Assembly: GCF_002278925.1 (NCBI RefSeq)
Contig: NZ_NCJH01000023.1
Coordinates: 1 to 64,000, forward strand
Direction of reading: 5' to 3'
Length of the DNA stretch: 64,000 nucleotides
DNA from: Polaromonas sp. 39-63-25
GTDB taxonomy: Bacteria; Pseudomonadota; Gammaproteobacteria; Burkholderiales; Burkholderiaceae_C
Shown here: positions 1 through 64,000 of the stretch, in pieces
Numbering within the stretch: position 1 is the stretch's first letter
Layout of the letters: each line of letters opens with the position of its first letter
The notes under the pieces: model-generated
What the model saw: only the letters and a program-made list of their open reading frames with translations
What the model was told of the DNA's origin: nothing
Database searches by the model: none
Translations under genes and position numbers: made by a program

Positions 1-738
1 CGCGGTCGCGTCCAGGTCGGTCAGGCTCAGGGTCCCGCCGGTGGAGAGCACCGCGTTGGTCTCGCTGAGGTTGGCGGTCGCGCTGGTCAGGGTCGAGACT
101 GCCCCCCCAAGATCCGTAGCAACCGACACAGGAGCCGCCGGAGCCACAGAAGCGCCAGCCGCGGGAAGTGCAGCGGAAAAGCCCTGATCGCCCAGATCAG
201 ACGCATCCGCCGCATTGTCGGATCGCTGCGCGCCGCCAGCCGGCAAATACCCCAGAGATTGCCTGCCAAGCGAGGCGTATTCATAGGTTAACGGTGCAAG
301 CTCCTCGGCTGTCCGTAGCAACTGAACAAAATTGTTGCCATCGTCAGCCCTGATGTTGGTGCCGCCGACCTCAGAAGATGAATTCAACCCGGATGATGTT
401 TCCTGCAATAGCCTGTCAAGACTACTGCCTTCGCTGATGGCATTAAGAATGCTTGTGAGCTCTCCGACACGCGGCAAAAGGGCGCCACTGTCGGCATCCG
501 GCAAGACGTTGCCAAAGACCGTTGAGTCAAGTGTTACGGTTTCTCTGGAGCGGAGAAGAAACTTCCCCCCCTGATCGAAGGCGAGCTCCACACGGCCTCC
601 GGTAGCCGTGACAATCACCTCCCCTTCAAAAACAGGATCGCCAAACTTGAGAGGTCGCTGCTCACCATCGCTGTTTTGAGCGAAAGCAATGCCTTCAATC
701 AAAACGACATTGCCGACGACGTTGGCTTCTTTTGCCAT
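1..738 (-). CDS. LapA-like type I secreted adhesin, N-terminal part (runs off the left edge)
   Basis: The visible 246 codons have no stop and begin the N-terminus of a probably very large surface adhesin. Residues about 7-70 match the retention module that holds LapA-type adhesins in the outer-membrane TolC-like pore; GDPVFEGEVIVTATGGRVEL is the recognisable core. A LapG-type di-alanine cleavage motif, LPAAG, lies near residues 191-195. From about residue 205 the sequence becomes VCBS/cadherin-like repeat (ATANLSETNAVLSTGGTLSL), and repeats should continue outside the window. The exporter genes are upstream on the same strand. Family assignment is confident. Control by c-di-GMP through LapD/LapG is only inferred, because neither gene is in the window. 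Confidence 0.85.
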   Translation of the reverse strand, partial: MAKEANVVGNVVLIEGIAFAQNSDGEQRPLKFGDPVFEGEVIVTATGGRVELAFDQGGKFLLRSRETVTLDSTVFGNVLPDADSGALLPRVGELTSILNAISEGSSLDRLLQETSSGLNSSSEVGGTNIRADDGNNFVQLLRTAEELAPLTYEYASLGRQSLGYLPAGGAQRSDNAADASDLGDQGFSAALPAAGASVAPAAPVSVATDLGGAVSTLTSATANLSETNAVLSTGGTLSLTDLDATA

Positions 739-833
739 AGCGAATTCCAGACGGAGTTATTACATTGGGTTTCAATGTAGTCCGTTTGCCTGACCGGGGG
801 AACTGTACTGAGGTACTAGGTCGAACCTGGACT
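739..833 (-). promoter_or_regulatory. Leader/control region between the LuxR-type gene and the adhesin gene
   Basis: This is 95 bp without a gene. It holds a perfect 7-bp inverted repeat, TACATTG / CAATGTA with a 5-nt loop, at 761-779. It also holds short GTAC repeats (gtactgaggtac) near 803-817, which could be an operator for the adjacent LuxR-type protein. A purine-rich stretch (TCTGGAATT) precedes the adhesin ATG. The structures are seen directly; the regulatory role is inferred. Confidence 0.4.
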
Positions 834-1487
834 TTAGGGGCGTCCAGGCGCTTGGCCGTTCACGACCAGCGACAACTGGAGGCGATCCCGCACATGGAGT
901 TTTTCAAGAATGGCGCCTACATGCGCCTTGACGGTGCGCTCTGTAATGCCGAGTGCACGGGCAATTTCCTTGTTGCTGGCCCCGGCGGCCAGCGTGGTGG
1001 CAACCTCTTTCTCCCGATCAGTGAGATCTTTAAACCAGCTCGGTCCCACTGCGGAGGCAGCCCCGCTGGCCTGCGCCTGAACGCGGCTGGTGGCGCTGAC
1101 CAGCCGCTGCATCAACGACTCGCCAATCCAGAGCCCTCCCTGCAACACGACTGCAGCTACCTGAACTAAAACCTGAGCAAAGGCGTGCGTATTGCAATAT
1201 CCCCGTGCACCTGCCGAAAAAGCGGCAATCGCCTCCTCATCTGTCGGCAGATCGCTCAATACCACGCATGGAACCAGCTTCAAACGCGGGGCAAGACGTT
1301 CCATCTGCACAGCCACAGACACACCCTGCTCCAGCCGTAGCCAAACGAGATCTACCCTGCCGCCCCCAGAACCAGGTCTCGCGGAGTGGACTTTGCCGGC
1401 TCTTCCCGTCTTGAAAGCCTCACTCCAGCGAGGAAGCATGCGTCCGTGCGGGCAGAGAAATAGATGTCCGGTGTCCTGAATTCCCAC
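834..1487 (-). CDS. LuxR/NarL-family transcriptional regulator with a degenerate receiver domain
   Basis: A 217-residue protein that starts with GTG 12 nt after the adaptor gene, behind a GGGG-rich ribosome site. Residues about 150-210 are a clear LuxR-type helix-turn-helix (LTDREKEVATTLAAGASNKE, then ITERTVKAHVGAIL). The N-terminal half aligns to a receiver through AFSAGARGYCNTHAF and the following helix. However, the phospho-acceptor region reads VDLVWLRLEQ with no Asp at the expected place, the N-terminal acidic pair is missing, and the conserved Lys after the GARGY motif is absent. It is probably a phosphorylation-independent or ligand-controlled regulator of the adhesin downstream. The DNA-binding assignment is sure; the target is inferred from position. 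Confidence 0.8.
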   Translation of the reverse strand: MGIQDTGHLFLCPHGRMLPRWSEAFKTGRAGKVHSARPGSGGGRVDLVWLRLEQGVSVAVQMERLAPRLKLVPCVVLSDLPTDEEAIAAFSAGARGYCNTHAFAQVLVQVAAVVLQGGLWIGESLMQRLVSATSRVQAQASGAASAVGPSWFKDLTDREKEVATTLAAGASNKEIARALGITERTVKAHVGAILEKLHVRDRLQLSLVVNGQAPGRP

Positions 1488-1499
1488 TGCCGCCCCGAT

Positions 1500-2915
1500 C
1501 TAGCGCTCTGTAAAGGCGGCTTGTTTTGCCTTCAATACAGGTTTGAGAAGGTAGGACAGTATGGATTTTTGGCCGGTGATGATATCCACTTCAGCGACCA
1601 TCCCCGGAATGATGGGCAAGCCCTCGCCCAGCTTGGATTTTTCGGTACGAACACGCACGGTATAAAAGGTATTGCCGCGTTCATCGGTGACCGAATCGGC
1701 GCCAATAAACTCCAGCTTGGCCTCCAGACCGCCATAGATGGAAAAATCATACGCCGTGAATTTCACCAGCGCCCGATCTCCTGGTCGCAAGAAAGCAATG
1801 TCTTTTGGCAAAACCTTGGCTTCGAGAAGCAGGTTTTCCTCGAGCGGCACAATTTCGATGATGTCCCTGCCGGGCTGGACCACGCCCCCCACCGTATTGA
1901 CAAGAAGGCGCTTGACCGTGCCTTTGACCGGCGACCGCAGGGAGGATTTATCGACCTTGTCCGCCAGTCCCACTCCGCCAGCGGAACTCACGTTTAGTTT
2001 CGCCAGCGTATCGGACAACTCCTTGCGGGCCTCGCTCTGAAAATTCAGGGTGATTTCCTGAATCTTGCGTGAGGCCTCCTCGATCGCCGACTGTGTTTTT
2101 GAAATTTGGGCGGAGGCCATTTCCCGCTCCCCCAGAAAACGTCCGGTTTCCCGCTCCAGTCGCAGCAATTCGACTTCCGATACAGCGCCATCCTTGAGCA
2201 AGGGCTTGGTATACCCCAACTCCCTGGCGGTCAACTCGTAAGCCCGGGACGCCTGCTCCCGTTTCGCCCGCACTTCAACCAGTTCCTGCTGACGCTGAGC
2301 CAATTGCTGCCGGGCGATAGCCAGCTGTGCATTCAATGTTGATGTACTGGCTTCGTAGGAACGGAGTTCTTCTCCGACTGTCTTCGGCGCCTCGGCAACG
2401 GCTTCAGGGGGAGGTACAAAAGCCACCCCTTCAGCAAGGGCACGAAGTCGGGCCGCCTTGGCCAGCAGGGCCAGGTACTGAACGCGGTTTTCCTTCACGG
2501 AAGAATCGAACCGCGTCGTATCGATGTTTACCAACACCTGCCCGGGCTCCACAACCTGCCCCTCCTGCACAAGAATCTCGGAAACAACACCGCCATCCAG
2601 ACTTTGCAGGACTTGCAATTGCCTGGAGGGAATGACCTTGCCTTCGCCTTTTGTAATCTCATCGACTTCCGAAAGCCCAGCCCATAAAACCGCCAGAATG
2701 AAAACCACGCCGAGGCTATTCACGAGCATTCTGGCTCGAAGCGGCTCCTGGGCGAGCATGGCGCGATCTGCATCTCCGCCAAACCCTGCATCCATACGGC
2801 GATCATCCTCCCGCCAAGAGGATAGGGTGCGGTCAAGCCCAGGCTGCAACATGCGCCGGACAGACTCCAGGCCCGCGATCAAGGGGCGAGCCAACGCTAT
2901 CCATCGCGGCTTCAT
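1500..2915 (-). CDS. lapC: Type I secretion periplasmic adaptor, HlyD/LapC family
   Basis: A 471-residue membrane-fusion protein that bridges the inner-membrane ABC exporter and the outer-membrane TolC-like pore. Residues about 1-60 are cytoplasmic, followed by one membrane span (MLVNSLGVVFILAVLWAGLS), a first lipoyl half (VVSEILVQEGQVVEPGQVL), a long coiled-coil region with many Gln/Arg/Glu (about 190-300), a second lipoyl half (SLRSPVKGTVKRLLVNTVGG) and a C-terminal beta-barrel. Its ATG overlaps the stop of the exporter gene by 4 nt, so the two are translationally coupled. Length and domain order are normal for the HlyD family. Confidence 0.9.
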   Translation of the reverse strand: MKPRWIALARPLIAGLESVRRMLQPGLDRTLSSWREDDRRMDAGFGGDADRAMLAQEPLRARMLVNSLGVVFILAVLWAGLSEVDEITKGEGKVIPSRQLQVLQSLDGGVVSEILVQEGQVVEPGQVLVNIDTTRFDSSVKENRVQYLALLAKAARLRALAEGVAFVPPPEAVAEAPKTVGEELRSYEASTSTLNAQLAIARQQLAQRQQELVEVRAKREQASRAYELTARELGYTKPLLKDGAVSEVELLRLERETGRFLGEREMASAQISKTQSAIEEASRKIQEITLNFQSEARKELSDTLAKLNVSSAGGVGLADKVDKSSLRSPVKGTVKRLLVNTVGGVVQPGRDIIEIVPLEENLLLEAKVLPKDIAFLRPGDRALVKFTAYDFSIYGGLEAKLEFIGADSVTDERGNTFYTVRVRTEKSKLGEGLPIIPGMVAEVDIITGQKSILSYLLKPVLKAKQAAFTER

Positions 2916-5110
2916 GAGGCTTTCCCAATACGGCCGGCTTTCAGGGCCTCGATAACCTGCTCATAGGGTCCATCGGCAACGATGCGGCCCTCGTCGATAA
3001 CAATAATGCGGTCGGCCAGATCAAGCAAGGTATTTCTATGCGTCACCACAACCATCGTCTTGTGTTTGGCATAGCTGCGCAAGCGTTCCTTGAATTGTGC
3101 TTCTGATGAGAAGTCCATGGCGCCCGTCGGCTCGTCCAGCAACAACACGGGCGGTTCCAGCAACGCTGCACGGGCGATTGCGACACCTTGTCGCTGGCCG
3201 CCGGAAAGCGACTCTCCTCGCTCGCCAATGATCATGTCGAAGCCTTGGGGATGGCGATTGGCAAATTCGATCAAACCGCCCACCTCGGCAGCCGCCAGAA
3301 TGGCACCGTCATCAGCATAGGGAGCAGCGATCGCGATGTTGTCGCGCAAGGTGCCGTAAAAAAGCATGGCATCCTGCTCGACGTAACCGACGTTGCGACG
3401 CAAATCTGCGGGATCGAGCTGCCGGAGGTCGATGCCATCCATGGTGATCGCGCCTTCAGAAGGGGTGTAAAGACCCAGGATCAATCTCTGCAGGGTCGTT
3501 TTACCCGACCCGACCCGGCCAATCACGACCACATTTTCCCCAGGCTTGATCCTGAAGGACACGCCTCGCAACGCCTCCTGCGTCCGCCCGGGATAACTGA
3601 AGTGCACATTGTCAAATACGATTTCCCCGGCGATATCGGGACGGTGTACAAAATTTATTTCATCGGAACGCTCACCCGGCTTTTTCATCGTGTCCTCAAG
3701 CGAGGCCAAGGCTGTTCTGGCATTCTGGTATTGCATCAAGAGAGCCACAATTTGCCCCAGCGGAGCCATGGCGCGCCCAGACAACATCGTGGCCGCGATC
3801 AGGCCGCCCATGGTCAGCTTGCCTTCATGAATCAGGTACACCCCTGCCACAATCATCACGATATTGATCAGTTGCTGCAGGCTTGAGACGACGTTGATCA
3901 CCGAAGACGACAACAACCGCAGTTGGGCACTGACACGCGCCAGAAACGCGGCGGTGTCTTCGAGCTTGGCCTGCATCTGACTTTCTGCACCGTGAGCCTT
4001 GATGGCCTCCATGGCTGTTAGTGTCTCCACCAACGTGGCATTGCGCATTGCAGAGGCCCTGAACGTGGTCTCTGAAAGCAGGTGCATTTTGTGCTGAACA
4101 ACGTAACTGTAGATGACAACCACAATGACCCCTACCAGGGGTGGAATGACCAGCGGCCAGGAAATCCAGCCGAGAACAAGGAAAAAGAGGAGGGCAAACG
4201 GGAGGTCAACCACAGCAGTGACCGTGGCTGACGCAATGAAATCACGCACCGATTCGAAGGAGCGCAGTGTCGCTGCATAGGAACCCACAGAAGCCGGCCG
4301 CTCGGAGAGCCGCATCCCGAGCACCCGTTCCATGATCAGCGTGGAAAGCTTGATATCTATGCGCGAACCCGCGAGATCCACAAAATAACCCCGCATGACG
4401 CGAAGAAAATAATCAATGACCAGCACCAGCAACAGGCCGAAAGCCAGCATCCAGAGTGTCTCAACCGCGAAGTTGGGTACAACACGGTCATAGACATTCA
4501 TCGAGAAAAGTGGCAACGCGAGCGCAAACAAATTGATGAGGAGCGCCGCCGCCAGGATATCCCGGTAAAGAGGAAACTGATCGCGAAAAGCGCCCCAAAA
4601 CCAATGGCGCTGAGGAATGTCAGCCAGCTCAGGCGTACGCTGATCGAAACGAAAGTTCGGCCGCGAGAAGATCGCAATGCCGACATATCGGCCAAGCAGT
4701 TGTTCACGTGACAACTGCACAACGCCCTGCCCAGCCTCCGGGAAAAGCAGGTTTGCCGTTTGCCCCTGGTCATCCCAGCCCAGCAAAAGACACGCCCCAT
4801 CTCCCTCAAGGAGCAGAACAACAGGCAACAGCGCCGAATCAATTTTTTCGAGAGGGCGCCGCAATATCTTGCATGACAGACCTGCGCGCGCTGCAGCACG
4901 GGAGAAGAGCGAGGGAGGAAGACCCGCCTTGGGCAGGGGAAGGCCGGCAGACAAAGCTGCCCGGGTGCTTGGGCGGCCATGTATGCGCGTCAGTTCCACC
5001 AGGCAATCGAGCAAAGGATCGTGATGCAACAAGTCTTCGCGCAAGCCTTGGGCCAAGTGGCTAGCCTCGCTCTTAGGACTGGTCTGCAATGGCACGTTCA
5101 TGTCACTCAT
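2912..5110 (-). CDS. lapB: Type I secretion permease/ATPase, LapB/LssB family
   Basis: A 732-residue ABC exporter for the adhesin. The N-terminal ~150 residues are a C39 peptidase-like domain. The expected catalytic Cys is not evident (the start reads HHDPLLDCLVELTRIHGRPS), so it is probably a non-proteolytic docking domain as in HlyB and LapB. A six-helix transmembrane domain spans roughly 185-460. The nucleotide-binding domain carries Walker A GRVGSGKTT near 531, signature LSGGQRQ near 635 and Walker B VLLLDEPT near 655. It is the first gene of the locus; a second in-frame ATG lies three codons in. No LapD or LapG gene is visible nearby. Confidence 0.92.
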   Translation of the reverse strand: MSDMNVPLQTSPKSEASHLAQGLREDLLHHDPLLDCLVELTRIHGRPSTRAALSAGLPLPKAGLPPSLFSRAAARAGLSCKILRRPLEKIDSALLPVVLLLEGDGACLLLGWDDQGQTANLLFPEAGQGVVQLSREQLLGRYVGIAIFSRPNFRFDQRTPELADIPQRHWFWGAFRDQFPLYRDILAAALLINLFALALPLFSMNVYDRVVPNFAVETLWMLAFGLLLVLVIDYFLRVMRGYFVDLAGSRIDIKLSTLIMERVLGMRLSERPASVGSYAATLRSFESVRDFIASATVTAVVDLPFALLFFLVLGWISWPLVIPPLVGVIVVVIYSYVVQHKMHLLSETTFRASAMRNATLVETLTAMEAIKAHGAESQMQAKLEDTAAFLARVSAQLRLLSSSVINVVSSLQQLINIVMIVAGVYLIHEGKLTMGGLIAATMLSGRAMAPLGQIVALLMQYQNARTALASLEDTMKKPGERSDEINFVHRPDIAGEIVFDNVHFSYPGRTQEALRGVSFRIKPGENVVVIGRVGSGKTTLQRLILGLYTPSEGAITMDGIDLRQLDPADLRRNVGYVEQDAMLFYGTLRDNIAIAAPYADDGAILAAAEVGGLIEFANRHPQGFDMIIGERGESLSGGQRQGVAIARAALLEPPVLLLDEPTGAMDFSSEAQFKERLRSYAKHKTMVVVTHRNTLLDLADRIIVIDEGRIVADGPYEQVIEALKAGRIGKAS

Positions 5111-5554
5111 TTCTTGATCTTTAGGGTCAACTCATTTAAAACTCGAATTGACACTTGACGTAACCAATTGTAATAAAATCAAGCACTTGCCGCCACATCT
5201 GCATGTCAGATTTTGCAGGTTGGCAGCTTTTTTGGCGACATTGCCTGCTTAGTGTGGTGGCTTGACCCCATGACCACAGCCCCATGTGGCCCACCATCCC
5301 CAGCTTCGGAACGTACAGGGAGTTTACGCGACACATGGCCATACAGATTCGCCAATTGTGTGGTTGGGAGATAAAAGCACTGCTACTGGCGCATGTTACC
5401 TCGCCAAGGGTGCCCGCCTCTAGGTGTCACAGAACACCTGCTTCTCATGGAAATCCCCAAGCTGCCATGAAGAAACCCCGGATCAGATCCTGAGCACATG
5501 GTCTCACCCGCAACGTGGAGCCACTCCCACCATCTGACAAGTAGATGTGAAAGC
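5111..5554. other. Intergenic region upstream of the adhesin-export locus
   Basis: About 440 bp without a convincing gene. The part next to lapB (5111-5220) is AT-rich and includes a TACAAT hexamer on the minus strand at 5167-5172 that could be a -10 box, but no good -35 is seen at the right distance. Short open frames on both strands lack ribosome sites and family resemblance. The region separates the adhesin locus from the tRNA/ribosomal operon. Confidence 0.4.
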
Positions 5555-5581
5555 AAAACGCCCACTTGATGTGGGCGTTTT
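5555..5581 (-). terminator. Intrinsic terminator after tRNA-fMet, usable in both directions
   Basis: A perfect 11-bp stem, AAAACGCCCAC / GTGGGCGTTTT, with a TTGAT loop. The U-rich flank on the minus strand reads CGTTTTGCTTT. It lies 26 nt beyond the tRNA 3' end and should end the rplQ/tRNA transcript. The A/T-rich stem ends would also let it work for plus-strand transcripts. Confidence 0.9.
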
Positions 5582-5607
5582 GTTACCGGCATGATTAACC
5601 GGGAGAT

Positions 5608-5681
<74 letters not shown>

Positions 5682-5684
<3 letters not shown>

Positions 5685-5729
5685 ATATGTATTTATTATA
5701 ACCTAGCGATATGTATTTATTATAACCTA
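5682..5729 (-). repeat. 24-bp perfect tandem duplication between rplQ and tRNA-fMet, carrying a TATAAT box in each unit
   Basis: The units 5682-5705 and 5706-5729 are identical. Each contains TATAAT on the minus strand (5695-5700 and 5719-5724). The upstream unit ends with the TAG stop of rplQ, and the downstream unit includes the first three bases of the tRNA. The inner TATAAT lies about 10 bp before the tRNA 5' end, so it can serve as a tRNA promoter with almost no leader. The promoter role is inferred, since -35 matches are weak. Confidence 0.8.
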
Positions 5730-6128
5730 TTCTGACTTGGCAGTGTCAGAAGTAATGTCTTCGGCAGTTTCCGGGCGGTCCACCAATTCAACCAACGCCA
5801 TCGGTGCGTTGTCACCCACACGAAAACCCATTTTCAGGATACGGGTGTAGCCACCAGGGCGTGCCTTGTAGCGAGGGCCGAGCTCTGCAAAAAGCTTGAC
5901 CACCATGTCGCGGTCACGCAGACGGTCGAATGCGAGACGCTTGTTCGCGAGCGTAGGCTCTTTTGCCAGTGTGATCATCGGCTCGACGACGCGGCGCAGC
6001 TCTTTGGCCTTGGGCAAGGTCGTTTTAATGGCTTCATGCTGAATAAGGGAATTCATCATGTTGCGTAACATGGCCAGTCGATGTGAGCTGGTCCGATTGA
6101 GTTTACGAAGTCCGTGTCCGTGACGCAT
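5727..6128 (-). CDS. rplQ: 50S ribosomal protein L17
   Basis: A 133-residue protein that binds 23S rRNA near the exit side of the large subunit. It opens with [20 protein letters not shown], the highly conserved L17 start, and contains ALIQHEAI-like and [20 protein letters not shown] segments. It is the last gene of the alpha operon, after rpoA, as in most proteobacteria. Its C-terminal tail ([14 protein letters not shown]) is acidic, as in other betaproteobacterial L17 proteins. The stop codon lies inside the 24-bp tandem duplication that precedes tRNA-fMet. Confidence 0.97.
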
Positions 6129-6211
6129 GGTGCTGTCCTTTCATTTTGTAATTCAGATAGCCGTATCAGGTACTACCCGTGCACTGCCTCCCGAGAGAGG
6201 CCTGTTTTCAA

Positions 6212-7201
6212 TTAACGCTTGTCAAGACCAGCCGGAGGCCAGCTTTCCAGGCGCATGCCAAGTGTCAGCCCCCGGGATGCCAGGACTTCCTTGATTTCAT
6301 TGAGCGACTTGCGGCCCAGATTTGGCGTCTTGAGAAGCTCGTTCTCCGTACGCTGAATCAGGTCACCGATGTAATAGATGTTCTCCGCCTTGAGGCAGTT
6401 GGCGGAACGAACTGTCAATTCGAGTTCATCGACCGGGCGCAGCAAAATCGGATCAAATTGCTGGGAGCTGCGCTGCACAGGTGCATCAAAAGCAGCCAGT
6501 TCGTTGCCTTCAAGCTGTGCAAATACAGCAAGCTGCTCGACAAGAATTTTAGCCGAAGCACGGACAGCGTCTTCCGCGGTCACGGCACCGTTGGTCTCAA
6601 TTTCCAGGACAAGCTTGTCGAGATCGGTGCGCTGCTCAACGCGGGCACTTTCAACGGTATAGCTCACACGTTTGACTGGTGAAAACGACGCATCCAGGAC
6701 AATCCGGCCAATCGATTTGGTGGATTCGTCGCCATAGCGGCGCATGGTGCCGGGAACGTAACCACGGCCGTTTTCGACCTTGATCTGCATGTCGATCTTG
6801 CCGCCGTGCGACAAATTGACGATCACATGCTCTGGATTGATGATTTCGACGTCATGGGGCGTCTGAATGTCGGCAGCGGTTACAGGGCCTTCGCCCTCCT
6901 TGCGCAAGCTCAGCGTCACTTCATCGCGATTGTGCAGCTTGAAAACGACACCTTTGAGGTTCAGAAGGATATTGACAACGTCTTCCTGGACGCCATCAAT
7001 GGACGAGTACTCGTGCAACACACCGGCGATCGTGACTTCAGTTGCGGCGTGACCCACCATGGACGAAAGCAAAACGCGGCGCAGGGCGTTGCCGAGCGTG
7101 TGACCATAGCCACGCTCGAAAGGCTCCAGAGTCACCTTGGCGCGATTGGCGGCAAGCTGCTCAACGTTGATAGTTTTTGGTTTCAGTAAATTGGTTTGCA
7201 T
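6212..7201 (-). CDS. rpoA: DNA-directed RNA polymerase alpha subunit
   Basis: A 329-residue subunit that nucleates RNA polymerase assembly and contacts activators and UP elements. The N-terminal assembly domain shows [20 protein letters not shown], and the C-terminal domain shows the DNA-contacting segment ([19 protein letters not shown] and [19 protein letters not shown]). Length matches the family (E. coli 329). It sits between rpsD and rplQ in the standard alpha-operon order. Confidence 0.98.
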
Positions 7202-7296
7202 GCATTCTTCCTCTCAATACCCTCGGCTCGTTACACCGATAAGGCCGGGTGAAGCGACCCTGCGCTTACAGTGCCCCGTAAGCGCAGGAACGAAAA

Positions 7297-7920
7297 TTAA
7301 CGTGAATACAGTTCGACGATCAACGATTCGTTGACGTCCGCAGCAAACTCGTCGCGATCCGGCACTTTCTTGAAAATGCCCTCGCCTTTGTCTATGCTGA
7401 CATCCACCCAGGCCGGCATGCCGACTTGCTGCGCCAACTGCAGAGCTTCCGCCACGCGGGTCTGCTTCTTGGACTTGTCACGAACAGCGATCACGTCGCC
7501 CGTTTTAACCATGTAAGACGGAATGTTGACCGAGCTGCCATTGACGGTGATCGCCTTGTGCGACACCAGCTGACGCGCTTCGGCACGGGTAGAACCGAAA
7601 CCCATCCGATAAACCACATTGTCCAGACGAGATTCCAGAATGAACAGCAGATTGGCGCCGGTGTTTCCCTTGCGACGATCAGCTTCTTCGAAATAACGGC
7701 GGAACTGCTTCTCCAACACGCCGTACATGCGCTTGACCTTCTGCTTCTCACGAAGCTGCAGACCGAAGTCCGAGGTCCGGGTACCGGAAGTGCGGCCGTG
7801 CTGACCGGGCTTGGAATCGAATTTGGCCTTGTCACCAATGGCTCTGCGAGCGCTCTTCAGGAACAGGTCGGTGCCTTCACGGCGGGATAGTTTGGCCTTG
7901 GGGCCGAGGTAACGTGCCAC
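7297..7920 (-). CDS. rpsD: 30S ribosomal protein S4
   Basis: A 207-residue primary 16S rRNA-binding protein. The N-terminus [20 protein letters not shown] and the S4 RNA-binding domain ([20 protein letters not shown], then [20 protein letters not shown]) are clear. There is no N-terminal zinc-binding Cys set, so it is the Cys-free form common in proteobacteria. In E. coli S4 feeds back on translation of this operon; a similar role is possible here but no pseudoknot was traced. Confidence 0.97.
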
Positions 7921-8049
7921 TTGAATTCCTTATGTCATCTGCTGCAGAAACTGCAGGAGCCGCAGGTAGCAACCTGACGGCGGTGGGCTTGATAAAAACT
8001 CGCCCGGTTGGCCTGCGTGAAAACGAGGAACAAACCGGAAAAGCAGAAC

Positions 8050-8454
8050 TTAAATACGACGGCGTTTCTGGGGACGGCAGCCGTTATGCGGCACTGGCGT
8101 GACGTCAGCAATCGAATTGATGCGAATGCCAAGCGCTGCCAGCGCGCGAACTGATGACTCACGTCCTGGACCAGGGCCCTTGATTTCGACATCAAGATTC
8201 TTGATGCCCTGTTCAATGGCAGCGCGACCAGCCACCTCAGAAGCGACCTGAGCTGCAAAGGGAGTCGACTTGCGCGAACCTTTAAAGCCCTGACCGCCAG
8301 AAGAGGCCCACGACAAGGCGTTGCCCTGGCGATCTGTGATCGTGATGATGGTGTTGTTGAAAGACGCGTGAACGTGAGCGACGCCGTCGGCAACGTTCTT
8401 GCGTACTTTCTTGCGAACGCGTTGTGCTGCGTTACTGCTGGGGGCTTTTGCCAT
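8050..8454 (-). CDS. rpsK: 30S ribosomal protein S11
   Basis: A 134-residue platform protein of the small subunit. The core [20 protein letters not shown] and the C-terminal [17 protein letters not shown] are diagnostic. The N-terminal extension ([20 protein letters not shown]) is Lys/Arg-rich as in other betaproteobacteria. It lies between rpsM and rpsD with short gaps on the same strand. Confidence 0.97.
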
Positions 8455-8471
8455 AACTACCTCTTACTCAA

Positions 8472-8837
8472 TTATTTCTTCAAGGACTGTGCCGCCTTGC
8501 GCGGACCCTTGCGGGTACGTGCATTGGTGCGTGTGCGCTGTCCGCGCATGGGCAGCCCGCGACGATGGCGGAAGCCACGGTAGCAGCCGATATCCATCAA
8601 CCGCTTGATGTTCATCGTGGTTTCACGACGCAGGTCACCTTCAATGGTGAATTGCGCGATCTGGTCACGAATCTTTTCCAAGTCAGCGTCTGAGAGATCT
8701 TTGACTTTTTTGGAATACGCAATATCACATGCTTCGCAAATTTTGCGAGCACGAGTGCGACCGATGCCGAAAATAGCAGTCAAACCGATTTCGGCGTGCT
8801 GCTGCGGCGGAATATTGATACCAGCGATACGAGCCAT
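8472..8837 (-). CDS. rpsM: 30S ribosomal protein S13
   Basis: A 121-residue head protein of the small subunit that contacts P-site tRNA and bridges to the large subunit. [20 protein letters not shown] at the start and the basic C-terminal tail ([20 protein letters not shown]) identify it. It heads the alpha-operon part of the cluster, after rpmJ. Confidence 0.97.
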
Positions 8838-8861
8838 GTGCGTCCTCTAAAACTCTTGAAA

Positions 8862-8975
8862 TCAGCCTTGACGCTGTTTGTGGCGTGGGTCTGTGCAAAT
8901 CACGCGTACAACGCCCTTGCGGCGGATGATTTTACAGTTGCGGCAAATTTTCTTGACCGAAGCTGAAACTCTCAT
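8862..8975 (-). CDS. rpmJ: 50S ribosomal protein L36
   Basis: A 37-residue protein. It starts [20 protein letters not shown] and continues with [11 protein letters not shown], so it has the zinc-binding CxxC...C...H set of the zinc-ribbon form. An AGGAG ribosome site lies 6 nt before the ATG. It lies between infA and rpsM, the normal place for rpmJ. Confidence 0.95.
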
Positions 8976-9003
8976 TTCTTTCTCCTAAACTTCTGAACTG
9001 TAC

Positions 9004-9222
9004 TTACTTGGCGCGAAACACGATGCGTGCTCGCGACAAATCGTAAGGCGTTAACTCAACCGTTACCTTGTCACCAGGAAGAATGCGGATGTAGTGCATT
9101 CGCATCTTTCCCGAGATGTGACCCAAAACAATATGACCATTTTCCAGCTTTACGCGAAACGTCGCGTTGGGCAAGTTCTCCACGACCTCCCCCTGCATCT
9201 GGATAACATCATCCTTCGACAT
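9004..9222 (-). CDS. infA: Translation initiation factor IF-1
   Basis: A 72-residue S1/OB-fold factor that occupies the ribosomal A site during initiation. It begins [20 protein letters not shown] and contains [20 protein letters not shown], which is diagnostic. The ATG at 9222 was chosen over an upstream TTG at 9231 because it gives the family length and N-terminus. The start is 5 nt after the secY stop, so the two genes are probably translationally coupled. Confidence 0.96.
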
Positions 9223-9227
9223 CCCAA

Positions 9228-10547
9228 TCAACCACCTGGTGACGTTTTAAAATTCGCTTTCTTCAGCAGGGATTCATATTGCTGGGACATCATGTAGTTT
9301 TGTACCTGTGCCATGAAATCCATGGTGACAACCACAATAATCAGCAACGAGGTTCCACCGAAATAAAACGGCACGTTGTACTTCAAAATCAGAAACTCCG
9401 GCAGCAAGCACACAAAAGTGATGTAAATGGCGCCCGCCAGAGTCAACCGCACCAGAATCTTGTCAATGTAACGCGCCGTCTGGTCACCGGGGCGAATACC
9501 AGGAATGAAAGCACCGCTCTTTTTCAGGTTGTCAGCCGTTTCACGGCTATTGAACACCAGCGCCGTGTAAAAGAAACAGAAAAATATGATTGCACTGGCA
9601 TACAGCAATACATAGATCGGCTGGCCCGGCGTTAATGTGCCGGCGATATCCTTGAGCCAGCGCATGCCCTCGCCCGTGCTGAACCAGCCAACCACGGTCG
9701 CCGGCAACAGAATGATCGACGAAGCAAAAATCGGAGGGATTACACCGGCCATGTTGAGCTTCAAGGGCAGATGGGAGGATTGACCGCCATAGACCTTGTT
9801 GCCCACCTGCCGCCTGGCGTAATTCACCAGAATCTTTCGCTGACCACGCTCGACAAACACAACAAAATAAGTAACCAGGACGACAACCGCAACAATCACG
9901 ATGGCCACCAGAATACTCATGGCACCGGTGCGAACAAGTTCAAGCAAACCGCCAAGCGCACTGGGCAGACCTGCGGCGATACCCGCAAAAATCAGAATCG
10001 AAATACCGTTACCCAAGCCACGCTCGGTGATCTGCTCGCCGAGCCACATCAAAAACATCGTGCCTGCCGTCAAGCTGACCACCGCCGTCATGCGAAATCC
10101 GAAGCCAGGAGCGAGCACCAGACCCGGCGAGCTCTCCAGCGCAATCGCGATACCCATGGACTGAAACAGCGCCAAACCCAGGGTCCCGTAACGGGTGTAT
10201 TGCGTGATCTTCCTGCGACCAGCTTCACCTTCTTTTTTCATCTGCTCGAATGTCGGAACGACATAGGTGAGCAGCTGCATGATGATGGAAGCCGAGATGT
10301 AGGGCATGATGCCCAGCGCAAACACCGTGAACCGCGACAAGGCTCCACCGGAAAACATATTGAACAAACTCAATATGCCGCCCTGCTGCCCCTTGAACAG
10401 CTGCTGCAGCTGCCCGGGATCAATTCCGGGAACCGGAATGTGAGCCCCAACCCGATACACCACCAGAGCAAGCAGCAAAAACACAAGCCTGTTGCGCAGA
10501 TCGCCGAACTTGCCGGTTTTTGCAATTTGTGCAGAGCTGGTTGCCAC
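9228..10547 (-). CDS. secY: Protein translocase subunit SecY
   Basis: A 439-residue inner-membrane channel with ten predicted spans. It contains the plug/TM2 region ([20 protein letters not shown]), [15 protein letters not shown], and the cytoplasmic loop KIRPGDQTA-like segment ([20 protein letters not shown]) that contacts SecA and the ribosome. Its place between rplO and infA is the standard spc-operon position. Length is close to E. coli SecY (443). Confidence 0.97.
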
Positions 10548-10570
10548 TGGTCGTTATCCGTGTATGAGTA

Positions 10571-11002
10571 TTAAGCGATCACGCCGCCAGCGGCTTCGAT
10601 CACGGCCTTGGCACCTGCCGTCGCACCGATGCCATTGAGCTTGACAGCCTTGGTCAGTGCACCCGACTTGATGACTTTGACGTTCTTTGCCAGCTGCCCC
10701 ACGAGGCCAGCCGTTTTGAGCGCCAACAGATCCACTTCGGCAAGGCCGAGCTGCTCAAGAGCAGTCAAGGTCACTTCCGCATTGAACTTGAGGTTGTGCG
10801 ACTTGAAGCCACGCTTGGGCAAGCGGCGCTGCAAAGGCATCTGACCGCCTTCAAACCCCACCTTGTGGTAGCCACCGGCACGGGATTTCTGGCCTTTATG
10901 GCCACGACCGGCCGTTTTGCCGATGCCCGAACCGATACCGCGACCGACGCGGCGTTTGGCATGTTTTGCGCCTGCGGCAGGCTTGATTCCGTTTAGTTCC
11001 AT
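10571..11002 (-). CDS. rplO: 50S ribosomal protein L15
   Basis: A 143-residue large-subunit protein. The N-terminal Gly/Arg/Lys-rich arm ([20 protein letters not shown]) and [15 protein letters not shown] are diagnostic. Two adjacent ATGs exist; the second (11002) is preferred because the GGAG ribosome site is only 3 nt from the first. The gene lies between rpmD and secY. Confidence 0.96.
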
Positions 11003-11014
11003 CATAAGCTCCGC

Positions 11015-11197
11015 TTACAGCACCTTGACCAGGTAGCTGATCTTGTTGATCATGCCGCGCACAGCGGGCGTGTCCTGCAGTTCGCTCTTGCTGTTGATAC
11101 CGCGGAGACCCAGACCGCGCACCGTGGCGCGATGGGATTCCTTGGTGCCAATCGGGCTGCGAACCAGCGTCACCGTGAGTTTTTTCTCTGTCGTCAT
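11015..11197 (-). CDS. rpmD: 50S ribosomal protein L30
   Basis: A 60-residue protein ([20 protein letters not shown]..., ending KISYLVKVL). The motif [20 protein letters not shown] is typical. Length is normal for bacterial L30. It sits 11 nt after rpsE and 12 nt before rplO. Confidence 0.95.
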
Positions 11198-11208
11198 TGG
11201 GTATCGCC

Positions 11209-11727
11209 TTAGCCGAAGATTTCTTCGACGGATTTGCCACGCTTGGCTGCGATGTCCGAAGCCGTCGTGGAGTTATTCAGGGCGTCCATCGTTGCACGCA
11301 CCATGTTGTACGGATTGCTGGAGCCATGGCTTTTAGCGACGATGTCAGTGATACCCATCACTTCAAACACCGCACGCATCGGGCCACCGGCAATGATGCC
11401 AGTACCTTTGGCGGCCGGCATCATCATGACGCTGGCAGCACCCCAATGGCCGAACACGTTATGGTGAAGCGTGCCGTTTTTCAGGGACACTTTCGTCATG
11501 TTGCGACGGGCTTCTTCCATGGCTTTTTGCACGGCCGCAGGCACTTCTTTCGACTTGCCCTTACCCATACCGACACGACCGTCGCCATCACCAACCACGG
11601 TCAGGGCGGCAAAACCCAAAATCCGGCCGCCTTTGACAACTTTGGTCACGCGGTTCACCGCGATCATTTTTTCCTTCAGACCATCGTCTGGAGCGTCGTT
11701 TTGTTGTTTTGCTTGAAACTTAGCCAT
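11209..11727 (-). CDS. rpsE: 30S ribosomal protein S5
   Basis: A 172-residue protein involved in decoding fidelity and mRNA helicase activity at the entry tunnel. The double-stranded-RNA-binding fold at the N-terminus shows [20 protein letters not shown] and the [20 protein letters not shown] loop. The C-terminal part has [20 protein letters not shown]. Length fits the family. Confidence 0.97.
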
Positions 11728-11744
11728 ACTTAATTCCAGTCTGC

Positions 11745-12110
11745 TTAGAACTGCAAGCCAGCTTCGCGAGCTGCCTCGGCCAGCGCTTTGACGCGGCCGT
11801 GGTACGCAAAGCCAGCGCGGTCAAACGCTACTTTTTCCACACCTGCCGCTTTTGCCTTTTCGGCAATACGCTTGCCAATGGCCTGCGCAGCAGCAACGTT
11901 GGCACCCTTGCCCGAAGCGCCAAGGTCCTTGCGAACTTCGACTTCCGCGGTCGAGGCAGATGCCAGGATCTTGGTGCCGTCGCCAGAGATGACGCTGGCG
12001 TAAATATGCAAATTGGTGCGATTCACCGTCAGACGGGCAACACCTTGCGTGGCAATGCGGATGCGGGTCTGGCGTGAACGACGAAGGCGCTGCTCTTTTT
12101 TGGTCAACAT
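11745..12110 (-). CDS. rplR: 50S ribosomal protein L18
   Basis: A 121-residue 5S rRNA-binding protein. The basic N-terminus [20 protein letters not shown] and the C-terminus [20 protein letters not shown] identify it. Its spacing to rplF and rpsE (11-17 nt) fits a single transcript. Confidence 0.97.
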
Positions 12111-12121
12111 GGTGCAGCTCC

Positions 12122-12655
12122 TTATTTCTTCTTGGTTTCTTTGATCGTGATCTTCTCATCCGAATAACGGATGCCCTTGCCCTTGTAAGGCTCGGGAGGA
12201 CGAACCGCACGAACTTCGGCAGCAATCTGGCCGACGCGCTGACGATCCGCACCCTTGATCACCACTTCGGTAGGCGTAGGCGTCGCGACCTGAATACCAG
12301 CCGGCATATCCATCACCACAGGGTGCGAATAACCTACCGTCAAATTCAGCTTGGCACCTTGCGCCTGGGCCTTGTAACCCACACCAACCAGGTTCAGCTT
12401 CTTCTCGAAACCCTTGGTGACGCCCGTCACCATGTTGTTGACCAGCTGACGCATGGTTCCACTCATGGCATTGGCTTCACGCGACTCGTTGGCCGGCACA
12501 AAAGTCAACTGGCCAGCATCATTCTTGATGGTCACCAGGGAATTTTGCGTCAGCGCCAGGGCCCCGAGGGCACCCTTGACATTGATCTGGTCGTCTTTCA
12601 TCGCCACGTCCACGCCCTGGGGCACGACGACTGGCATTTTTCCTACACGAGACAT
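12122..12655 (-). CDS. rplF: 50S ribosomal protein L6
   Basis: A 177-residue protein near the factor-binding site of the large subunit. It starts [20 protein letters not shown] and contains the L6 signature region ([20 protein letters not shown]) at the C-terminus. Length is the same as E. coli L6. It lies between rpsH and rplR. Confidence 0.97.
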
Positions 12656-12677
12656 TTCAGTTACTCCTCAATGCCCG

Positions 12678-13073
12678 TTAGGCCACATAGCAAAGCACTT
12701 CACCACCGATACCGGTAGCGCGCGCCTTACGATCAGTCATGACACCCTGGGGGGTCGTGACAATGGCGACACCCAGACCGTTCATGACCTGGGGGATGGC
12801 GCCGTGGCCTTTGTAGACGCGAAGGCCGGGGCGGCTGACGCGCTCAATGCGCTCAATCACCGGGCGTCCTGCGTAATACTTCAGGGCGATTTCCAACTGG
12901 GGCTTGCCATCGTTGGCGCTGACGGAAAAGCCATCGATGTAGCCCTCATCCTTCAACACCTGCGCAATGGCGACTTTGACTTTTGAAGACGGCACCAGCA
13001 CAACGGCCTTTTCAACCATTTGTGCATTGCGGATGCGTGTCAGCATGTCGGCAATAGGATCACTCATACTCAT
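12678..13073 (-). CDS. rpsH: 30S ribosomal protein S8
   Basis: A 131-residue primary 16S rRNA-binding protein. [20 protein letters not shown] at the start and [20 protein letters not shown] in the C-terminal half are diagnostic. In E. coli S8 represses this operon post-transcriptionally at rplE; no such site was traced here. Confidence 0.97.
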
Positions 13074-13090
13074 TTGCGGTTCTCCTATGC

Positions 13091-13396
13091 TTACCAGCTT
13101 GCCTTGGTGATACCAGGGATATCACCAGCAAAAGCCAACTCGCGGATCTTGGCGCGAGCCAAGCCAAATTGACGGAATGTGCCACGCGGACGACCCGTGA
13201 TCGCACAGCGGTTGCGCTGACGTGTCGGATTCGCATTGCGGGGCAACTTTTGCAACTCCAGACGAGCCAGTGCGCGCTCTTCATCGGAGCGCTTGGCGTC
13301 GTTGGACGTCGCCTTGAGTTCAGCGTGTTTCTTGGCGAACTTGGCCACGAGTTTGTCGCGCTTCAGTTCACGTTGCAATAAAGCCTGTTTTGCCAT
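13091..13396 (-). CDS. rpsN: 30S ribosomal protein S14
   Basis: A 101-residue protein, the long zinc-independent form without the CxxC pairs. [20 protein letters not shown] and the C-terminal [20 protein letters not shown] are diagnostic. The ATG at 13396 gives the family N-terminus; an upstream in-frame extension overlapping rplE does not resemble S14. Confidence 0.96.
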
Positions 13397-13403
13397 GCCC
13401 GCC

Positions 13404-13943
13404 TCAGTTCTTGAACGGAAAACGGAAGCCGGTGAGGAGCGCCTTGCACTCTTCGTCGGTCTTAGCCGTGGTGGTGATGCTGATGTTGAGACCACGCAAG
13501 GCGTCAACCTTGTCGTACTCAATCTCAGGGAAAATGATCTGCTCTTTCACGCCGATGTTGTAGTTGCCGCGACCATCAAAGGCCCGACCGGAGATACCGC
13601 GAAAGTCACGGACACGGGGCAAGGCCACCGTCACGAAACGATCAAGGAACTCATACATCTGGACGCCGCGCAGCGTGACCATGCAGCCAATCGGAAGGTC
13701 TTCGCGGATCTTGAAACCGGCGATAGCCTTCTTGGCCTTGGTCACCACCGGCTTCTGGCCGGCAATCTTGGTCATGTCGCTGACGGCATGCTCCATGACC
13801 TTTTTATCGGCCACAGCCTCACTCACACCCATGTTGAGGGTGATCTTGGTGATGCGGGGAACCTGCATCGGGGAGGTGTAACCAAACTTTTCCATCAAGC
13901 TTGGTGCGATTTTTTCGCGGTATTGCTGTTGCAAGCGTGCCAT
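13404..13943 (-). CDS. rplE: 50S ribosomal protein L5
   Basis: A 179-residue 5S rRNA-binding protein. It starts [20 protein letters not shown] and contains KIRGDLPIG-like ([20 protein letters not shown]) and [21 protein letters not shown] second ATG six bases upstream (13949) overlaps the rplX stop by 4 nt and is nearer an AAGG ribosome site, so the protein may carry two extra residues (MN). Confidence 0.95.
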
Positions 13944-13945
13944 GT

Positions 13946-14266
13946 TCATGCAGCCTTAATTTCTTCGCCGCTGGACTTGAAGACGCGCACTTTTTTGCCG
14001 TCAGCCAACAACTTGATGCCCACCCGATCCGCCTTGCCCGTTGCAGCATTGAAAATGGCCACATTGGATTGGTGAATCGGCATGCTTTTTTCCACGATGC
14101 CGCCAGCGGCTCCCTTGAGAGGGTTGGGCTTGGTGTGTTTTTTCACCAGGTTGATCCCGTCCACCAGCACATGGCTGTCGTCCTTGCGCAGCGAAATCGT
14201 GCCGCGCTTACCCTTGTCACGACCTGCGATCACAATGATCTCGTCGCCTTTGCGAATCTTGTTCAT
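13946..14266 (-). CDS. rplX: 50S ribosomal protein L24
   Basis: A 106-residue assembly-initiator protein of the large subunit. [20 protein letters not shown] is the KOW motif characteristic of L24, and [20 protein letters not shown] follows. It lies 9 nt after rplN and is coupled to rplE. Confidence 0.96.
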
Positions 14267-14275
14267 GGCGCGTCC

Positions 14276-14644
14276 TTACAGAACTTCAGGAGCCAGGGAC
14301 ACGATCTTCATGAACTTCTCGGTGCGCAACTCGCGCGTCACCGGTCCGAAGATGCGGGTGCCGATAGGCTCCAGCTTGGCATTAAGCAACACGGCTGCGT
14401 TGCCATCGAATTTGACGAGTGAACCATCGCCGCGACGAATGCCCTTGGCAGTACGAACCACCACAGCACTGTAGACCTCGCCTTTTTTGACGCGGCCACG
14501 CGGAGCGGCTTCTTTGATACTCACCTTGATGACATCACCGACGCTGGCATAGCGGCGCTTGGACCCGCCCAGCACCTTGATGCACATCACAGATTTGGCA
14601 CCCGTGTTGTCAGCAACATCGAGTTTGGATTGCGTTTGAATCAT
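14276..14644 (-). CDS. rplN: 50S ribosomal protein L14
   Basis: A 122-residue protein at the subunit interface. [20 protein letters not shown] and the C-terminal [15 protein letters not shown]-like end ([17 protein letters not shown]) identify it. It is the first gene of this transcript. In most proteobacteria rpsQ lies immediately upstream, but here the next upstream gene is glpD, more than 300 bp away, and rplN has its own promoter. Confidence 0.97.
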
Positions 14645-14786
14645 TTAAATTAGTCCCAACTTGCACCAGCGCCTTTTCCCCAAAGGGAAGTCTTGCCAGT
14701 CAGTCTTGGGCCCGTCGTCCACACCACAAACCACTTGCGATGCTTCCGTTAGGCAGAATTCTCAGCTTTTTACAGCGAAGCCCACG

Positions 14787-14815
14787 ATTATTAACAAATT
14801 CGCTGCGGCTGTCAA
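14787..14815 (-). promoter_or_regulatory. Sigma-70 promoter of the rplN-to-rplQ ribosomal operon
   Basis: The -35 box is TTGACA (14810-14815), the spacer is 17 bp and the -10 box is AATAAT (14787-14792). The predicted transcription start is near 14780, giving a leader of about 136 nt before rplN. This is the best promoter match in the window, and it suits an operon that has been separated from the S10 operon. Confidence 0.85.
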
Positions 14816-14865
14816 CACCTCTTGCTGCAAATTGTTCGCCAGGTACGACATCCCATCAGAATCAA

Positions 14866-14924
14866 CTACAAAAACAGCCTCATCCCATTTGCGGACGGGC
14901 GCGGGCAGCTATTAAAAATGTAGC
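14866..14924 (-). repeat. GCTAT-type dispersed repeat, copy C (downstream of glpD)
   Basis: In minus-strand orientation it opens GCTACATTTTTAATAGCTG, continues CCCGCGCCCGTCC, has GGGATGAGGC and ends in a GTTTTTG tract. It begins 45 nt after the glpD stop on the same strand, so it may shape the glpD mRNA end. It also lies upstream of the rplN promoter. Confidence 0.8.
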
Positions 14925-14969
14925 GGCCACAACCGGTTCTTCGGCGCTGGGCGCGGGGATGGAAGGGAA

Positions 14970-16556
14970 TCAGGCCGGAAAAGTCAGGTACTGATCCGCC
15001 AGGGCCAGAAAATCGGCGAGCCGGGGATCCACCCCGGTTTCCTGCGCCAGCAACTCAGCCACACTCCGCGCCAGGGTCTTGGCAAGCGCGGCGTCCAGAA
15101 ACAGGAGCCGGGATCGGCGCGCCAGCACATCCTCCACCGTACGGGCGTACTCGTAGCGCGCGGCAAAACGCACCATCGCCTCCGTCAGGCCACCGCCCAG
15201 CATCCTTTCCGCCCCAGGCAGGGCCTGGACGGCAGCCGCATCGCTCCCATACAGATGCAGCCCGGGCGCATCGCTAATCTTGTGAACGGATGGCTGGGCG
15301 CCTACCAGTTGGAGGCTGGCCGTGACGCCGCCCGGGCGTTTTGCCAGCAGTTCAGCACCGAAACAGCTGTCCAGCACGTCTTCAGCCATGGCGCGGTAGG
15401 TCGTCCATTTGCCGCCGGTCACGGTGACCAGACCGCTTTTGCTGACCAGTACCGTGTGTTCACGCGACAGCGCCTGGGTGCTGTCGCCATCTTCTTCCGG
15501 TGGTTTGACCAGAGGACGCAACCCGACCCAGATGCTCTTGATGTCGGCCGGGCCGGGTGCCCGGCTCAGGTAGCGCGCCGACTCGCCGAGGATAAAGTCG
15601 ACCTCTTCGCGAAAGGCCAGGGGTTCACGCGCCAGGTCGTTGCGCGGCGTGTCGGTGGTCCCCAGGATGGTCTTGCCCAGCCAGGGCACAGCAAACAGCA
15701 CCCGCCCGTCGGCGGTTTTGGGAACCAGCAGGGCGTGGTCGGTAGGTAAAAACGAGCGATCAACGACAATGTGAACACCCTGGCTGGGCGCCACCATGGG
15801 CTTCGCCTCGCGGCCTATGGCCTGGCCGTCGAGCAGTCGCAGCTGGTCGACCCAAACCCCGGTCGCATTCACAATACATTTGGCTCGCAGCGTAAGTGCC
15901 CGCCCACTTTCATGATCAACTACATGCAAGCCCACCAGCTTGTCCCCCTCATGGACGAGACCGGTCGCAGCACAATAATTGACCAGCAAGGCGCCGGCGC
16001 GCGCGGCACTGCGCGCCAGCGCCAGTGCCAGCCGCGCATCGTCGAACTGGCCGTCCCAATATTTGACCCCGCCCCTGAGTCCGGACTGGCGGGCCGTTGG
16101 CTGGAGCTGCAATGTTTCAGCGCGGTTGAGGAATTCGGTGGCGCCCAAGCCGGCCTTGCCGGCGAGCGCGTCATACATCTTGAGTCCGATGCCATAAAAC
16201 GGAGCCTCCCAGAACTTGTAGGAAGGCATCACAAAAGGCAAGGGCTGCGCCAGATGCGGCGCATTGGCCAGCAGGCGCGTGCGTTCGTGCAGGGCTTCGC
16301 GAACCAGGGAAATGTTGCCCTGCGCCAGATAGCGAACCCCGCCATGAACCAGCTTGGTAGCGCGCGAGGAGGTGCCCTTGGCAAAGTCGTGCGATTCGAC
16401 CACCACGACGGAAAATCCGCGTGCCGCGGCATCCAGCGCGACACCGAGGCCGGTAGCCCCGCCGCCGATGATCGCAATGTCGTAAGTGTGGGGTGCCTTG
16501 AGGCGTTCTATCAGGTCTGCGCGTCGCGTCGGCAACGGCGGGGAATCAAAAGTCAT
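14970..16556 (-). CDS. glpD: FAD-dependent glycerol-3-phosphate dehydrogenase
   Basis: Oxidises glycerol-3-phosphate to dihydroxyacetone phosphate and passes electrons to quinones at the inner membrane. The FAD-binding N-terminus reads YDIAIIGGGATGLGVALDAA, followed by GTSSRATKLVHGGVRYLAQG, which is strongly diagnostic. The protein has 528 residues from the ATG at 16556, close to the family norm. GGAG lies 5 nt upstream of this ATG; an ATG three codons earlier (16565) is also possible. It is the last gene of the glycerol importer operon, completing the pathway with glpK on the other strand. Confidence 0.96.
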   Translation of the reverse strand: MTFDSPPLPTRRADLIERLKAPHTYDIAIIGGGATGLGVALDAAARGFSVVVVESHDFAKGTSSRATKLVHGGVRYLAQGNISLVREALHERTRLLANAPHLAQPLPFVMPSYKFWEAPFYGIGLKMYDALAGKAGLGATEFLNRAETLQLQPTARQSGLRGGVKYWDGQFDDARLALALARSAARAGALLVNYCAATGLVHEGDKLVGLHVVDHESGRALTLRAKCIVNATGVWVDQLRLLDGQAIGREAKPMVAPSQGVHIVVDRSFLPTDHALLVPKTADGRVLFAVPWLGKTILGTTDTPRNDLAREPLAFREEVDFILGESARYLSRAPGPADIKSIWVGLRPLVKPPEEDGDSTQALSREHTVLVSKSGLVTVTGGKWTTYRAMAEDVLDSCFGAELLAKRPGGVTASLQLVGAQPSVHKISDAPGLHLYGSDAAAVQALPGAERMLGGGLTEAMVRFAARYEYARTVEDVLARRSRLLFLDAALAKTLARSVAELLAQETGVDPRLADFLALADQYLTFPA

Positions 16557-16620
16557 GGGCTCCATTGTCCATCTCCGCAGCAACCCCGGAACAGGTTGCG
16601 CCTTCCTGGCTTTCTTGTTG

Positions 16621-16660
16621 GCAAGCGCGCACGGACGCGGTGGTCCGTGCGCGGGCTTGC
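16621..16660 (-). terminator. Large hairpin between glpV and glpD
   Basis: An 11-bp perfect stem, CGCGCACGGAC / GTCCGTGCGCG with a 6-nt loop, is extended by GCAAG / CTTGC. There is no T-tract, so it is more likely an mRNA-end stabiliser or processing block separating glpV from glpD expression than a full terminator. Confidence 0.55.
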
Positions 16661-16702
16661 ATCAGTCAAGCAACATGCGGGCCGGAGCCCGGGCGGTTGC
16701 GG

Positions 16703-18433
<1,731 letters not shown>

Positions 18434-18521
18434 GACTTGTCTCCTCAATTGATGACCTCCCCCAGTGTTTCCACGACTCGCCCGGCTCCGGGGAAGCAAT
18501 GAGCCGAATCCGTACCCTCCG

Positions 18522-18830
18522 CTAACCCTTGCGCATGACAAGCGCAAGCCATCCCATGGAAATGACAAAACTGAACCAGATAGACGGGTCGGCCTGCAGG
18601 CCCAGTGCGGCACCCAGCTTTCCACTGAGGCCCACAAAGATCAGGTTGATGTAGGCGGCGCCCAGCAGGCCGATGAACAGCCGGTCGCCGCGTGTTGTTT
18701 CCAGCGGCAAAAAGCCGCGACGCGCCGTTGTCGGAGACTTGATCTCCCAGACCGTCATGCCAATCAGCATCAGGACAATGCAGGTAAAAAAAATGGCTAC
18801 CGGCAGGGTCCACGCCATCCACTCAAACAT
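18522..18830 (-). CDS. glpU: Small inner-membrane protein of the glycerol importer (GlpU, DUF2160)
   Basis: A 102-residue protein with about three membrane spans (LPVAIFFTCIVLMLIGMTVW; FIGLLGAAYINLIFVGLSG; WFSFVISMGWLALVM). It matches the DUF2160 family, which occurs almost only between the permease and binding-protein genes of this type of glycerol importer. Its function in the complex is not established. It lies 24 nt after glpQ and about 90 nt before glpV. Confidence 0.85.
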   Translation of the reverse strand: MFEWMAWTLPVAIFFTCIVLMLIGMTVWEIKSPTTARRGFLPLETTRGDRLFIGLLGAAYINLIFVGLSGKLGAALGLQADPSIWFSFVISMGWLALVMRKG

Positions 18831-18854
18831 GCCTGTTTCTCCTTGTCTGCGGTT

Positions 18855-19667
18855 TCATACCCGACCCATCGCAAAGCCCTTGGCGATGTAGTGCCGTACG
18901 AACCAGATCACGATCGCACCAGGCACGATGGTCAGCACGCCTGCAGCGGCGAGCGTCGCCCAGTCCATGCCCGAAGCAGACACCGTGCGCGTCATCGTGG
19001 CCACGATAGGCTTGGCGTTGACGCTGGTCAGGGTGCGGGCCAGCAACAGCTCGACCCAGCTGAACATGAAGCAGAAGAAAGCCGCCACACCCACACCGGC
19101 CTTGATCAGAGGCAGGAAGATGCGAACGAAAAAGCGCGGAAACGAATAACCGTCGATATACGCTGTCTCGTCGATCTCGCGCGGGATGCCGCTCATGAAG
19201 CCTTCAAGAATCCAGACCGCCAGCGGCACGTTGAACAGCAGGTGCGCCAGCGCCACCGCGATGTGGGTGTCCATCAGGCCCACCGTGGTGTAGAGCTGGA
19301 AAAAGGGGAGCAAAAACACGGCCGGTGGCGTCATGCGGTTGGTCAGTAGCCAGAAGAACACGTGTTTGTCGCCGATGAAGCTGTAGCGGGAGAACGCATA
19401 CGCCGCGGGCAAGGCCACCGTGATCGAAATCACGGTGTTGATAGCCACATAAATCAGGGAATTGATGTAGCCCGAATACCAGGACGGGTCGGTGAAGATG
19501 GTCCGGTAGTTGGCCCAGGTGAACTCCTGAGGGAAAAAGGAAAAACTCGACAGGATTTCGCCATTGGTCTTGAAACTCATGTTGATCATCCAGTAGATGG
19601 GCAACAGCGCAAAAACAATGTAGGCAATGAGGAACAGCGTCCTCGCCTGGAAACGGGGCTTATTCAC
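18855..19667 (-). CDS. glpQ: Glycerol ABC transporter permease GlpQ
   Basis: A 270-residue permease with six spans. The cytoplasmic EAA coupling loop reads IPREIDETAYIDGYSFPRFF. It belongs to the MalG-like half of carbohydrate-type importers. Its start overlaps the end of glpP by 8 nt. The symbol follows the rhizobial importer; it is unrelated to the glycerophosphodiesterase GlpQ of E. coli. Confidence 0.9.
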   Translation of the reverse strand: MNKPRFQARTLFLIAYIVFALLPIYWMINMSFKTNGEILSSFSFFPQEFTWANYRTIFTDPSWYSGYINSLIYVAINTVISITVALPAAYAFSRYSFIGDKHVFFWLLTNRMTPPAVFLLPFFQLYTTVGLMDTHIAVALAHLLFNVPLAVWILEGFMSGIPREIDETAYIDGYSFPRFFVRIFLPLIKAGVGVAAFFCFMFSWVELLLARTLTSVNAKPIVATMTRTVSASGMDWATLAAAGVLTIVPGAIVIWFVRHYIAKGFAMGRV

Positions 19668-20553
19668 CGGTGTTCTCCTTGGTCGCCGTGCCGACCCGTT
19701 GCATCCAGTTGTAGAGAATGAAACACAGCAGCAGGATGATCAGGAAATAGATCAGCGAGAAGGCAGCCGCGGGCCCCAGATCGAACTGGCCCACCGCCTT
19801 CTGCGTGAGGTATTGCGAAAGGAAGGTGGTCGCGTTGCCGGGCCCGCCGCCGGTCAGTACAAAGGGTTCTGTATAGATCATGAAACTGTCCATGAAACGC
19901 AACAGCACGGCAATCATCAACACGCCGCGCATCTTGGGCAGCTGGATGTAGCGAAACACCGCGAACTTGCTGGCCCCGTCGATACGTGCGGCCTGGTAGT
20001 AGGCGTCCGGGATGGAACGCAGTCCGGCATAACAAAGCAGCGCAACCAGCGGTGTCCAGTGCCAGACGTCCATGACCAGCACAGTGATCCAGGCATGCAG
20101 CGCATTGCCGGTGTAGCTGTAGTCGAATCCCATTTCCTGCAGCATCCTGCCAAGCAGGCCGATATCGGCGCGGCCGTAGATCTGCCAGATCGTGCCGACC
20201 ACGTTCCACGGGATCAGCAGCGACAGCGCCACCAGCACCAGAACGGCCGATGCCTTCCAGCCCTGCGCGGGCATGGACAGCGCCAACGCGATGCCCAGGG
20301 GAATTTCGACGGCCAGCACGGCAAACGAAAAAGTCAGCTGGCGCCAGAGCGCCGCATGCAGGTCCTCGTCGCGCATGACGGCGGCAAACCATTCGGTGCC
20401 GACAAACACGCGCCGCTCGGGCGAGATGATGTCCTGCACCGAATAGTTGACTACTGTCATCAGAGGCAGGATGGCCGAGAAGGCCACACAGATGATGACC
20501 GGCAACACCAGCAGCCATGCCTTCTGGTTGACGGGTTTTGTGGTGGTGCTCAT
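19660..20553 (-). CDS. glpP: Glycerol ABC transporter permease GlpP
   Basis: A 297-residue, six-span permease (MalF-like half). The EAA loop reads IPDAYYQAARIDGASKFAVF. The N-terminal segment KAWLLVLPVIICVAFSAILP is the first span. It lies between the second ATPase and glpQ, overlapping the latter. Confidence 0.9.
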   Translation of the reverse strand: MSTTTKPVNQKAWLLVLPVIICVAFSAILPLMTVVNYSVQDIISPERRVFVGTEWFAAVMRDEDLHAALWRQLTFSFAVLAVEIPLGIALALSMPAQGWKASAVLVLVALSLLIPWNVVGTIWQIYGRADIGLLGRMLQEMGFDYSYTGNALHAWITVLVMDVWHWTPLVALLCYAGLRSIPDAYYQAARIDGASKFAVFRYIQLPKMRGVLMIAVLLRFMDSFMIYTEPFVLTGGGPGNATTFLSQYLTQKAVGQFDLGPAAAFSLIYFLIILLLCFILYNWMQRVGTATKENTGE

Positions 20554-20596
20554 GGAGCCCTCCCGCTTCCTGGCCTGGAACGGTTTCGCGCTGCGC

Positions 20597-21673
20597 TCAT
20601 GCGATCAGCTCCTCATTTTTGTAGAAACAGGTATGGGCTCCGAGCAGTTGCAGCCAGGCGGTGTCGCCGGCTTGCGGCGCCGTCGCGCCGGAATGCAGGC
20701 GAACCTTCACAGCACCCTCACCCACCGTCGCCGTCAGCATCAAATGGGTCCCGATGTCCTGCACACGCACAACGCTCGCAGGCACGGCACCCGCAGCGCC
20801 GGACGCCGCCAGAGCCACATATTCGGGGCGTACGCCGAGTTTGTAGTCGCCGGCCGGCAGCTCCCGACCGGCCGGCATGGGCAGCGTATGACCCGCGATG
20901 TCGAGGGCTTCGCCGGTAGCCCTTGCGGGCAAAAAGTTCATTCCGGGTGAACCGATGAAATGACCCACAAACGTGTGCTGCGGCCGCTCGAACAGTGCAT
21001 CGGCTGACCCGATCTGCACGGCGCGGCCGCGGGTCATCACCACCACTTGCTGGGCGAAGGTCAACGCCTCCACCTGATCATGCGTGACATAAATCAGTGT
21101 GAGCTTGAGCTCATGGTGGATCTGCTTGAGCTTGCGGCGCAGTTGCCACTTCAGGTGCGGATCGATGACGGTCAGCGGCTCGTCGAACAGAACCGCCGAG
21201 ACATCGGGCCGTACCAGGCCGCGGCCCAGCGAAATCTTCTGTTTCGCATCGGCCGCGAGGCCGGCTGCGCGCTGGTTCAGCTGACCACTCATCTCCAGCA
21301 TCTCGGCGATCTGCCCGACACGTTTTTTGATCTGGTCTTCCGGCATTTTCCGGTTGCGCAGCGGGAAGGCGAGGTTTTCGGCCACCGTCATCGTGTCGTA
21401 GATGACCGGGAACTGGAACACCTGCGCAATGTTGCGCTCCTGCGGCGTGGCATGTGTCATGTCCCGCCCATCGAATTTCACCGTGCCCTGCGACGGCGCC
21501 AGCAGGCCGGAGATCACATTGAGCATGGTGGTCTTGCCGCAACCCGAGGGACCCAGCAGCGCGTAAGCACCACCATCCTCAAACGTCATCTGCAGGGGCA
21601 GCAGCGCGTAGTCGGCATCTTCGCGCGGATTCGCCTTGTACGAGTGCGCAAGATCCAGGTCAATGCGGGCCAT
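20597..21673 (-). CDS. glpT: Glycerol ABC transporter ATP-binding protein GlpT, with a degenerate signature motif
   Basis: A 358-residue ATPase of the MalK/UgpC type with a C-terminal TOBE region. Walker A is GPSGCGKTT and Walker B is VSAVLFDEPLT. The ABC signature, normally LSGGQ, reads AADAKQ (in AAGLAADAKQKISLGRGLVR). One of the two composite ATP sites in the GlpS-GlpT pair is therefore likely to be catalytically weak. The ATG at 21673 comes 1 nt after the glpS stop, so the two are coupled. The rhizobial symbol is used; it is not the glycerol-3-phosphate antiporter. Confidence 0.88.
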   Translation of the reverse strand: MARIDLDLAHSYKANPREDADYALLPLQMTFEDGGAYALLGPSGCGKTTMLNVISGLLAPSQGTVKFDGRDMTHATPQERNIAQVFQFPVIYDTMTVAENLAFPLRNRKMPEDQIKKRVGQIAEMLEMSGQLNQRAAGLAADAKQKISLGRGLVRPDVSAVLFDEPLTVIDPHLKWQLRRKLKQIHHELKLTLIYVTHDQVEALTFAQQVVVMTRGRAVQIGSADALFERPQHTFVGHFIGSPGMNFLPARATGEALDIAGHTLPMPAGRELPAGDYKLGVRPEYVALAASGAAGAVPASVVRVQDIGTHLMLTATVGEGAVKVRLHSGATAPQAGDTAWLQLLGAHTCFYKNEELIA

Positions 21674-21674
21674 G

Positions 21675-22748
<1,074 letters not shown>

Positions 22749-22933
22749 CACACGCCTTTCGGGGCGGCAACGCGCACGGGTGTCGGGGAAGGAATTACAT
22801 GCACGATTCGTTTATTTATGTTCGTATCTTTTCTATTTTTCTTCCTTTTTGATTGTTTTGAATACATGTTTTCCCTTATTCTTTTCTTTTTGCTTCGATA
22901 TAAAGTCGCGTGACTTCTCGGACAGAATGGCGC
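22749..22933. promoter_or_regulatory. Shared glpS/glpR control region with a pyrimidine-rich tract
   Basis: A divergent intergenic region that is strikingly AT-rich against its surroundings. From about 22826 to 22897 the plus strand is nearly all T and C, so the minus-strand glpS leader would be purine-rich. TATGTTCGTA at 22817-22826 fits one half of the E. coli GlpR operator (WATKYTCGWW), and another TTCGT lies 14-16 bp away. TATAAA at 22899-22904 is a possible -10 for glpR. The operator call is tentative. Confidence 0.5.
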
Positions 22934-23701
22934 GTGAACTCCAATCCCAGGCAACTCAAACTCCTCGACGTGGTCCGCGCGCACGGCTCCGTCACCGTTG
23001 AACAACTCGCCGAGACCCTGGCGGTCACGCTGCAGACCGTGCGTCGTGACGTGCAGCGTCTGGCCGAAGCCGGGCTGCTGACGCGGTTTCACGGTGGCGT
23101 GCGGGTTCCAGGCTCGACCATTGAAAACCTCGCGCACCGCCAGCGCGAAAGCCTCAATGCCGACGGCAAGGCGCGGATTGCGCTGGCTGTCGCCAAGGAG
23201 GTGCCCGACAACTGCTCGCTGATCCTCAACATCGGCACGACCACCGAAGCCATTGCCAGGGCACTGATGCATCACAAGGGGCTGCGCGTCATCACCAACA
23301 ACCTCAACGTCGCGGCCATCCTGAGCAGCAACCCCAACTGCGAGGTGATCGTCACCGGCGGCGTGGTGCGCGCGCGCGACCGCGGCATCGTGGGCGAGGC
23401 GGCCGTCGACTTCATTCGCCAGTTCCGGGTGGACATCGCGCTGATCGGCATTTCGGGCATCGAGGCCGACGGCTCCCTGCGCGACTTCGACTACCGCGAG
23501 GTCAAGGTCGCGCAAACCATCATTGGCCATGCCCGCGAAGTCTGGCTCGCCGCCGACAGCAGCAAGTTCAACCGGCCCGCCATGGTCGAACTCGCCACCC
23601 TGTCGCAAATCGACCGGCTGTTTACCGACCAGCCGCCGCCCGAGCCCTTTCCGGCGCTGCTGGCCGAAGCCGGGGTAAGCTGCGTCGTGGCCCTCCCCTG
23701 A
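22934..23701 (+). CDS. glpR: DeoR-family glycerol-3-phosphate regulon repressor
   Basis: A 255-residue repressor (E. coli GlpR has 252). The N-terminal winged helix reads [20 protein letters not shown] with the recognition helix in [20 protein letters not shown]. The C-terminal sugar-phosphate sensor domain shows [20 protein letters not shown] and [20 protein letters not shown], close to E. coli GlpR. A GTG at 22934 was chosen to match the family N-terminus (MNSNPRQ); an upstream GTG at 22910 would add eight residues. It is divergent from the importer operon and upstream of glpK. Confidence 0.92.
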
Positions 23702-23724
23702 GCCCCTTCACCCAAGCGACTCCC

Positions 23725-25218
23725 ATGACCTACCTGCTTGCCCTGGACCAGGGCACCTCCAGCTCTCGCAGCATCGTGTTTGACGCGCAAGGCCACATCG
23801 TGGCGCTCGCGCAGCAGGAACTGCCGCAGATCTATCCCCGGCCGGGCTGGGTCGAACACGACCCGATGGAGATCTGGCGCACCCAGCTCGCCACGGCGCG
23901 CGAGGCCCTGGCCAAGGCCGGGCTCAAGGCCGCCGACATCCGCGCGCTGGGTATCACCAACCAGCGCGAAACCACCGTGGTCTGGAACCGCAAGACGGGC
24001 CAGCCCATCCACCACGCCATCGTCTGGCAGGACAGGCGCGCCGAAGCCACTTGCGCGCAGTTGCGCCAGGATGGCAAGGCCGACCTGATCCAGGCCAAAA
24101 CCGGGCTGTTGGTCGATGCCTACTTTTCCGGCACCAAACTCAAGTGGCTGCTCGACAACGTGCCGCAGGCCCGGCAACAGGCGGCGCGCGGCGAACTCGC
24201 TTTCGGCACCATCGACAGCTGGCTGATGTGGCAACTCACCGGCGGCGCCCTGCATGCCACCGACGTGACCAATGCCTCGCGCACCATGCTGTTCAATGTG
24301 CACACCAACAGCTGGGACGCCGACTTGCTGGCGCTGCTGGACATTCCGGAGGGCCTGATGCCGCGGGTGTTGCCCTCGAGCACGCACTACGGCGACGTGC
24401 TGCCGGACCTGCTGGGCGGGGCCATCCCGATTGGCGGCGTGGCGGGCGACCAGCAAAGCGCCTTGTTCGGCCAGGCCTGCTTCAAGGAAGGCATGGCCAA
24501 AAACACCTACGGCACGGGCTGCTTCATGCTGGTGCACACCGGCCACAAATTCCAGACCTCGCACAACGGCCTGCTCACCACCAGCGCGGCGCAGGTCACG
24601 CCGCAAACCGAATATGCCTTTGAAGGCAGCGTGTTTGTCGGCGGCGCCGTGGTGCAGTGGCTGCGCGACGGCCTGCACGCGATCCAGGGCAGCGGCGAGG
24701 TGCAGGCGCTGGCGCAAAGCGTTCCCGACTCCGGCGGCGTCATGATGGTGCCGGCCTTCACCGGCCTGGGCGCCCCCTACTGGAAACCCGACGCCCGCGG
24801 CACCATCACCGGCCTGAGCCGCGGCACCACCGTGGCCCACATCGCGCGGGCCGCGCTGGAAAGCATTGCCTACCAAAGCGCCGCCCTGCTGCAGGCCATG
24901 AGCCGCGATGCGGTGGCGGCCGGGGCCGCACCGGTGGCCGAACTACGGGTGGATGGCGGCGCCTGCATCAACGACCTCCTGATGCAGTTCCAGGCCGACC
25001 TGCTGGGCATTCCTGTCGTTCGGCCGGCCGTGACCGAAACCACGGCGCTGGGCGCGGCCTACCTGGCCGGGCTGTCCAGCGGCGTCTACGCCAGCACCGC
25101 TGAACTCTCGACCCTGTGGCGCGCAGAACGCACCTTTTTGCCGACCTTGAGCGCCGACCGCGCGGCCGGCCTGATGGCGCAGTGGGAACACGCGGTGCGG
25201 CAAACCGTGGCCTTGTAA
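23725..25218 (+). CDS. glpK: Glycerol kinase
   Basis: Phosphorylates imported glycerol to glycerol-3-phosphate. It has 497 residues, with the FGGY-kinase start [40 protein letters not shown], the [17 protein letters not shown]-site region and [20 protein letters not shown]. It lies 23 nt after glpR on the same strand. With the importer and GlpD it completes uptake of glycerol to dihydroxyacetone phosphate. Confidence 0.97.
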
Positions 25219-25283
25219 GCCCGGGCCGGCGCACGTCCACGTCCTGTCACAACGCCTACAAGCGGGAGAGCTAGACTCGCTTC

Positions 25284-26477
25284 ATGCCCAGCCAGCCCCC
25301 GCCCGCCACAGCCGCGTTTGAACTGACACGGCGCCGGGTGCTCGGTTACGGCGCTGCCGCCGCGCTGGGTCTGGCGGGCTTGAGGCTGCCGAAGCCGGCT
25401 CTGGCATCGCTGGCGCCACCCCGCCTGCGACTGATCGGTGAGGCCCGTCTGCCGCACCGGCTCCAGTTTCAGGGCACGATCGTCGGCGGCTTGTCGGGTG
25501 TGGACTACGACGAGGCCAGCGGCCTGTTCTATCTGCTCAGTGATGATGGCTCGGCCATCAATCCGGCGCGGTTTTACACGGCACGCCTGTCACTGGAAAC
25601 AGACCGGCTGGGTGAGCCCATCCTGACGGGCGTGACCAGCCTGCGCCAGGCCGATGGCAGCACCTACCCGGCGGCGCTGCGAGGCATCCAGGTTGCCGAC
25701 CCGGAAGCGATCCGCTGGCGCCCGGCCAGCCAGACCCTGCTGTGGACCAGCGAGGGGCACGCCCTGACAGGAGCTGCACCGGCCTTGCGCGAAAGCCGCA
25801 CCGATGGCACGCTGGTGCGCGAATTGGCGTTGCCGGCCATGTTCGACTTTCAGCTCACGCGGGGGCCGCGCAGCAACCGGACCCTGGAAGGCCTGGCCCT
25901 GAGCCCGGACGGCCGCCATGCCTGGATCGCCACGGAAGGCGCGCTGCGCCAGGACGGCCCCCTGCCCACCGTGCAGGCGCCGGGCGGGCCGTGCCGCTTC
26001 ACCCAGCTGGACCTGGCCAATGGAAAAATCCTGCGCCAGATCGCCTACATCCCCGATGCGATTCCGCGCGCACCTGTCCCGCCGGCCACGCAGGCCGACA
26101 ACGGCGTTACTGAAATCCTGCTGCTGGACGCCGACCGCCTGCTGGTGCTGGAGCGGGCCTACATGGCGGGGCAAGATGCCCTCTCGGGTAATTCGCTGCG
26201 CCTTTACCTGATCGACACGCGCGAGGGGACAGACACGCTGGCTATCCCGGCGCTGCAGCCCGGGGCTTACCAGCCGGTCGCCAAGAGGCTGCTCGCCGAT
26301 TTTTCCGCCTTCACCGGCGCAGGCCCCGGCCACAGGCTGGCCCGCCTCGACAACACCGAAGGCATGTGCTGGGGCCCACGGCTTCCCAATGGCAACCGCA
26401 GCCTGCACTTCATTAGCGACGACAATTTCAATTCGCGGCAAATCACCCAATGGCTGGCTTATGAATTTTTTGACTGA
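25284..26477 (+). CDS. Esterase-like phytase-family secreted protein
   Basis: A 397-residue protein with a twin-arginine-like signal (LTRRRVLGYGAAAALGLAGL). The mature part matches the phytase-like esterase family: GGLSGVDYDEASGLFYLLSD near the N-terminus, LEGLALSPDGRHAWIATEGA in the middle and EGMCWGPRLPNGNRSLHFIS near the end. It is probably periplasmic; the substrate is unknown. TAGACT ends 6 nt before the ATG and there is no clear ribosome site, so the mRNA may be leaderless. It ends 6 nt before proC. Confidence 0.8.
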   Translation: MPSQPPPATAAFELTRRRVLGYGAAAALGLAGLRLPKPALASLAPPRLRLIGEARLPHRLQFQGTIVGGLSGVDYDEASGLFYLLSDDGSAINPARFYTARLSLETDRLGEPILTGVTSLRQADGSTYPAALRGIQVADPEAIRWRPASQTLLWTSEGHALTGAAPALRESRTDGTLVRELALPAMFDFQLTRGPRSNRTLEGLALSPDGRHAWIATEGALRQDGPLPTVQAPGGPCRFTQLDLANGKILRQIAYIPDAIPRAPVPPATQADNGVTEILLLDADRLLVLERAYMAGQDALSGNSLRLYLIDTREGTDTLAIPALQPGAYQPVAKRLLADFSAFTGAGPGHRLARLDNTEGMCWGPRLPNGNRSLHFISDDNFNSRQITQWLAYEFFD

Positions 26478-26483
26478 CCCTTC

Positions 26484-27320
26484 ATGACTTCATCCCTTTC
26501 CCCAGACAGCAGCGTCATCGCCTTCATAGGCGGCGGCAACATGGCCAGCGCCATCATTGGCGGCCTGCTCAAACAAGGCACACCCGCCGACCGGATCCAG
26601 ATCGTCGAGCCCTGGGCCGAGCAGCGCGCGAAACTCCAGGCGCAGTTCGGCATCGCCGCCGAGGCGGCGCCCGGCGCGGCGCTGGCCTCCGCCGCTCTGG
26701 TGGTCTGGGCCGTCAAGCCCCAGACCTTTCGGGAAGCCGCCCTGCAGGCCGGCCCGCACACCGGCCAGGCGCTGCACCTGAGCGTGGCGGCCGGCATCCG
26801 CTCGGACAGCATGGCCTCCTGGCTGGCGACCGAACGCATCGTGCGCGCCATGCCCAACACACCGGCCCTCGTCGGCCAGGGCATGACCGCCCTCTTTGCA
26901 CGCCCAGCCGTCAGCGCCGCCGAGCGCCAGACGGTAGAGCGCGTGATCCAGACCACCGGCGAGCATCTGTGGCTGGCGCAGGAAGAGCAACTGGACGCGG
27001 TGACCGCGCTGTCCGGCTCCGGTCCGGCCTATGTGTTTTATTTCATCGAAGCCATGGTGCAGGCCGGCACCGAGATGGGGCTGAGCCGCGAGCAGGCGCA
27101 CCAGCTGGCGGTGCAGACTTTTGTAGGCGCCTCCGCACTGGCCAAAGCGTCCAGCGAGCCACCGGAGACCTTGCGTGAACGCGTGACCTCCAAAGGGGGA
27201 ACCACCTACGCGGCCCTCACCTCCCTGGAGCGGGATGGCGTGCGGCTGCAGTTCATGCGCGCCATGCACGCCGCCCGTCAGCGCGCCGCGGAACTCGGTG
27301 ACGAGTTCGGTGCGGCCTAA
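26484..27320 (+). CDS. proC: Pyrroline-5-carboxylate reductase
   Basis: The last step of proline synthesis, reducing pyrroline-5-carboxylate with NAD(P)H. It has 278 residues. The dinucleotide fold starts IAFIGGGNMASAIIGGLLKQ; RAMPNTPALVGQGMTALFA and the family signature AVTALSGSGPAYVFYFIEAM follow. A dispersed repeat begins 1 nt after the stop codon. Confidence 0.96.
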   Translation: MTSSLSPDSSVIAFIGGGNMASAIIGGLLKQGTPADRIQIVEPWAEQRAKLQAQFGIAAEAAPGAALASAALVVWAVKPQTFREAALQAGPHTGQALHLSVAAGIRSDSMASWLATERIVRAMPNTPALVGQGMTALFARPAVSAAERQTVERVIQTTGEHLWLAQEEQLDAVTALSGSGPAYVFYFIEAMVQAGTEMGLSREQAHQLAVQTFVGASALAKASSEPPETLRERVTSKGGTTYAALTSLERDGVRLQFMRAMHAARQRAAELGDEFGAA

Positions 27321-27321
27321 T

Positions 27322-27380
27322 GCTATTAAAAGAGTAGCTGTCGGCGCCCGTGCGATAAGGGCTAGAGCCTGATTTTATTC
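27322..27380 (+). repeat. GCTAT-type dispersed repeat, copy A (at the proC stop)
   Basis: It opens GCTATTAAAAGAGTAGCTG, continues TCGGCGCCCGTGCGATAAGG, then GCTAGAGCCTGATTTTATTC. It is in sense orientation to proC and starts 1 nt after the TAA. GGCGCCC can pair with GGGCTAGAGCC ahead of a T-rich end, so it may terminate proC. Confidence 0.85.
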
Positions 27381-27401
27381 GAAGAAATCACCGGCAGGCA
27401 G

Positions 27402-28265
27402 TTACACGCCAGCCAGCGCATACGACAGCGCGATGCCGGCGAACACCGTGAACCCCAGCCAGTGGTTCAGGCGAAAAGCCCTGAAACAGTCGTCGCGCCC
27501 GCGCCGGCGGATCAGCCAGCCATGCCACAGCGCCTGTCCCAGCGCCACCGCGATTGCTATGAAATAAATAGCTGGCTGCGCAATATCCATCAGGGCCCAG
27601 GCCCAAATTGACAGATAAATCAGGTAACTCGCCATCACCGCCGCCACGTCGAACCGGCCCAGCGTGATCGCCGAGGTTTTCATGCCTATCTTGAGGTCGT
27701 CGTCGCGGTCCACCATGGCGTATTCGGTGTCGTAGGCAATCACCCAGAACAGATTGCCCAGCAACAGCAGCCAGGCCAGCGCCGGCACACGCGACTGCAC
27801 CGCCGCAAACGCCATGGGGATGCCAAAGCTGAAGGCCACGCCCAGCACGGCTTGCGGCATGGACACATAACGCTTGGCATAGGGGTAGACCACGGCCACC
27901 GCCAGCGCGGCAAACGACCAGGTGATGGTGGCCGTGTTGGTGGTCAGCACGAGGCCAAAAGCCAGCAGCGCCAGCACGGCGCCCAGGATCAAGGCTTCCC
28001 GTACAGACACCGCACCACGGGTCACCGGGCGCTGCGCGGTGCGTTTGACATGCCGGTCAAACTCGCGGTCGGCGACGTCGTTGAGACAGCAGCCGGCACT
28101 GCGCATCAGGATGGTGCCCAAGGTGAACACCGTCAGCAGGTGCCAGCCAGGGAAACCGTGCGACGCGACCCACAGCGCCGACAGCGTGGGCCAGAGCAGC
28201 AGCAGCCAACCGGCGGGTCGGTCCCAGCGGATCAGTTGCAAATAGAGGGCGAATTTGTTTTTCAA
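27402..28265 (-). CDS. ubiA: 4-hydroxybenzoate octaprenyltransferase
   Basis: An inner-membrane prenyltransferase that attaches the polyprenyl chain to 4-hydroxybenzoate in ubiquinone synthesis. It has 287 residues and about eight spans. The two Asp-rich motifs are present: [20 protein letters not shown] and [20 protein letters not shown]. The likely start is TTG ([20 protein letters not shown]). Part of a late membrane segment (about residues 218-237, [19 protein letters not shown]) is encoded across a copy of the dispersed repeat in antisense orientation. Confidence 0.95.
27556..27614 (+). repeat. GCTAT-type dispersed repeat, copy G (inside ubiA, antisense)
   Basis: On the plus strand it opens GCTATGAAATAAATAGCTGG, continues CTGCGCAATATCCATCAGGG, then CCCAGGCCCAAATTGAC. 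All anchor positions of the family are kept (GCTAT, ATAGCTG, GCGC, AGGGC, GGCC). It lies fully within the ubiA reading frame without breaking it. Confidence 0.75.
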
Positions 28266-28307
28266 GCCCTCAATTCTGGCACCACTGCCCCGCCCGGACG
28301 CCAGGTC

Positions 28308-28826
28308 CTATTCTTCGAGGAGCGAACGCAGCATCCACGCAGTCTGTTCGTGCACCGTCAGGCGCTGCGTCAACAGGTCGGCGGTCGGCTGGTCGTCGGC
28401 CTTGTCGGCCACAGGGAACAGCTCCCTGGCCGTGCGCGCGACCGCCTCATGGCCTTTCACCAGAATGCGCACCATCTCCAGCGCCTTGGGCGGGGTGGTG
28501 GGCACGTCGGGCACCGAGGCCAGCTTGCTGAACTGCGCGTACGAACCCGGCGCCGGGTGACCCAGCGAGCGGATGCGTTCGGCCACCGGGTCCACCGCCG
28601 CCCACAGCTCGGTGTACTGCGTCATGAACATGGCATGCAGGGTGTTGAACATCGGCCCCGTCACGTTCCAATGGAAGTTGTGCGTGGTCAGGTACAGCGT
28701 GTAGGTGTCCGCCAGCAAACGGCTCAGGCCCTGGGCAATCGCAGCGCGGTCTTTTTCGCCGATGCCGATGTTGATGGGCGGTGCGCCAGTGCGGCCGGCA
28801 GAAGCCTTGGGAGATGTTTTGGCCAT
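28308..28826 (-). CDS. dps: Dps-family DNA-protecting ferritin-like protein
   Basis: A 172-residue dodecameric miniferritin that oxidises and stores iron and shields DNA under stress. The ferroxidase-site motif is intact: [20 protein letters not shown], with the second half [21 protein letters not shown] Lys-containing disordered N-terminus ([14 protein letters not shown]) precedes the fold. It lies downstream of oxyR on the same strand and has its own promoter with an OxyR-like site, consistent with peroxide control. Confidence 0.93.
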
Positions 28827-28867
28827 GGTGTGTCCTTGATTGACTTGGATAAAAGAGTCTGGACATC

Positions 28868-28920
28868 ACTCTAAGCAATCGGCAAGCCCAAGGCAACAGT
28901 CAAACTGTATCGCCTTGATA
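28868..28920 (-). promoter_or_regulatory. dps promoter with an OxyR-like inverted repeat
   Basis: The -35 box is TTGCCT (28891-28896), the spacer 17 bp and the -10 box TAGAGT (28868-28873). An inverted repeat, TATC-N5-GATA, lies at 28908-28920, ending 11 bp upstream of the -35 and centred near -53, where activating LysR-type proteins such as OxyR bind. The nearest regulator is OxyR itself. Boxes are seen; OxyR binding is inferred. Confidence 0.65.
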
Positions 28921-28948
28921 GGCATCATGAAATGCCCGCGGGCGCCGC

Positions 28949-29932
28949 TCAGGACAGGCGCGTCACACCCGGCAGCTCGCAGGCGTAAATCGCGTTGCGC
29001 AAGGCGGCGATGGCTTCATACCGGGTGAAACTGCGGCGCCAGGCCAGCACCACACGCCGCGTCGGCACATGGCCCTCAAACGGCAGGTAACGGATGTAGG
29101 AGGGCAACTCCGGCACTTCCTTGCTCTTGGCTTTCGAAACGGCTTTGGCAGGTGCCGGGGGCAGCAGGGCCTCCTTGGGCACGCTGAGTCGCGGCACCAG
29201 CGTCACACCCATGCCGGCTGCAACCATGTGTTTGATGGTCTCCAGCGACGAGCCTTCAAAACTTTTGCGTATGCCCTCGGCGTTGCTCGAAAACCGGGCG
29301 AACTCGGGGCAGACCTCGAGCACGTGGTCACGAAAGCAGTGGCCGGTGCCCAGCAACAGCATGGTTTCTTTCTTCAGCTCTTCGGCGGTGATGTTGCTGC
29401 GCGCCGCCAGCGGGTGGTTGCTCGGCACGGCCGCCATGAAGGGTTCGTCGTACAGCGGCGCGATCGCCAGGTTGGTGTCGGGAAAAGGTTCGGCCAGGAT
29501 CGCGCAGTCGATCTCGCCGGTGCGCAGCTCTTCCAGCAGCTTGACGGTGAAGTTCTCCTGCAGCATCAGCGGCATCTGCGGCGTCAGCGCAATCGCCTGG
29601 CGCACCAGGTCGGGCAGCAGGTAGGGCCCGATGGTGTAGATCACGCCCAGGCGTATGGCGCCGGCCAGCGGGTCCTTGCCGCGCTTGGCAATCTCGCGGA
29701 TGCTGTCGGCCTGCTCCAGCACGCTTTGCGCCTGACGCACGATCTCTTCGCCCAGCGGTGTCACCGTGATCTCATTGGCGTTGCGCTCGAACAGCTTGAC
29801 CTGCAGCTCTTCCTCGAGCTTCTTGATCGCCACGCTCAGCGTCGGCTGCGACACATGGCAGGCCTCGGCGCCCTTGCCGAAGTGTTTTTCGCGGGCGACG
29901 GCGACGATGTATTTGAGTTCGGTGAGCGTCAT
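28949..29932 (-). CDS. oxyR: Hydrogen-peroxide sensor/regulator OxyR (LysR family)
   Basis: A 327-residue peroxide sensor. The N-terminal helix-turn-helix reads YIVAVAREKHFGKGAEACHV. The redox cysteines fall in GTGHCFRDHVLEVCPE at residues 199 and 208, the same numbering as E. coli OxyR. The ATG at 29932 gives the family start (MTLTELKYIV). A CACAAT hexamer lies 6 nt before it and there is no ribosome site, suggesting a leaderless message. Adjacent genes are dps (a likely target) and recG. Confidence 0.94.
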   Translation of the reverse strand: MTLTELKYIVAVAREKHFGKGAEACHVSQPTLSVAIKKLEEELQVKLFERNANEITVTPLGEEIVRQAQSVLEQADSIREIAKRGKDPLAGAIRLGVIYTIGPYLLPDLVRQAIALTPQMPLMLQENFTVKLLEELRTGEIDCAILAEPFPDTNLAIAPLYDEPFMAAVPSNHPLAARSNITAEELKKETMLLLGTGHCFRDHVLEVCPEFARFSSNAEGIRKSFEGSSLETIKHMVAAGMGVTLVPRLSVPKEALLPPAPAKAVSKAKSKEVPELPSYIRYLPFEGHVPTRRVVLAWRRSFTRYEAIAALRNAIYACELPGVTRLS

Positions 29933-30023
29933 GGGCTTATTGTGCGGCTTTTCGTGGTGGACGGATCTTTTTCCACCACCGAGAGTACGCCGGCAAGCCG
30001 GGTCTCGCCCCGGCGGGCGACTC

Positions 30024-30051
30024 ACTTTCTCTTGCTTCGCCAAGAGAAAGT
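30024..30051. repeat. Palindromic repeat between oxyR and recG
   Basis: A perfect 11-bp inverted repeat, ACTTTCTCTTG / CAAGAGAAAGT, around a CTTCGC loop, followed by a partial further copy (taagcaaagagaag). It resembles palindromes I recall as frequent between genes in Comamonadaceae; this cannot be confirmed without a search. Confidence 0.7.
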
Positions 30052-30141
30052 AAGCAAAGAGAAGGCGACCCGATGGTCTGGGTCCCTCCGCGCCCAGCCC
30101 GACGGGTGGGGAACAACCAATGCGGGAAAAAGAATCCGGAG

Positions 30142-30168
30142 TCCTTGAAGCGCGCAGCGCTTCAAGGA
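30142..30168 (-). terminator. Probable terminator after recG
   Basis: A perfect 12-bp stem, TCCTTGAAGCGC / GCGCTTCAAGGA, with a 3-nt loop. On the minus strand a T-rich stretch (TTCTTTTTC) follows after about 8 nt. It lies about 40 bp beyond the recG stop. Confidence 0.65.
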
Positions 30169-30204
30169 CGGGAATCCCAACAGCCCGTCATGTTTGCAAG
30201 CTTT

Positions 30205-32325
30205 TCAAGCCTTCAAAAACTCCGCCTTCCCCCCCAGCCACCGCAAGATATGCCGGTGCGCCAGCTCAGGGTACTTGTCCAGCATCACCGGCGCCAGGGC
30301 CCGCGCCCAGGCCAGCAGCTCGGTATCCGTAGCCAGGTCCGCAAACCGCAGCAGCGGCGCGCCCGACTGGCGTGCCCCCAGAAATTCCCCAGGGCCTCGG
30401 ATCTCCAGATCGCGCCGGGCGATTTCGAAGCCGTCCTGGGTTTCCACCATGGCCTTGAGCCGGGCGCGTGCGGTCTCGCCCAGGCGCGGCGCTTCGCCGG
30501 TCGAATAAAGCAACACACAGGCCGAGGCGGCGGCGCCGCGCCCGACGCGGCCGCGCAGCTGGTGCAGCTGGCTCAGGCCAAAACGTTCGGCGTGTTCGAT
30601 CACCATCAGCGAGGCGTTCGGCACGTCCACCCCCACCTCGATCACCGTGGTGCTGACCAGCACGCCGAGCTGGCCACTGGTGAACAAGGCCATCACCGCT
30701 TTCTTTTCAGCCGGCGGCATGCGTGAGTGCAGCAGGCCGACGGGCGTACCGGGCAAGGCGGCGCTCAGCGCTTCATGGGTCTGGGTGGCGTTGATCAGGT
30801 CGACCGATTCACTCTCTTCGATCAGCGGGCAGACCCAGTAGACCTGCCGGCCCTCGGCGAGCTGGCTGCGGATGCGCTCCACCACCTCGTCGCGCCGCGC
30901 CTCGCTGACCACCTTGGTGACGATGGGTGTGCGGCCGGGCGGCAGCTCGTCAATCGTCGAAACATCGAGGTCGGCGTAATAACTCATGGCCAGCGTGCGC
31001 GGAATCGGCGTGGCCGTCATCATCAAGAGGTGAGGTTCCTCGCCACCCTCGGTCATCTTGCTGCGCAGGGCCAGCCGCTGCGCCACACCGAAGCGGTGCT
31101 GCTCGTCGATGATGGCCAGCGCGAGGTTCTTGAAAACCACCTTGTCCTGGATCACCGCATGGGTGCCGACCACCAGGCCGGCCGCGCCGCTTTCGATCAT
31201 GGCCAGGGCTTCGCGCCGCTCCTTCGCCTTCTGGCTGCCGGTGAGCCAGGCGGTCTGGATGCCCAGCGGTTCGAGCCAGCCGATCAGCTTGCGAAAGTGC
31301 TGCTCGGCCAGGATTTCGGTGGGCGCCATCAGCGCACACTGCCAGCCAGCGTCCATGCAGCGCGCCGCAGCCAGCGCCGCCACCACGGTTTTGCCGGAGC
31401 CCACGTCACCCTGCAACAAGCGGTGCATGGGAACATTCCTCGTCAGATCGGCCGCGATCTCGGTGCCGACGCGCTGCTGCGCGGCCGTCAGGCGAAAGGG
31501 CAGGCGCTCCAGCAGTTGCTCCTGCAGCGTGCACTGGGGGCCGTGTATGGGCGACCGCAACGGCGGCGCCCGCATGGCGGCGCGCACGCGACGCGCCTGC
31601 AGCTGCGACAACTGCTGGGCCAGCAGCTCCTCGGCCTTGAGCCGCTGCCAGGCCGGATGGCTGCGGTCCTCCAGCGTGGCCAGCATCACGTCCGGCGTCG
31701 GGTGGTGCAAAAACTGTAGCGCCTCGCGCAGGCTGGACAAGGGCTGGGGCAGGTTTTTACTTGTAAATTCGGCCGGAAGGGTTTCCGCCAGATCGGCCCG
31801 GGCCAGCCCGCCAAGCACGGCCTTGCGCAGATAGGCCTGCGGCAAACCGGCCACCGTGGGATACACCGGCGTCAGGGCGGTCGCGAGTTCACCGCCGGCG
31901 GCGCGAAAGCTCGGGTGCACCATTTCGCGGCTGACAAAACCCCCGCGTATCTCCCCGCGCACCCGCACGCGCGCGCCCACACTGAGGGTTTTCTGGTGCA
32001 CCGGGTAAAAGTTGATGAAACGCAGCACGCAGGTGTCGCTGCCGTCGTCCACCGTCACACGCAGCTGTCGGCGCGGGCGGAACGTGATTTCGCTGTGGGT
32101 GACCTGCGCCTCGATCTGCACCATGTCACCGTCGCGCGCATCGGCCAGCCGGGTGATGCGGGTTTCGTCCTCGTAACGCAGCGGCAGGTGCAGCGCCAGG
32201 TCGATGTCACGGCGCAGGCCCAGCTTTTCCAGCGCTTTCTGCGGCTGGGACTTGGGCGCCACCGCGTTGCCGGTGCCAGCCTCAGCCGGCGGCGCCTTGC
32301 GGGGAGAAGCTGCGGGGGGGGACAT
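30205..32325 (-). CDS. recG: ATP-dependent DNA helicase RecG
   Basis: A branch-migration helicase that rescues stalled replication forks. It has 706 residues, with a wedge/OB domain ([20 protein letters not shown]), Walker [21 protein letters not shown], a DEQH box ([20 protein letters not shown]), [20 protein letters not shown] and [16 protein letters not shown] near the C-terminus. The ATG at 32325 is preferred over one at 32340 because a CACAAT hexamer sits 6 nt upstream of it. It is divergent from queA with only 17 bp between starts. Confidence 0.95.
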
Positions 32326-32327
32326 GG

Positions 32328-32337
32328 GACAATTGTG
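32328..32337. promoter_or_regulatory. Overlapping divergent -10-like boxes for recG and queA
   Basis: The sequence GACAATTGTG reads GACAAT on the plus strand (32328-32333, 9 nt before the queA ATG) and CACAAT on the minus strand (32332-32337, 6 nt before the recG ATG). Both genes could start transcription from this shared palindrome, with little or no leader. No good -35 box is seen in either direction. Confidence 0.55.
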
Positions 32338-32342
32338 CATCC

Positions 32343-33389
32343 ATGAAGACCTTGTTCCGCCTCAGTGACTTTGATTTCACGCTCCCCGACGAACTGATCG
32401 CCCAGCACCCGGCCGCAGAACGCAGCGCCTCGCGCCTGCTGGACGGCCGGGGCGACACCCCTGTGGACCGCCGTTTTACCGAGCTGCCGGACCTGCTGCA
32501 GCCCGGCGACCTGCTGGTGCTCAACGACACCCAGGTCGTCAAGGCGCGGCTGTTCGGGCAGAAAAGCAGCGGCGGCCGGCTGGAGCTGCTGATCGAGCGG
32601 GTGCTCTCACCCACGCCGGATGCCGGCCATGAAGTCGCCGCCCACATGAAGGTCAGCAAGAAGCCGCTGCCGGGCGCGGTGCTGCAGATGGACGGTGGCT
32701 TCACCGCAACGCTGCTGGGCCGCTGGCCCAACGAGGACGGACCGCTGTACCGCTTCGCCCTGAGCAGCGATCCGTATGCGCTGATGGCCAGCCATGGCCA
32801 TGTGCCACTGCCACCCTACATCACCCACACCGACTCGGCCGTGGACGAGCAACGCTACCAGACGGTGTTTGCCAAAAACCCGGGCGCGGTCGCCGCACCG
32901 ACCGCAGCGCTGCATTTTGATGACGCGGTGCTGGCGCGGCTGGAAGCGCGTGGCATCCAGCGCGCCACCGTCACCCTGCACGTCGGTGCAGGCACCTTCC
33001 AGCCCGTCAAGACCGAGAACATCGCCGATCACCAGATGCATTTCGAGCGCTTCGAGGTGCCGGAATCAACACTGCAGGCCATCACGGCGTGCAAGGCGCG
33101 CGGCGGCCGCGTGGTCGCGGTCGGCACCACCAGCGTGCGGGCGCTCGAATCTGCCGCGAAGTTCGGCCCCGCTTGCCGCGACACCAACATCTTCATCACC
33201 CCGGGCTTCGAGTTCCAGGTGGTGGACCTGCTGCTGACTAATTTCCACCTGCCCAAAAGCACGCTGATGATGGTGGTCAGCGCCTTTGCCGGCTACGAAC
33301 ACATCATGGCGCTGTACCGCCACGCGATCGCCCAGCGCTATCGCTTTTTCAGCTACGGCGACGCCATGCTGCTGCAACGACGCCCCTGA
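32343..33389 (+). CDS. queA: S-adenosylmethionine:tRNA ribosyltransferase-isomerase
   Basis: Converts 7-aminomethyl-7-deazaguanine in tRNA to epoxyqueuosine, the step after Tgt in queuosine synthesis. It has 348 residues. [20 protein letters not shown] at the start, [20 protein letters not shown], and [20 protein letters not shown] are diagnostic. It lies 12 nt before tgt, its pathway partner. Confidence 0.96.
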
Positions 33390-34565
<1,176 letters not shown>

Positions 34566-34595
34566 CCCGCGGTCCATCAAAGACAAGGAACTCCC

Positions 34596-35612
34596 ATGAA
34601 ATACCGCCGGCTTGGAAACAGCAACCTGAAGGTGTCCGTCCTGTGCCTGGGCACCATGATGTTTGGTGAACAGACGCCCGACGGCGAGGCGGCGCGCATC
34701 GTCGCTTCGGCGAAGGAACGCGGCATCAATTTCATCGACACGGCCGACGTCTACAACGAAGGCAAGTCCGAAATCCTGCTGGGCAAACTGCTGGCCGGGC
34801 AACGCCCGCACTGGGTGCTGGCCAGCAAGCTGGGCAACAAGGCCGGGCCGGGCGTGAACCAGGGCCACTATTCGCGCAGCTGGATCATGCAGCAGACCGA
34901 TGCCATCCTGGCGCGGCTGGGCACCGACTACCTCGATATCCTGTACCTGCACCGCGACTTCCACGGCGAAAACCTCGAGGAAGCGGTTCGCGCGCTGGGT
35001 GACCTGATTCGCGCCGGAAAAATTCGCAGTTTTGGCCTGTCCAACTTCCGCGGCTGGCGCATTGCCGAGATCATGCGCCTCTGCGAAAAAACCGGCGTGC
35101 CGCAACCAGTGGTCTGCCAGCCGTATTACAACCTGCTCAACCGCGGCCCCGAGGTGGAAATCCTGCCGGCCTGCGGCCACTACGGGTTGGGCGTCGTGCC
35201 TTACAGCCCGTTGGCGCGCGGCGTGCTCACCGGCAAGTACCCGCCGGGCCAACCACCGGCCGAGGGCACACGCGCCGGCAGCGGCGACAAACGGATCCTG
35301 GAAACCGAGTTTCGTGAAGAGTCGCTGGTGATTGCCCAGAAGATCAAGGCGCGCTGCGAGGCCAAAGGCTGGGTGCCGGGCCAGTTTGCCGCCGCCTGGG
35401 TGCTGGCCAATCCGCTGGTCAGTTCGGTGATTGCCGGGCCCCGCCTGCTCTCGCACCTGGAAGACGTCTACGGCGCGACCGAGTTAGTGCTGGACGCTGA
35501 GGACGAGGCCTTCATCAACGAGCTGGTGATTCCGGGCCACGCCTCCAGCCACGGCTACAACGACCCGAGTTATCCTTTTTACGGCCGCCCGCTTCAGCCC
35601 GTTGCTATTTAA
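34596..35612 (+). CDS. Aldo/keto reductase
   Basis: A 338-residue NADPH-dependent oxidoreductase with the (beta/alpha)8 fold. The catalytic set is visible: Asp and Tyr in INFIDTADVYNEGKSEILLG, Lys in VLASKLGNKAG, His in DILYLHRDFHGENLEEAVRA. It is closest in character to the YajO/Gpr-like group; the substrate is unknown. AAGGAAC precedes the ATG. The last codons and the TAA stop (GTT GCT ATT TAA) lie inside a dispersed repeat, which also supplies the terminator. Confidence 0.88.
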   Translation: MKYRRLGNSNLKVSVLCLGTMMFGEQTPDGEAARIVASAKERGINFIDTADVYNEGKSEILLGKLLAGQRPHWVLASKLGNKAGPGVNQGHYSRSWIMQQTDAILARLGTDYLDILYLHRDFHGENLEEAVRALGDLIRAGKIRSFGLSNFRGWRIAEIMRLCEKTGVPQPVVCQPYYNLLNRGPEVEILPACGHYGLGVVPYSPLARGVLTGKYPPGQPPAEGTRAGSGDKRILETEFREESLVIAQKIKARCEAKGWVPGQFAAAWVLANPLVSSVIAGPRLLSHLEDVYGATELVLDAEDEAFINELVIPGHASSHGYNDPSYPFYGRPLQPVAI

Positions 35613-35663
35613 TCAGTAGCTGCCTGCGCCCGCTACATAAGGGCTGCAGGCAGTTTTTACTGC
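35604..35663 (+). repeat. GCTAT-type dispersed repeat, copy B (supplies a stop codon and terminator)
   Basis: It opens GCTATTTAATCAGTAGCTG, whose TTTAAT contains the TAA stop of the aldo/keto reductase. The body forms an intrinsic terminator (35620-35658): CTGCCTGC pairs with GCAGGCAG, inner GCCC pairs with GGGC, and TTTTT follows. It is the cleanest terminator-forming copy in the window. Confidence 0.88.
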
Positions 35664-35672
35664 AAATCCGGC

Positions 35673-36995
35673 TTAACCCTGCTTCTGGAACAGCACCAGC
35701 TTGGTTTCGGTGGCGACCATGCCGTCCTTGCCAGCTGTCATCGACACCTCGTAACGCGTGCCGGGCAGCGGCAACTGCGGCGTGAAGCTGAACGAGAAGT
35801 TGCCGTTGCCATCGGCCTGAATCCGCTGCGTCAGCAAATCCTGGTTCATGCCAAATAGGCCGGCGAGCGTTCCGACGGCGTTGACCTTGACATCAACCAC
35901 CGCGCCTGGCGCGGTGCGGCCGCGCACCACCACCGGGCTGCCTTCAACCACGGCGTTGTTGGCGTGGCTGGTTACCTGCAACAGCACGGTGGCAGGCGCG
36001 GCGCTCACGGCCGAAGCTACGTCGAAGGTCCAGGTCTGGCGCACGGCATTGCCGACCAGGTCTTTGGCTGTCACGTCCACCGCGTAGCGGCCGGCGGGCA
36101 GGTCCGCGCGATAGGTGAAAAACTGCGGCGTGATCTGTGTGGCGGCGGTGACATCGCGCCCCGCCAGCATGATGCGAACGCTCTTGGGGTCCACACCCAC
36201 GCCGCCCGCATCGTCAAAGGTACCGGACACCGAGGTGGCCGCACCGCGCGTGACCGACTCGCCATCGCGCGGGGACATGTTGCGGATCACCGGCGGCTTC
36301 GCATCGGCCATCAGGGGCTGGGTCAGGGTCGAGGTGACAGCGCGGTCGCCGACACGCAGGGTGGCGACGACAGGCCGTGACGGCGCCAGGTTGTCGAGGC
36401 GGCGGATGGTGTAGGCGCCCTCATAAACACCGGGCCGCACTTCGCGCATCGCAACATTGTTGATGACACCGGGAATGTCGAACTCCGCCGTACCGCCAGG
36501 TGCGCCGTTCAGCGTGAAGCGCAGTTCAGCGCCCGGTTCGATTCTGTCGACGGGAGCCACCGAGAAGCGGTCGATTTTCAGGCCGGCCGGCGCCGTGGCC
36601 ACGTCCTGGCTGGCGATGCCGGCAGGAAAGGTGTAGTTGGTTGCGATGCTGCGGTTGCGCACTTTCAGCGTGGCGCGGATGGCGCTGCTTTCGGTGATCC
36701 GGTCCTGGCGCCGGATGGTGTAGCTTCCCGTGTAGATCCCCCGTGCGGTTTCCTTGAGCACGATGGTGCGCGGCGCACCGCGCACGGTGAGGCGGACCTG
36801 ACCCCGCGGTGTGCCTTCCAGCGTGAACTGCAGCTTGGCGCCGGCCTGGAGACCTCCGTCGGTACCCACCTGCAGTGATCGCAACTCGGGCGCGGCCGGT
36901 TGGGCCATGGCAGTACCCGGCAGGGCGAGCAGGGCGGTGGCGGCGGGAAGCAGCAGGAAAAAGGCTGCGACCTGGTTGCGTATCTGTTTTTTCAT
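35673..36995 (-). CDS. Secreted protein with two tandem repeat domains and Ig-like C-terminal domains, function unknown
   Basis: A 440-residue protein with a Sec signal (NQVAAFFLLLPAATALLALP, then GTAMAQ). Two ~90-residue units follow and align to each other: LRSLQVGTDGGLQAGAKLQF...GIYTGSYTIRRQDRI and IDRFSVAPVDRIEPGAELRF...GVYEGAYTIRRLDNL. After them come Ig-like (Big/YkoI-like) segments around RNMSPRDGESVTRGAATSVS and VTSHANNAVVEGSPVVVRGR. No catalytic motif is seen. It is probably a periplasmic or surface binding protein. It is the last gene of a minus-strand run of uncharacterised envelope genes. Confidence 0.75.
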   Translation of the reverse strand: MKKQIRNQVAAFFLLLPAATALLALPGTAMAQPAAPELRSLQVGTDGGLQAGAKLQFTLEGTPRGQVRLTVRGAPRTIVLKETARGIYTGSYTIRRQDRITESSAIRATLKVRNRSIATNYTFPAGIASQDVATAPAGLKIDRFSVAPVDRIEPGAELRFTLNGAPGGTAEFDIPGVINNVAMREVRPGVYEGAYTIRRLDNLAPSRPVVATLRVGDRAVTSTLTQPLMADAKPPVIRNMSPRDGESVTRGAATSVSGTFDDAGGVGVDPKSVRIMLAGRDVTAATQITPQFFTYRADLPAGRYAVDVTAKDLVGNAVRQTWTFDVASAVSAAPATVLLQVTSHANNAVVEGSPVVVRGRTAPGAVVDVKVNAVGTLAGLFGMNQDLLTQRIQADGNGNFSFSFTPQLPLPGTRYEVSMTAGKDGMVATETKLVLFQKQG

Positions 36996-37114
36996 GATGT
37001 TCAAACCTTGTAAATGGGTTTGCCCACTGTGATGGCAGCGCAACGCACAACCTGTAGGCGCCGGGGGTCGCCGGCCGTAGGCGGCCAGCGGGAAGCGCCA
37101 AGGACAAGACGCCG

Positions 37115-38215
37115 TCAACCCATGGGCGTGGAGCCTGCCTGCGCTGCAGCGCCCGGCGCGGGCGCGGAAAGCACGCCGGCCCGCTTGCCGTCCGCGCCGC
37201 AGGCATGGCAGAACTTGGCAAACGCGCTCTTGCGCGCGGTGCACTGCGCGCAATGGTCGAACAGCCCAATGCCGCAGTGCGGACAGAAGTCGATCTCCGG
37301 ATTTTTCAGGTCCACCGCCCGCTCGCAACCGGGGCACACCCCCTTGGACAGGCGGGTGAGCGCCGTGTCGTAGCTCAGCTCTTCTCGGCGCTGCGCATCG
37401 GGCAGCTGTTCGGCGAGCTTCTGCTTTTCCAGGTAGCGGTTCAGCGAAACAATCGCCTGCCGCCCGACCAGCACCGTGATGAGGATGCCGACGATGTAGC
37501 GTACATAACCGCCGTAACTGGGCAGGTAGGGCACGAGTTCGACAAAAAAGGCGAACAGCGCAAAAAAGATGAAGCCCCAGACAAAAGGCCAGTAGGTACT
37601 CTTGCGTTTTTTGGCAAACAGCCAGCCGGCCGCCACCAGCAGCGGCAGCGTCAGGGCCAGCCGGTACAAAAACACGCGCAGCTCCTGGGCGCGCCGCGCG
37701 CTTTGCCACTTGTCCTGCGCCGCGCGCTCCAGCTCGGCGATGCGTTCACGCGTGCGCGTGGCGCCCTGGCTGGCGTCCAGTGCCTTCTGCTGCTCGGCCT
37801 CCATCGTGGCCAGCGCCTGCCGCTCGGCCGCCTTCAGGCTGTCCAGCGCGCGTGTTCGTTCGATCAGCTCGGGGTCCTGTTCGGCCCGCTCGGTCGCACG
37901 CCGTGTCGCCAGCCAGTTGTTGAAGGTCTCGCTGGCAGAGCGCGAATTGGCCTGCGCCACGCGCAGCTTGAGCCTGGCCTGGTCCAGCGCTTCCTGCGCC
38001 TGCCGCCCCTGGCGTTCGGCCGTCCTGAGGCTCTCGCGCGCCTGCATGGCGGCAGGCTGCTCGATGAAATCGTCCAGGGTCAGGGTTTTCTCGACCTGCG
38101 GCAGGTCGCCCACGACCGTGCTGCCCAGCCCGATGAGGAAGGCGGCAAACACAAAGGCAACCAGCCATAGGCCGCGCTGAAACCATTTTTCGGACAGTCG
38201 TAATGCTTTGCTCAT
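37115..38215 (-). CDS. Inner-membrane protein with a coiled coil and C-terminal double zinc ribbon
   Basis: A 366-residue protein not recognised as a known enzyme. Order: one span (GLWLVAFVFAAFLIGLGSTV), a long periplasmic coiled coil rich in Ala/Arg/Glu/Gln (about residues 50-170), three spans (about 180-260: LALTLPLLVAAGWLFAK, YWPFVWGFIFFALFAFFVEL, YVRYIVGILITVLVG), then a cytoplasmic zinc-ribbon pair, CPGC...FCPHC and HCAQC...FCHACG. GGAG lies 7 nt before the ATG. It lies between the DUF2145 gene and the Ig-like gene on the same strand. Confidence 0.7.
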   Translation of the reverse strand: MSKALRLSEKWFQRGLWLVAFVFAAFLIGLGSTVVGDLPQVEKTLTLDDFIEQPAAMQARESLRTAERQGRQAQEALDQARLKLRVAQANSRSASETFNNWLATRRATERAEQDPELIERTRALDSLKAAERQALATMEAEQQKALDASQGATRTRERIAELERAAQDKWQSARRAQELRVFLYRLALTLPLLVAAGWLFAKKRKSTYWPFVWGFIFFALFAFFVELVPYLPSYGGYVRYIVGILITVLVGRQAIVSLNRYLEKQKLAEQLPDAQRREELSYDTALTRLSKGVCPGCERAVDLKNPEIDFCPHCGIGLFDHCAQCTARKSAFAKFCHACGADGKRAGVLSAPAPGAAAQAGSTPMG

Positions 38216-38243
38216 GGAAACTCCGGGAGTTAAACAGCCATTG

Positions 38244-39059
38244 TTAAAGTTTGACGAAGGTCGGCGACTTGCCGGTCGCTGTCAGCTGTGCACGCTGCAG
38301 CCAGTCAAAGACCGAATCCACCGTGACGGTTTCGATGCGGTCCGAATAACGTTTGTCGTTGGGATGGTCGTCAAACGCCACATTGGCCGCGGTCATGCGG
38401 CCACCCAGCCGCGTCAGCGGGCCCAGCTTGAGGACGGTGGGCTCGTAACCCTTGAACTGCAGCCAGGCCTGGGCCCGCTCGCGCGAGTTGGCGCCGGGCT
38501 CCACAGCGGCGGCCAGCGTTTCGATGGCCCACTGGTTGGACTGCTGGTATGTGCGGCCCCAGACATAGCTGACGATGCTGTAGGGCTTGTGGTGCATGCT
38601 CACGGTGCGCGCAGGATCCTGCAGCAACGCCAGCAGCTTGGCCTGCACCTCGGGCACAGGCGCCACCCAGGCCGCTTCAAAGCGCCACAGGTCATCCAGG
38701 AAAAACTCGCCCAGGCCCTGGCGGTAAACCGCCGATTCACTGGTGCCGCATTCGTTGAGTTTGTGCAGCACACGCCAGGTGTGGCCGCCTTGCCCGTCAG
38801 GCTCCTGGTAAGCCAACCCCAGGTGGGAATAACGCAGCTTGTATTTGCTCAGGTCCTGACCGGCGCGTGCCAGCAGCACGACCTTCTCGCCGCTGGCATT
38901 GAGCGAGGCCAGGGTTTTTTCGGCCAGCGACATGCCGCGCTCCACCGTCTGCGGGGTGATCTTGCTGGCCTCGCACGAGCGTCCCGCATGGGCTGCTGGC
39001 GCCAGCATGCAAGCGGCGGTGAGGCCGAGGCACAGAAAAGTCAGAGAAGCTTTTTTCAT
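38244..39059 (-). CDS. DUF2145-family exported protein
   Basis: A 271-residue protein with a Sec signal (LTFLCLGLTAACMLAPAAHA). The mature part matches the DUF2145 family: LRYSHLGLAYQEPDGQGGHT, then SVSMHHKPYS-like (TVSMHHKPYSIVSYVWGRTY) and an N-Q-W-A helix. The family keeps His, Asn and Cys positions that look catalytic, but no activity is established here. GAGGGAAC precedes the ATG. It lies 20 nt after the Val/Ala-rich gene and 28 nt before the zinc-ribbon gene. Confidence 0.75.
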   Translation of the reverse strand: MKKASLTFLCLGLTAACMLAPAAHAGRSCEASKITPQTVERGMSLAEKTLASLNASGEKVVLLARAGQDLSKYKLRYSHLGLAYQEPDGQGGHTWRVLHKLNECGTSESAVYRQGLGEFFLDDLWRFEAAWVAPVPEVQAKLLALLQDPARTVSMHHKPYSIVSYVWGRTYQQSNQWAIETLAAAVEPGANSRERAQAWLQFKGYEPTVLKLGPLTRLGGRMTAANVAFDDHPNDKRYSDRIETVTVDSVFDWLQRAQLTATGKSPTFVKL

Positions 39060-39079
39060 GGGTGTTCCCTCGCGTTTTC

Positions 39080-39538
39080 TCATTGCGTCAGCCGTTCGTT
39101 GTGCAGCAGGGCGCGGCCCAGGGCATTGGGAATGAAGGCAATCGCCTCGCCGGCCGCGGACAGCACCACGCCGGTACCGATCACGCTCACAACCACGGCC
39201 GTTCCGGCCACCATGGACGCACCAGCCACACCCTTGCCCACCACTTCAATGCTGGCCCGCGCACCGTCGGAGGCCCGCTCCAGCACATACACCGTCCCGC
39301 GGGCGGTGCTCTCCACGGTCTTGACGACCAGCACCGCGCCGGTGGTCGATAGCACCACCGGTATCGCCACGACGGCGCCCGCAACCGCGCTGGTGCCGAC
39401 CACCACGGACGCCACCGGCAAGGCAGACACCGCGCTCAGGGCCGATGCGCCGGTTTGCGCCTGGACATGAAAAGAGGCCGTAGCCCCCGTCGTCATTGCG
39501 CAAACAGCTATTAAATAAGTAGCAAATTTCTTTTTCAT
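39080..39538 (-). CDS. Small exported Val/Ala-rich protein whose signal peptide is encoded by a dispersed repeat
   Basis: A 152-residue protein of unknown function. Residues 1-28 look like a Sec signal (MKKKFATYLIAVCAMTTGAT, cleavage near QAQ). The mature part is very rich in Val, Ala, Gly and Thr, with hydrophobic stretches (AVAGAVVAIPVVLSTTGAVL; MVAGTAVVVSVIGTGVVLSA) that could be membrane hairpins. Codons 6-25 coincide exactly with a copy of the ~60-bp repeat. AAGGAAG precedes the ATG. It starts a tight run with the DUF2145 gene. Confidence 0.65.
   Translation of the reverse strand: MKKKFATYLIAVCAMTTGATASFHVQAQTGASALSAVSALPVASVVVGTSAVAGAVVAIPVVLSTTGAVLVVKTVESTARGTVYVLERASDGARASIEVVGKGVAGASMVAGTAVVVSVIGTGVVLSAAGEAIAFIPNALGRALLHNERLTQ
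39465..39523 (-). repeat. GCTAT-type dispersed repeat, copy F (inside a signal-peptide coding region)
   Basis: On the minus strand it opens GCTACTTATTTAATAGCTG, continues TTTGCGCAATGACGACGGGG, then GCTACGGCCTCTTTTCATG. It is in sense orientation and in frame: codon 6 of the gene starts at the first base of the repeat. The family anchors are kept. Confidence 0.8.
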
Positions 39539-39567
39539 GATACTTCCTTGCATGTCCTGGATCAGGT

Positions 39568-40035
39568 TTATTCAATGTCGGTGTCTCGCACCGTGGCGCG
39601 GCCGGCCAGACGCGCTTCGCTCAGGTCGGCTTCATGTTTGTCACGCAGGGTTTTGGCCAGCGTGAAGCTGCAGGTGATCAGGTAGAGCCAGCTGACGCCG
39701 AGAAAAGCCTTGTAGGTCTCGTTGACCTCCATGCGCCACAAACCCCAGCCGGTGAGCGACATGGCCAGGAAAAAGCCACCCCACACCACAAACCTGAACA
39801 TTGGCGTTTCGGTCAGCTTGCTTTCGGCCTCGGCCTTCTCCTACTCGCGGACATACTTGGCCAGCACAAAAGCCGCAGACAGGCAGAAAAAGTAACCCAT
39901 GATCATGAAAGCGCGGTCCAGGTCCTGGCCGGGCAGGTATGACAGGCCGACGGCGCACAGGAAAACGGCAATCAGGAAAGAGGCCCAGACCTGGAACTGC
40001 CAGGGTTTGGAATCGCGGTGAATCAGTACTTGCAT
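39568..40035 (-). pseudogene. yiaA: YiaA/YiaB-family membrane protein interrupted by an in-frame amber codon
   Basis: The first part (39841-40035) reads MQVLIHRDSKPWQFQVWASF... and ends AAFVLAKYVRE followed by TAG. Thirteen sense codons later, in the same frame, an ATG at 39801 opens FRFVVWGGFFLAMSLTGWGL...AKTLRDKHEADL. Together they form one four-span protein with two YiaAB repeats, as in E. coli YiaA (about 145 residues). AAGGA precedes the first ATG; no ribosome site precedes the second. It is most simply a single nonsense mutation (for example CAG to TAG), so the gene is probably inactive unless suppressed or split-functional. Confidence 0.75.
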
Positions 40036-40151
40036 AAAATCCTTCTTGCTTGTTGATGTGACGCCAATGTGCACCGGGATGGCCGGAAGCAGGGGCGAAT
40101 AACAATACGGTGACGTTTGAATACCCTGTTGGTATTGAATTGAGATACTTT

Positions 40152-42101
40152 TCAGGGTTTCATGAGTGCGGCAACGCGGGCACGCAGGATTTCAGGTTGC
40201 GCCTGGGCCAAGGGCATGGCGGGGCCGGCAGTGAGCCCCACACGGCTGAAGATGCCGCGCCTGAAAGGCCGCACCATGGCACCGCCTTTCTCAATGCGGC
40301 TGAAGAATGAGCCCCAGAGGTTGGTCAAGGCCATGGGAATGACGGGCACGCTGAGGCCGTCGCGGTCGGCGTTTTCCAGGATTTTCATGATGCCCCCCTT
40401 GAAGGGCTGGAGTTCACCGTCCTGGGTGATGCCGCCCTCGGGAAAGATCGCCAGCAGATCACCATTGCGCAGCACTTTGGCCGCCGCCTCGAAAGCTGCT
40501 TCATACGCCGCCGGGTCTTCGGCACGCGGGGCGATCGGTATCGCCTTGGCCAGCCGGAACAGCCAGCCGAGCACCGGCATTTTGAAAATGCGGTGGTCCA
40601 TCACGAAATAAATGGGCCGCGGGCTGGCCGCCATCAACAGCACCGGGTCAATGAAACTGACATGGTTGCAGGTCAGCACGGCCGCGCCCTGCGCCGGAAT
40701 GTTGTCGTCTCCCGTGACCTTGAAGCGGTAAATACAACGCGAGGCGATCAGCGCGATGAAACGCAGCAGGTACTCCGGCACCAGCATGAAGATGTAGAAC
40801 GCCACCACCGCATTGGCCAGGCCGACGAACAGAAAGACCTGAGGAATGCTGAAGTCGGCCTTGAGCAGGGCGCCCGCGAGGATGGCGCTGACGATCATGA
40901 ACAGCGCATTGAGAATGTTGTTGGAAGCAATGATGCGGGCGCGGTGGGTAGGCTGGCTGCGCAGCTGGATCAGCGCATACATGGGCACGCTGTACAGGCC
41001 CGCAAACAGGCTCAGCAGCGTGAGGTCCAGCAACACGCGCCAGTGCGCCGGCTGGGCCACAAAGGCGGCCAGTCCCATAATCGGTGAAGACGGCAGTCCA
41101 CGCGAGGCGAAATACAGGTCGATCGCAAACACACTCATGCCGATGGCGCCCAGCGGCACCAGGCCGATCTCGACATGGCGCCGGCTCAGCACCTCGCACA
41201 GCAGCGAACCGGTGGCAATGCCGATGGAAAATACCACCAGCAGCAGGGAGGCCACCTGCTCATTGCCGTGCATCACCTCCTTGGCAAAACTGGGGAACTG
41301 GCTCAGAAAGACCGCACCGAAAAACCACATCCAGCTGATGCCCAGCATGGAGCGGAACACCACGATGTTGCCGTAAGCGAGCCGCAGGTTGTGCCAGGTC
41401 TCCGTGACCGGGTTCCAGTTGATCTTCAGGCCAGGGTCGGTGGCCGGCGCAGAAGGAATGAATTGCGCCACCACCCGTCCTGCCACGGCCAGCAATACGC
41501 AGGACAGCGCCACATACAGCGGACCGACCCCCGGCACGGCCACCATCAGCCCACCGACAATGTTGCCCAGCAGGATGGCGACAAACGTGCCCATCTCCAC
41601 CATGCCGTTGCCGCCGGTCAGCTCGCGCTCGTTCAGGGCCTGCGGCAGGTAGGCGAACTTGACCGGGCCGAACAGCGTGGAATGCAGTCCCATCAAAAAA
41701 GTGCAGGCCAGCAGCAGCGGCACCTGCAGGTTCACGTCGCTGCTGAGAAAGCCGGCGGCGGCCACTGCCATGATCACGATTTCCAGATTCTTCACGAAGC
41801 GGATCACGCGCGTCTTTTCGTATTTGTCGGTGAGCTGCCCGCTGGTGGCCGAAAACAGCAGAAAGGGCAGGATGAACAGCGCGCCAATCACCAGCCCCGC
41901 CAGCGCGGGCGGCAACCAGCTCACGCTGAGCTGGTAGGTCACCATCACGGTGAAGGCGAACTTGAACAGGTTGTCGTTGGCGGCACCCGAGAACTGGGTC
42001 CAGAAAAAGGGGGCAAAGCGGCGCTGGCGGAGCAGCGCGAACTGGTTGGGGTACTCCTGGGCCTTGGGCGGGGATGCCTGAACGGTGGCTTCAACACTCA
42101 T
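40152..42101 (-). CDS. Lysophospholipid transporter (LplT-like) fused to a PlsC-type acyltransferase
   Basis: A 649-residue fusion. Residues about 20-420 are a twelve-span major-facilitator domain of the LplT type (RRFAPFFWTQFSGAANDNLF at the start). Residues about 440-640 are a 1-acylglycerol-3-phosphate acyltransferase domain with the catalytic HxxxxD (NHVSFID) and FPEGGIT. It likely flips lysophospholipids inward and re-acylates them, like LplT-Aas in enterobacteria but without the acyl-ACP synthetase part. It lies between the yiaA remnant and a ceramidase-like gene. Confidence 0.88.
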   Translation of the reverse strand: MSVEATVQASPPKAQEYPNQFALLRQRRFAPFFWTQFSGAANDNLFKFAFTVMVTYQLSVSWLPPALAGLVIGALFILPFLLFSATSGQLTDKYEKTRVIRFVKNLEIVIMAVAAAGFLSSDVNLQVPLLLACTFLMGLHSTLFGPVKFAYLPQALNERELTGGNGMVEMGTFVAILLGNIVGGLMVAVPGVGPLYVALSCVLLAVAGRVVAQFIPSAPATDPGLKINWNPVTETWHNLRLAYGNIVVFRSMLGISWMWFFGAVFLSQFPSFAKEVMHGNEQVASLLLVVFSIGIATGSLLCEVLSRRHVEIGLVPLGAIGMSVFAIDLYFASRGLPSSPIMGLAAFVAQPAHWRVLLDLTLLSLFAGLYSVPMYALIQLRSQPTHRARIIASNNILNALFMIVSAILAGALLKADFSIPQVFLFVGLANAVVAFYIFMLVPEYLLRFIALIASRCIYRFKVTGDDNIPAQGAAVLTCNHVSFIDPVLLMAASPRPIYFVMDHRIFKMPVLGWLFRLAKAIPIAPRAEDPAAYEAAFEAAAKVLRNGDLLAIFPEGGITQDGELQPFKGGIMKILENADRDGLSVPVIPMALTNLWGSFFSRIEKGGAMVRPFRRGIFSRVGLTAGPAMPLAQAQPEILRARVAALMKP

Positions 42102-42125
42102 GATGGACTCCTCTTTTCAGTTTTG

Positions 42126-43019
42126 TTATGCAGCAGGCGTCGGGGACAGCCTGTCTGCTCCCTTAGAGCCTGCTCTGGAGGGTGAACCGGATTCTGCCCT
42201 GCTTTTCATGACAGCCATCAGCGCGGCAACAAGCGGCCAGGCGGCACAGCTGGCCACGATATGTTTAAGGCTGTGACCCGAAACGAGGTGCCCTGTCCAC
42301 TCAAACACCTGATGGTCACCCAGTTCCAATACCTTGGCCAGGGCATACAAGGCGATCAGCAGCGACCAGCGGATGGGCAGGCCCCGGTGCGATGGCCCCG
42401 CACCGGCGGCTACGGGGCGCAGGCAGGCCAGTCCGACGATCAGCGCCATGCCGCCGAACTGCAGCACGCCCCAGGGCAACAGATTGCCTGACACCGCCCA
42501 CACCTGGACAGACACCGGCCCCAGTACCAGCACCGCCGCTGCCAGTGCCACACCAGCCCGGGCACTGATGCCTTGACACGCAGCCAGGCCCAGCAGCCCG
42601 GCAAAGGCCAGCACCATGCCGCCGCGGTCCCAGAGCAGTCCCGCATTGTCTGGCTGCCAGTGGTACATCGCAGAGACAGCGGTGGTCACCATCAGGCCGC
42701 CAAAAAACAGGCCTGCCAGCCAGGCCACCGTCCTGTCCACCGCCTGCCGGCGGAGGGCCTGAACCAGCACACCCGCACCCGCCAGCCCCCACAACGCAAA
42801 CGGCAGGTTGCTCAGCACATCCATGGCATGAGGCAGCGCGCCCCAGGCTCGCTGGTCGGCAAAGTCGTGGTAACGCGACGGCTGGAGCAGGGCTGGCCCG
42901 GCCACAGCCACCAGGGCCAGCAGCAGAACAACAAGCAGCAAGGCGCGTTCGCGCGGCCACGCCGGAGAGTGCGCGGGCCGCACCTCTTGCCGCGGCTGGG
43001 GGTGAAGGGTGTGTTGCAT
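42126..43019 (-). CDS. Ceramidase-like (CREST superfamily) seven-span membrane protein
   Basis: A 297-residue membrane protein. It carries the scattered metal-site signature of the alkaline ceramidase/CREST hydrolases: Ser and Asp in AMDVLSNLPFALWG, His in AMYHWQPDNAGLLWDRGG, and the paired His of HLVSGHSLKHIVASCAAW. About seven spans are predicted. The substrate is unknown; ceramide would be unusual for this lineage. AGGAGCC precedes the ATG. It is divergent from a small HTH regulator and follows the same strand as the LplT-PlsC fusion, suggesting a lipid role. Confidence 0.65.
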   Translation of the reverse strand: MQHTLHPQPRQEVRPAHSPAWPRERALLLVVLLLALVAVAGPALLQPSRYHDFADQRAWGALPHAMDVLSNLPFALWGLAGAGVLVQALRRQAVDRTVAWLAGLFFGGLMVTTAVSAMYHWQPDNAGLLWDRGGMVLAFAGLLGLAACQGISARAGVALAAAVLVLGPVSVQVWAVSGNLLPWGVLQFGGMALIVGLACLRPVAAGAGPSHRGLPIRWSLLIALYALAKVLELGDHQVFEWTGHLVSGHSLKHIVASCAAWPLVAALMAVMKSRAESGSPSRAGSKGADRLSPTPAA

Positions 43020-43134
43020 GACGATGGCTCCTGAAATATATGAGCCTGCAATGTGCGGTGAGGCACGCTCTCAAAGCATCAATATTCAGCCCGGTCTTTC
43101 CTTCTGGAACCAAAAGTATTGATAATTGATACCC

Positions 43135-43866
43135 ATGAGCACCACCGCCGACCTGGTTCTTCTGCTGAAGAAGGAACTCAAAGCCGTCCACATGACCTAT
43201 GCCGATCTCGCGGCCAAGCTGGGCATGGCGGAGTCCAGCGTCAAACGCATGCTGGCCAAAGGCGATATGCCGCTGTCGCGCATCGATGCGATCTGCCGCG
43301 CGCTGAAACTGGACTTTGCTGAACTGGCCAGGCGGGTGGCCGATGCCCAGCCATTGCTGGCCGAGCTGACGCAGGCCCAGGAAAAAGCCGTGGTGGCCGA
43401 CAAGAAACTCCTGCTCACCGCGATCTGCGTGTTATCGCAGTGGACGCTGGAGCAGATCACGGGCAGCTACCGCCTGTCACAGGCCGAATGCGTCAAATAC
43501 CTGGTGCAACTCGATCACATCGGCATCATCGAGCTCAAGCCGCAGAACCGCTACCGGCTCAAACTCGCCAAGACCTTCCGCTGGCGGCCGCACGGGCCGG
43601 TGATGGACTACTTCAGGGACAACGCCCTGCTGGACTACTTCTCGGGCGGTTTTGACGGCGGCGGAGAGGGGCTGCTGCTGGTGCATGGCTCCATCAGCCG
43701 CAGCCTCGCGCCGTCGTTTCTCGAACGCATGCAGCGTGTCGCGCAGGATTTTGCGCAGCAACACCAGGCCGACCAGAAGCTCGCCGAGAAAGACCGCGAA
43801 GGTTACACCCTGCTGCTGGCGATGCGCAGCTGGGAGTTCGAAGCGTTTGCGGCCTTGCGGCGATAA
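43135..43866 (+). CDS. XRE-type helix-turn-helix transcriptional regulator
   Basis: A 243-residue regulator. The N-terminal helix-turn-helix reads KKELKAVHMTYADLAAKLGM with AESSVKRMLAKGDMPLSRID. The C-terminal part (about 90-240) is predicted mostly helical, with ITGSYRLSQAECVKYLVQLD, and resembles a second winged-helix/effector region. The ATG at 43135 was chosen; GATAAT lies 8 nt upstream and no ribosome site is seen, so the message may be leaderless. It is divergent from the ceramidase-like gene, its probable target. Confidence 0.75.
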   Translation: MSTTADLVLLLKKELKAVHMTYADLAAKLGMAESSVKRMLAKGDMPLSRIDAICRALKLDFAELARRVADAQPLLAELTQAQEKAVVADKKLLLTAICVLSQWTLEQITGSYRLSQAECVKYLVQLDHIGIIELKPQNRYRLKLAKTFRWRPHGPVMDYFRDNALLDYFSGGFDGGGEGLLLVHGSISRSLAPSFLERMQRVAQDFAQQHQADQKLAEKDREGYTLLLAMRSWEFEAFAALRR

Positions 43867-43888
43867 ATTGGGCACACCCCTGTTGCCG

Positions 43889-43964
43889 CTCACTGCGTGT
43901 AGCGGCCTCTCCCCTTGCGGGTGATTGCGCCTGCAAACTGGCGGAGCCAAATCTGCGGTCCCTG
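43889..43964 (-). repeat. GC-rich dispersed repeat, copy 1
   Basis: The plus strand reads CACTGCGTGTAGCGGCCTC..., then GATTGCGCCTGCAAACTGGC and GGAGCCAAATCTGCGG. It aligns, in opposite orientation, with the repeat before marC (49399-49486). It lies just after the XRE regulator. Divergence from the other copy is moderate. Confidence 0.65.
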
Positions 43965-44010
43965 CTGCGAGTGGGCCATGGCGCAGTCCCCCCTCAAAAA
44001 GCGACGCTTG

Positions 44011-45291
44011 TCACTCCGGGGCGGTAAACACCGTCAGCACGCCGGTGTAGCCATAGAGGTTGTGGCGTGCGATTTCGCCGCCGGCAAAAAACCCGACGAG
44101 CGGCACGTCGCCGAGGGCACGCCGCACAATCTGCAGCTCGGCGCTGGGCGCACCGAAGTGTGGGCCGCCGCGCCCGGCGCAGCTGATGTAGATCGCGCCG
44201 GCGATGCGCCGGGCCGGGTGCGGGGCCGATTCGGCTTCGGACGCGCTCAGCGCACTGGCGACTTCCAGCGTCAACTCCTCCGGCTCCAGTTCCTCGCGGA
44301 TTTCGGCGCAGACGCGCACCAGGTCGGCGCGCGCCGCCTCGGCATTGCGTTCGCAAAAAGCCAGCCTCATGCCCGGGCTGGGCACCTCGGCAATGGCCAC
44401 GCCCTGGCGCGCCGGGTCCAGGCCGATGATGTGGCGCACCAGCACATCGGCCCCGAACTGGCCCGGACGCCGGATCCGGCCGTCCTGCAGGGCGGCGTCA
44501 GCGCTGCTCAGCCCGACCAGCGTGGTCCGCACTTTTTCGAGCGCCTCGCGCGGCGCATCGAGCGACACACCGAGGTCGGCCAGCATCACATCGAGCGCGC
44601 TCCGGCCGTCCAGTTCCGTCACCACATTGGCGTCGCAGGCGGTGATCTCGTGCTCCCTTGAAACCGGCTGGCAGCCTTGCGTCACGCGCGACATCAGACC
44701 GGCGCCCTGGGCAAAGGCCACACCGCTCAGGCCGCCGCTGAACACCCCGCTGGCGGCACCCTGCCCCTTCACATTGCCGCTGCCGCTGAGTGCGAACTGG
44801 ACCGCCTTGCTGCGGCTCGACGCCAGCCCGCCAAAGACATACCCGCTGCTGGTGCGCTGGGCCATCTCGGCGATCAGCTCGGCCACGTCGGGGGTGCTGG
44901 CGTCGGCATGCACCAGCGCGGTGTGCGCCTGGAAATGGCTGGCACCGGGCGGTGGCAGGGGCGACACGCCGGAAAACACGCGGTACTGGTCCGACGGCAG
45001 CTCGCACAGCATCACCGCCAGCGCCGGCTCGTCGAAATACTCGACATTGTTCGACGCGATGCCGATGCCGACCGTGCCCGCCCAGTCGGTGATTTCAGGC
45101 AGCTCGGCGCCCAAAAAATCCAGGATGTCCTGCGCCTGCGCGGTGTAGTGGTCGGTGATGTAAAGCAGGCCCAGGCCGGGCGAACTGGCATAACCGTGCA
45201 GGGCCATCTGCGCGCGCAACTGGGCCAGCACCAAGCCGGCCGCCATGCGCCATTGCGGGTGGGTGGCGTGGCCGTAGGGGAAAAGTTTCAT
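44011..45291 (-). CDS. FIST-domain sensory protein
   Basis: A 426-residue protein with a FIST N domain (residues about 30-230) and FIST C domain (about 240-400). GYVFGGLASSRSKAVQFALS and VGFFAGGEIARHNLYGYTGV are the recognisable parts. FIST domains bind small ligands such as amino acids, usually upstream of signalling domains, but this protein has none attached. The ATG at 45291 gives the family start MKLFPYGHATHPQWRM. The gene lies 36 nt after a GST gene on the same strand. Confidence 0.85.
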   Translation of the reverse strand: MKLFPYGHATHPQWRMAAGLVLAQLRAQMALHGYASSPGLGLLYITDHYTAQAQDILDFLGAELPEITDWAGTVGIGIASNNVEYFDEPALAVMLCELPSDQYRVFSGVSPLPPPGASHFQAHTALVHADASTPDVAELIAEMAQRTSSGYVFGGLASSRSKAVQFALSGSGNVKGQGAASGVFSGGLSGVAFAQGAGLMSRVTQGCQPVSREHEITACDANVVTELDGRSALDVMLADLGVSLDAPREALEKVRTTLVGLSSADAALQDGRIRRPGQFGADVLVRHIIGLDPARQGVAIAEVPSPGMRLAFCERNAEAARADLVRVCAEIREELEPEELTLEVASALSASEAESAPHPARRIAGAIYISCAGRGGPHFGAPSAELQIVRRALGDVPLVGFFAGGEIARHNLYGYTGVLTVFTAPE

Positions 45292-45327
45292 GGTGTTGTC
45301 ACGGTAGGTTGGCGCTGGCACACTGCC

Positions 45328-45969
45328 TCACCACTTGGGCAGCAATCGCTCTCCGGGAAGCACATCGTATGGCGAAGCCCAGCCGGGCAACCCACGCAGG
45401 CGCGCAAGCCACGCCTCGATGTGGGGGTATCGGCCGGCGACCTCATAGCCGCTTTCCTCCAGCGGATAAAACAAGTAGCCGCACAGCGAGAAGTCGGCGA
45501 TGGTGGCCGCCCCGCCGACCATCCACTCGCGCGTCGCCAGATGTTTGTCGACGATGGCAAACGCGGCGTCCATCCGCGCGCGCAGCCAGGCCATCACGGC
45601 CGGGTCGGGTGCGGCGGGGCCGAAGGCCTTCATGAAGCGGTAGGTGGCGAAGTAACTCGTGAACTTGTGGTTGTCGAAAAACAGCCAGCGCAGCACTTCC
45701 AGCCTGTCATCTTCCGTGGCCCCTTCATACGCGCCATGTTTCTTCGCGAGGTAGCCCAGGATGACGCCCGACTGGGTGAGGCGGCGCGTGCCGTCTTCCA
45801 GCACCGGCGCCTCGCCCATCTCGTTGGTCTGCTCGCGCCAGGGCCCGGTGCGCGTGACGCCTTTCATGAAGTCCACAAAGACAGGCTCCCAGGGCTGGCC
45901 CAGGGCGCGCAGCAGGAATGCCACCTTGAAGGTGTTGCCCGACTGGCAAAAACCATGAAGACGGTACAT
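45328..45969 (-). CDS. Glutathione S-transferase family protein
   Basis: A 213-residue cytosolic GST. The thioredoxin-like N-terminal domain opens MYRLHGFCQSGNTFKVAFLL; the Ser in QSGN and EAPVLEDGTRRLTQSGVILG are in the glutathione site. The helical C-terminal domain has GGAATIADFSLCGYLFYPLE. Substrate unknown. It shares strand with phaM upstream (60 nt) and the FIST gene downstream. Confidence 0.9.
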   Translation of the reverse strand: MYRLHGFCQSGNTFKVAFLLRALGQPWEPVFVDFMKGVTRTGPWREQTNEMGEAPVLEDGTRRLTQSGVILGYLAKKHGAYEGATEDDRLEVLRWLFFDNHKFTSYFATYRFMKAFGPAAPDPAVMAWLRARMDAAFAIVDKHLATREWMVGGAATIADFSLCGYLFYPLEESGYEVAGRYPHIEAWLARLRGLPGWASPYDVLPGERLLPKW

Positions 45970-46029
45970 GGGAACGCTTTCTCGCTTTCTTTCAGGTGAC
46001 TGCCAGCCGGCCACCGGCCCGGCAGGGTT

Positions 46030-46881
46030 TCAACGCGTGGTCTTGCGCGCCGCCCGGCGCACCGGCGCCTTGGCTTTCGGCTTCGGTTTGGCCCGCGCCG
46101 CCGTTGTGGCCGCCGCCGGGGTGGGCCAGGCCTGGCTGCTGCGCAGGGCGCTGTCCATCGCCGAGCGGGCGCCCCGGGCCACGGTCTTGCCGGCGGAGTT
46201 GGCCATGCCCTTGGCCAGGTCCGTGGCCATGCCGGTGGCGGTTTTCATCGCGTCCTTGGCCAGGCCGGTGGCCATGTTCTTCGTCGTGCTCATGGCGGTT
46301 TTTTTGGCGGCGTCCTGCATGGCCGTGGTGGCGATGTTCTGGAACTGCTGCGTCAGCGCGCCCCACCACTGCATCGGGTCGACGACGCCAGGCGCAGCTT
46401 CGGCGGCTTTTTCAGCCTTGGGCTTCGAGGTTTTGGCCTTCGCGGGCGTTTCACTGTTCTGGTAACTGGTGGGCGGAACCTCCAGCCCCGAAAACGTCTT
46501 GGCCTTGTCGGCTACTTTCTGCACGCCGCCAGCCACCGTATCGGCGACCTTGAGTTTGAAAGCGTTGGCAACGTCGCCCATGTTGAAATTCATGCCCTTG
46601 AGCGTGGCCAGGGTCATCTTCTGGACTTCCAGCGCCTGGATGGTGGCCTTGAGCGCCATGGCGTTCTGGTCCAGCCAGAACTGGACGGCCTTGAGCTCCT
46701 CGATGCGTTTGTCGAGCTCCTCGACATTGAGCGTCGGCGCGACCCAGTTGCCCAGGTTGGGCAACTGGGGAATGCTTTGCGACGCGCTGCCGGCGGCCTG
46801 CTTGGCAAGGTTCTGCAAAAAGTCAAAGCCCGGAACCAGTTTGCCGAAACCGGCGAAGGATGGGTTGTCTGCGTCGCTCAT
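46030..46881 (-). CDS. phaM: PhaM-type polyhydroxyalkanoate granule regulatory protein
   Basis: A 283-residue granule-associated protein that activates PHA synthase and tethers granules to the nucleoid. The N-terminus (NPSFAGFGKLVPGFDFLQNL; TLNVEELDKRIEELKAVQFW) matches PhaM and the C-terminus is a histone-H1-like basic tail (AKPKPKAKAPVRRAARKTTR). Between them lies an Ala/Lys-rich region of variable repeats (KNMATGLAKDAMKTATGMAT). No phaC or phasin gene is in the window. Confidence 0.85.
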   Translation of the reverse strand: MSDADNPSFAGFGKLVPGFDFLQNLAKQAAGSASQSIPQLPNLGNWVAPTLNVEELDKRIEELKAVQFWLDQNAMALKATIQALEVQKMTLATLKGMNFNMGDVANAFKLKVADTVAGGVQKVADKAKTFSGLEVPPTSYQNSETPAKAKTSKPKAEKAAEAAPGVVDPMQWWGALTQQFQNIATTAMQDAAKKTAMSTTKNMATGLAKDAMKTATGMATDLAKGMANSAGKTVARGARSAMDSALRSSQAWPTPAAATTAARAKPKPKAKAPVRRAARKTTR

Positions 46882-47127
46882 GCTGTCTCCTGGTGTTGTA
46901 GGACGTGCCCGAAGCCCTGATGCAACACTGCACCTGTCTGCGGTTCACGGTGCTTTCATTGTGCAGGGTCGTGGCGGCGCGTCAACCCGTTTTTTTGCAT
47001 ACCTCTGGCGCAGCGCACCTGCCCGGGCCGCTCACCAGCTGCTTCGTCCTCACCTGCGAATCTTCAAGTAAAATCAGCCGCAAACCCTTGACTGACAGGC
47101 GTCACAAGCTATTGATTTAATAGCAAA
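46882..47127. other. Gap between phaM and the crotonase gene
   Basis: About 246 bp with one copy of the GCTAT repeat next to the crotonase stop. The remaining 180 bp should hold the phaM promoter on the minus strand, but no clear box pair is seen. Confidence 0.5.
47065..47124 (-). repeat. GCTAT-type dispersed repeat, copy D (after the crotonase stop)
   Basis: On the minus strand it opens GCTATTAAATCAATAGCTTG, continues TGACGCCTGTCAGTCAAGGG, then TTTGCGGCTGATTTTACTTG. It starts 3 nt after the TGA stop, in sense orientation, and ends in a T-rich tract. Confidence 0.85.
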
Positions 47128-47949
47128 TCAGGCTTTCGGAGCGTAAGAAGGCGGGCGGCGCTCACGCAGGCTGGCCACACCTTCGCGCACGTCGGGGCCG
47201 GCAAAACCCATGAACTCCAGCGCCAGCGAGGCGTCGAAGGCCGGCCCGGCCTGGCGCAGCCAGTTGTTGAGCGCGTATTTGGTCCAGCTGATGGCGGTTT
47301 TCGAGCCGGCGGCCAGCCGGTCGGCCACCTCGTAGGCCTTGGGCAGCAGCTGCTCTTCGTCCACTGCCAGCGACACCAGGCCGATGCGTTCGGCCTCTTC
47401 GCCGCTGATCGGCTCGCAGAGCATCAGGTAGTACTTGGCCTTGGCCATGCCGCACAGCAGGGGCCAGATGATGGCGGCGTGGTCGCCGGCAGCCACGCCC
47501 AGCCGCGTGTGGCCGTCGACAATTTTGGCGCTTTTGGCGGCAATCGAAATATCGGCCAGCAGGCCTGCCACCAGACCGGCGCCGACCGCCGGCCCGTGCA
47601 GCGCGCTGACAATCGGCTTGTCGCAGTTGATCACGTTGTAGACCAGGTCGCGCGCTTCCTTCCAGACGCGGGTACGGGTTTCAAAATCCTCCGCCATGTC
47701 CTGCACCAGCGCGAGATCGCCGCCGCCGGAAAAACCCAGGCCTTCGCCGCGCAACACGGCGCAGCGCACCGAGTCGTCGCTGCCCACGTCGCGCCAGATC
47801 TGCGCAAGTTCCCGGTGGCCGTCGTGCCCGGCCGTCGGCAACTTGCCGTTGAGGGCTTTCATCTGGATATCCAGCACCGCCCCGCCGACGCCGCGGCGCG
47901 TGATGTGAAGGGTCTGGTAGGCGCTGTAATCCATAGTCTGGGCAGTCAT
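47128..47949 (-). CDS. Enoyl-CoA hydratase/isomerase family protein
   Basis: A 273-residue crotonase-fold protein. The oxyanion-hole segments [20 protein letters not shown] and [20 protein letters not shown] are clear. In the second active-site loop it has [20 protein letters not shown], with Asp where classic hydratases keep Glu, so hydratase activity is not certain. The ATG at 47949 follows GGAGAC and gives the family length; a longer in-frame extension lacks resemblance. Reaction and substrate are unknown. Confidence 0.85.
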
Positions 47950-48084
47950 GGTGTCTCCGTCAGGTGGCAAAAGGGATCCCCGAATTGTGCCCTGCACGGA
48001 CCCGGAGCCGCCCGCTTGACCTTCATCAACCGGGGGCATGACGCCGTGGCGCATGATGGAGGCGAATACAAGAAGGAATGACCC

Positions 48085-48453
48085 ATGGACAAACAACACA
48101 GCGCACCCTACCAACAGCAATTGCTGGACATGCGCACCGCCCTGCTCGCACAGATCTCGGAGCAGCGTGGCGGGACCGTCAGCCGCGCTGACGCCGCAGC
48201 CGACCATTTCGGCCAACCCGAGGACTCGCGTGCCCAGGTAGCCACCGAACGCGAACTCGAGTTCGCCTTGGGCGAGCGCGAAACGGCCGAACTCGCGGCG
48301 ATCGACGCGGCACTGGCCCGCATCGAAGCCGGGACCTACGGCTTATGCACCGACTGCGGCGTCACCATTCCTGCCGCCAGGCTGCAGGCCAGCCCCGAAG
48401 CGTGGCGCTGCATCGCCTGCCAGGAAAAGGCCGAACAAACACGTCCGGCTTGA
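48085..48453 (+). CDS. TraR/DksA-family zinc-finger protein
   Basis: A 122-residue protein of the DksA-like group that binds the RNA polymerase secondary channel. The C4 zinc finger is intact: [20 protein letters not shown] then RCIACQ. The N-terminal part is a coiled coil ([20 protein letters not shown]). It is shorter than DksA and lacks a clear pair of Asp at the coil tip, so a full DksA role is doubtful. It lies 37 nt before a small conserved protein. Confidence 0.88.
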
Positions 48454-48490
48454 CCCCTCTTTCTTTTTCTCTCTTTCTACCAAGGATTTC

Positions 48491-48865
48491 ATGAGCACTT
48501 TTCACGCCGTTGTCTGGATCGACCAGTCCGAAGCCCATGTGGTGATGTTTGACCGCGAACACATGGAAGCCCAGCGCATCAAGTCGCGCACGCACCACAA
48601 ACACCAGGGCAAGGCCGACGACAGCGCCGCCTTTTTTGCCGACGTCGCGCGGGCACTGAGCGGCACGCATGAAGTGCTGCTCACCGGCCCCGGCCTGGTG
48701 CGCAACCAGTTCCGCGACTGGTGCAGCAGCCACCTGCCGGCCGTGGCCGACAACGTGGTGGACTCGGTGGCTGCCGACCATCCGAGCGACCCCCAGCTGG
48801 TTGCACTGGCCCGCCAGTACTTCAAGAAGTTCGACAACATGGCGGCCGATCCTTCGATCGTCTGA
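48491..48865 (+). CDS. Small conserved cytosolic protein, possibly eRF1/host-attachment-like
   Basis: A 124-residue protein (MSTFHAVVWIDQSEAHVVMF ... YFKKFDNMAADPSIV). It resembles small Burkholderiales proteins annotated as 'translational machinery' with an eRF1 domain-3-like fold; VLLTGPGLVRNQFRDWCSSH is the most conserved part. Function is not established. It follows the TraR/DksA gene closely on the same strand and may be co-transcribed, which would fit a stress or ribosome-related role. Confidence 0.6.
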   Translation: MSTFHAVVWIDQSEAHVVMFDREHMEAQRIKSRTHHKHQGKADDSAAFFADVARALSGTHEVLLTGPGLVRNQFRDWCSSHLPAVADNVVDSVAADHPSDPQLVALARQYFKKFDNMAADPSIV

Positions 48866-48924
48866 CCTGCGGATTTTTCGCCGGGACAGCACCCGGCGAC
48901 GCACAGGCTGCTATCCTTGACCGG

Positions 48925-49338
48925 ATGCGCAGCCTGTTTCATTTCGCCTTCAATGTCACCGACCTCGACGAGGCCCGCCGTTTCTACGGCGGCGTGCTCG
49001 GCTGCGCCGAAGGCCGCAGCACCGAGACCTGGGTCGATTTCGACTTCATGGGCCACCAGCTCTCGCTGCACCTGGGCCAGCCTTTCAAGACCGAACGCAC
49101 CGGCCATGTCGGCGACACGCTGGTGCCCATGCCGCATTTCGGGCTGGTCCTGGCGCTGCCCGACTGGCAGGCCATGGCCGAACGCCTGCAGGCCGCGGGC
49201 ACCGACTTCCTGTTTGCGCCGCAAGTGCGTTTTGAAGGCCAGCCGGGCGAGCAGTGGACCATGTTTTTCTGCGACCCGTTTGGCAACCCGCTGGAGATCA
49301 AGGGTTTCCGTGACCTTCAGGCCATTTACGCCTCATGA
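48925..49338 (+). CDS. VOC-family (glyoxalase/dioxygenase-like) protein
   Basis: A 137-residue protein with the paired beta-alpha-beta-beta-beta units of the vicinal-oxygen-chelate fold. HFAFNVTDLDEARRFYGGVL supplies the N-terminal metal-site His; MFFCDPFGNPLEIKGFRDLQ supplies the C-terminal Glu. The reaction is unknown. TATCCT lies 7 nt before the ATG with no ribosome site, suggesting a leaderless start. Confidence 0.85.
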   Translation: MRSLFHFAFNVTDLDEARRFYGGVLGCAEGRSTETWVDFDFMGHQLSLHLGQPFKTERTGHVGDTLVPMPHFGLVLALPDWQAMAERLQAAGTDFLFAPQVRFEGQPGEQWTMFFCDPFGNPLEIKGFRDLQAIYAS

Positions 49339-49398
49339 GGATGGGCAGTTGAGCACGCCGGCGCGCAGCGGGCTACCGGGGAGGCTCTTCAATCAAGC

Positions 49399-49486
49399 GG
49401 GGGCCCCGGATCTGGCTTTGCCAGTCCGCAGGCGCAGCGCCCCCTCGGGGGGCAGCGAACTACACGCAGTGAGTGAGCGTGGGGGC
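49399..49486 (+). repeat. GC-rich dispersed repeat, copy 2 (before marC)
   Basis: It opens GGGGGCCCCGGATCTGGC, continues with GCGCAGCGCCCCCTCGGGGG (a hairpin), then ACTACACGCAGTGAGTGAGC and GTGGGGGC. It aligns to 43889-43964 in reverse. Its last GGGGGC sits 4 nt before the marC ATG and probably serves as the ribosome site. Confidence 0.7.
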
Positions 49487-49490
49487 TGAC

Positions 49491-50096
49491 ATGAATTACA
49501 CCTTTGCCTCGGCCACCATCCTGCTGCTCTTGATCACCGATCCGCTCGGCAACATCCCGATTTTTGCCAATGCGCTGCGCCACGTCGCGCCCGAGCGGCG
49601 CGCCTTCGTGATCCTGCGCGAGGTGCTGATCGCCTTTTTGCTGCTGCTGGCCTTCATGTTTGTCGGCGACCGCTTCCTGCGCGTGATGAACCTCAGCGAG
49701 TTGTCGCTGCAGATCGCCGGCGCGGTCATCCTGTTTTTGATCGCCCTGCGCATGATTTTTCCAGGCGGCCATCCGGTGGCGGAGCCGCTGCAGGGCGAAC
49801 CCCTGATCGTGCCGCTGGCCATTCCGGCGCTGGCCGGGCCGTCGGCGCTGGCCACCGTGCTGCTGCTGGTATCGCAGGCACCGGCCCGACGCATGGAGTG
49901 GGTGGCGGCGCTGTGCGTGACCATGGCGGTGTGCGCCGTGGTGCTGGTGCTGGCCGAGCGCATCCAGCGGGTGCTGGGCGAACGGGTCGTGCTGGCTTTC
50001 GAGCGCCTGATGGGCCTGATCCTGGTGGCGATTTCGGTCGAGATGCTGCTGCGCGGCATCCAGCTGTTCATCGTCCAGACGCGCGCTGCGGGCTGA
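49491..50096 (+). CDS. MarC-family inner-membrane protein
   Basis: A 201-residue, six-span membrane protein of unknown substrate, related to MarC/NAAT proteins. The two internal repeats each carry the family motif region (ITDPLGNIPIFANAL and PLAIPALAGPSALATVLLLV). The ATG at 49491 gives the family start, with its ribosome site contributed by the preceding repeat. Length is normal. Confidence 0.88.
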   Translation: MNYTFASATILLLLITDPLGNIPIFANALRHVAPERRAFVILREVLIAFLLLLAFMFVGDRFLRVMNLSELSLQIAGAVILFLIALRMIFPGGHPVAEPLQGEPLIVPLAIPALAGPSALATVLLLVSQAPARRMEWVAALCVTMAVCAVVLVLAERIQRVLGERVVLAFERLMGLILVAISVEMLLRGIQLFIVQTRAAG

Positions 50097-50120
50097 CGGG
50101 CGCGCGGCCCCCGCCCTTTC

Positions 50121-51137
50121 TTATTTGACCAGTGCGGCCGGCACGATCTTCTGCTCAATCGCGCCGAAAATCAGCTCGCCGTCCTTGCCCTTCATTTCAA
50201 TGCGGATGGTGTCGCCGTATTTCATGAAAGCCGTCGAAGGCTTGCCGTCCTGGATGGTCTCAATCGCGCGCTTTTCTGCGATGCAGCTGTAACCCTTGGG
50301 CCAGTCGGTCTTGCCCTTGACCTCGACACCCTTGTTGCTGACGGTGCCGGAGCCGATGATGGAGCCGGCGCGCACATTGCGGGTCTTGCAGATGTGGGCA
50401 ATCAGCTGTCCGAAGTGGAAGGTCATCTCCGGCCCGGCGTCACACATGCCGACCTTGCGGCCATTCCAGGTGCTTTGCACGGTCAGGTTCAGGCGGCCGT
50501 GGTCCCAGGCGTCGCCGAGTTCGTCCAGCGTCACCGCCACCGGGCTGAAGGCCGTGGCCGGCTTGCTCTGGAAAAAACCGAAACCCTTGGCCAGCTCGTT
50601 GGGGATCAGGTTGCGCAGGCTCACGTCGTTGGCCAGCATCACCAGTCGTATGCCTTCGAGCGCCTGCTCGGGCGTGCTGGTCATGGGCACGTCGCCGGTG
50701 ATGACCGCCACTTCGGCTTCGAAGTCGATGCCGTAGTCCTCGCTGGGGCAGACCACGTCGTCGCAGGGGCCGATGAAGTCGTCGCTGCCGCCCTGGTACA
50801 TCAGCGGGTCCTTGTAGAAACTGTCGGGCACGTCGGAGTCGCGTGCCTTGCGCACCAGCTCCACATGGTTGATGTAGGCCGAGCCGTCGGCCCACTGGTA
50901 GGCGCGCGGCAGCGGCGCCATGCAGCGCGCCGGCTCGAACGGAAACGCGTGGCGTGCCTTGCCGTTGTTCAGCGTCTCGTACAGGTCCTGCAATTGCGGG
51001 GCGAGGAAGTTCCAGTCGTCGAGCACCTGCTGCAATTTGCTGGCGATGCCCGTCGCATAATGGGCCGTCGACAGGTCGCGCGAGACAACCACGAGCTGGC
51101 CGTCACGTGAGCCGTCTTTGTAGGTAGCGAGTTTCAT
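50121..51137 (-). CDS. Fumarylacetoacetate hydrolase family protein
   Basis: A 338-residue hydrolase/lyase. The metal-binding acid set is visible in YGIDFEAEVAVITGDVPMTS and in ANDVSLRNLI; the C-terminal fold contains GSGTVSNKGVEVKGKTDWPK. It matches the two-domain fumarylacetoacetase-like group used in aromatic degradation. The ATG at 51137 gives the family N-terminus MKLATYKDGSRDGQLVVVSR. It is divergent from an iclR gene, its likely regulator. No other aromatic-pathway gene is in the window. Confidence 0.9.
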   Translation of the reverse strand: MKLATYKDGSRDGQLVVVSRDLSTAHYATGIASKLQQVLDDWNFLAPQLQDLYETLNNGKARHAFPFEPARCMAPLPRAYQWADGSAYINHVELVRKARDSDVPDSFYKDPLMYQGGSDDFIGPCDDVVCPSEDYGIDFEAEVAVITGDVPMTSTPEQALEGIRLVMLANDVSLRNLIPNELAKGFGFFQSKPATAFSPVAVTLDELGDAWDHGRLNLTVQSTWNGRKVGMCDAGPEMTFHFGQLIAHICKTRNVRAGSIIGSGTVSNKGVEVKGKTDWPKGYSCIAEKRAIETIQDGKPSTAFMKYGDTIRIEMKGKDGELIFGAIEQKIVPAALVK

Positions 51138-51225
51138 CAGTTTCCTCTGTTCTGGGGGCCGGATGGGTGAAGCTGATTGCACCCTGCGTACACTCTGCGC
51201 TAGAGTTACGATAAGTGAAATCAAT

Positions 51226-51239
51226 TTACCTAAATGTAA
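51226..51239. promoter_or_regulatory. Candidate operator between the FAH-family and iclR genes
   Basis: TTAC-N6-GTAA, inside an AT-rich stretch in the 124-bp divergent gap. It is well placed for an IclR-type repressor or activator of both genes. Short palindromes in AT-rich DNA also arise by chance. Confidence 0.35.
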
Positions 51240-51261
51240 TTTTTAATTTTAGTCGAATTCC

Positions 51262-52113
51262 ATGAAAGAGCGCAAAACGCCGACCGAAAACTCGCCAGGC
51301 AGCCTGCCCGCCCAGCGTGCAGGCATCCAGTCTGTAGAGGTCGGCTTCAGCCTGCTGCAGGTGCTGGGCGCGTCACCGGGCGCGCTGATGCTGCGCGACC
51401 TGGCCGCTGCAGCCGGCATGAGTGCCGCCAAGGCGCACCGCTACCTCGTGAGTTTCCAGCGGCTAGAGCTGGTGACCCAGGATCCGGGCAGCACACGGTA
51501 TGACCTTGGGCCAGCGGCCCTCAAGCTCGGCCTGGCTTCACTTTCACGGTTGGACAGCGTCAAGCTCGCACGCCAGCGCCTCGCGCCGCTGATGGAGCAG
51601 ATTGGCCAAACCCTGGCGCTGGCGGTGTGGGGCAACCAGGGGCCCACCATCGTGCACTGGGAAGAATCGCCACAGGCCGTCACCGTCAATTTGCGCCTCG
51701 GCGACGTGATGCCTTTGCTGTCCTCGGCCACCGGCCTGTGTTTCTCCGCCTTCATGGCCCAGCCGTCTGCCGGGCGGCGGCACCCCCACGACCGTCTTGC
51801 CCCCTTGCTCAAGAACGAACTGGCACGCATGCACAAGCTCGCGCGCAAGGATGTTCCCCAAACCATGGCCGAGGTCACGGCGGTACTGGAAGAGGTGCGC
51901 CGGCGTGGCCTGGCCCGCGTGGTGGACACCTTGCTGCCCGGAGTGGCCGGATTCTGCGCGCCGGTGTTCGACGCCGACGGGCACCTGGTGCTGGGCGTGG
52001 TGGCGATGGGCTCGCTGGCCAGCTTCGACCCGGCCTGGGACGGCGCCGTAGCCCGGCCGCTGGCAGCTGCCGCACGGCAACTTTCCGCTGATCTGGGATT
52101 CACAGGGGCATGA
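51262..52113 (+). CDS. IclR-family transcriptional regulator
   Basis: A 283-residue regulator. The N-terminal winged helix reads SVEVGFSLLQVLGASPGALM with AAAAGMSAAKAHRYLVSFQR. The C-terminal effector domain (about 100-280) has SSATGLCFSAFMAQPSAGRR and PGVAGFCAPVFDADGHLVLG. It is divergent from the FAH-family gene, suggesting an aromatic-acid effector. Its stop overlaps the DUF3108 start by 4 nt. Confidence 0.92.
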   Translation: MKERKTPTENSPGSLPAQRAGIQSVEVGFSLLQVLGASPGALMLRDLAAAAGMSAAKAHRYLVSFQRLELVTQDPGSTRYDLGPAALKLGLASLSRLDSVKLARQRLAPLMEQIGQTLALAVWGNQGPTIVHWEESPQAVTVNLRLGDVMPLLSSATGLCFSAFMAQPSAGRRHPHDRLAPLLKNELARMHKLARKDVPQTMAEVTAVLEEVRRRGLARVVDTLLPGVAGFCAPVFDADGHLVLGVVAMGSLASFDPAWDGAVARPLAAAARQLSADLGFTGA

Positions 52114-53198
52114 ACACCCCGACCGCCCGGCAGGCCCCAGCGCTGCCGGCGCGACCCCTGATCGCCCTGACCGCGCTGGTGATCCTGGCCCATGTCCTGC
52201 TGCTGCAGGCGGCGCCGCTGGCATGGGGGCCGGTGCCCGACCCGCAGGCGACCGCGCCACGCCCCTTCATCACGCGCACGCTGGAGATCAAGCCGGAACC
52301 GGTCGTGACCAGTGCGCCCGCGGCCACGCCGGTGCGTCCGCGCCCGGTCCGGCGTCGCGCCCCTGTTTCGCAAGCAAATCGGGCACCAGCCCCCGTTTCG
52401 ACAGCGCCAGCAGCTATCGAATCGATAGCGCCATCAGCCGATGACAGCACAAGTCCGGTCGACCCCCAGACCCCGCCACCAGAGGTCACCGCAACCACCA
52501 CCGAACCGGTCGCGCCCACGCCCGTGGAAGCAGCGCCGCCTCCAGACGCCAGCACGGCCCTGACCATCCCCGGCTCGGTGCGCCTGAAATACGTGATGAC
52601 GGGGCGATCAAAAAACATGAACTACAGCGCCTTTGCCCAGCTCGACTGGCTGCAGGACGGCCAGACCTATGACGCCAAGATGGTGGTCAGCGCCCTGTTC
52701 CTGGGATCGCGCAGCATGACCAGCAGCGGCCGCATCACCGCCGACGGCCTGGCGCCAACGCGTTTTCTGGACAAGTCGCGCAGCGAACGCGCGGCGCACT
52801 TCGAGGAAGACAAGGGCAAGATCAGCTTCAGTGCCAACACGCCTGACGCCCCTTGGCTGCGCGGCGCGCAGGACCGCCTCAGTGTTTTCCTGCAACTGGG
52901 CAGCCTGCTCGCCGGCGCCCCGGCCAGCTACCCGGTCGGCAGCAGCGTGTCGCTTTACACCGCCGGCCCGCGCGACGCCGACACCTGGACGTTCACGGTC
53001 GAGTCCGAGGAAACCCTCCAGTTGCCCGCCGGCGAGGCTGCCACGCTCAAGCTCACGCGCAAGCCGCAGCGCGACTACGACCAGACCGTCGAAATCTGGT
53101 TCGCGCCCTCCATGGACTACCTGCCGGTGCGCAGCCGCATCACCCAGCAGAACGGCGACTTCGTCGACCAGCAACTGCGCGTGGTCGAGAAACCCTGA
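52110..53198 (+). CDS. DUF3108-domain protein with an N-terminal span and Pro/Ala-rich linker
   Basis: A 362-residue envelope protein of unknown function. One N-terminal span (LIALTALVILAHVLLLQAAP) is followed by a Pro/Ala/Thr-rich TonB-like linker (about residues 40-160) and a C-terminal DUF3108 beta-domain (YSAFAQLDWLQDGQTYDAKM; VEIWFAPSMDYLPVRSRITQ). Residues 87-107 are encoded across an antisense copy of the dispersed repeat. ATGA overlaps the iclR stop, but the two genes need not be related in function. Confidence 0.75.
   Translation: MNTPTARQAPALPARPLIALTALVILAHVLLLQAAPLAWGPVPDPQATAPRPFITRTLEIKPEPVVTSAPAATPVRPRPVRRRAPVSQANRAPAPVSTAPAAIESIAPSADDSTSPVDPQTPPPEVTATTTEPVAPTPVEAAPPPDASTALTIPGSVRLKYVMTGRSKNMNYSAFAQLDWLQDGQTYDAKMVVSALFLGSRSMTSSGRITADGLAPTRFLDKSRSERAAHFEEDKGKISFSANTPDAPWLRGAQDRLSVFLQLGSLLAGAPASYPVGSSVSLYTAGPRDADTWTFTVESEETLQLPAGEAATLKLTRKPQRDYDQTVEIWFAPSMDYLPVRSRITQQNGDFVDQQLRVVEKP
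52370..52429 (-). repeat. GCTAT-type dispersed repeat, copy H (inside the DUF3108 linker, antisense)
   Basis: On the minus strand it opens GCTATCGATTCGATAGCTG, continues CTGGCGCTGTCGAAACGGGG, then GCTGGTGCCCGATTTGC. All family anchors are present, and the frame of the host gene is kept. Confidence 0.7.
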
Positions 53199-53274
53199 CA
53201 TCCGCAGGCGCCAGCGCGTCTCTTTCCTTCACGATGTGATTTTTTTGGCATTTCAGGGATTAACCCTGTGGCTC

Positions 53275-53302
53275 TTGAACTCCGCCCAGCCGTTGATATA
53301 TA
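53275..53302 (+). promoter_or_regulatory. Sigma-70 promoter of the DUF3567 gene
   Basis: TTGAAC (53275-53280), a 16-bp spacer and TATATA (53297-53302); TATAGA two bases on is an alternative -10. The predicted start is near 53310, giving a short leader with an AAGGAA ribosome site. Confidence 0.65.
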
Positions 53303-53329
53303 GATACAAGAAAAGAAGGAAACCACACC

Positions 53330-53611
53330 ATGCAAATGCTCTACGACTCCGAATCCTTTGCGGTGGTGCAGATTCATGCCAACGCCCCAGAGGAGTCTGC
53401 GCCCGCCCCGGCCGTGCCCCAGCTCGTGCGCAACGGCTTTGAAATTGTCGACAAACGCTCCGGCAAGGAGGTCTATCTGGACGGCTCCTGGGCCGAACTG
53501 TTCCAGCAGCGCCTGAACGTCTGGCAGAAAAACACGCCGACGCAGGAAGAAGTCGAGGACATGCTCGAAAGTTATGCCGAACTGGCGCACACGCCGGTGG
53601 GACTGCACTGA
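53330..53611 (+). CDS. DUF3567-family protein
   Basis: A 93-residue cytosolic protein. It begins MQMLYDSESFAVVQIHANAP and contains GFEIVDKRSGKEVYLDGSWA and PTQEEVEDMLESYAELAHTP, typical of the betaproteobacterial DUF3567 family. Function is unknown. It has its own clear promoter and a good ribosome site (AAGGAA). Confidence 0.85.
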   Translation: MQMLYDSESFAVVQIHANAPEESAPAPAVPQLVRNGFEIVDKRSGKEVYLDGSWAELFQQRLNVWQKNTPTQEEVEDMLESYAELAHTPVGLH

Positions 53612-53694
53612 AGCGGCCTGAGTGCCCATGCCTTGGTCGCCACCCGGCGGATGGCCGGCAACTTCCGGCAAGCTCCAGAATGGAAGACGCGGAC

Positions 53695-54753
53695 TCAGTC
53701 CGCCGGATACAGCCAGCGGTACAGCGGCGCCACCAGAATGAGCACCGCCACGAGCCGGCACACCTGAAACGCCGTGACCACCGGCACACCGAGCTGCAGC
53801 ACCTTGGCGGTGATGGCCATTTCGGCGATGCCGCCCGGGGAGGTCCCCAGAATCAGCGTGGCCAGCGGCAGGCCGGTGACCCATGCCAGCAGTGCGGCGA
53901 AGCCGCTGCAGAGCACCAACATGCCCAGGGTTCCCAGCACCACCGAGGCCATCCAGCGCGGCGCCGCGTGCAGAAAGGTCGGTGAAAACCGCACGCCCAG
54001 CCCCACCGCAATCAACAGTTGCGCGGTGTTGGTCAACCAGGGCGGAATGCCCGACAGATGCAGGCTGGCCATCGTCAGGCCCATGGTCACCAGCAGCGGC
54101 CCCATGAACCACGGGTTGGCCCGGCCCAGCCGCAGCATCAACCAGGCACCCGCGGCGGTGGCCAAGGCCAGCGCGGCCAGGCCAGGCACGTTCACCGCGC
54201 GCAGCACCGGCGGGTTCAGATCCAGGCCATGCAGGCCGCTGAACTGCATCGCAAAAGGAATGCTCACCGTGACCAGCAGCAGCCGCAGGCTGTGCGAGGC
54301 CGCCACCAGGTCGGTGCGCGCATGGGCACGTTCAGCCAGCAGGGTCATCTCGGAAGCGCCGCCTATGGCACCCGCGAAATAACTGGTGGCACGCATCGCC
54401 GGCGCCGGCACGCCGGGCATGCGCGGTGCATTGACACGGTGCAACCAGCCGCCGAAGGCCAGGCCCAGCCCCAGCGCCCAGGCAATCGCCAGGGCGATGG
54501 CCCACCACAGGCTGCCCACCAGCGCGGTCACCTGCGGCGTGAAATAGAGGCCCAGCGCCGTACCGATCACCCATTGGCCGGTGTTGTTCAGCGGCCGCCA
54601 GCTGGCAGTCGGCGTGCCGGCGATCGAGGCGCAGGCCGTGGCCAGCAGCGGGCCAATCATCCACGGCAGGGGCGTGCCGATCCAGACACAAAGCCATGCG
54701 CCAGCCAGCGCCAGCAACAGGGTGAAAACAACATGAAAGGGCTTGAGACGCAT
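53695..54753 (-). CDS. AbrB-family membrane protein
   Basis: A 352-residue protein with about ten spans in two similar halves, each carrying a Gly-rich segment: SYFAGAIGGASEMTLLAERA and LILGTSPGGIAEMAITAKVL. This is the AbrB (ammonia-monooxygenase-associated, AbrB_dup) family, of uncertain transport function; it is not the DNA-binding AbrB. The ATG at 54753 gives the family start MRLKPFHVVFTLLLALAGAW. It is divergent from the ChaN-like gene. Confidence 0.85.
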   Translation of the reverse strand: MRLKPFHVVFTLLLALAGAWLCVWIGTPLPWMIGPLLATACASIAGTPTASWRPLNNTGQWVIGTALGLYFTPQVTALVGSLWWAIALAIAWALGLGLAFGGWLHRVNAPRMPGVPAPAMRATSYFAGAIGGASEMTLLAERAHARTDLVAASHSLRLLLVTVSIPFAMQFSGLHGLDLNPPVLRAVNVPGLAALALATAAGAWLMLRLGRANPWFMGPLLVTMGLTMASLHLSGIPPWLTNTAQLLIAVGLGVRFSPTFLHAAPRWMASVVLGTLGMLVLCSGFAALLAWVTGLPLATLILGTSPGGIAEMAITAKVLQLGVPVVTAFQVCRLVAVLILVAPLYRWLYPAD

Positions 54754-54850
54754 CCCGAAAAAAAAAAAGCAAGAGGCAAGAGGTGCGGGGCATGGGCCGG
54801 CAGGCAACCGCCGGTTTTCAGATGGGGCTAGTATCGCCTTGACCAACACC

Positions 54851-55735
54851 ATGAACACCACCATCCCCACCTTCCCGAAACCGCGCCGGGGCCTTGCCGT
54901 CCTGGTCCCGCTGCTGATCATGCTGCTGGCCGCCTGCGCCAGAGTGCCAGAACCCCGGCTGTTTCCGCATGCGCCCAATGACATCACGGCACGCACCGAG
55001 GCCCTGCTGCCTGCCGACGTGATCCTGCTCGGCGAACAGCACGATGCATCCGACCACCAGGACATTCAGCGGCAGGTCATCGAGTACCTGGCGGTGCGCG
55101 GCCGGCTGGCCGCCGTGGCATTGGAGATGGCAGAAGCCGGCACCAGCACCGCGGCCCTGAAATCGAACAGCACCCAGCTGCAGGTGCAGGCCGCCCTGGG
55201 CTGGAACAACAAGAGCTGGCCCTGGGCGGCCTACGGCCCGGCGGTGATGGCGGCCGTCAAGGCCGGCGTGCCGGTGCTGGGCGCCAACCTGCCGGCAGCG
55301 CAGGTACGAGAAGCCATGGCCGACAGCCGACTGGACCAGCCCCTGCCCGGGCCCGCGCTCAAGGCCCAGCAGCAGCTGATACGCATCGGCCACTGCGGCT
55401 TGTTGCCGGAGGACCGCATCTCCCCGATGACACGCGTCCAGATCGCGCGCGACATCCGCATGGCGCGCACGCTGCAGCAGGCGGCCCTGCCCGGAAAGAC
55501 AGTGGTGTTGCTGGCCGGCAGCGGCCACGTCAACCGCACGCTGGGTGTGCCCCAGCATCTGCCGCCCGGCCTCCATGCCAAGGCTGTGCAACTACGCGCC
55601 GGTCCGGCAACAAACGCGCCGGATGCGCGCCAGGAGGCCGAAAACAGGGCAGCGTTTGACGCCGTGTGGCCCACCCCGGCCGTGCCGGAGCAGGACTACT
55701 GCGCAAGTTTGAAGGAGAAGCCCGGGGCGAAATAG
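54851..55735 (+). CDS. ChaN-family haem-binding-type lipoprotein
   Basis: A 294-residue lipoprotein. The signal ends in the lipobox LLAAC (VLVPLLIMLLAACARVPEPR). The ChaN fold shows DVILLGEQHDASDHQDIQRQ, VALEMAEAG and AGSGHVNRTLGVPQHLPPG. ChaN-type proteins bind haem in Campylobacter and may act in iron uptake; the ligand here is not shown. TAGTAT lies 16 nt upstream of the ATG and no ribosome site is obvious. Confidence 0.85.
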   Translation: MNTTIPTFPKPRRGLAVLVPLLIMLLAACARVPEPRLFPHAPNDITARTEALLPADVILLGEQHDASDHQDIQRQVIEYLAVRGRLAAVALEMAEAGTSTAALKSNSTQLQVQAALGWNNKSWPWAAYGPAVMAAVKAGVPVLGANLPAAQVREAMADSRLDQPLPGPALKAQQQLIRIGHCGLLPEDRISPMTRVQIARDIRMARTLQQAALPGKTVVLLAGSGHVNRTLGVPQHLPPGLHAKAVQLRAGPATNAPDARQEAENRAAFDAVWPTPAVPEQDYCASLKEKPGAK

Positions 55736-55755
55736 CCCCGGCCCCTATCGCGCCC

Positions 55756-57096
55756 TCAGGCGTTCTTTTTGATGGCGTCCGCCACCACACTGACGATGCG
55801 CTCGATGTGCTCTTTTTCCACGATGTAGGGTGGGCAGATCACGATGTTGTCGGCCGCCGGGCGCACCAGCACGCCGTGTTTGAAGCAATCCATGAAGATG
55901 TCGTAGGCGCGTTTGCCCGGCGCACCGGCGATGGACGCCAGCTCCACCGCACCGGCCAGGCCCAGGCTGCGGATGCCGACCACATTGGGCAGACCCTTGA
56001 AGCCGCTGTGCATGGCGTCGCCAAGCACGGTGCCCATCTGTCCGGCGCGTTCAAACAGCTTTTCTTCCTTGAACAGGCCCAGCGTGGCAATGGCCGCGGC
56101 GCAGGCCACCGGGTGGCCCGAGTAGGTGTAGCCGTGGAAAAACTCCACCGCATGCGCCGGGCTGTCGGCATTGGCTTCCATCATGGTGTTGTAGATGCGG
56201 TCGGTGCAGATCACGCCGCCCAATGGAATCACGCCGTTGGTCACGCACTTGGCGAAGTTCAGCATGTCGGGCACCACGCCGTAATAGTCGGCGCCGAAAT
56301 TCGTGCCCATGCGGCCGAAGCCGGTGATGACTTCGTCAAAAATCAGCAGGATGCCGTGTTTGTCACAGATCTCGCGCAGGCGCTTGAGGTAGCCCTTGGG
56401 CGGCAGGTACCAGCCGGCGCTGCCGGCCACCGGCTCGACAATCACCGCGGCGATGTTGCTCGCGTCGTGCAGCGGCAAAATGCGCTGCTCCAGCTCCAGC
56501 AGGATGTCTTCTTCCCAGACCGGCTCGGCGCCATGGATGTAGGCGTGTTTGACCGGGTCGTGGATGAAGCGCATGTGGTCCACCCGGGGCAGCAAGGCCG
56601 AGCCGTATACCTTGCGGTTGGCCGGAATGCCGCCCACGCTCATGCCGCCGAAACCGACGCCGTGATAACCCTTTTCGCGGCCGATGAAGACATTGCGGTG
56701 GCCCTCGCCGCGTGCGCGGTGGTAGGCCAGCGCCACCTTGAGCGAGGTGTCGGCCGCTTCCGAACCGGAATTGCAGAACAGCACCTGGTTCAGATCGCCC
56801 GGCGCCATGCCGGCAATCAGGTCGGCGGCCTTGAAGGCCTGGTCGTTGCTGGCCTGGAAGGCGGTCGCGTAGTCCAGCGTGTCGAGCTGCTTCTTGATGG
56901 CTTCGTTGATCGGCTTGCGGTTATGACCGGCGCCCACGCACCACAGGCTGGAGATGCCGTCGAGCACCTGCTTGCCGTCGTGTGTCGTGAAAAACATGCC
57001 GTCGGCTTTCACAAAAACCCGCGGGTCTTTCTTGAAGCTGCGGTTCGGCGTGAACGGCAACCACTGGTGGTCCATATTGAAATCTTGATAGGCCAT
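55756..57096 (-). CDS. Omega-amino acid (beta-alanine-type)--pyruvate aminotransferase
   Basis: A 446-residue class-III PLP aminotransferase. The family start MAYQDFNMDHQWLPFTPNRS, FCNSGSEAADTSLKVALAYH (phosphate site), LIFDEVITGFGRMGTNFGAD and the PLP lysine in MLNFAKCVTNGVIPLGG are clear. The acceptor and donor are inferred from family (pyruvate; beta-alanine or similar omega-amino acid). The ATG at 57096 gives the family length. It is divergent from purU, with a MITE-like element between. Confidence 0.9.
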   Translation of the reverse strand: MAYQDFNMDHQWLPFTPNRSFKKDPRVFVKADGMFFTTHDGKQVLDGISSLWCVGAGHNRKPINEAIKKQLDTLDYATAFQASNDQAFKAADLIAGMAPGDLNQVLFCNSGSEAADTSLKVALAYHRARGEGHRNVFIGREKGYHGVGFGGMSVGGIPANRKVYGSALLPRVDHMRFIHDPVKHAYIHGAEPVWEEDILLELEQRILPLHDASNIAAVIVEPVAGSAGWYLPPKGYLKRLREICDKHGILLIFDEVITGFGRMGTNFGADYYGVVPDMLNFAKCVTNGVIPLGGVICTDRIYNTMMEANADSPAHAVEFFHGYTYSGHPVACAAAIATLGLFKEEKLFERAGQMGTVLGDAMHSGFKGLPNVVGIRSLGLAGAVELASIAGAPGKRAYDIFMDCFKHGVLVRPAADNIVICPPYIVEKEHIERIVSVVADAIKKNA

Positions 57097-57140
57097 GGCG
57101 AAATCTCCTGCTAGAAAAATGGGCAGCCGGGTTTTGGCGC

Positions 57141-57305
57141 TAGTACTGCAGCACGGAAGTAGCGAAACAAAATGAAAGTGATGGCTTCGTGCCCAGGGCA
57201 AGGCGCCAGCGGCAGCGAAGGCTGTACGCCTTCGCAAGGATGGCAACGCCGCCATGGGTGCGAAGGCGCGCTTTCATGTTTCGATATTTTCGGGTTGCAG
57301 TACTA
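57141..57305. mobile_element. 165-bp MITE-like element with terminal inverted repeats
   Basis: The ends are imperfect inverted repeats of about 38 bp. The left end reads TAGTACTGCAGCACGGAAG then TAGCGAAACAAAATGAAAG; the right end, complemented, reads TAGTACTGCAACCCGAAAAT then ATCGAAACATGAAAG. Both ends begin with TA, compatible with a TA target as in IS630/Tc1-type elements. The middle holds further GC-rich inverted repeats (AAGGCG.../...CGCCTT) and no transposase gene. It sits between the divergent aminotransferase and purU genes. Confidence 0.65.
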
Positions 57306-57388
57306 AGTCATGCATTCTGGCACTCCCGGCGACAATGTGCTTTCCGGCAAGCACCTGGCGGCCGGCCACCTGCGACAATTCATCCCCC

Positions 57389-58261
57389 ATGAGCCCTACT
57401 TATATCCTCACCCTGTCCTGCCCCGACCGCCCGGGCATTGTTCATGCGGTTTCCGGCTTTCTGTTCGAACGCGGCGGCAACATCCTGGAAGCGGCGCAGT
57501 TCAGCGACGACAAGCGCGACGACCCGGCGGCCGATGCCACGGGCCTCTTTTTCATGCGCGTCAGTTTTGCCTGCGACCAGCTCTCCTATGAAGAACTCAG
57601 GGAACAGGTCGGCGTGCTCGGTGTGCTGTTCGACATGCGCTGGGGCCTGCACCAGACCACCGAGCCCATGCGCACCGTGCTCATGGTCAGCAAGGAAGGG
57701 CATTGCCTGAACGACCTGCTGTTTCGCTGGAAGTCCGGGCTGCTGCCGCTGGACATCCGCGCCATCGTCTCCAACCACCGCGATTTTTACCAGCTGGCTG
57801 CCAGCTACAACGTACCCTTCCACCACATTCCGGTCACGGCCGCGACCAAGGAAAAGGCCGAAAAGAAACAGTACGACATCATCGAGGCCGAAGGCGCCGA
57901 ACTGGTGGTGCTGGCGCGTTACATGCAGATCCTGAGCAACGACCTGTGCAAAAAGCTGGCCGGCCGTGCGATCAACATCCACCACTCGTTTCTGCCCAGC
58001 TTCAAGGGCGCCAAGCCTTACTACCAGGCCCACGCCCGCGGCGTGAAGCTGATAGGCGCCACCGCGCACTACGTGACGGCCGACCTCGACGAAGGCCCGA
58101 TCATCGAGCAGGACGTGGCCCGGGCCGACCACAGCAAAACGGTAGAGGCCCTGACCGCCATGGGGCGCGACACCGAAAGCCAGGTGCTGGCGCGCGCCGT
58201 GCTCTGGCACAGCGAACACCGCGTGCTGCTCAACGGTCACAAAACCGTCATATTTAAATGA
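57389..58261 (+). CDS. purU: Formyltetrahydrofolate deformylase
   Basis: Releases formate and tetrahydrofolate from 10-formyl-tetrahydrofolate, balancing one-carbon and purine pools. It has 290 residues. An N-terminal ACT domain (LTLSCPDRPGIVHAVSGFLF) precedes the formyltransferase-like domain (INIHHSFLPSFKGAKPYYQA; TADLDEGPIIEQDVARADHS). GACAAT lies 9 nt before the ATG with no ribosome site, suggesting a nearly leaderless mRNA. Confidence 0.95.
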   Translation: MSPTYILTLSCPDRPGIVHAVSGFLFERGGNILEAAQFSDDKRDDPAADATGLFFMRVSFACDQLSYEELREQVGVLGVLFDMRWGLHQTTEPMRTVLMVSKEGHCLNDLLFRWKSGLLPLDIRAIVSNHRDFYQLAASYNVPFHHIPVTAATKEKAEKKQYDIIEAEGAELVVLARYMQILSNDLCKKLAGRAINIHHSFLPSFKGAKPYYQAHARGVKLIGATAHYVTADLDEGPIIEQDVARADHSKTVEALTAMGRDTESQVLARAVLWHSEHRVLLNGHKTVIFK

Positions 58262-58275
58262 CTGCAGTTTGAGAA

Positions 58276-59160
58276 ATGGCGACAGCCGTCCGCATCCCGC
58301 CCATCCAGTGCCTGCTGACCTTTGAGACGCTGGCGCGGCTGCGCAGCGTCACGCAGGCGGCGGAGGAGCTCAACGTCACCCCCAGCGCGGTGAGCCACCG
58401 GGTCAAGCAGCTCGAACAGATCATCGGCACCAAGCTGTTTGGCCGGGCCGACTTTTCGCTGACCACCGAAGGCAGCGAATACCTGGCCCACGTGCGCGAG
58501 GGTCTGGCAACGCTGCAGAAATTCCCCGGCACGGCCGGCCAGAGCGGCAACCCCGGCAAACGCAAGCTGCGCCTGGCCGTCACGCCGACCTTTGCCCGAT
58601 CCATCCTGATCCCGCGCCTGCGCCAGTTCACCGACGCCTACCCCGAGATCGACCTGACGCTGCAGGTGTCCATCCCGCTGCTGGACGTGGTGGCGGAAGA
58701 CGCCGACCTGATCGTGCGTTTCGGCACCGGGCGGTATGCCGACCTCGAACACGTCTGCCTCATGAAGGACGAAGTCACGCCGCTGGCGTCGCCCGCCTAC
58801 GTGCGCGAGCACGGACCGTTCGACGCGGCGGAAGACCTCGACGGCGAGGCCTTGCTGCGCTCGCCGCTGGAGCCCTGGCGCACCTGGTTTGCCGCCCATG
58901 GCCTGGACTGGGCCGAACCGGTCGATGGCTCGCAGTTCAACGACATCGGCCTGATGTGCGACGCGGCTGCCGCCGGCATGGGTGTGGCGCTGGTGCGTCT
59001 GAAGCTGGGCGCACCGTGGCTGGAACACGGCTCGCTGGTGCGTCTGTACGAGCGCAACGTGCCCAGCCCGCATGCCCACTACCTGTGCTGGCGCACCGGC
59101 ATGATGGACCGCTGGGAGTGTGCCGCCTTTGCCGACTGGCTGAAAAAATCGGTCGCCTGA
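58276..59160 (+). CDS. LysR-family transcriptional regulator (GcvA-like)
   Basis: A 294-residue regulator. The N-terminal helix-turn-helix reads CLLTFETLARLRSVTQAAEE with LNVTPSAVSHRVKQLEQIIG, typical of the GcvA/AmpR group. The effector domain has RLRQFTDAYPEIDLTLQVSI and GLMCDAAAAGMGVALVRLKL. Its target is unknown; the glcD-lrgAB operon lies 187 bp downstream on the same strand and is a candidate. It starts 14 nt after purU. Confidence 0.9.
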   Translation: MATAVRIPPIQCLLTFETLARLRSVTQAAEELNVTPSAVSHRVKQLEQIIGTKLFGRADFSLTTEGSEYLAHVREGLATLQKFPGTAGQSGNPGKRKLRLAVTPTFARSILIPRLRQFTDAYPEIDLTLQVSIPLLDVVAEDADLIVRFGTGRYADLEHVCLMKDEVTPLASPAYVREHGPFDAAEDLDGEALLRSPLEPWRTWFAAHGLDWAEPVDGSQFNDIGLMCDAAAAGMGVALVRLKLGAPWLEHGSLVRLYERNVPSPHAHYLCWRTGMMDRWECAAFADWLKKSVA

Positions 59161-59178
59161 CCGTCTGATCAATTTTTT

Positions 59179-59238
59179 AATGCATTTTAGGCCTCCAGCC
59201 CTTGAAGGGCGGGCGCAAGCCGCTATCCAATTCATAGC
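59179..59238 (-). repeat. GCTAT-type dispersed repeat, copy E (after the LysR gene, antisense)
   Basis: On the minus strand it opens GCTATGAATTGGATAGCGG, continues CTTGCGCCCGCCCTTCAAGG, then GCTGGAGGCCTAAAATGC. It begins 18 nt after the LysR stop. Unlike copies A, B, C and D it is antisense to the gene it follows. Confidence 0.8.
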
Positions 59239-59347
59239 GCTCCGGCTTTCACAAAAGATCGCCATTTTCTTCACGCCACAGTCGCGCGCTTTGCATTAAA
59301 GTGCTTTCATCCCGGCGCCAAGCCGTGTTTCACCCTGAAGGCCGCCC

Positions 59348-60850
59348 ATGAACGCTCCTCTCGACTCCCGGCAGCAGCACCTGCTGGAACGCTCCGACCG
59401 CCAGGCCCAGGTCGTCGCCGCGCTGCAGGCCGTGCTGCCGGCGCATGCGCTGCTCTGGAACAGCGAAGACACCACGCCTTACGAGTGCGACGGCCTGACC
59501 GCCTACCGCGAGCGGCCGCTGGTGGTCGCCCTGCCCGAAACTTATGACCAGGTGCAGGCGGTGCTGAAAACCTGCCATGCGCTGGAAGTCCCCGTGGTGG
59601 CACGCGGCGCCGGCACCGGCCTGTCCGGCGGCGCCATGCCGCACAAGCTGGGCGTGACCCTGTCGCTGGCCAAGTTCAACAGGATCCTGAAGATGGACGC
59701 AGCCAGCCGCACGGCCGTGGTCCAGGGCGGTGTGCGCAACCTCGCCATCAGCGAAGCTGCCGCGCCGCTGGGCCTGTACTACGCACCCGATCCGTCCAGC
59801 CAGATCGCCTGCACCATAGGCGGCAACGTGGCTGAAAACTCGGGCGGCGTGCATTGCCTCAAGTACGGCCTGACCCTGCACAACGTGCTCAAGGTCAGGG
59901 GCTTCACGATTGAAGGCGAGGCGGTGGAATTCGGCAGCGACGCGCTGGACTGCGCCGGTTACGACCTGCTGTCGGTGGTCATCGGCAGCGAAGGCATGCT
60001 GGCCGTCACCACCGAAGTCACCGTCAAGCTGGTGCCCAGGCCGGTGCTGGCGCGCTGCATCATGGCCAGCTTCGACGACCTGCGCAAGGCCGGCGACGCG
60101 GTGGCGGCCGTAATCGCCGCCGGCATCATTCCAGCCGGGCTGGAGATGATGGACAAACCCATGACCGCGGCGGTCGAGGACTTTGTGCACGCCGGTTACG
60201 ACCTGACGGCCGAGGCGATTTTGCTGTGCGAAAGCGACGGTACGCCGGAAGAAGTCGAGGAAGAAATCGGCCGCATGAGCGCCGTGTTGCGCAACCACGG
60301 CGCCACGGCGATTGCGGTCAGCCAGAACGAGGCCGAACGCCTGCGCTTCTGGAGCGGGCGCAAGAACGCCTTTCCGGCCAGTGGCCGCATCAGCCCCGAC
60401 TACATGTGCATGGACTCGACGATTCCGCGCAAACGCCTGGCCGACATCCTGCTGGCCATCCAGCAGATGGAAATCAAGTACGGCCTGCGCTGCGCCAATG
60501 TGTTCCACGCCGGCGACGGCAACCTGCACCCGCTGATTCTGTTCGACGCCAACGACGCCGACCAGTTGCACCGCTGCGAGCTGTTCGGCGCCGACATCCT
60601 GGAGACCAGCGTGGCCATGGGCGGCACGGTGACCGGCGAACACGGTGTGGGCGTGGAAAAACTCAACTCGATGTGTGTGCAGTTCTCGGCCAGCGAGAAC
60701 GAGCAGATGTTCGGTGTCAAGCGCGCGTTTGACCCGCAGGGCCTGCTCAACCCCGGCAAGGTGATCCCGACGCTGCAGCGCTGCGCCGAGTACGGGAAAA
60801 TGCTGGTGCGCGGAGGCAAGATGTCGCACCCTGATCTCCCGAGGTTTTAG
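59348..60850 (+). CDS. glcD: FAD-linked 2-hydroxyacid (glycolate-type) oxidase subunit GlcD
   Basis: A 500-residue flavoprotein. The FAD-binding segment reads VARGAGTGLSGGAMPHKLGV, followed by GNVAENSGGVHCLKYGLTLH; the C-terminal part has HGVGVEKLNSMCVQFSASEN. This is the GlcD type, which oxidises glycolate or D-lactate. The glcE and glcF partners are not next to it. Instead lrgA starts 2 nt after its stop, so the three genes glcD-lrgA-lrgB form one tight operon. Confidence 0.9.
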   Translation: MNAPLDSRQQHLLERSDRQAQVVAALQAVLPAHALLWNSEDTTPYECDGLTAYRERPLVVALPETYDQVQAVLKTCHALEVPVVARGAGTGLSGGAMPHKLGVTLSLAKFNRILKMDAASRTAVVQGGVRNLAISEAAAPLGLYYAPDPSSQIACTIGGNVAENSGGVHCLKYGLTLHNVLKVRGFTIEGEAVEFGSDALDCAGYDLLSVVIGSEGMLAVTTEVTVKLVPRPVLARCIMASFDDLRKAGDAVAAVIAAGIIPAGLEMMDKPMTAAVEDFVHAGYDLTAEAILLCESDGTPEEVEEEIGRMSAVLRNHGATAIAVSQNEAERLRFWSGRKNAFPASGRISPDYMCMDSTIPRKRLADILLAIQQMEIKYGLRCANVFHAGDGNLHPLILFDANDADQLHRCELFGADILETSVAMGGTVTGEHGVGVEKLNSMCVQFSASENEQMFGVKRAFDPQGLLNPGKVIPTLQRCAEYGKMLVRGGKMSHPDLPRF

Positions 60851-60852
60851 CC

Positions 60853-61206
60853 GTGCAGGGCTTGCGCGGCCTGGCCTGGTTGCTGCTGCTGCAGTCCATC
60901 GGCGAACTGCTTTCGCGCGGCCTGTCCTTGCCCTTTCCCGGCCCCGTCATCGGCATGATGCTGCTGCTGGTCGCGCTGCGCTGGCCGGTGGTGCGCGAGC
61001 CGGTGGCGGCCTGCGCCGACTTTCTGCTGGCGCACCTGTCGTTGCTGTTCGTGCCGGTGGGTGTCGGTGTCATGACCCACCTGAGCCTGGTGAGCCAGTA
61101 CGGCGGCCGCATGTTGCTGGTGATTGTCCTGTCGACGCTGATCGGGCTGGCCGTGACGGTGCTGACCCTGCATGTCCTGTGGCGGAAAAATGCCGAAGTT
61201 CGTTGA
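60853..61206 (+). CDS. lrgA: LrgA/CidA-family membrane protein
   Basis: A 117-residue, four-span membrane protein, starting with GTG (MQGLRGLAWLLLLQSIGELL). It contains the family core SLPFPGPVIGMMLLLVALRW and LLFVPVGVGVMTHL. LrgA/CidA proteins are holin-like or act with LrgB in export of small organic acids. Coupling to glcD (2-nt gap) and to lrgB (overlap of 17 nt) points to a transporter role here rather than cell death. Confidence 0.88.
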   Translation: MQGLRGLAWLLLLQSIGELLSRGLSLPFPGPVIGMMLLLVALRWPVVREPVAACADFLLAHLSLLFVPVGVGVMTHLSLVSQYGGRMLLVIVLSTLIGLAVTVLTLHVLWRKNAEVR

Positions 61207-61915
61207 TCTCTGGGTCTACCTGTCCGCCACGCCGCTGTTCGGCCTGACGGCCACGCTGGTGGTGTACGTGCTGGCCCAGGCCATCTATGCACGCCTGCAG
61301 CAGGCGCCCTGGGCCAACCCGGTACTCTGGACCGTGGTGGTGATTGCGGCGGTGCTGCTGGCCACCGGGGTTTCCTACCCAACCTATTTCGCGGGCGCGC
61401 AGTTCATCCACTTCCTGCTGGGCCCGGCCGTGGTCGCGCTGGCCTGGCCACTGTGGCAGCGCCGCGCCGAGTTGCGGCTGCGCTGGGGCCGCCTGCTGCT
61501 GGCCGCCCTGGCCGGTGGCATGGCCGCCAGCGGCTCGGCACTGGCGCTGGGCTGGGCCGTCGGGCTGCCCTTGGACGTGGTGCTGTCGCTGGCGCCCAAG
61601 TCGGTGACCGCACCGGTGGCCATGGGTATTGCCGAAAAGATTGGCGGCATCCCGGCGCTGGCGGCCGTGTTTGCGGTCATCACCGGCCTGGTCGGTGCGT
61701 TGAGCGGCAAATACCTGTTTGATGCCTTCGGGATACCGCTGGATGCCGCCGGCTGGACGGCGCGCGGCTTTGCGCTCGGCACCGCGTCGCACGGCATAGG
61801 CGCGGCGCGCGCGCTGCAAGTCAACGCCGATGCCGGGGCTTACGCCGGCCTGGCGCTGGGGCTGCAGGTGGTGCTGGCATCTCTGCTGCTGCCGCTGCTG
61901 TTCCGCATTTTTTAG
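61190..61915 (+). CDS. lrgB: LrgB-family membrane protein
   Basis: A 241-residue membrane protein with about seven to eight spans. The family core is APKSVTAPVAMGIAEKIGGI, with RGFALGTASHGIGAARALQV. The ATG at 61190 lies inside the end of lrgA. Plant PLGG1 is an LrgA-LrgB fusion that carries glycolate and glycerate across the plastid envelope, and bacterial LrgAB has been linked to pyruvate transport. The neighbourhood of glcD makes a glycolate or lactate transporter the most reasonable guess. Confidence 0.9.
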   Translation: MPKFVDLWVYLSATPLFGLTATLVVYVLAQAIYARLQQAPWANPVLWTVVVIAAVLLATGVSYPTYFAGAQFIHFLLGPAVVALAWPLWQRRAELRLRWGRLLLAALAGGMAASGSALALGWAVGLPLDVVLSLAPKSVTAPVAMGIAEKIGGIPALAAVFAVITGLVGALSGKYLFDAFGIPLDAAGWTARGFALGTASHGIGAARALQVNADAGAYAGLALGLQVVLASLLLPLLFRIF

Positions 61916-61919
61916 GGAT

Positions 61920-63746
61920 TCACCAGGTATCGATGGCGAGTCCGCCATCCGCAGGCCGAATGGGTGCCGACTGCAGGCCGCACACCAGCCAGTCGCGCGT
62001 CTGCGCCGGGTCGATCACCGCATCGATTTCCAGCGTGGTCGCCATGTTGAGCGCACTGCCCTTGTCATATTGCTGCGCCACCAGGGTCTCGTACAAGGCC
62101 TCGCGCTGCGGACCTTCGGGCTGTGCCTCCAGCTCCTTGCGGTAGCCGAGTTTCACTGCACCTTCCAGCCCCATGGCACCAAACTCCCCGGTGGGCCACG
62201 CGACGTTGAACATCGGCGAATGAAAACTGCCGGCCGTCATGGCCATGGCGCCCAGGCCATAACCCTTGCGCAGCACCACACTGAAAAACGGCACGCGCAG
62301 ATGCGCCGCGGCAATAAACATCCGGCTCACATGGCGCACCTGCGCCTGCGCTTCGGTCTCTGGGCCGACCATGAAGCCCGGGGTATCCACCAGGCTGATC
62401 AGCGGCAGGCCATGCGCGTTGCACAGCTGCATGAACCGCGCAGCCTTGTCGGCCGCATCGGCGTCGATGGCGCCGCCCAGGTGCAGCGGGTTGTTGGCCA
62501 GAATGCCCACGGGCCGCCCCTCGATACGCGCCAGCGCGGTGTGTATGCCCTGGCCGAAGCCGGCGCGCAGCGCCAGCACACTGCCCGTGTCGGCGATGCC
62601 GTCGATCGCCGCGCGGGTGTCATACACGCGCAAACGGTTCTCGGGCACCACCTCGCGCAGGGCCAGGGCATTCGGCGCAGTAAACGCCTGGACCGCACCC
62701 TGAAAAAAAGACAGGTAGTGCCGAGCCGCCGCCACCGCCTGGACTTCGTCGTCCACCAGCACGTCGATCACGCCGTTGCCGTGCTGCACGCCGGCCGGCC
62801 CGATCTGTTCCGGTTTGAACACGCCGAGGCCGCCGCCCTCCACCATCGCCGGGCCACCCATGCCGATGTTGCTGTCCCGGGTGGCAATGATCACGTCGCA
62901 GCAGCCCAGCAATGCCGCATTGCCGGCAAAACAGCGGCCCGCCGCCACGCCGATCACCGATACCCGGCCATTGAGACGGGCAAAGCTCGCAAAGGTGCCA
63001 ACATGCAGGCCGGCGACGATGGGCATGTCGGTGTCCCCGGGACGGCCGCCACCGCCTTCGGCAAACAGCACCACCGGCAGCTTGTTCTGCAGCGCGATCC
63101 CCAGCATGCGGTCGGTTTTCTGGTGGTTGCGCATGCCCTGCGTGCCGGCCAGCACGGTGGCGTCGTAGGCCATCACCACAGCCCGGCTCGCCTCGGGGCC
63201 GAACAGGTCGCCGTTGATGCTGCCGATGCCGGTGACCATGCCGTCGGCCGGGGTGTTCCTGACCAGGTCTTCCTCGCTGCGGCGGCTGCGCTGCGCCGCG
63301 ACGGCCAGCGCGCCGTACTCCATGAAGGAGTCCTCGTCGCACAGGTCGGTGATGTTCTCGCGCGCGGTGCGCAGGCCCAGGGCGTGGCGCCGGGCCACCG
63401 CTTCGGGGCGGCTGGCATCCTGCGTGGGCACATGGCGATCCAGCGTGCGCTGCAGGTCGGCGCGCAAGCCGCTGACCGCGAGGGGTGTTACTTCGGCGGG
63501 TGCAGAGACAGGCTGCGCCGCCGTCGCCCCCAGGGGCTCGATGCGCGCGAGCAGCGCGCCCGACTCCACCAGCTCGCCCGCGGCAAAAAACACTTCGCCG
63601 AGACGGCCGGCAAAAGTCGCCCGCACTTCGTGCTCCATCTTCATGGCTTCGAGAATCACCAGCAGGTCGCCGGCCTGCACGGCAGCGCCGGGCTCAACCT
63701 GCCATTGAACAACCTGAGCCTGAAGGGGGGAGTGAACCGCGGACAT
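61920..63746 (-). CDS. Biotin-carrier domain fused to an acyl-CoA carboxylase carboxyltransferase
   Basis: A 608-residue fusion. Residues 1-70 are a biotin/lipoyl carrier with the biotin motif EAMKMEH (Lys36). The remaining ~530 residues are a carboxyltransferase of the acetyl-/propionyl-CoA type, with the two crotonase-like halves (MGGPAMVEGGGLGVFKPEQI; LVDTPGFMVGPETEAQAQVR; GYGLGAMAMTAGSFHSPMFN). A carrier at the N-terminus of the carboxyltransferase is the unusual arrangement, because carriers are normally fused to the biotin carboxylase. No carboxylase gene is in the window. The start is weak; CAAAAT lies 6 nt before the ATG. Confidence 0.85.
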   Translation of the reverse strand: MSAVHSPLQAQVVQWQVEPGAAVQAGDLLVILEAMKMEHEVRATFAGRLGEVFFAAGELVESGALLARIEPLGATAAQPVSAPAEVTPLAVSGLRADLQRTLDRHVPTQDASRPEAVARRHALGLRTARENITDLCDEDSFMEYGALAVAAQRSRRSEEDLVRNTPADGMVTGIGSINGDLFGPEASRAVVMAYDATVLAGTQGMRNHQKTDRMLGIALQNKLPVVLFAEGGGGRPGDTDMPIVAGLHVGTFASFARLNGRVSVIGVAAGRCFAGNAALLGCCDVIIATRDSNIGMGGPAMVEGGGLGVFKPEQIGPAGVQHGNGVIDVLVDDEVQAVAAARHYLSFFQGAVQAFTAPNALALREVVPENRLRVYDTRAAIDGIADTGSVLALRAGFGQGIHTALARIEGRPVGILANNPLHLGGAIDADAADKAARFMQLCNAHGLPLISLVDTPGFMVGPETEAQAQVRHVSRMFIAAAHLRVPFFSVVLRKGYGLGAMAMTAGSFHSPMFNVAWPTGEFGAMGLEGAVKLGYRKELEAQPEGPQREALYETLVAQQYDKGSALNMATTLEIDAVIDPAQTRDWLVCGLQSAPIRPADGGLAIDTW

Positions 63747-63817
63747 CGGCGCATTTTGCGCCCGCCCGGCGCGCCACTGTCGTCAACTCGGTGACAGCAT
63801 GCGGGTGTTTGAAAAAC

Positions 63818-64000
63818 TCAGGCGACCTGCAGGCCCGGCTTCCCGGTGAGTGCGGCTTTCGAATTGGCCACGGCTCCGAACAGGATCTCGCCCGCGAGCT
63901 GGCCGCCTTCTTCAATCACCAGCTTGCCGTAGCGGATCTTGCCGGTGACCTTGCCGGTCGCATAAATCACGAGCTTCTGGCGCACCGTGAGGTTGCCGTC
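63818..64000 (-). CDS. Bactofilin, C-terminal part (runs off the right edge)
   Basis: The visible 60 codons encode the end of a polymer-forming cytoskeletal protein. The hydrophobic/Gly beta-helix periodicity is clear: LTVRQKLVIYATGKVTGKIR, YGKLVIEEGGQLAGEILFGA. The tail (KAALTGKPGLQVA) ends the protein. Bactofilins form filaments that place envelope enzymes. The start lies beyond the window. Confidence 0.8.
   Translation of the reverse strand, partial: DGNLTVRQKLVIYATGKVTGKIRYGKLVIEEGGQLAGEILFGAVANSKAALTGKPGLQVA

Follow-up and report, generated by a model that had tools for sequence, protein, structure and literature searches.

A discrete family of conserved sequences of about 60 bp was found dispersed over the genome of Polaromonas sp. 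39-63-25, and the pattern of conservation indicates that selection keeps the motif in place, within genes as well as between them. The consensus is roughly GCTAY-N7-RTAGCTGCTTGCGCCCG-N6-AAGGGCTGGAGGCC-N-ATTT. Its conserved columns extend over about 60 bp and hold 59 bits of information. We tentatively suggest that the copies form a genome-wide DNA signal of the same kind as the uptake sequences DUS and USS, although much longer than the known ones; on sequence comparisons, this reading has slightly less than an even chance of being right.

The window, a stretch of 64,000 nt of this genome, had been described in the earlier note as carrying eight copies of a GCTAT repeat, at positions that proved right to within one base. 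Three are on the + strand (27322, 27556 and 35604) and the remaining five on the - strand. The pattern GCTAY-N5..9-RTAGC occurs eight times in the window, while the mean over 100 dinucleotide shuffles was 0.17 and the highest count 2, in agreement with the earlier view that the repeat is beyond chance. A weight matrix built later scored these copies at 49-76 and added a ninth, weaker one at 31704..31763 (+, score 34.5), which lies within the predicted gene 30205-32325 (-). Convergent genes flank the copies at 27322..27381 (+, 73.3), which begins 2 nt after a stop codon, and at 35604..35663 (+, 76.1), which covers the final bases of a predicted gene. The former is found at the same place in the close relative G004, but inverted. 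The copy at 27556..27615 (+, 56.1) is antisense within the predicted gene 27402-28265 (-). On the - strand, the stop of a same-strand predicted gene lies about 46 nt ahead of the copy at 14865..14924 (49.1), and a same-strand stop codon lies 4 nt ahead of that at 47065..47124 (69.0). The copy at 59179..59238 (66.0) is about 20 nt behind the stop of a + strand gene, and that at 52370..52429 (50.0) is intergenic with flanking predicted genes on the opposite strand. The fifth copy on this strand is that at 39464..39523 (52.7).

Genome-wide, GCTAYN7RTAGC occurs 381 times, compared with 51 for the pattern read backwards. A matrix scan of 864 kb detected 152 copies, one per approximately six thousand nt, and the reversed control had no matches down to a score of -6; extrapolation gives about 850 copies per genome. 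A covariance-model search of the whole genome returned at least 150 matches, 150 of the 2306 candidates having been scored. The hundreds of genomic hits that the earlier note had asked for were obtained, and the lack of further hits that it had named as contrary evidence did not occur. DUS and USS, too, are scattered over the chromosome in hundreds of copies, well beyond random expectation. The copies resemble independent draws from the consensus, with no recent duplicates; the closest pair agreed at no more than 49 of 60 columns (47 in simulation). A left half standing alone was considered and dropped, as several of the 21 half-only matches at score 14 were the first palindrome of full copies on the other strand.

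About two thirds of the copies lie outside genes, where they concentrate just behind stop codons, on either side. They were present in 31 of 55 convergent regions, 52 of 292 tandem and 11 of 92 divergent ones. The orientation towards tandem genes is not fixed (28 same, 25 opposite). The other 52 of the 152 copies are inside predicted genes, in preferred frames; their mean score was 42.6 compared with 59.0 for intergenic copies, on which the matrix had been trained. The sites are more evenly spaced than random, with coefficients of variation of 0.73 and 0.75 compared with 1.06 and 1.07 ± 0.12.

Comparison of orthologous copies in four genomes showed that the informative columns are two to three times better kept than the others (informative/uninformative 0.053/0.180, 0.065/0.132, 0.143/0.471 and 0.163/0.353). 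The same was seen for in-gene sites alone in the nine G004 pairs (0.052/0.176), so that by sequence comparison conservation holds at single sites, including those in genes. At six in-gene sites, the intervals in the motif-free relatives G013 and G018 were 108-114 nt where 111 were expected, in all seven comparisons. Because the spacing is the same in relatives that lack the motif, these copies were not inserted as 60-bp pieces; they arose in place by substitution, as is the case for DUS and USS. Between genes this did not hold everywhere. In 8 of 64 comparisons with genomes lacking the copy the interval was below 80 nt, so insertion or deletion may account for the gain or loss of some intergenic copies. 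The interval corresponding to 59179..59238 is about 109 nt shorter in G013, with 2 nt left, and one copy in the G014 comparison corresponds to 10-12 nt.

Some members of a single GTDB family have many copies of the motif, and the order has next to none outside that family. When named genomes were scanned with the pattern, 94 stretches came up. Among the 80 of 94 titles listed, those naming a genus belonged to Polaromonas, Rhodoferax, Simplicispira, Acidovorax, Giesbergeria, Comamonas, Curvibacter and Paenacidovorax, all of them Comamonadaceae; the others bear only higher names, one being a MAG titled Gammaproteobacteria. Five genera were placed by taxonomy look-up and Polaromonas from a plasmid record, while Acidovorax and Comamonas are taken by us to be Comamonadaceae. 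The link to this family made in the earlier note is therefore borne out. Within genera the presence is patchy, and sequence comparison revealed several relatives without the motif at every site compared. The matrix found no match in 258 kb of G013, one of the nearest relatives, and five in G031. A spaced-pentamer scan of the same 258 kb of motif-poor G013 found nothing comparable to another dialect. The same type of scan in G031 (200 kb) picked up a weaker signal, TGTTG-N15-TTGTC, 15 times where 0.4 were expected. Polaromonas plasmids had no match in 250 kb, where 44 would be expected at the density of this genome. In viral contigs, 14 stretches carried the pattern and none its reverse.

A dialect was identified in another genus (G286, 21 sites), with a consensus containing GCGCTT-N5-ATAAGC. 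A 60-bp dyad in G286 was discarded; its apparent self-complementarity of 99% came from a count with 20 of the 21 sites entered on both strands, and when each site was counted on one strand only, the best dyad of 40 nt reached 0.49 compared with 0.45 in shuffles. A model refined on G188 (184 matches, 110 in the reversed control) was also discarded.

The earlier note was right about a real family, its hundreds of copies and its link to Comamonadaceae, but the two covarying hairpins it proposed did not stand. Pairing of the first palindrome and of GCCC..GGGC is possible in most copies (76% of cells), and in the G286 dialect a stem stays possible through other pairs. Nevertheless, in 150 copies the covariation score was 0.121 compared with 0.113 ± 0.006 after shuffling (reached by 31 of 500 shuffles), 68 cells were changed on both sides compared with 55 ± 10 (45 of 500), and 7 pairs had changes on both sides compared with 6.9. 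Covariation in the stem arms was thus near the shuffle level, the outcome that the earlier note had itself named as contrary to its proposal, and RNA hairpins were rejected on this ground. Rfam had no match at the copies and their orientation to genes is variable, and a structured RNA is very improbable. Transcription terminators alike in sequence and acting in either direction, which we regard as unlikely, would account for the crowding behind stop codons and for a T-tract better kept between genes (0.85/0.84/0.81) than in them (0.60/0.62/0.53). However, predicted genes contain a third of the copies, in which the core is just as well kept, and convincing covariation is absent here too. The earlier note had several copies folding as terminators, but a simple scan of 27001-47000 flagged only that at 39464..39523 among the five there, and the mean folding z was weak (-0.96 between genes, -0.45 within), so a stem-loop with a T run is not a property of most copies. 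A repeat of the REP or MITE type spread by a transposase is highly improbable, although the hundreds of interspersed, mainly intergenic copies, the locus inverted in G004 and the shortened intervals are what it would predict. The unchanged in-gene intervals led us to reject a mobile element for the copies in genes, and the lack of young copies together with the constraint on informative columns led us to reject it in general; near-identical recent insertions, as expected of a MITE, were not seen. No link to a Y1 transposase (RAYT), as in REP/BIME, was found either: the genome has a single Y1_Tnp gene, and its 3.3-kb locus is free of copies.

A different possibility, the leading alternative although we consider it rather unlikely, is that the motif is bound by a chromosome-organising protein or topoisomerase (a nucleoid protein, gyrase or condensin loading) at hundreds of maintained, evenly spaced sites preferring gaps between convergent genes. 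Constraint inside and outside genes, the even spacing, the bias towards convergent regions, the plasmids without matches and competence genes that do not follow the motif agree with this. On the other hand, the nearest relatives apparently manage without the motif, and 59 bits is far above the approximately 13.5 bits that, by our own arithmetic, 850 sites in 4.8 Mb need. The uptake-signal reading would be favored by the discreteness of the family, the in-gene frames, the unchanged intervals, the constraint, the even spacing, the patchiness, the dialect and the absence from plasmids. Against it stand the length of 60 bp, with 59 bits, which is much above that of DUS and USS, the lower mean score of in-gene copies under a matrix trained on intergenic ones, the intervals below 80 nt, and the inverted copy in G004, unexplained by uptake bias. 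Competence genes do not track the motif either. This genome has both ComEC and a pilin of the ComP_DUS type, and motif-poor congeners have them equally (ComEC in 11 of the 13 motif-poor genomes and in 21 of the 24 motif-rich ones, the pilin in 12 and 23 of these, respectively); since the frequencies are similar, neither gene separates rich from poor genomes, and competence genes were rejected as a predictor.

Under the uptake-signal reading, each copy would be one instance of a sequence-specific signal at roughly 850 (extrapolated) places, and a cellular machine presumably reads the double-stranded DNA of the motif. The most likely machine would be sequence-selective DNA uptake in natural transformation, which would make the motif a tag of self-DNA. 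Uptake bias, together with recombination, may then shift sequences towards the consensus at sites where genes allow it. These would mostly follow closely on stop codons, and some of the copies there may also contribute to transcription termination.

DUS of Neisseriaceae (10-12 bp) and USS of Pasteurellaceae (9-bp core) are found at hundreds of positions on the chromosome, both intergenic and within genes, and relatives have dialects of them. The portion of the literature available to us describes sequence-selective uptake for some members of both families and places known tags in terminators as well. The 60-bp motif is similar in its hundreds of copies, location between and inside genes, dialects and terminator overlap, but consists of several conserved blocks over about 60 bp in place of a core of about 9-12 bp. 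The available text of a 2017 motif survey lists GCTTAT(N)5AAGCG in Acidovorax ebreus TPSY (114 copies, 44 between convergent genes) and ATAGCT(N)22CAAAAG in Polaromonas naphthalenivorans CJ2 (125 copies, 34 between convergent genes), both mostly intergenic, and calls them potential novel motifs, with no account in that text of extent, maintenance, distribution or function (PMC5217627). Both are probably dialects of the 60-bp element. The former is the reverse complement of the GCGCTT-N5-ATAAGC in the G286 consensus, the centre of the element in that dialect, and overlaps a motif match at G384:C3:93520-93558; the latter fits the left block and spacing and is a candidate dialect (PMC5217627). 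As far as the accessible descriptions go, REP/BIME with RAYT transposases are likewise palindromic, numerous and near gene ends, but the 60-bp motif has no RAYT link, shows no copying and has copies inside genes (PMC2817692). The BRE, in the text available, is also an interspersed repeat of Polaromonas and other Betaproteobacteria with some copies in coding sequences, but it is about 90 bp long, has a GC of 69% in Bordetella and at most 29 copies, and forms tandem arrays; it may more resemble a GC-rich repeat of ~95 bp at L075:15775-15868 (PMC3110155).

Whatever reads them, the sites are maintained in their hundreds in each genome, one in three within a gene, and make up a substantial feature that has hardly been studied. 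They also warn annotators that a dispersed palindromic repeat need not be a mobile element. More doubtfully, the sequences raise the possibility that self-DNA uptake, besides the systems of Neisseriaceae and Pasteurellaceae, has a third one in Comamonadaceae. Its tag would be a multi-part site of 60 bp, several times the length of the uptake sequences known so far, that differs in dialect between genera and has been lost from whole lineages. If so, selectivity would have evolved repeatedly, and the tag would require a receptor able to recognise several helical turns of double-stranded DNA; sister species with and without the motif would be useful for finding this receptor. Gene flow among these bacteria of fresh water and soil would then be steered by the tag.

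All eight copies of the ~60-bp GCTAT-type repeat that the earlier note placed in the window were recovered (14866-14924, 27322-27380, 27556-27614, 35604-35663, 39465-39523, 47065-47124, 52370-52429 and 59179-59238), three on the forward and five on the reverse strand. The palindrome GCTAY-N5..9-RTAGC occurred eight times in the window compared with a mean of 0.17 in shuffles. The further genomic copies expected in that note were also detected, as a sequence-only covariance model trained on the original eight gave 150 matches at E ≤0.1 in the window plus 800 kb from two other contigs of the source genome. A weight matrix of 72 columns (59 bits), built from 99 intergenic copies, identified 152 copies scoring at least 12 in 864 kb of the source genome, part of which overlap the training set, while the reversed sequence gave no match to the same matrix down to a score of -6. 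The matrix added a ninth, weaker copy in the window (31704-31763). The density of one copy per 5.7 kb in the 864 kb sampled extrapolates to ~850 copies per genome, provided that the sample is typical. The consensus was roughly GCTAY-N7-RTAGCTGCTTGCGCCCG-N6-AAGGGCTGGAGGCC-N-ATTT with an A-rich end, and T3, A15, G16 and C17 were invariant in 152 of 152 copies.

The proposal that the copies consist of two hairpins with compensatory changes did not hold. Pairing in the first palindrome ranged from 0.09 below to 0.03 above the expectation from column composition (152 copies), and mutual information peaked between neighbouring columns (150 copies). The covariation score over both proposed stems and one further stem in 150 copies was 0.121 versus 0.113 ± 0.006 in shuffles, 31 of 500 of which reached 0.121. 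We read this as no convincing covariation in the first palindrome or the proposed stems. The folding z averaged -0.96 across 60 copies between genes and -0.45 across 45 within them, and Rfam at gathering thresholds gave no matches at copies. An Rfam match to Bcj11 (Burkholderia RNA 11) was located at 41271-41392 of the window (reverse strand, 63.4 bits).

Based on a home-made gene caller with approximate start positions, copies clustered directly 3' of stop codons in both orientations. Among intergenic regions of at least 58 bp (150 copies), a copy was held by 31 of the 55 between convergent genes, 52 of the 292 between tandem genes and 11 of the 92 between divergent genes. Predicted genes contained 52 of the 152 copies, with strong frame bias: a single antisense frame accounted for 26, two sense frames for 11 and 7, and the remaining three frames for eight. 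Among these genes are relatives of LpxB, DapF, AroE and the NAD(P)H-hydrate repair enzyme. The core was equally well kept in in-gene and other copies, while the in-gene copies displayed a weaker T-tract and a lower mean score (42.6 vs 59.0). Copies were more evenly spaced than random places matched by class, gene or intergenic (CV 0.73 and 0.75 for 69 and 74 copies vs 1.06 and 1.07 ± 0.12).

A total of 31 copies from 164 kb of the source genome were placed in six congeners, counting only loci with both flanks found. Copies were present at 19 of 20 loci in G004 (the other present but inverted), 12/12 in G032, 9/10 in G017 and 9/9 in G014, and at 0/8 in G013 and 0/4 in G018. At in-gene sites in the latter two the interval was 108-114 nt, 111 being expected, in 7/7 comparisons covering six copies; the remaining five comparisons gave 97, 107, 129, 131 and 2. 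With all source genomes pooled, the interval in targets lacking the copy fell below 80 nt in 8 of 64 comparisons, therefore some sites may have changed by insertion or deletion. Compared with solved proteins, LpxB aligned gap-free across the copy, AroE had a 9-residue gap immediately before it, and DapF and the hydrate repair enzyme had 10-11 and 10 extra residues at it, respectively; none of the four showed the 20 extra residues expected from a 60-bp insertion. The inverted copy in G004 is that of the 27322 locus. Once turned, it agreed with the source copy in 41 of 60 columns, a level reached by 3% of random copy pairs. This inversion is odd under every reading considered, and no mechanism known to us would flip a signal of this length.

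In orthologous copies, informative columns changed less than uninformative ones: 0.053 vs 0.180 in G004 (19 pairs; flanks 0.15-0.17), 0.065 vs 0.132 in G032 (12 pairs; 0.13-0.17), 0.143 vs 0.471 in G017 (nine pairs; 0.40-0.43) and 0.163 vs 0.353 in G014 (nine pairs; 0.44-0.45). For in-gene copies only, the values were 0.052 and 0.176 in G004 (nine pairs), 0.087 and 0.118 in G032 (seven), 0.143 and 0.500 in G017 (two), and 0.150 and 0.376 in G014 (five). Pairs were admitted only if both members scored at least 12, a mild bias as copies average 54. No recent duplicates were found among the 152 copies, whose best matches (43 of 60 columns at the median and 49 at most) resembled those of 152 simulated independent draws (42 and 47); the score spread was wider in observed than in simulated copies (SD 14.7 vs 8.6).

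Other repeats were also observed. A GC-rich ~95-bp repeat (L075:15775-15868 and L075:1118-1214) is possibly the ~90-bp BRE, which as described in excerpts of PMC3110155 is distinct from the 60-bp motif; near-identical copies occur in relatives including G018, which lacks the motif. A ~480-bp repeat matching both strands (L054:19489-19970) recurs many times in G004, G017 and G032, in full or in part. The sole Y1_Tnp gene of the source genome (L086:1501-1827) adjoins an ATTGGGG-type sequence, with no 60-bp motif nearby.

The motif was patchily distributed. A 19-base pattern occurred 0 to 209 times per genome on the forward strand of 36 congeners and the source genome, 13 genomes having at most five. 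In the GTDB family it matched 103 of 379 genomes and 46 of 141 genera, with several genera containing both motif-rich and motif-empty species; beyond this family, two of 291 genomes from the rest of the order gave one match each. The suspected link to Comamonadaceae was confirmed, as genus-named titles among the matches listed (80 of 94 stretches) were Comamonadaceae genera, Polaromonas being commonest. The weight matrix gave no match in 258 kb of G013, where a spaced-motif scan detected no other motif of comparable abundance, and five in 200 kb of G031. In the latter motif-poor congener (C7:1-200000, L223-L232), TGTTG-N15-TTGTC occurred 15 times against 0.4 expected, perhaps as a local repeat. 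Two Polaromonas plasmids (250 kb) gave no matches versus 44 expected at source-genome density, although their hosts' dialect may differ. Fourteen IMG/VR viral contigs (L288-L301) bear the pattern and none the reversed one; a few carry further copies within 1 kb, perhaps provirus host flanks.

Excerpts of PMC5217627 (2017) give no function for two potential novel motifs, GCTTAT(N)5AAGCG with 114 copies in Acidovorax ebreus and ATAGCT(N)22CAAAAG with 125 in Polaromonas naphthalenivorans. The former was abundant in many motif-bearing genera and nearly absent from Polaromonas. At 21 sites found via the motif in G286, from another genus, GCGCTT-N5-AtaaGCGCT replaced GCGCCCG..AAGGGCT, indicating that the published GCTTAT/AAGCG pair corresponds to the middle of this element in a different dialect. 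No description of an uptake sequence in Comamonadaceae was found among the open-access literature matches listed, which does not prove its absence.

The DNA uptake sequence (DUS) and the uptake signal sequence (USS) are tags that identify DNA as self in some Neisseriaceae and Pasteurellaceae. The motif is longer and richer in information than these, which counts against such a role, as does the failure of ComEC (11 of 13 motif-poor and 21 of 24 motif-rich congeners) and of a ComP_DUS-type pilin (12 of 13 and 23 of 24) to separate the genomes. The chief rival, a chromosome-organising site, seems to us somewhat less likely than an uptake tag. According to passages of PMC13020248, DUS and USS double as terminators in their own hosts, an overlap that fits the T-tract, better kept between genes. 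The motif's maintenance in place, constraint within genes, frame bias, even spacing and lack of copying, together with its dialects and patchy occurrence, form a DUS/USS-like signature. Our leading reading, to which we give slightly less than an even chance, is that the motif is a genome-wide DNA signal of the uptake-tag kind.
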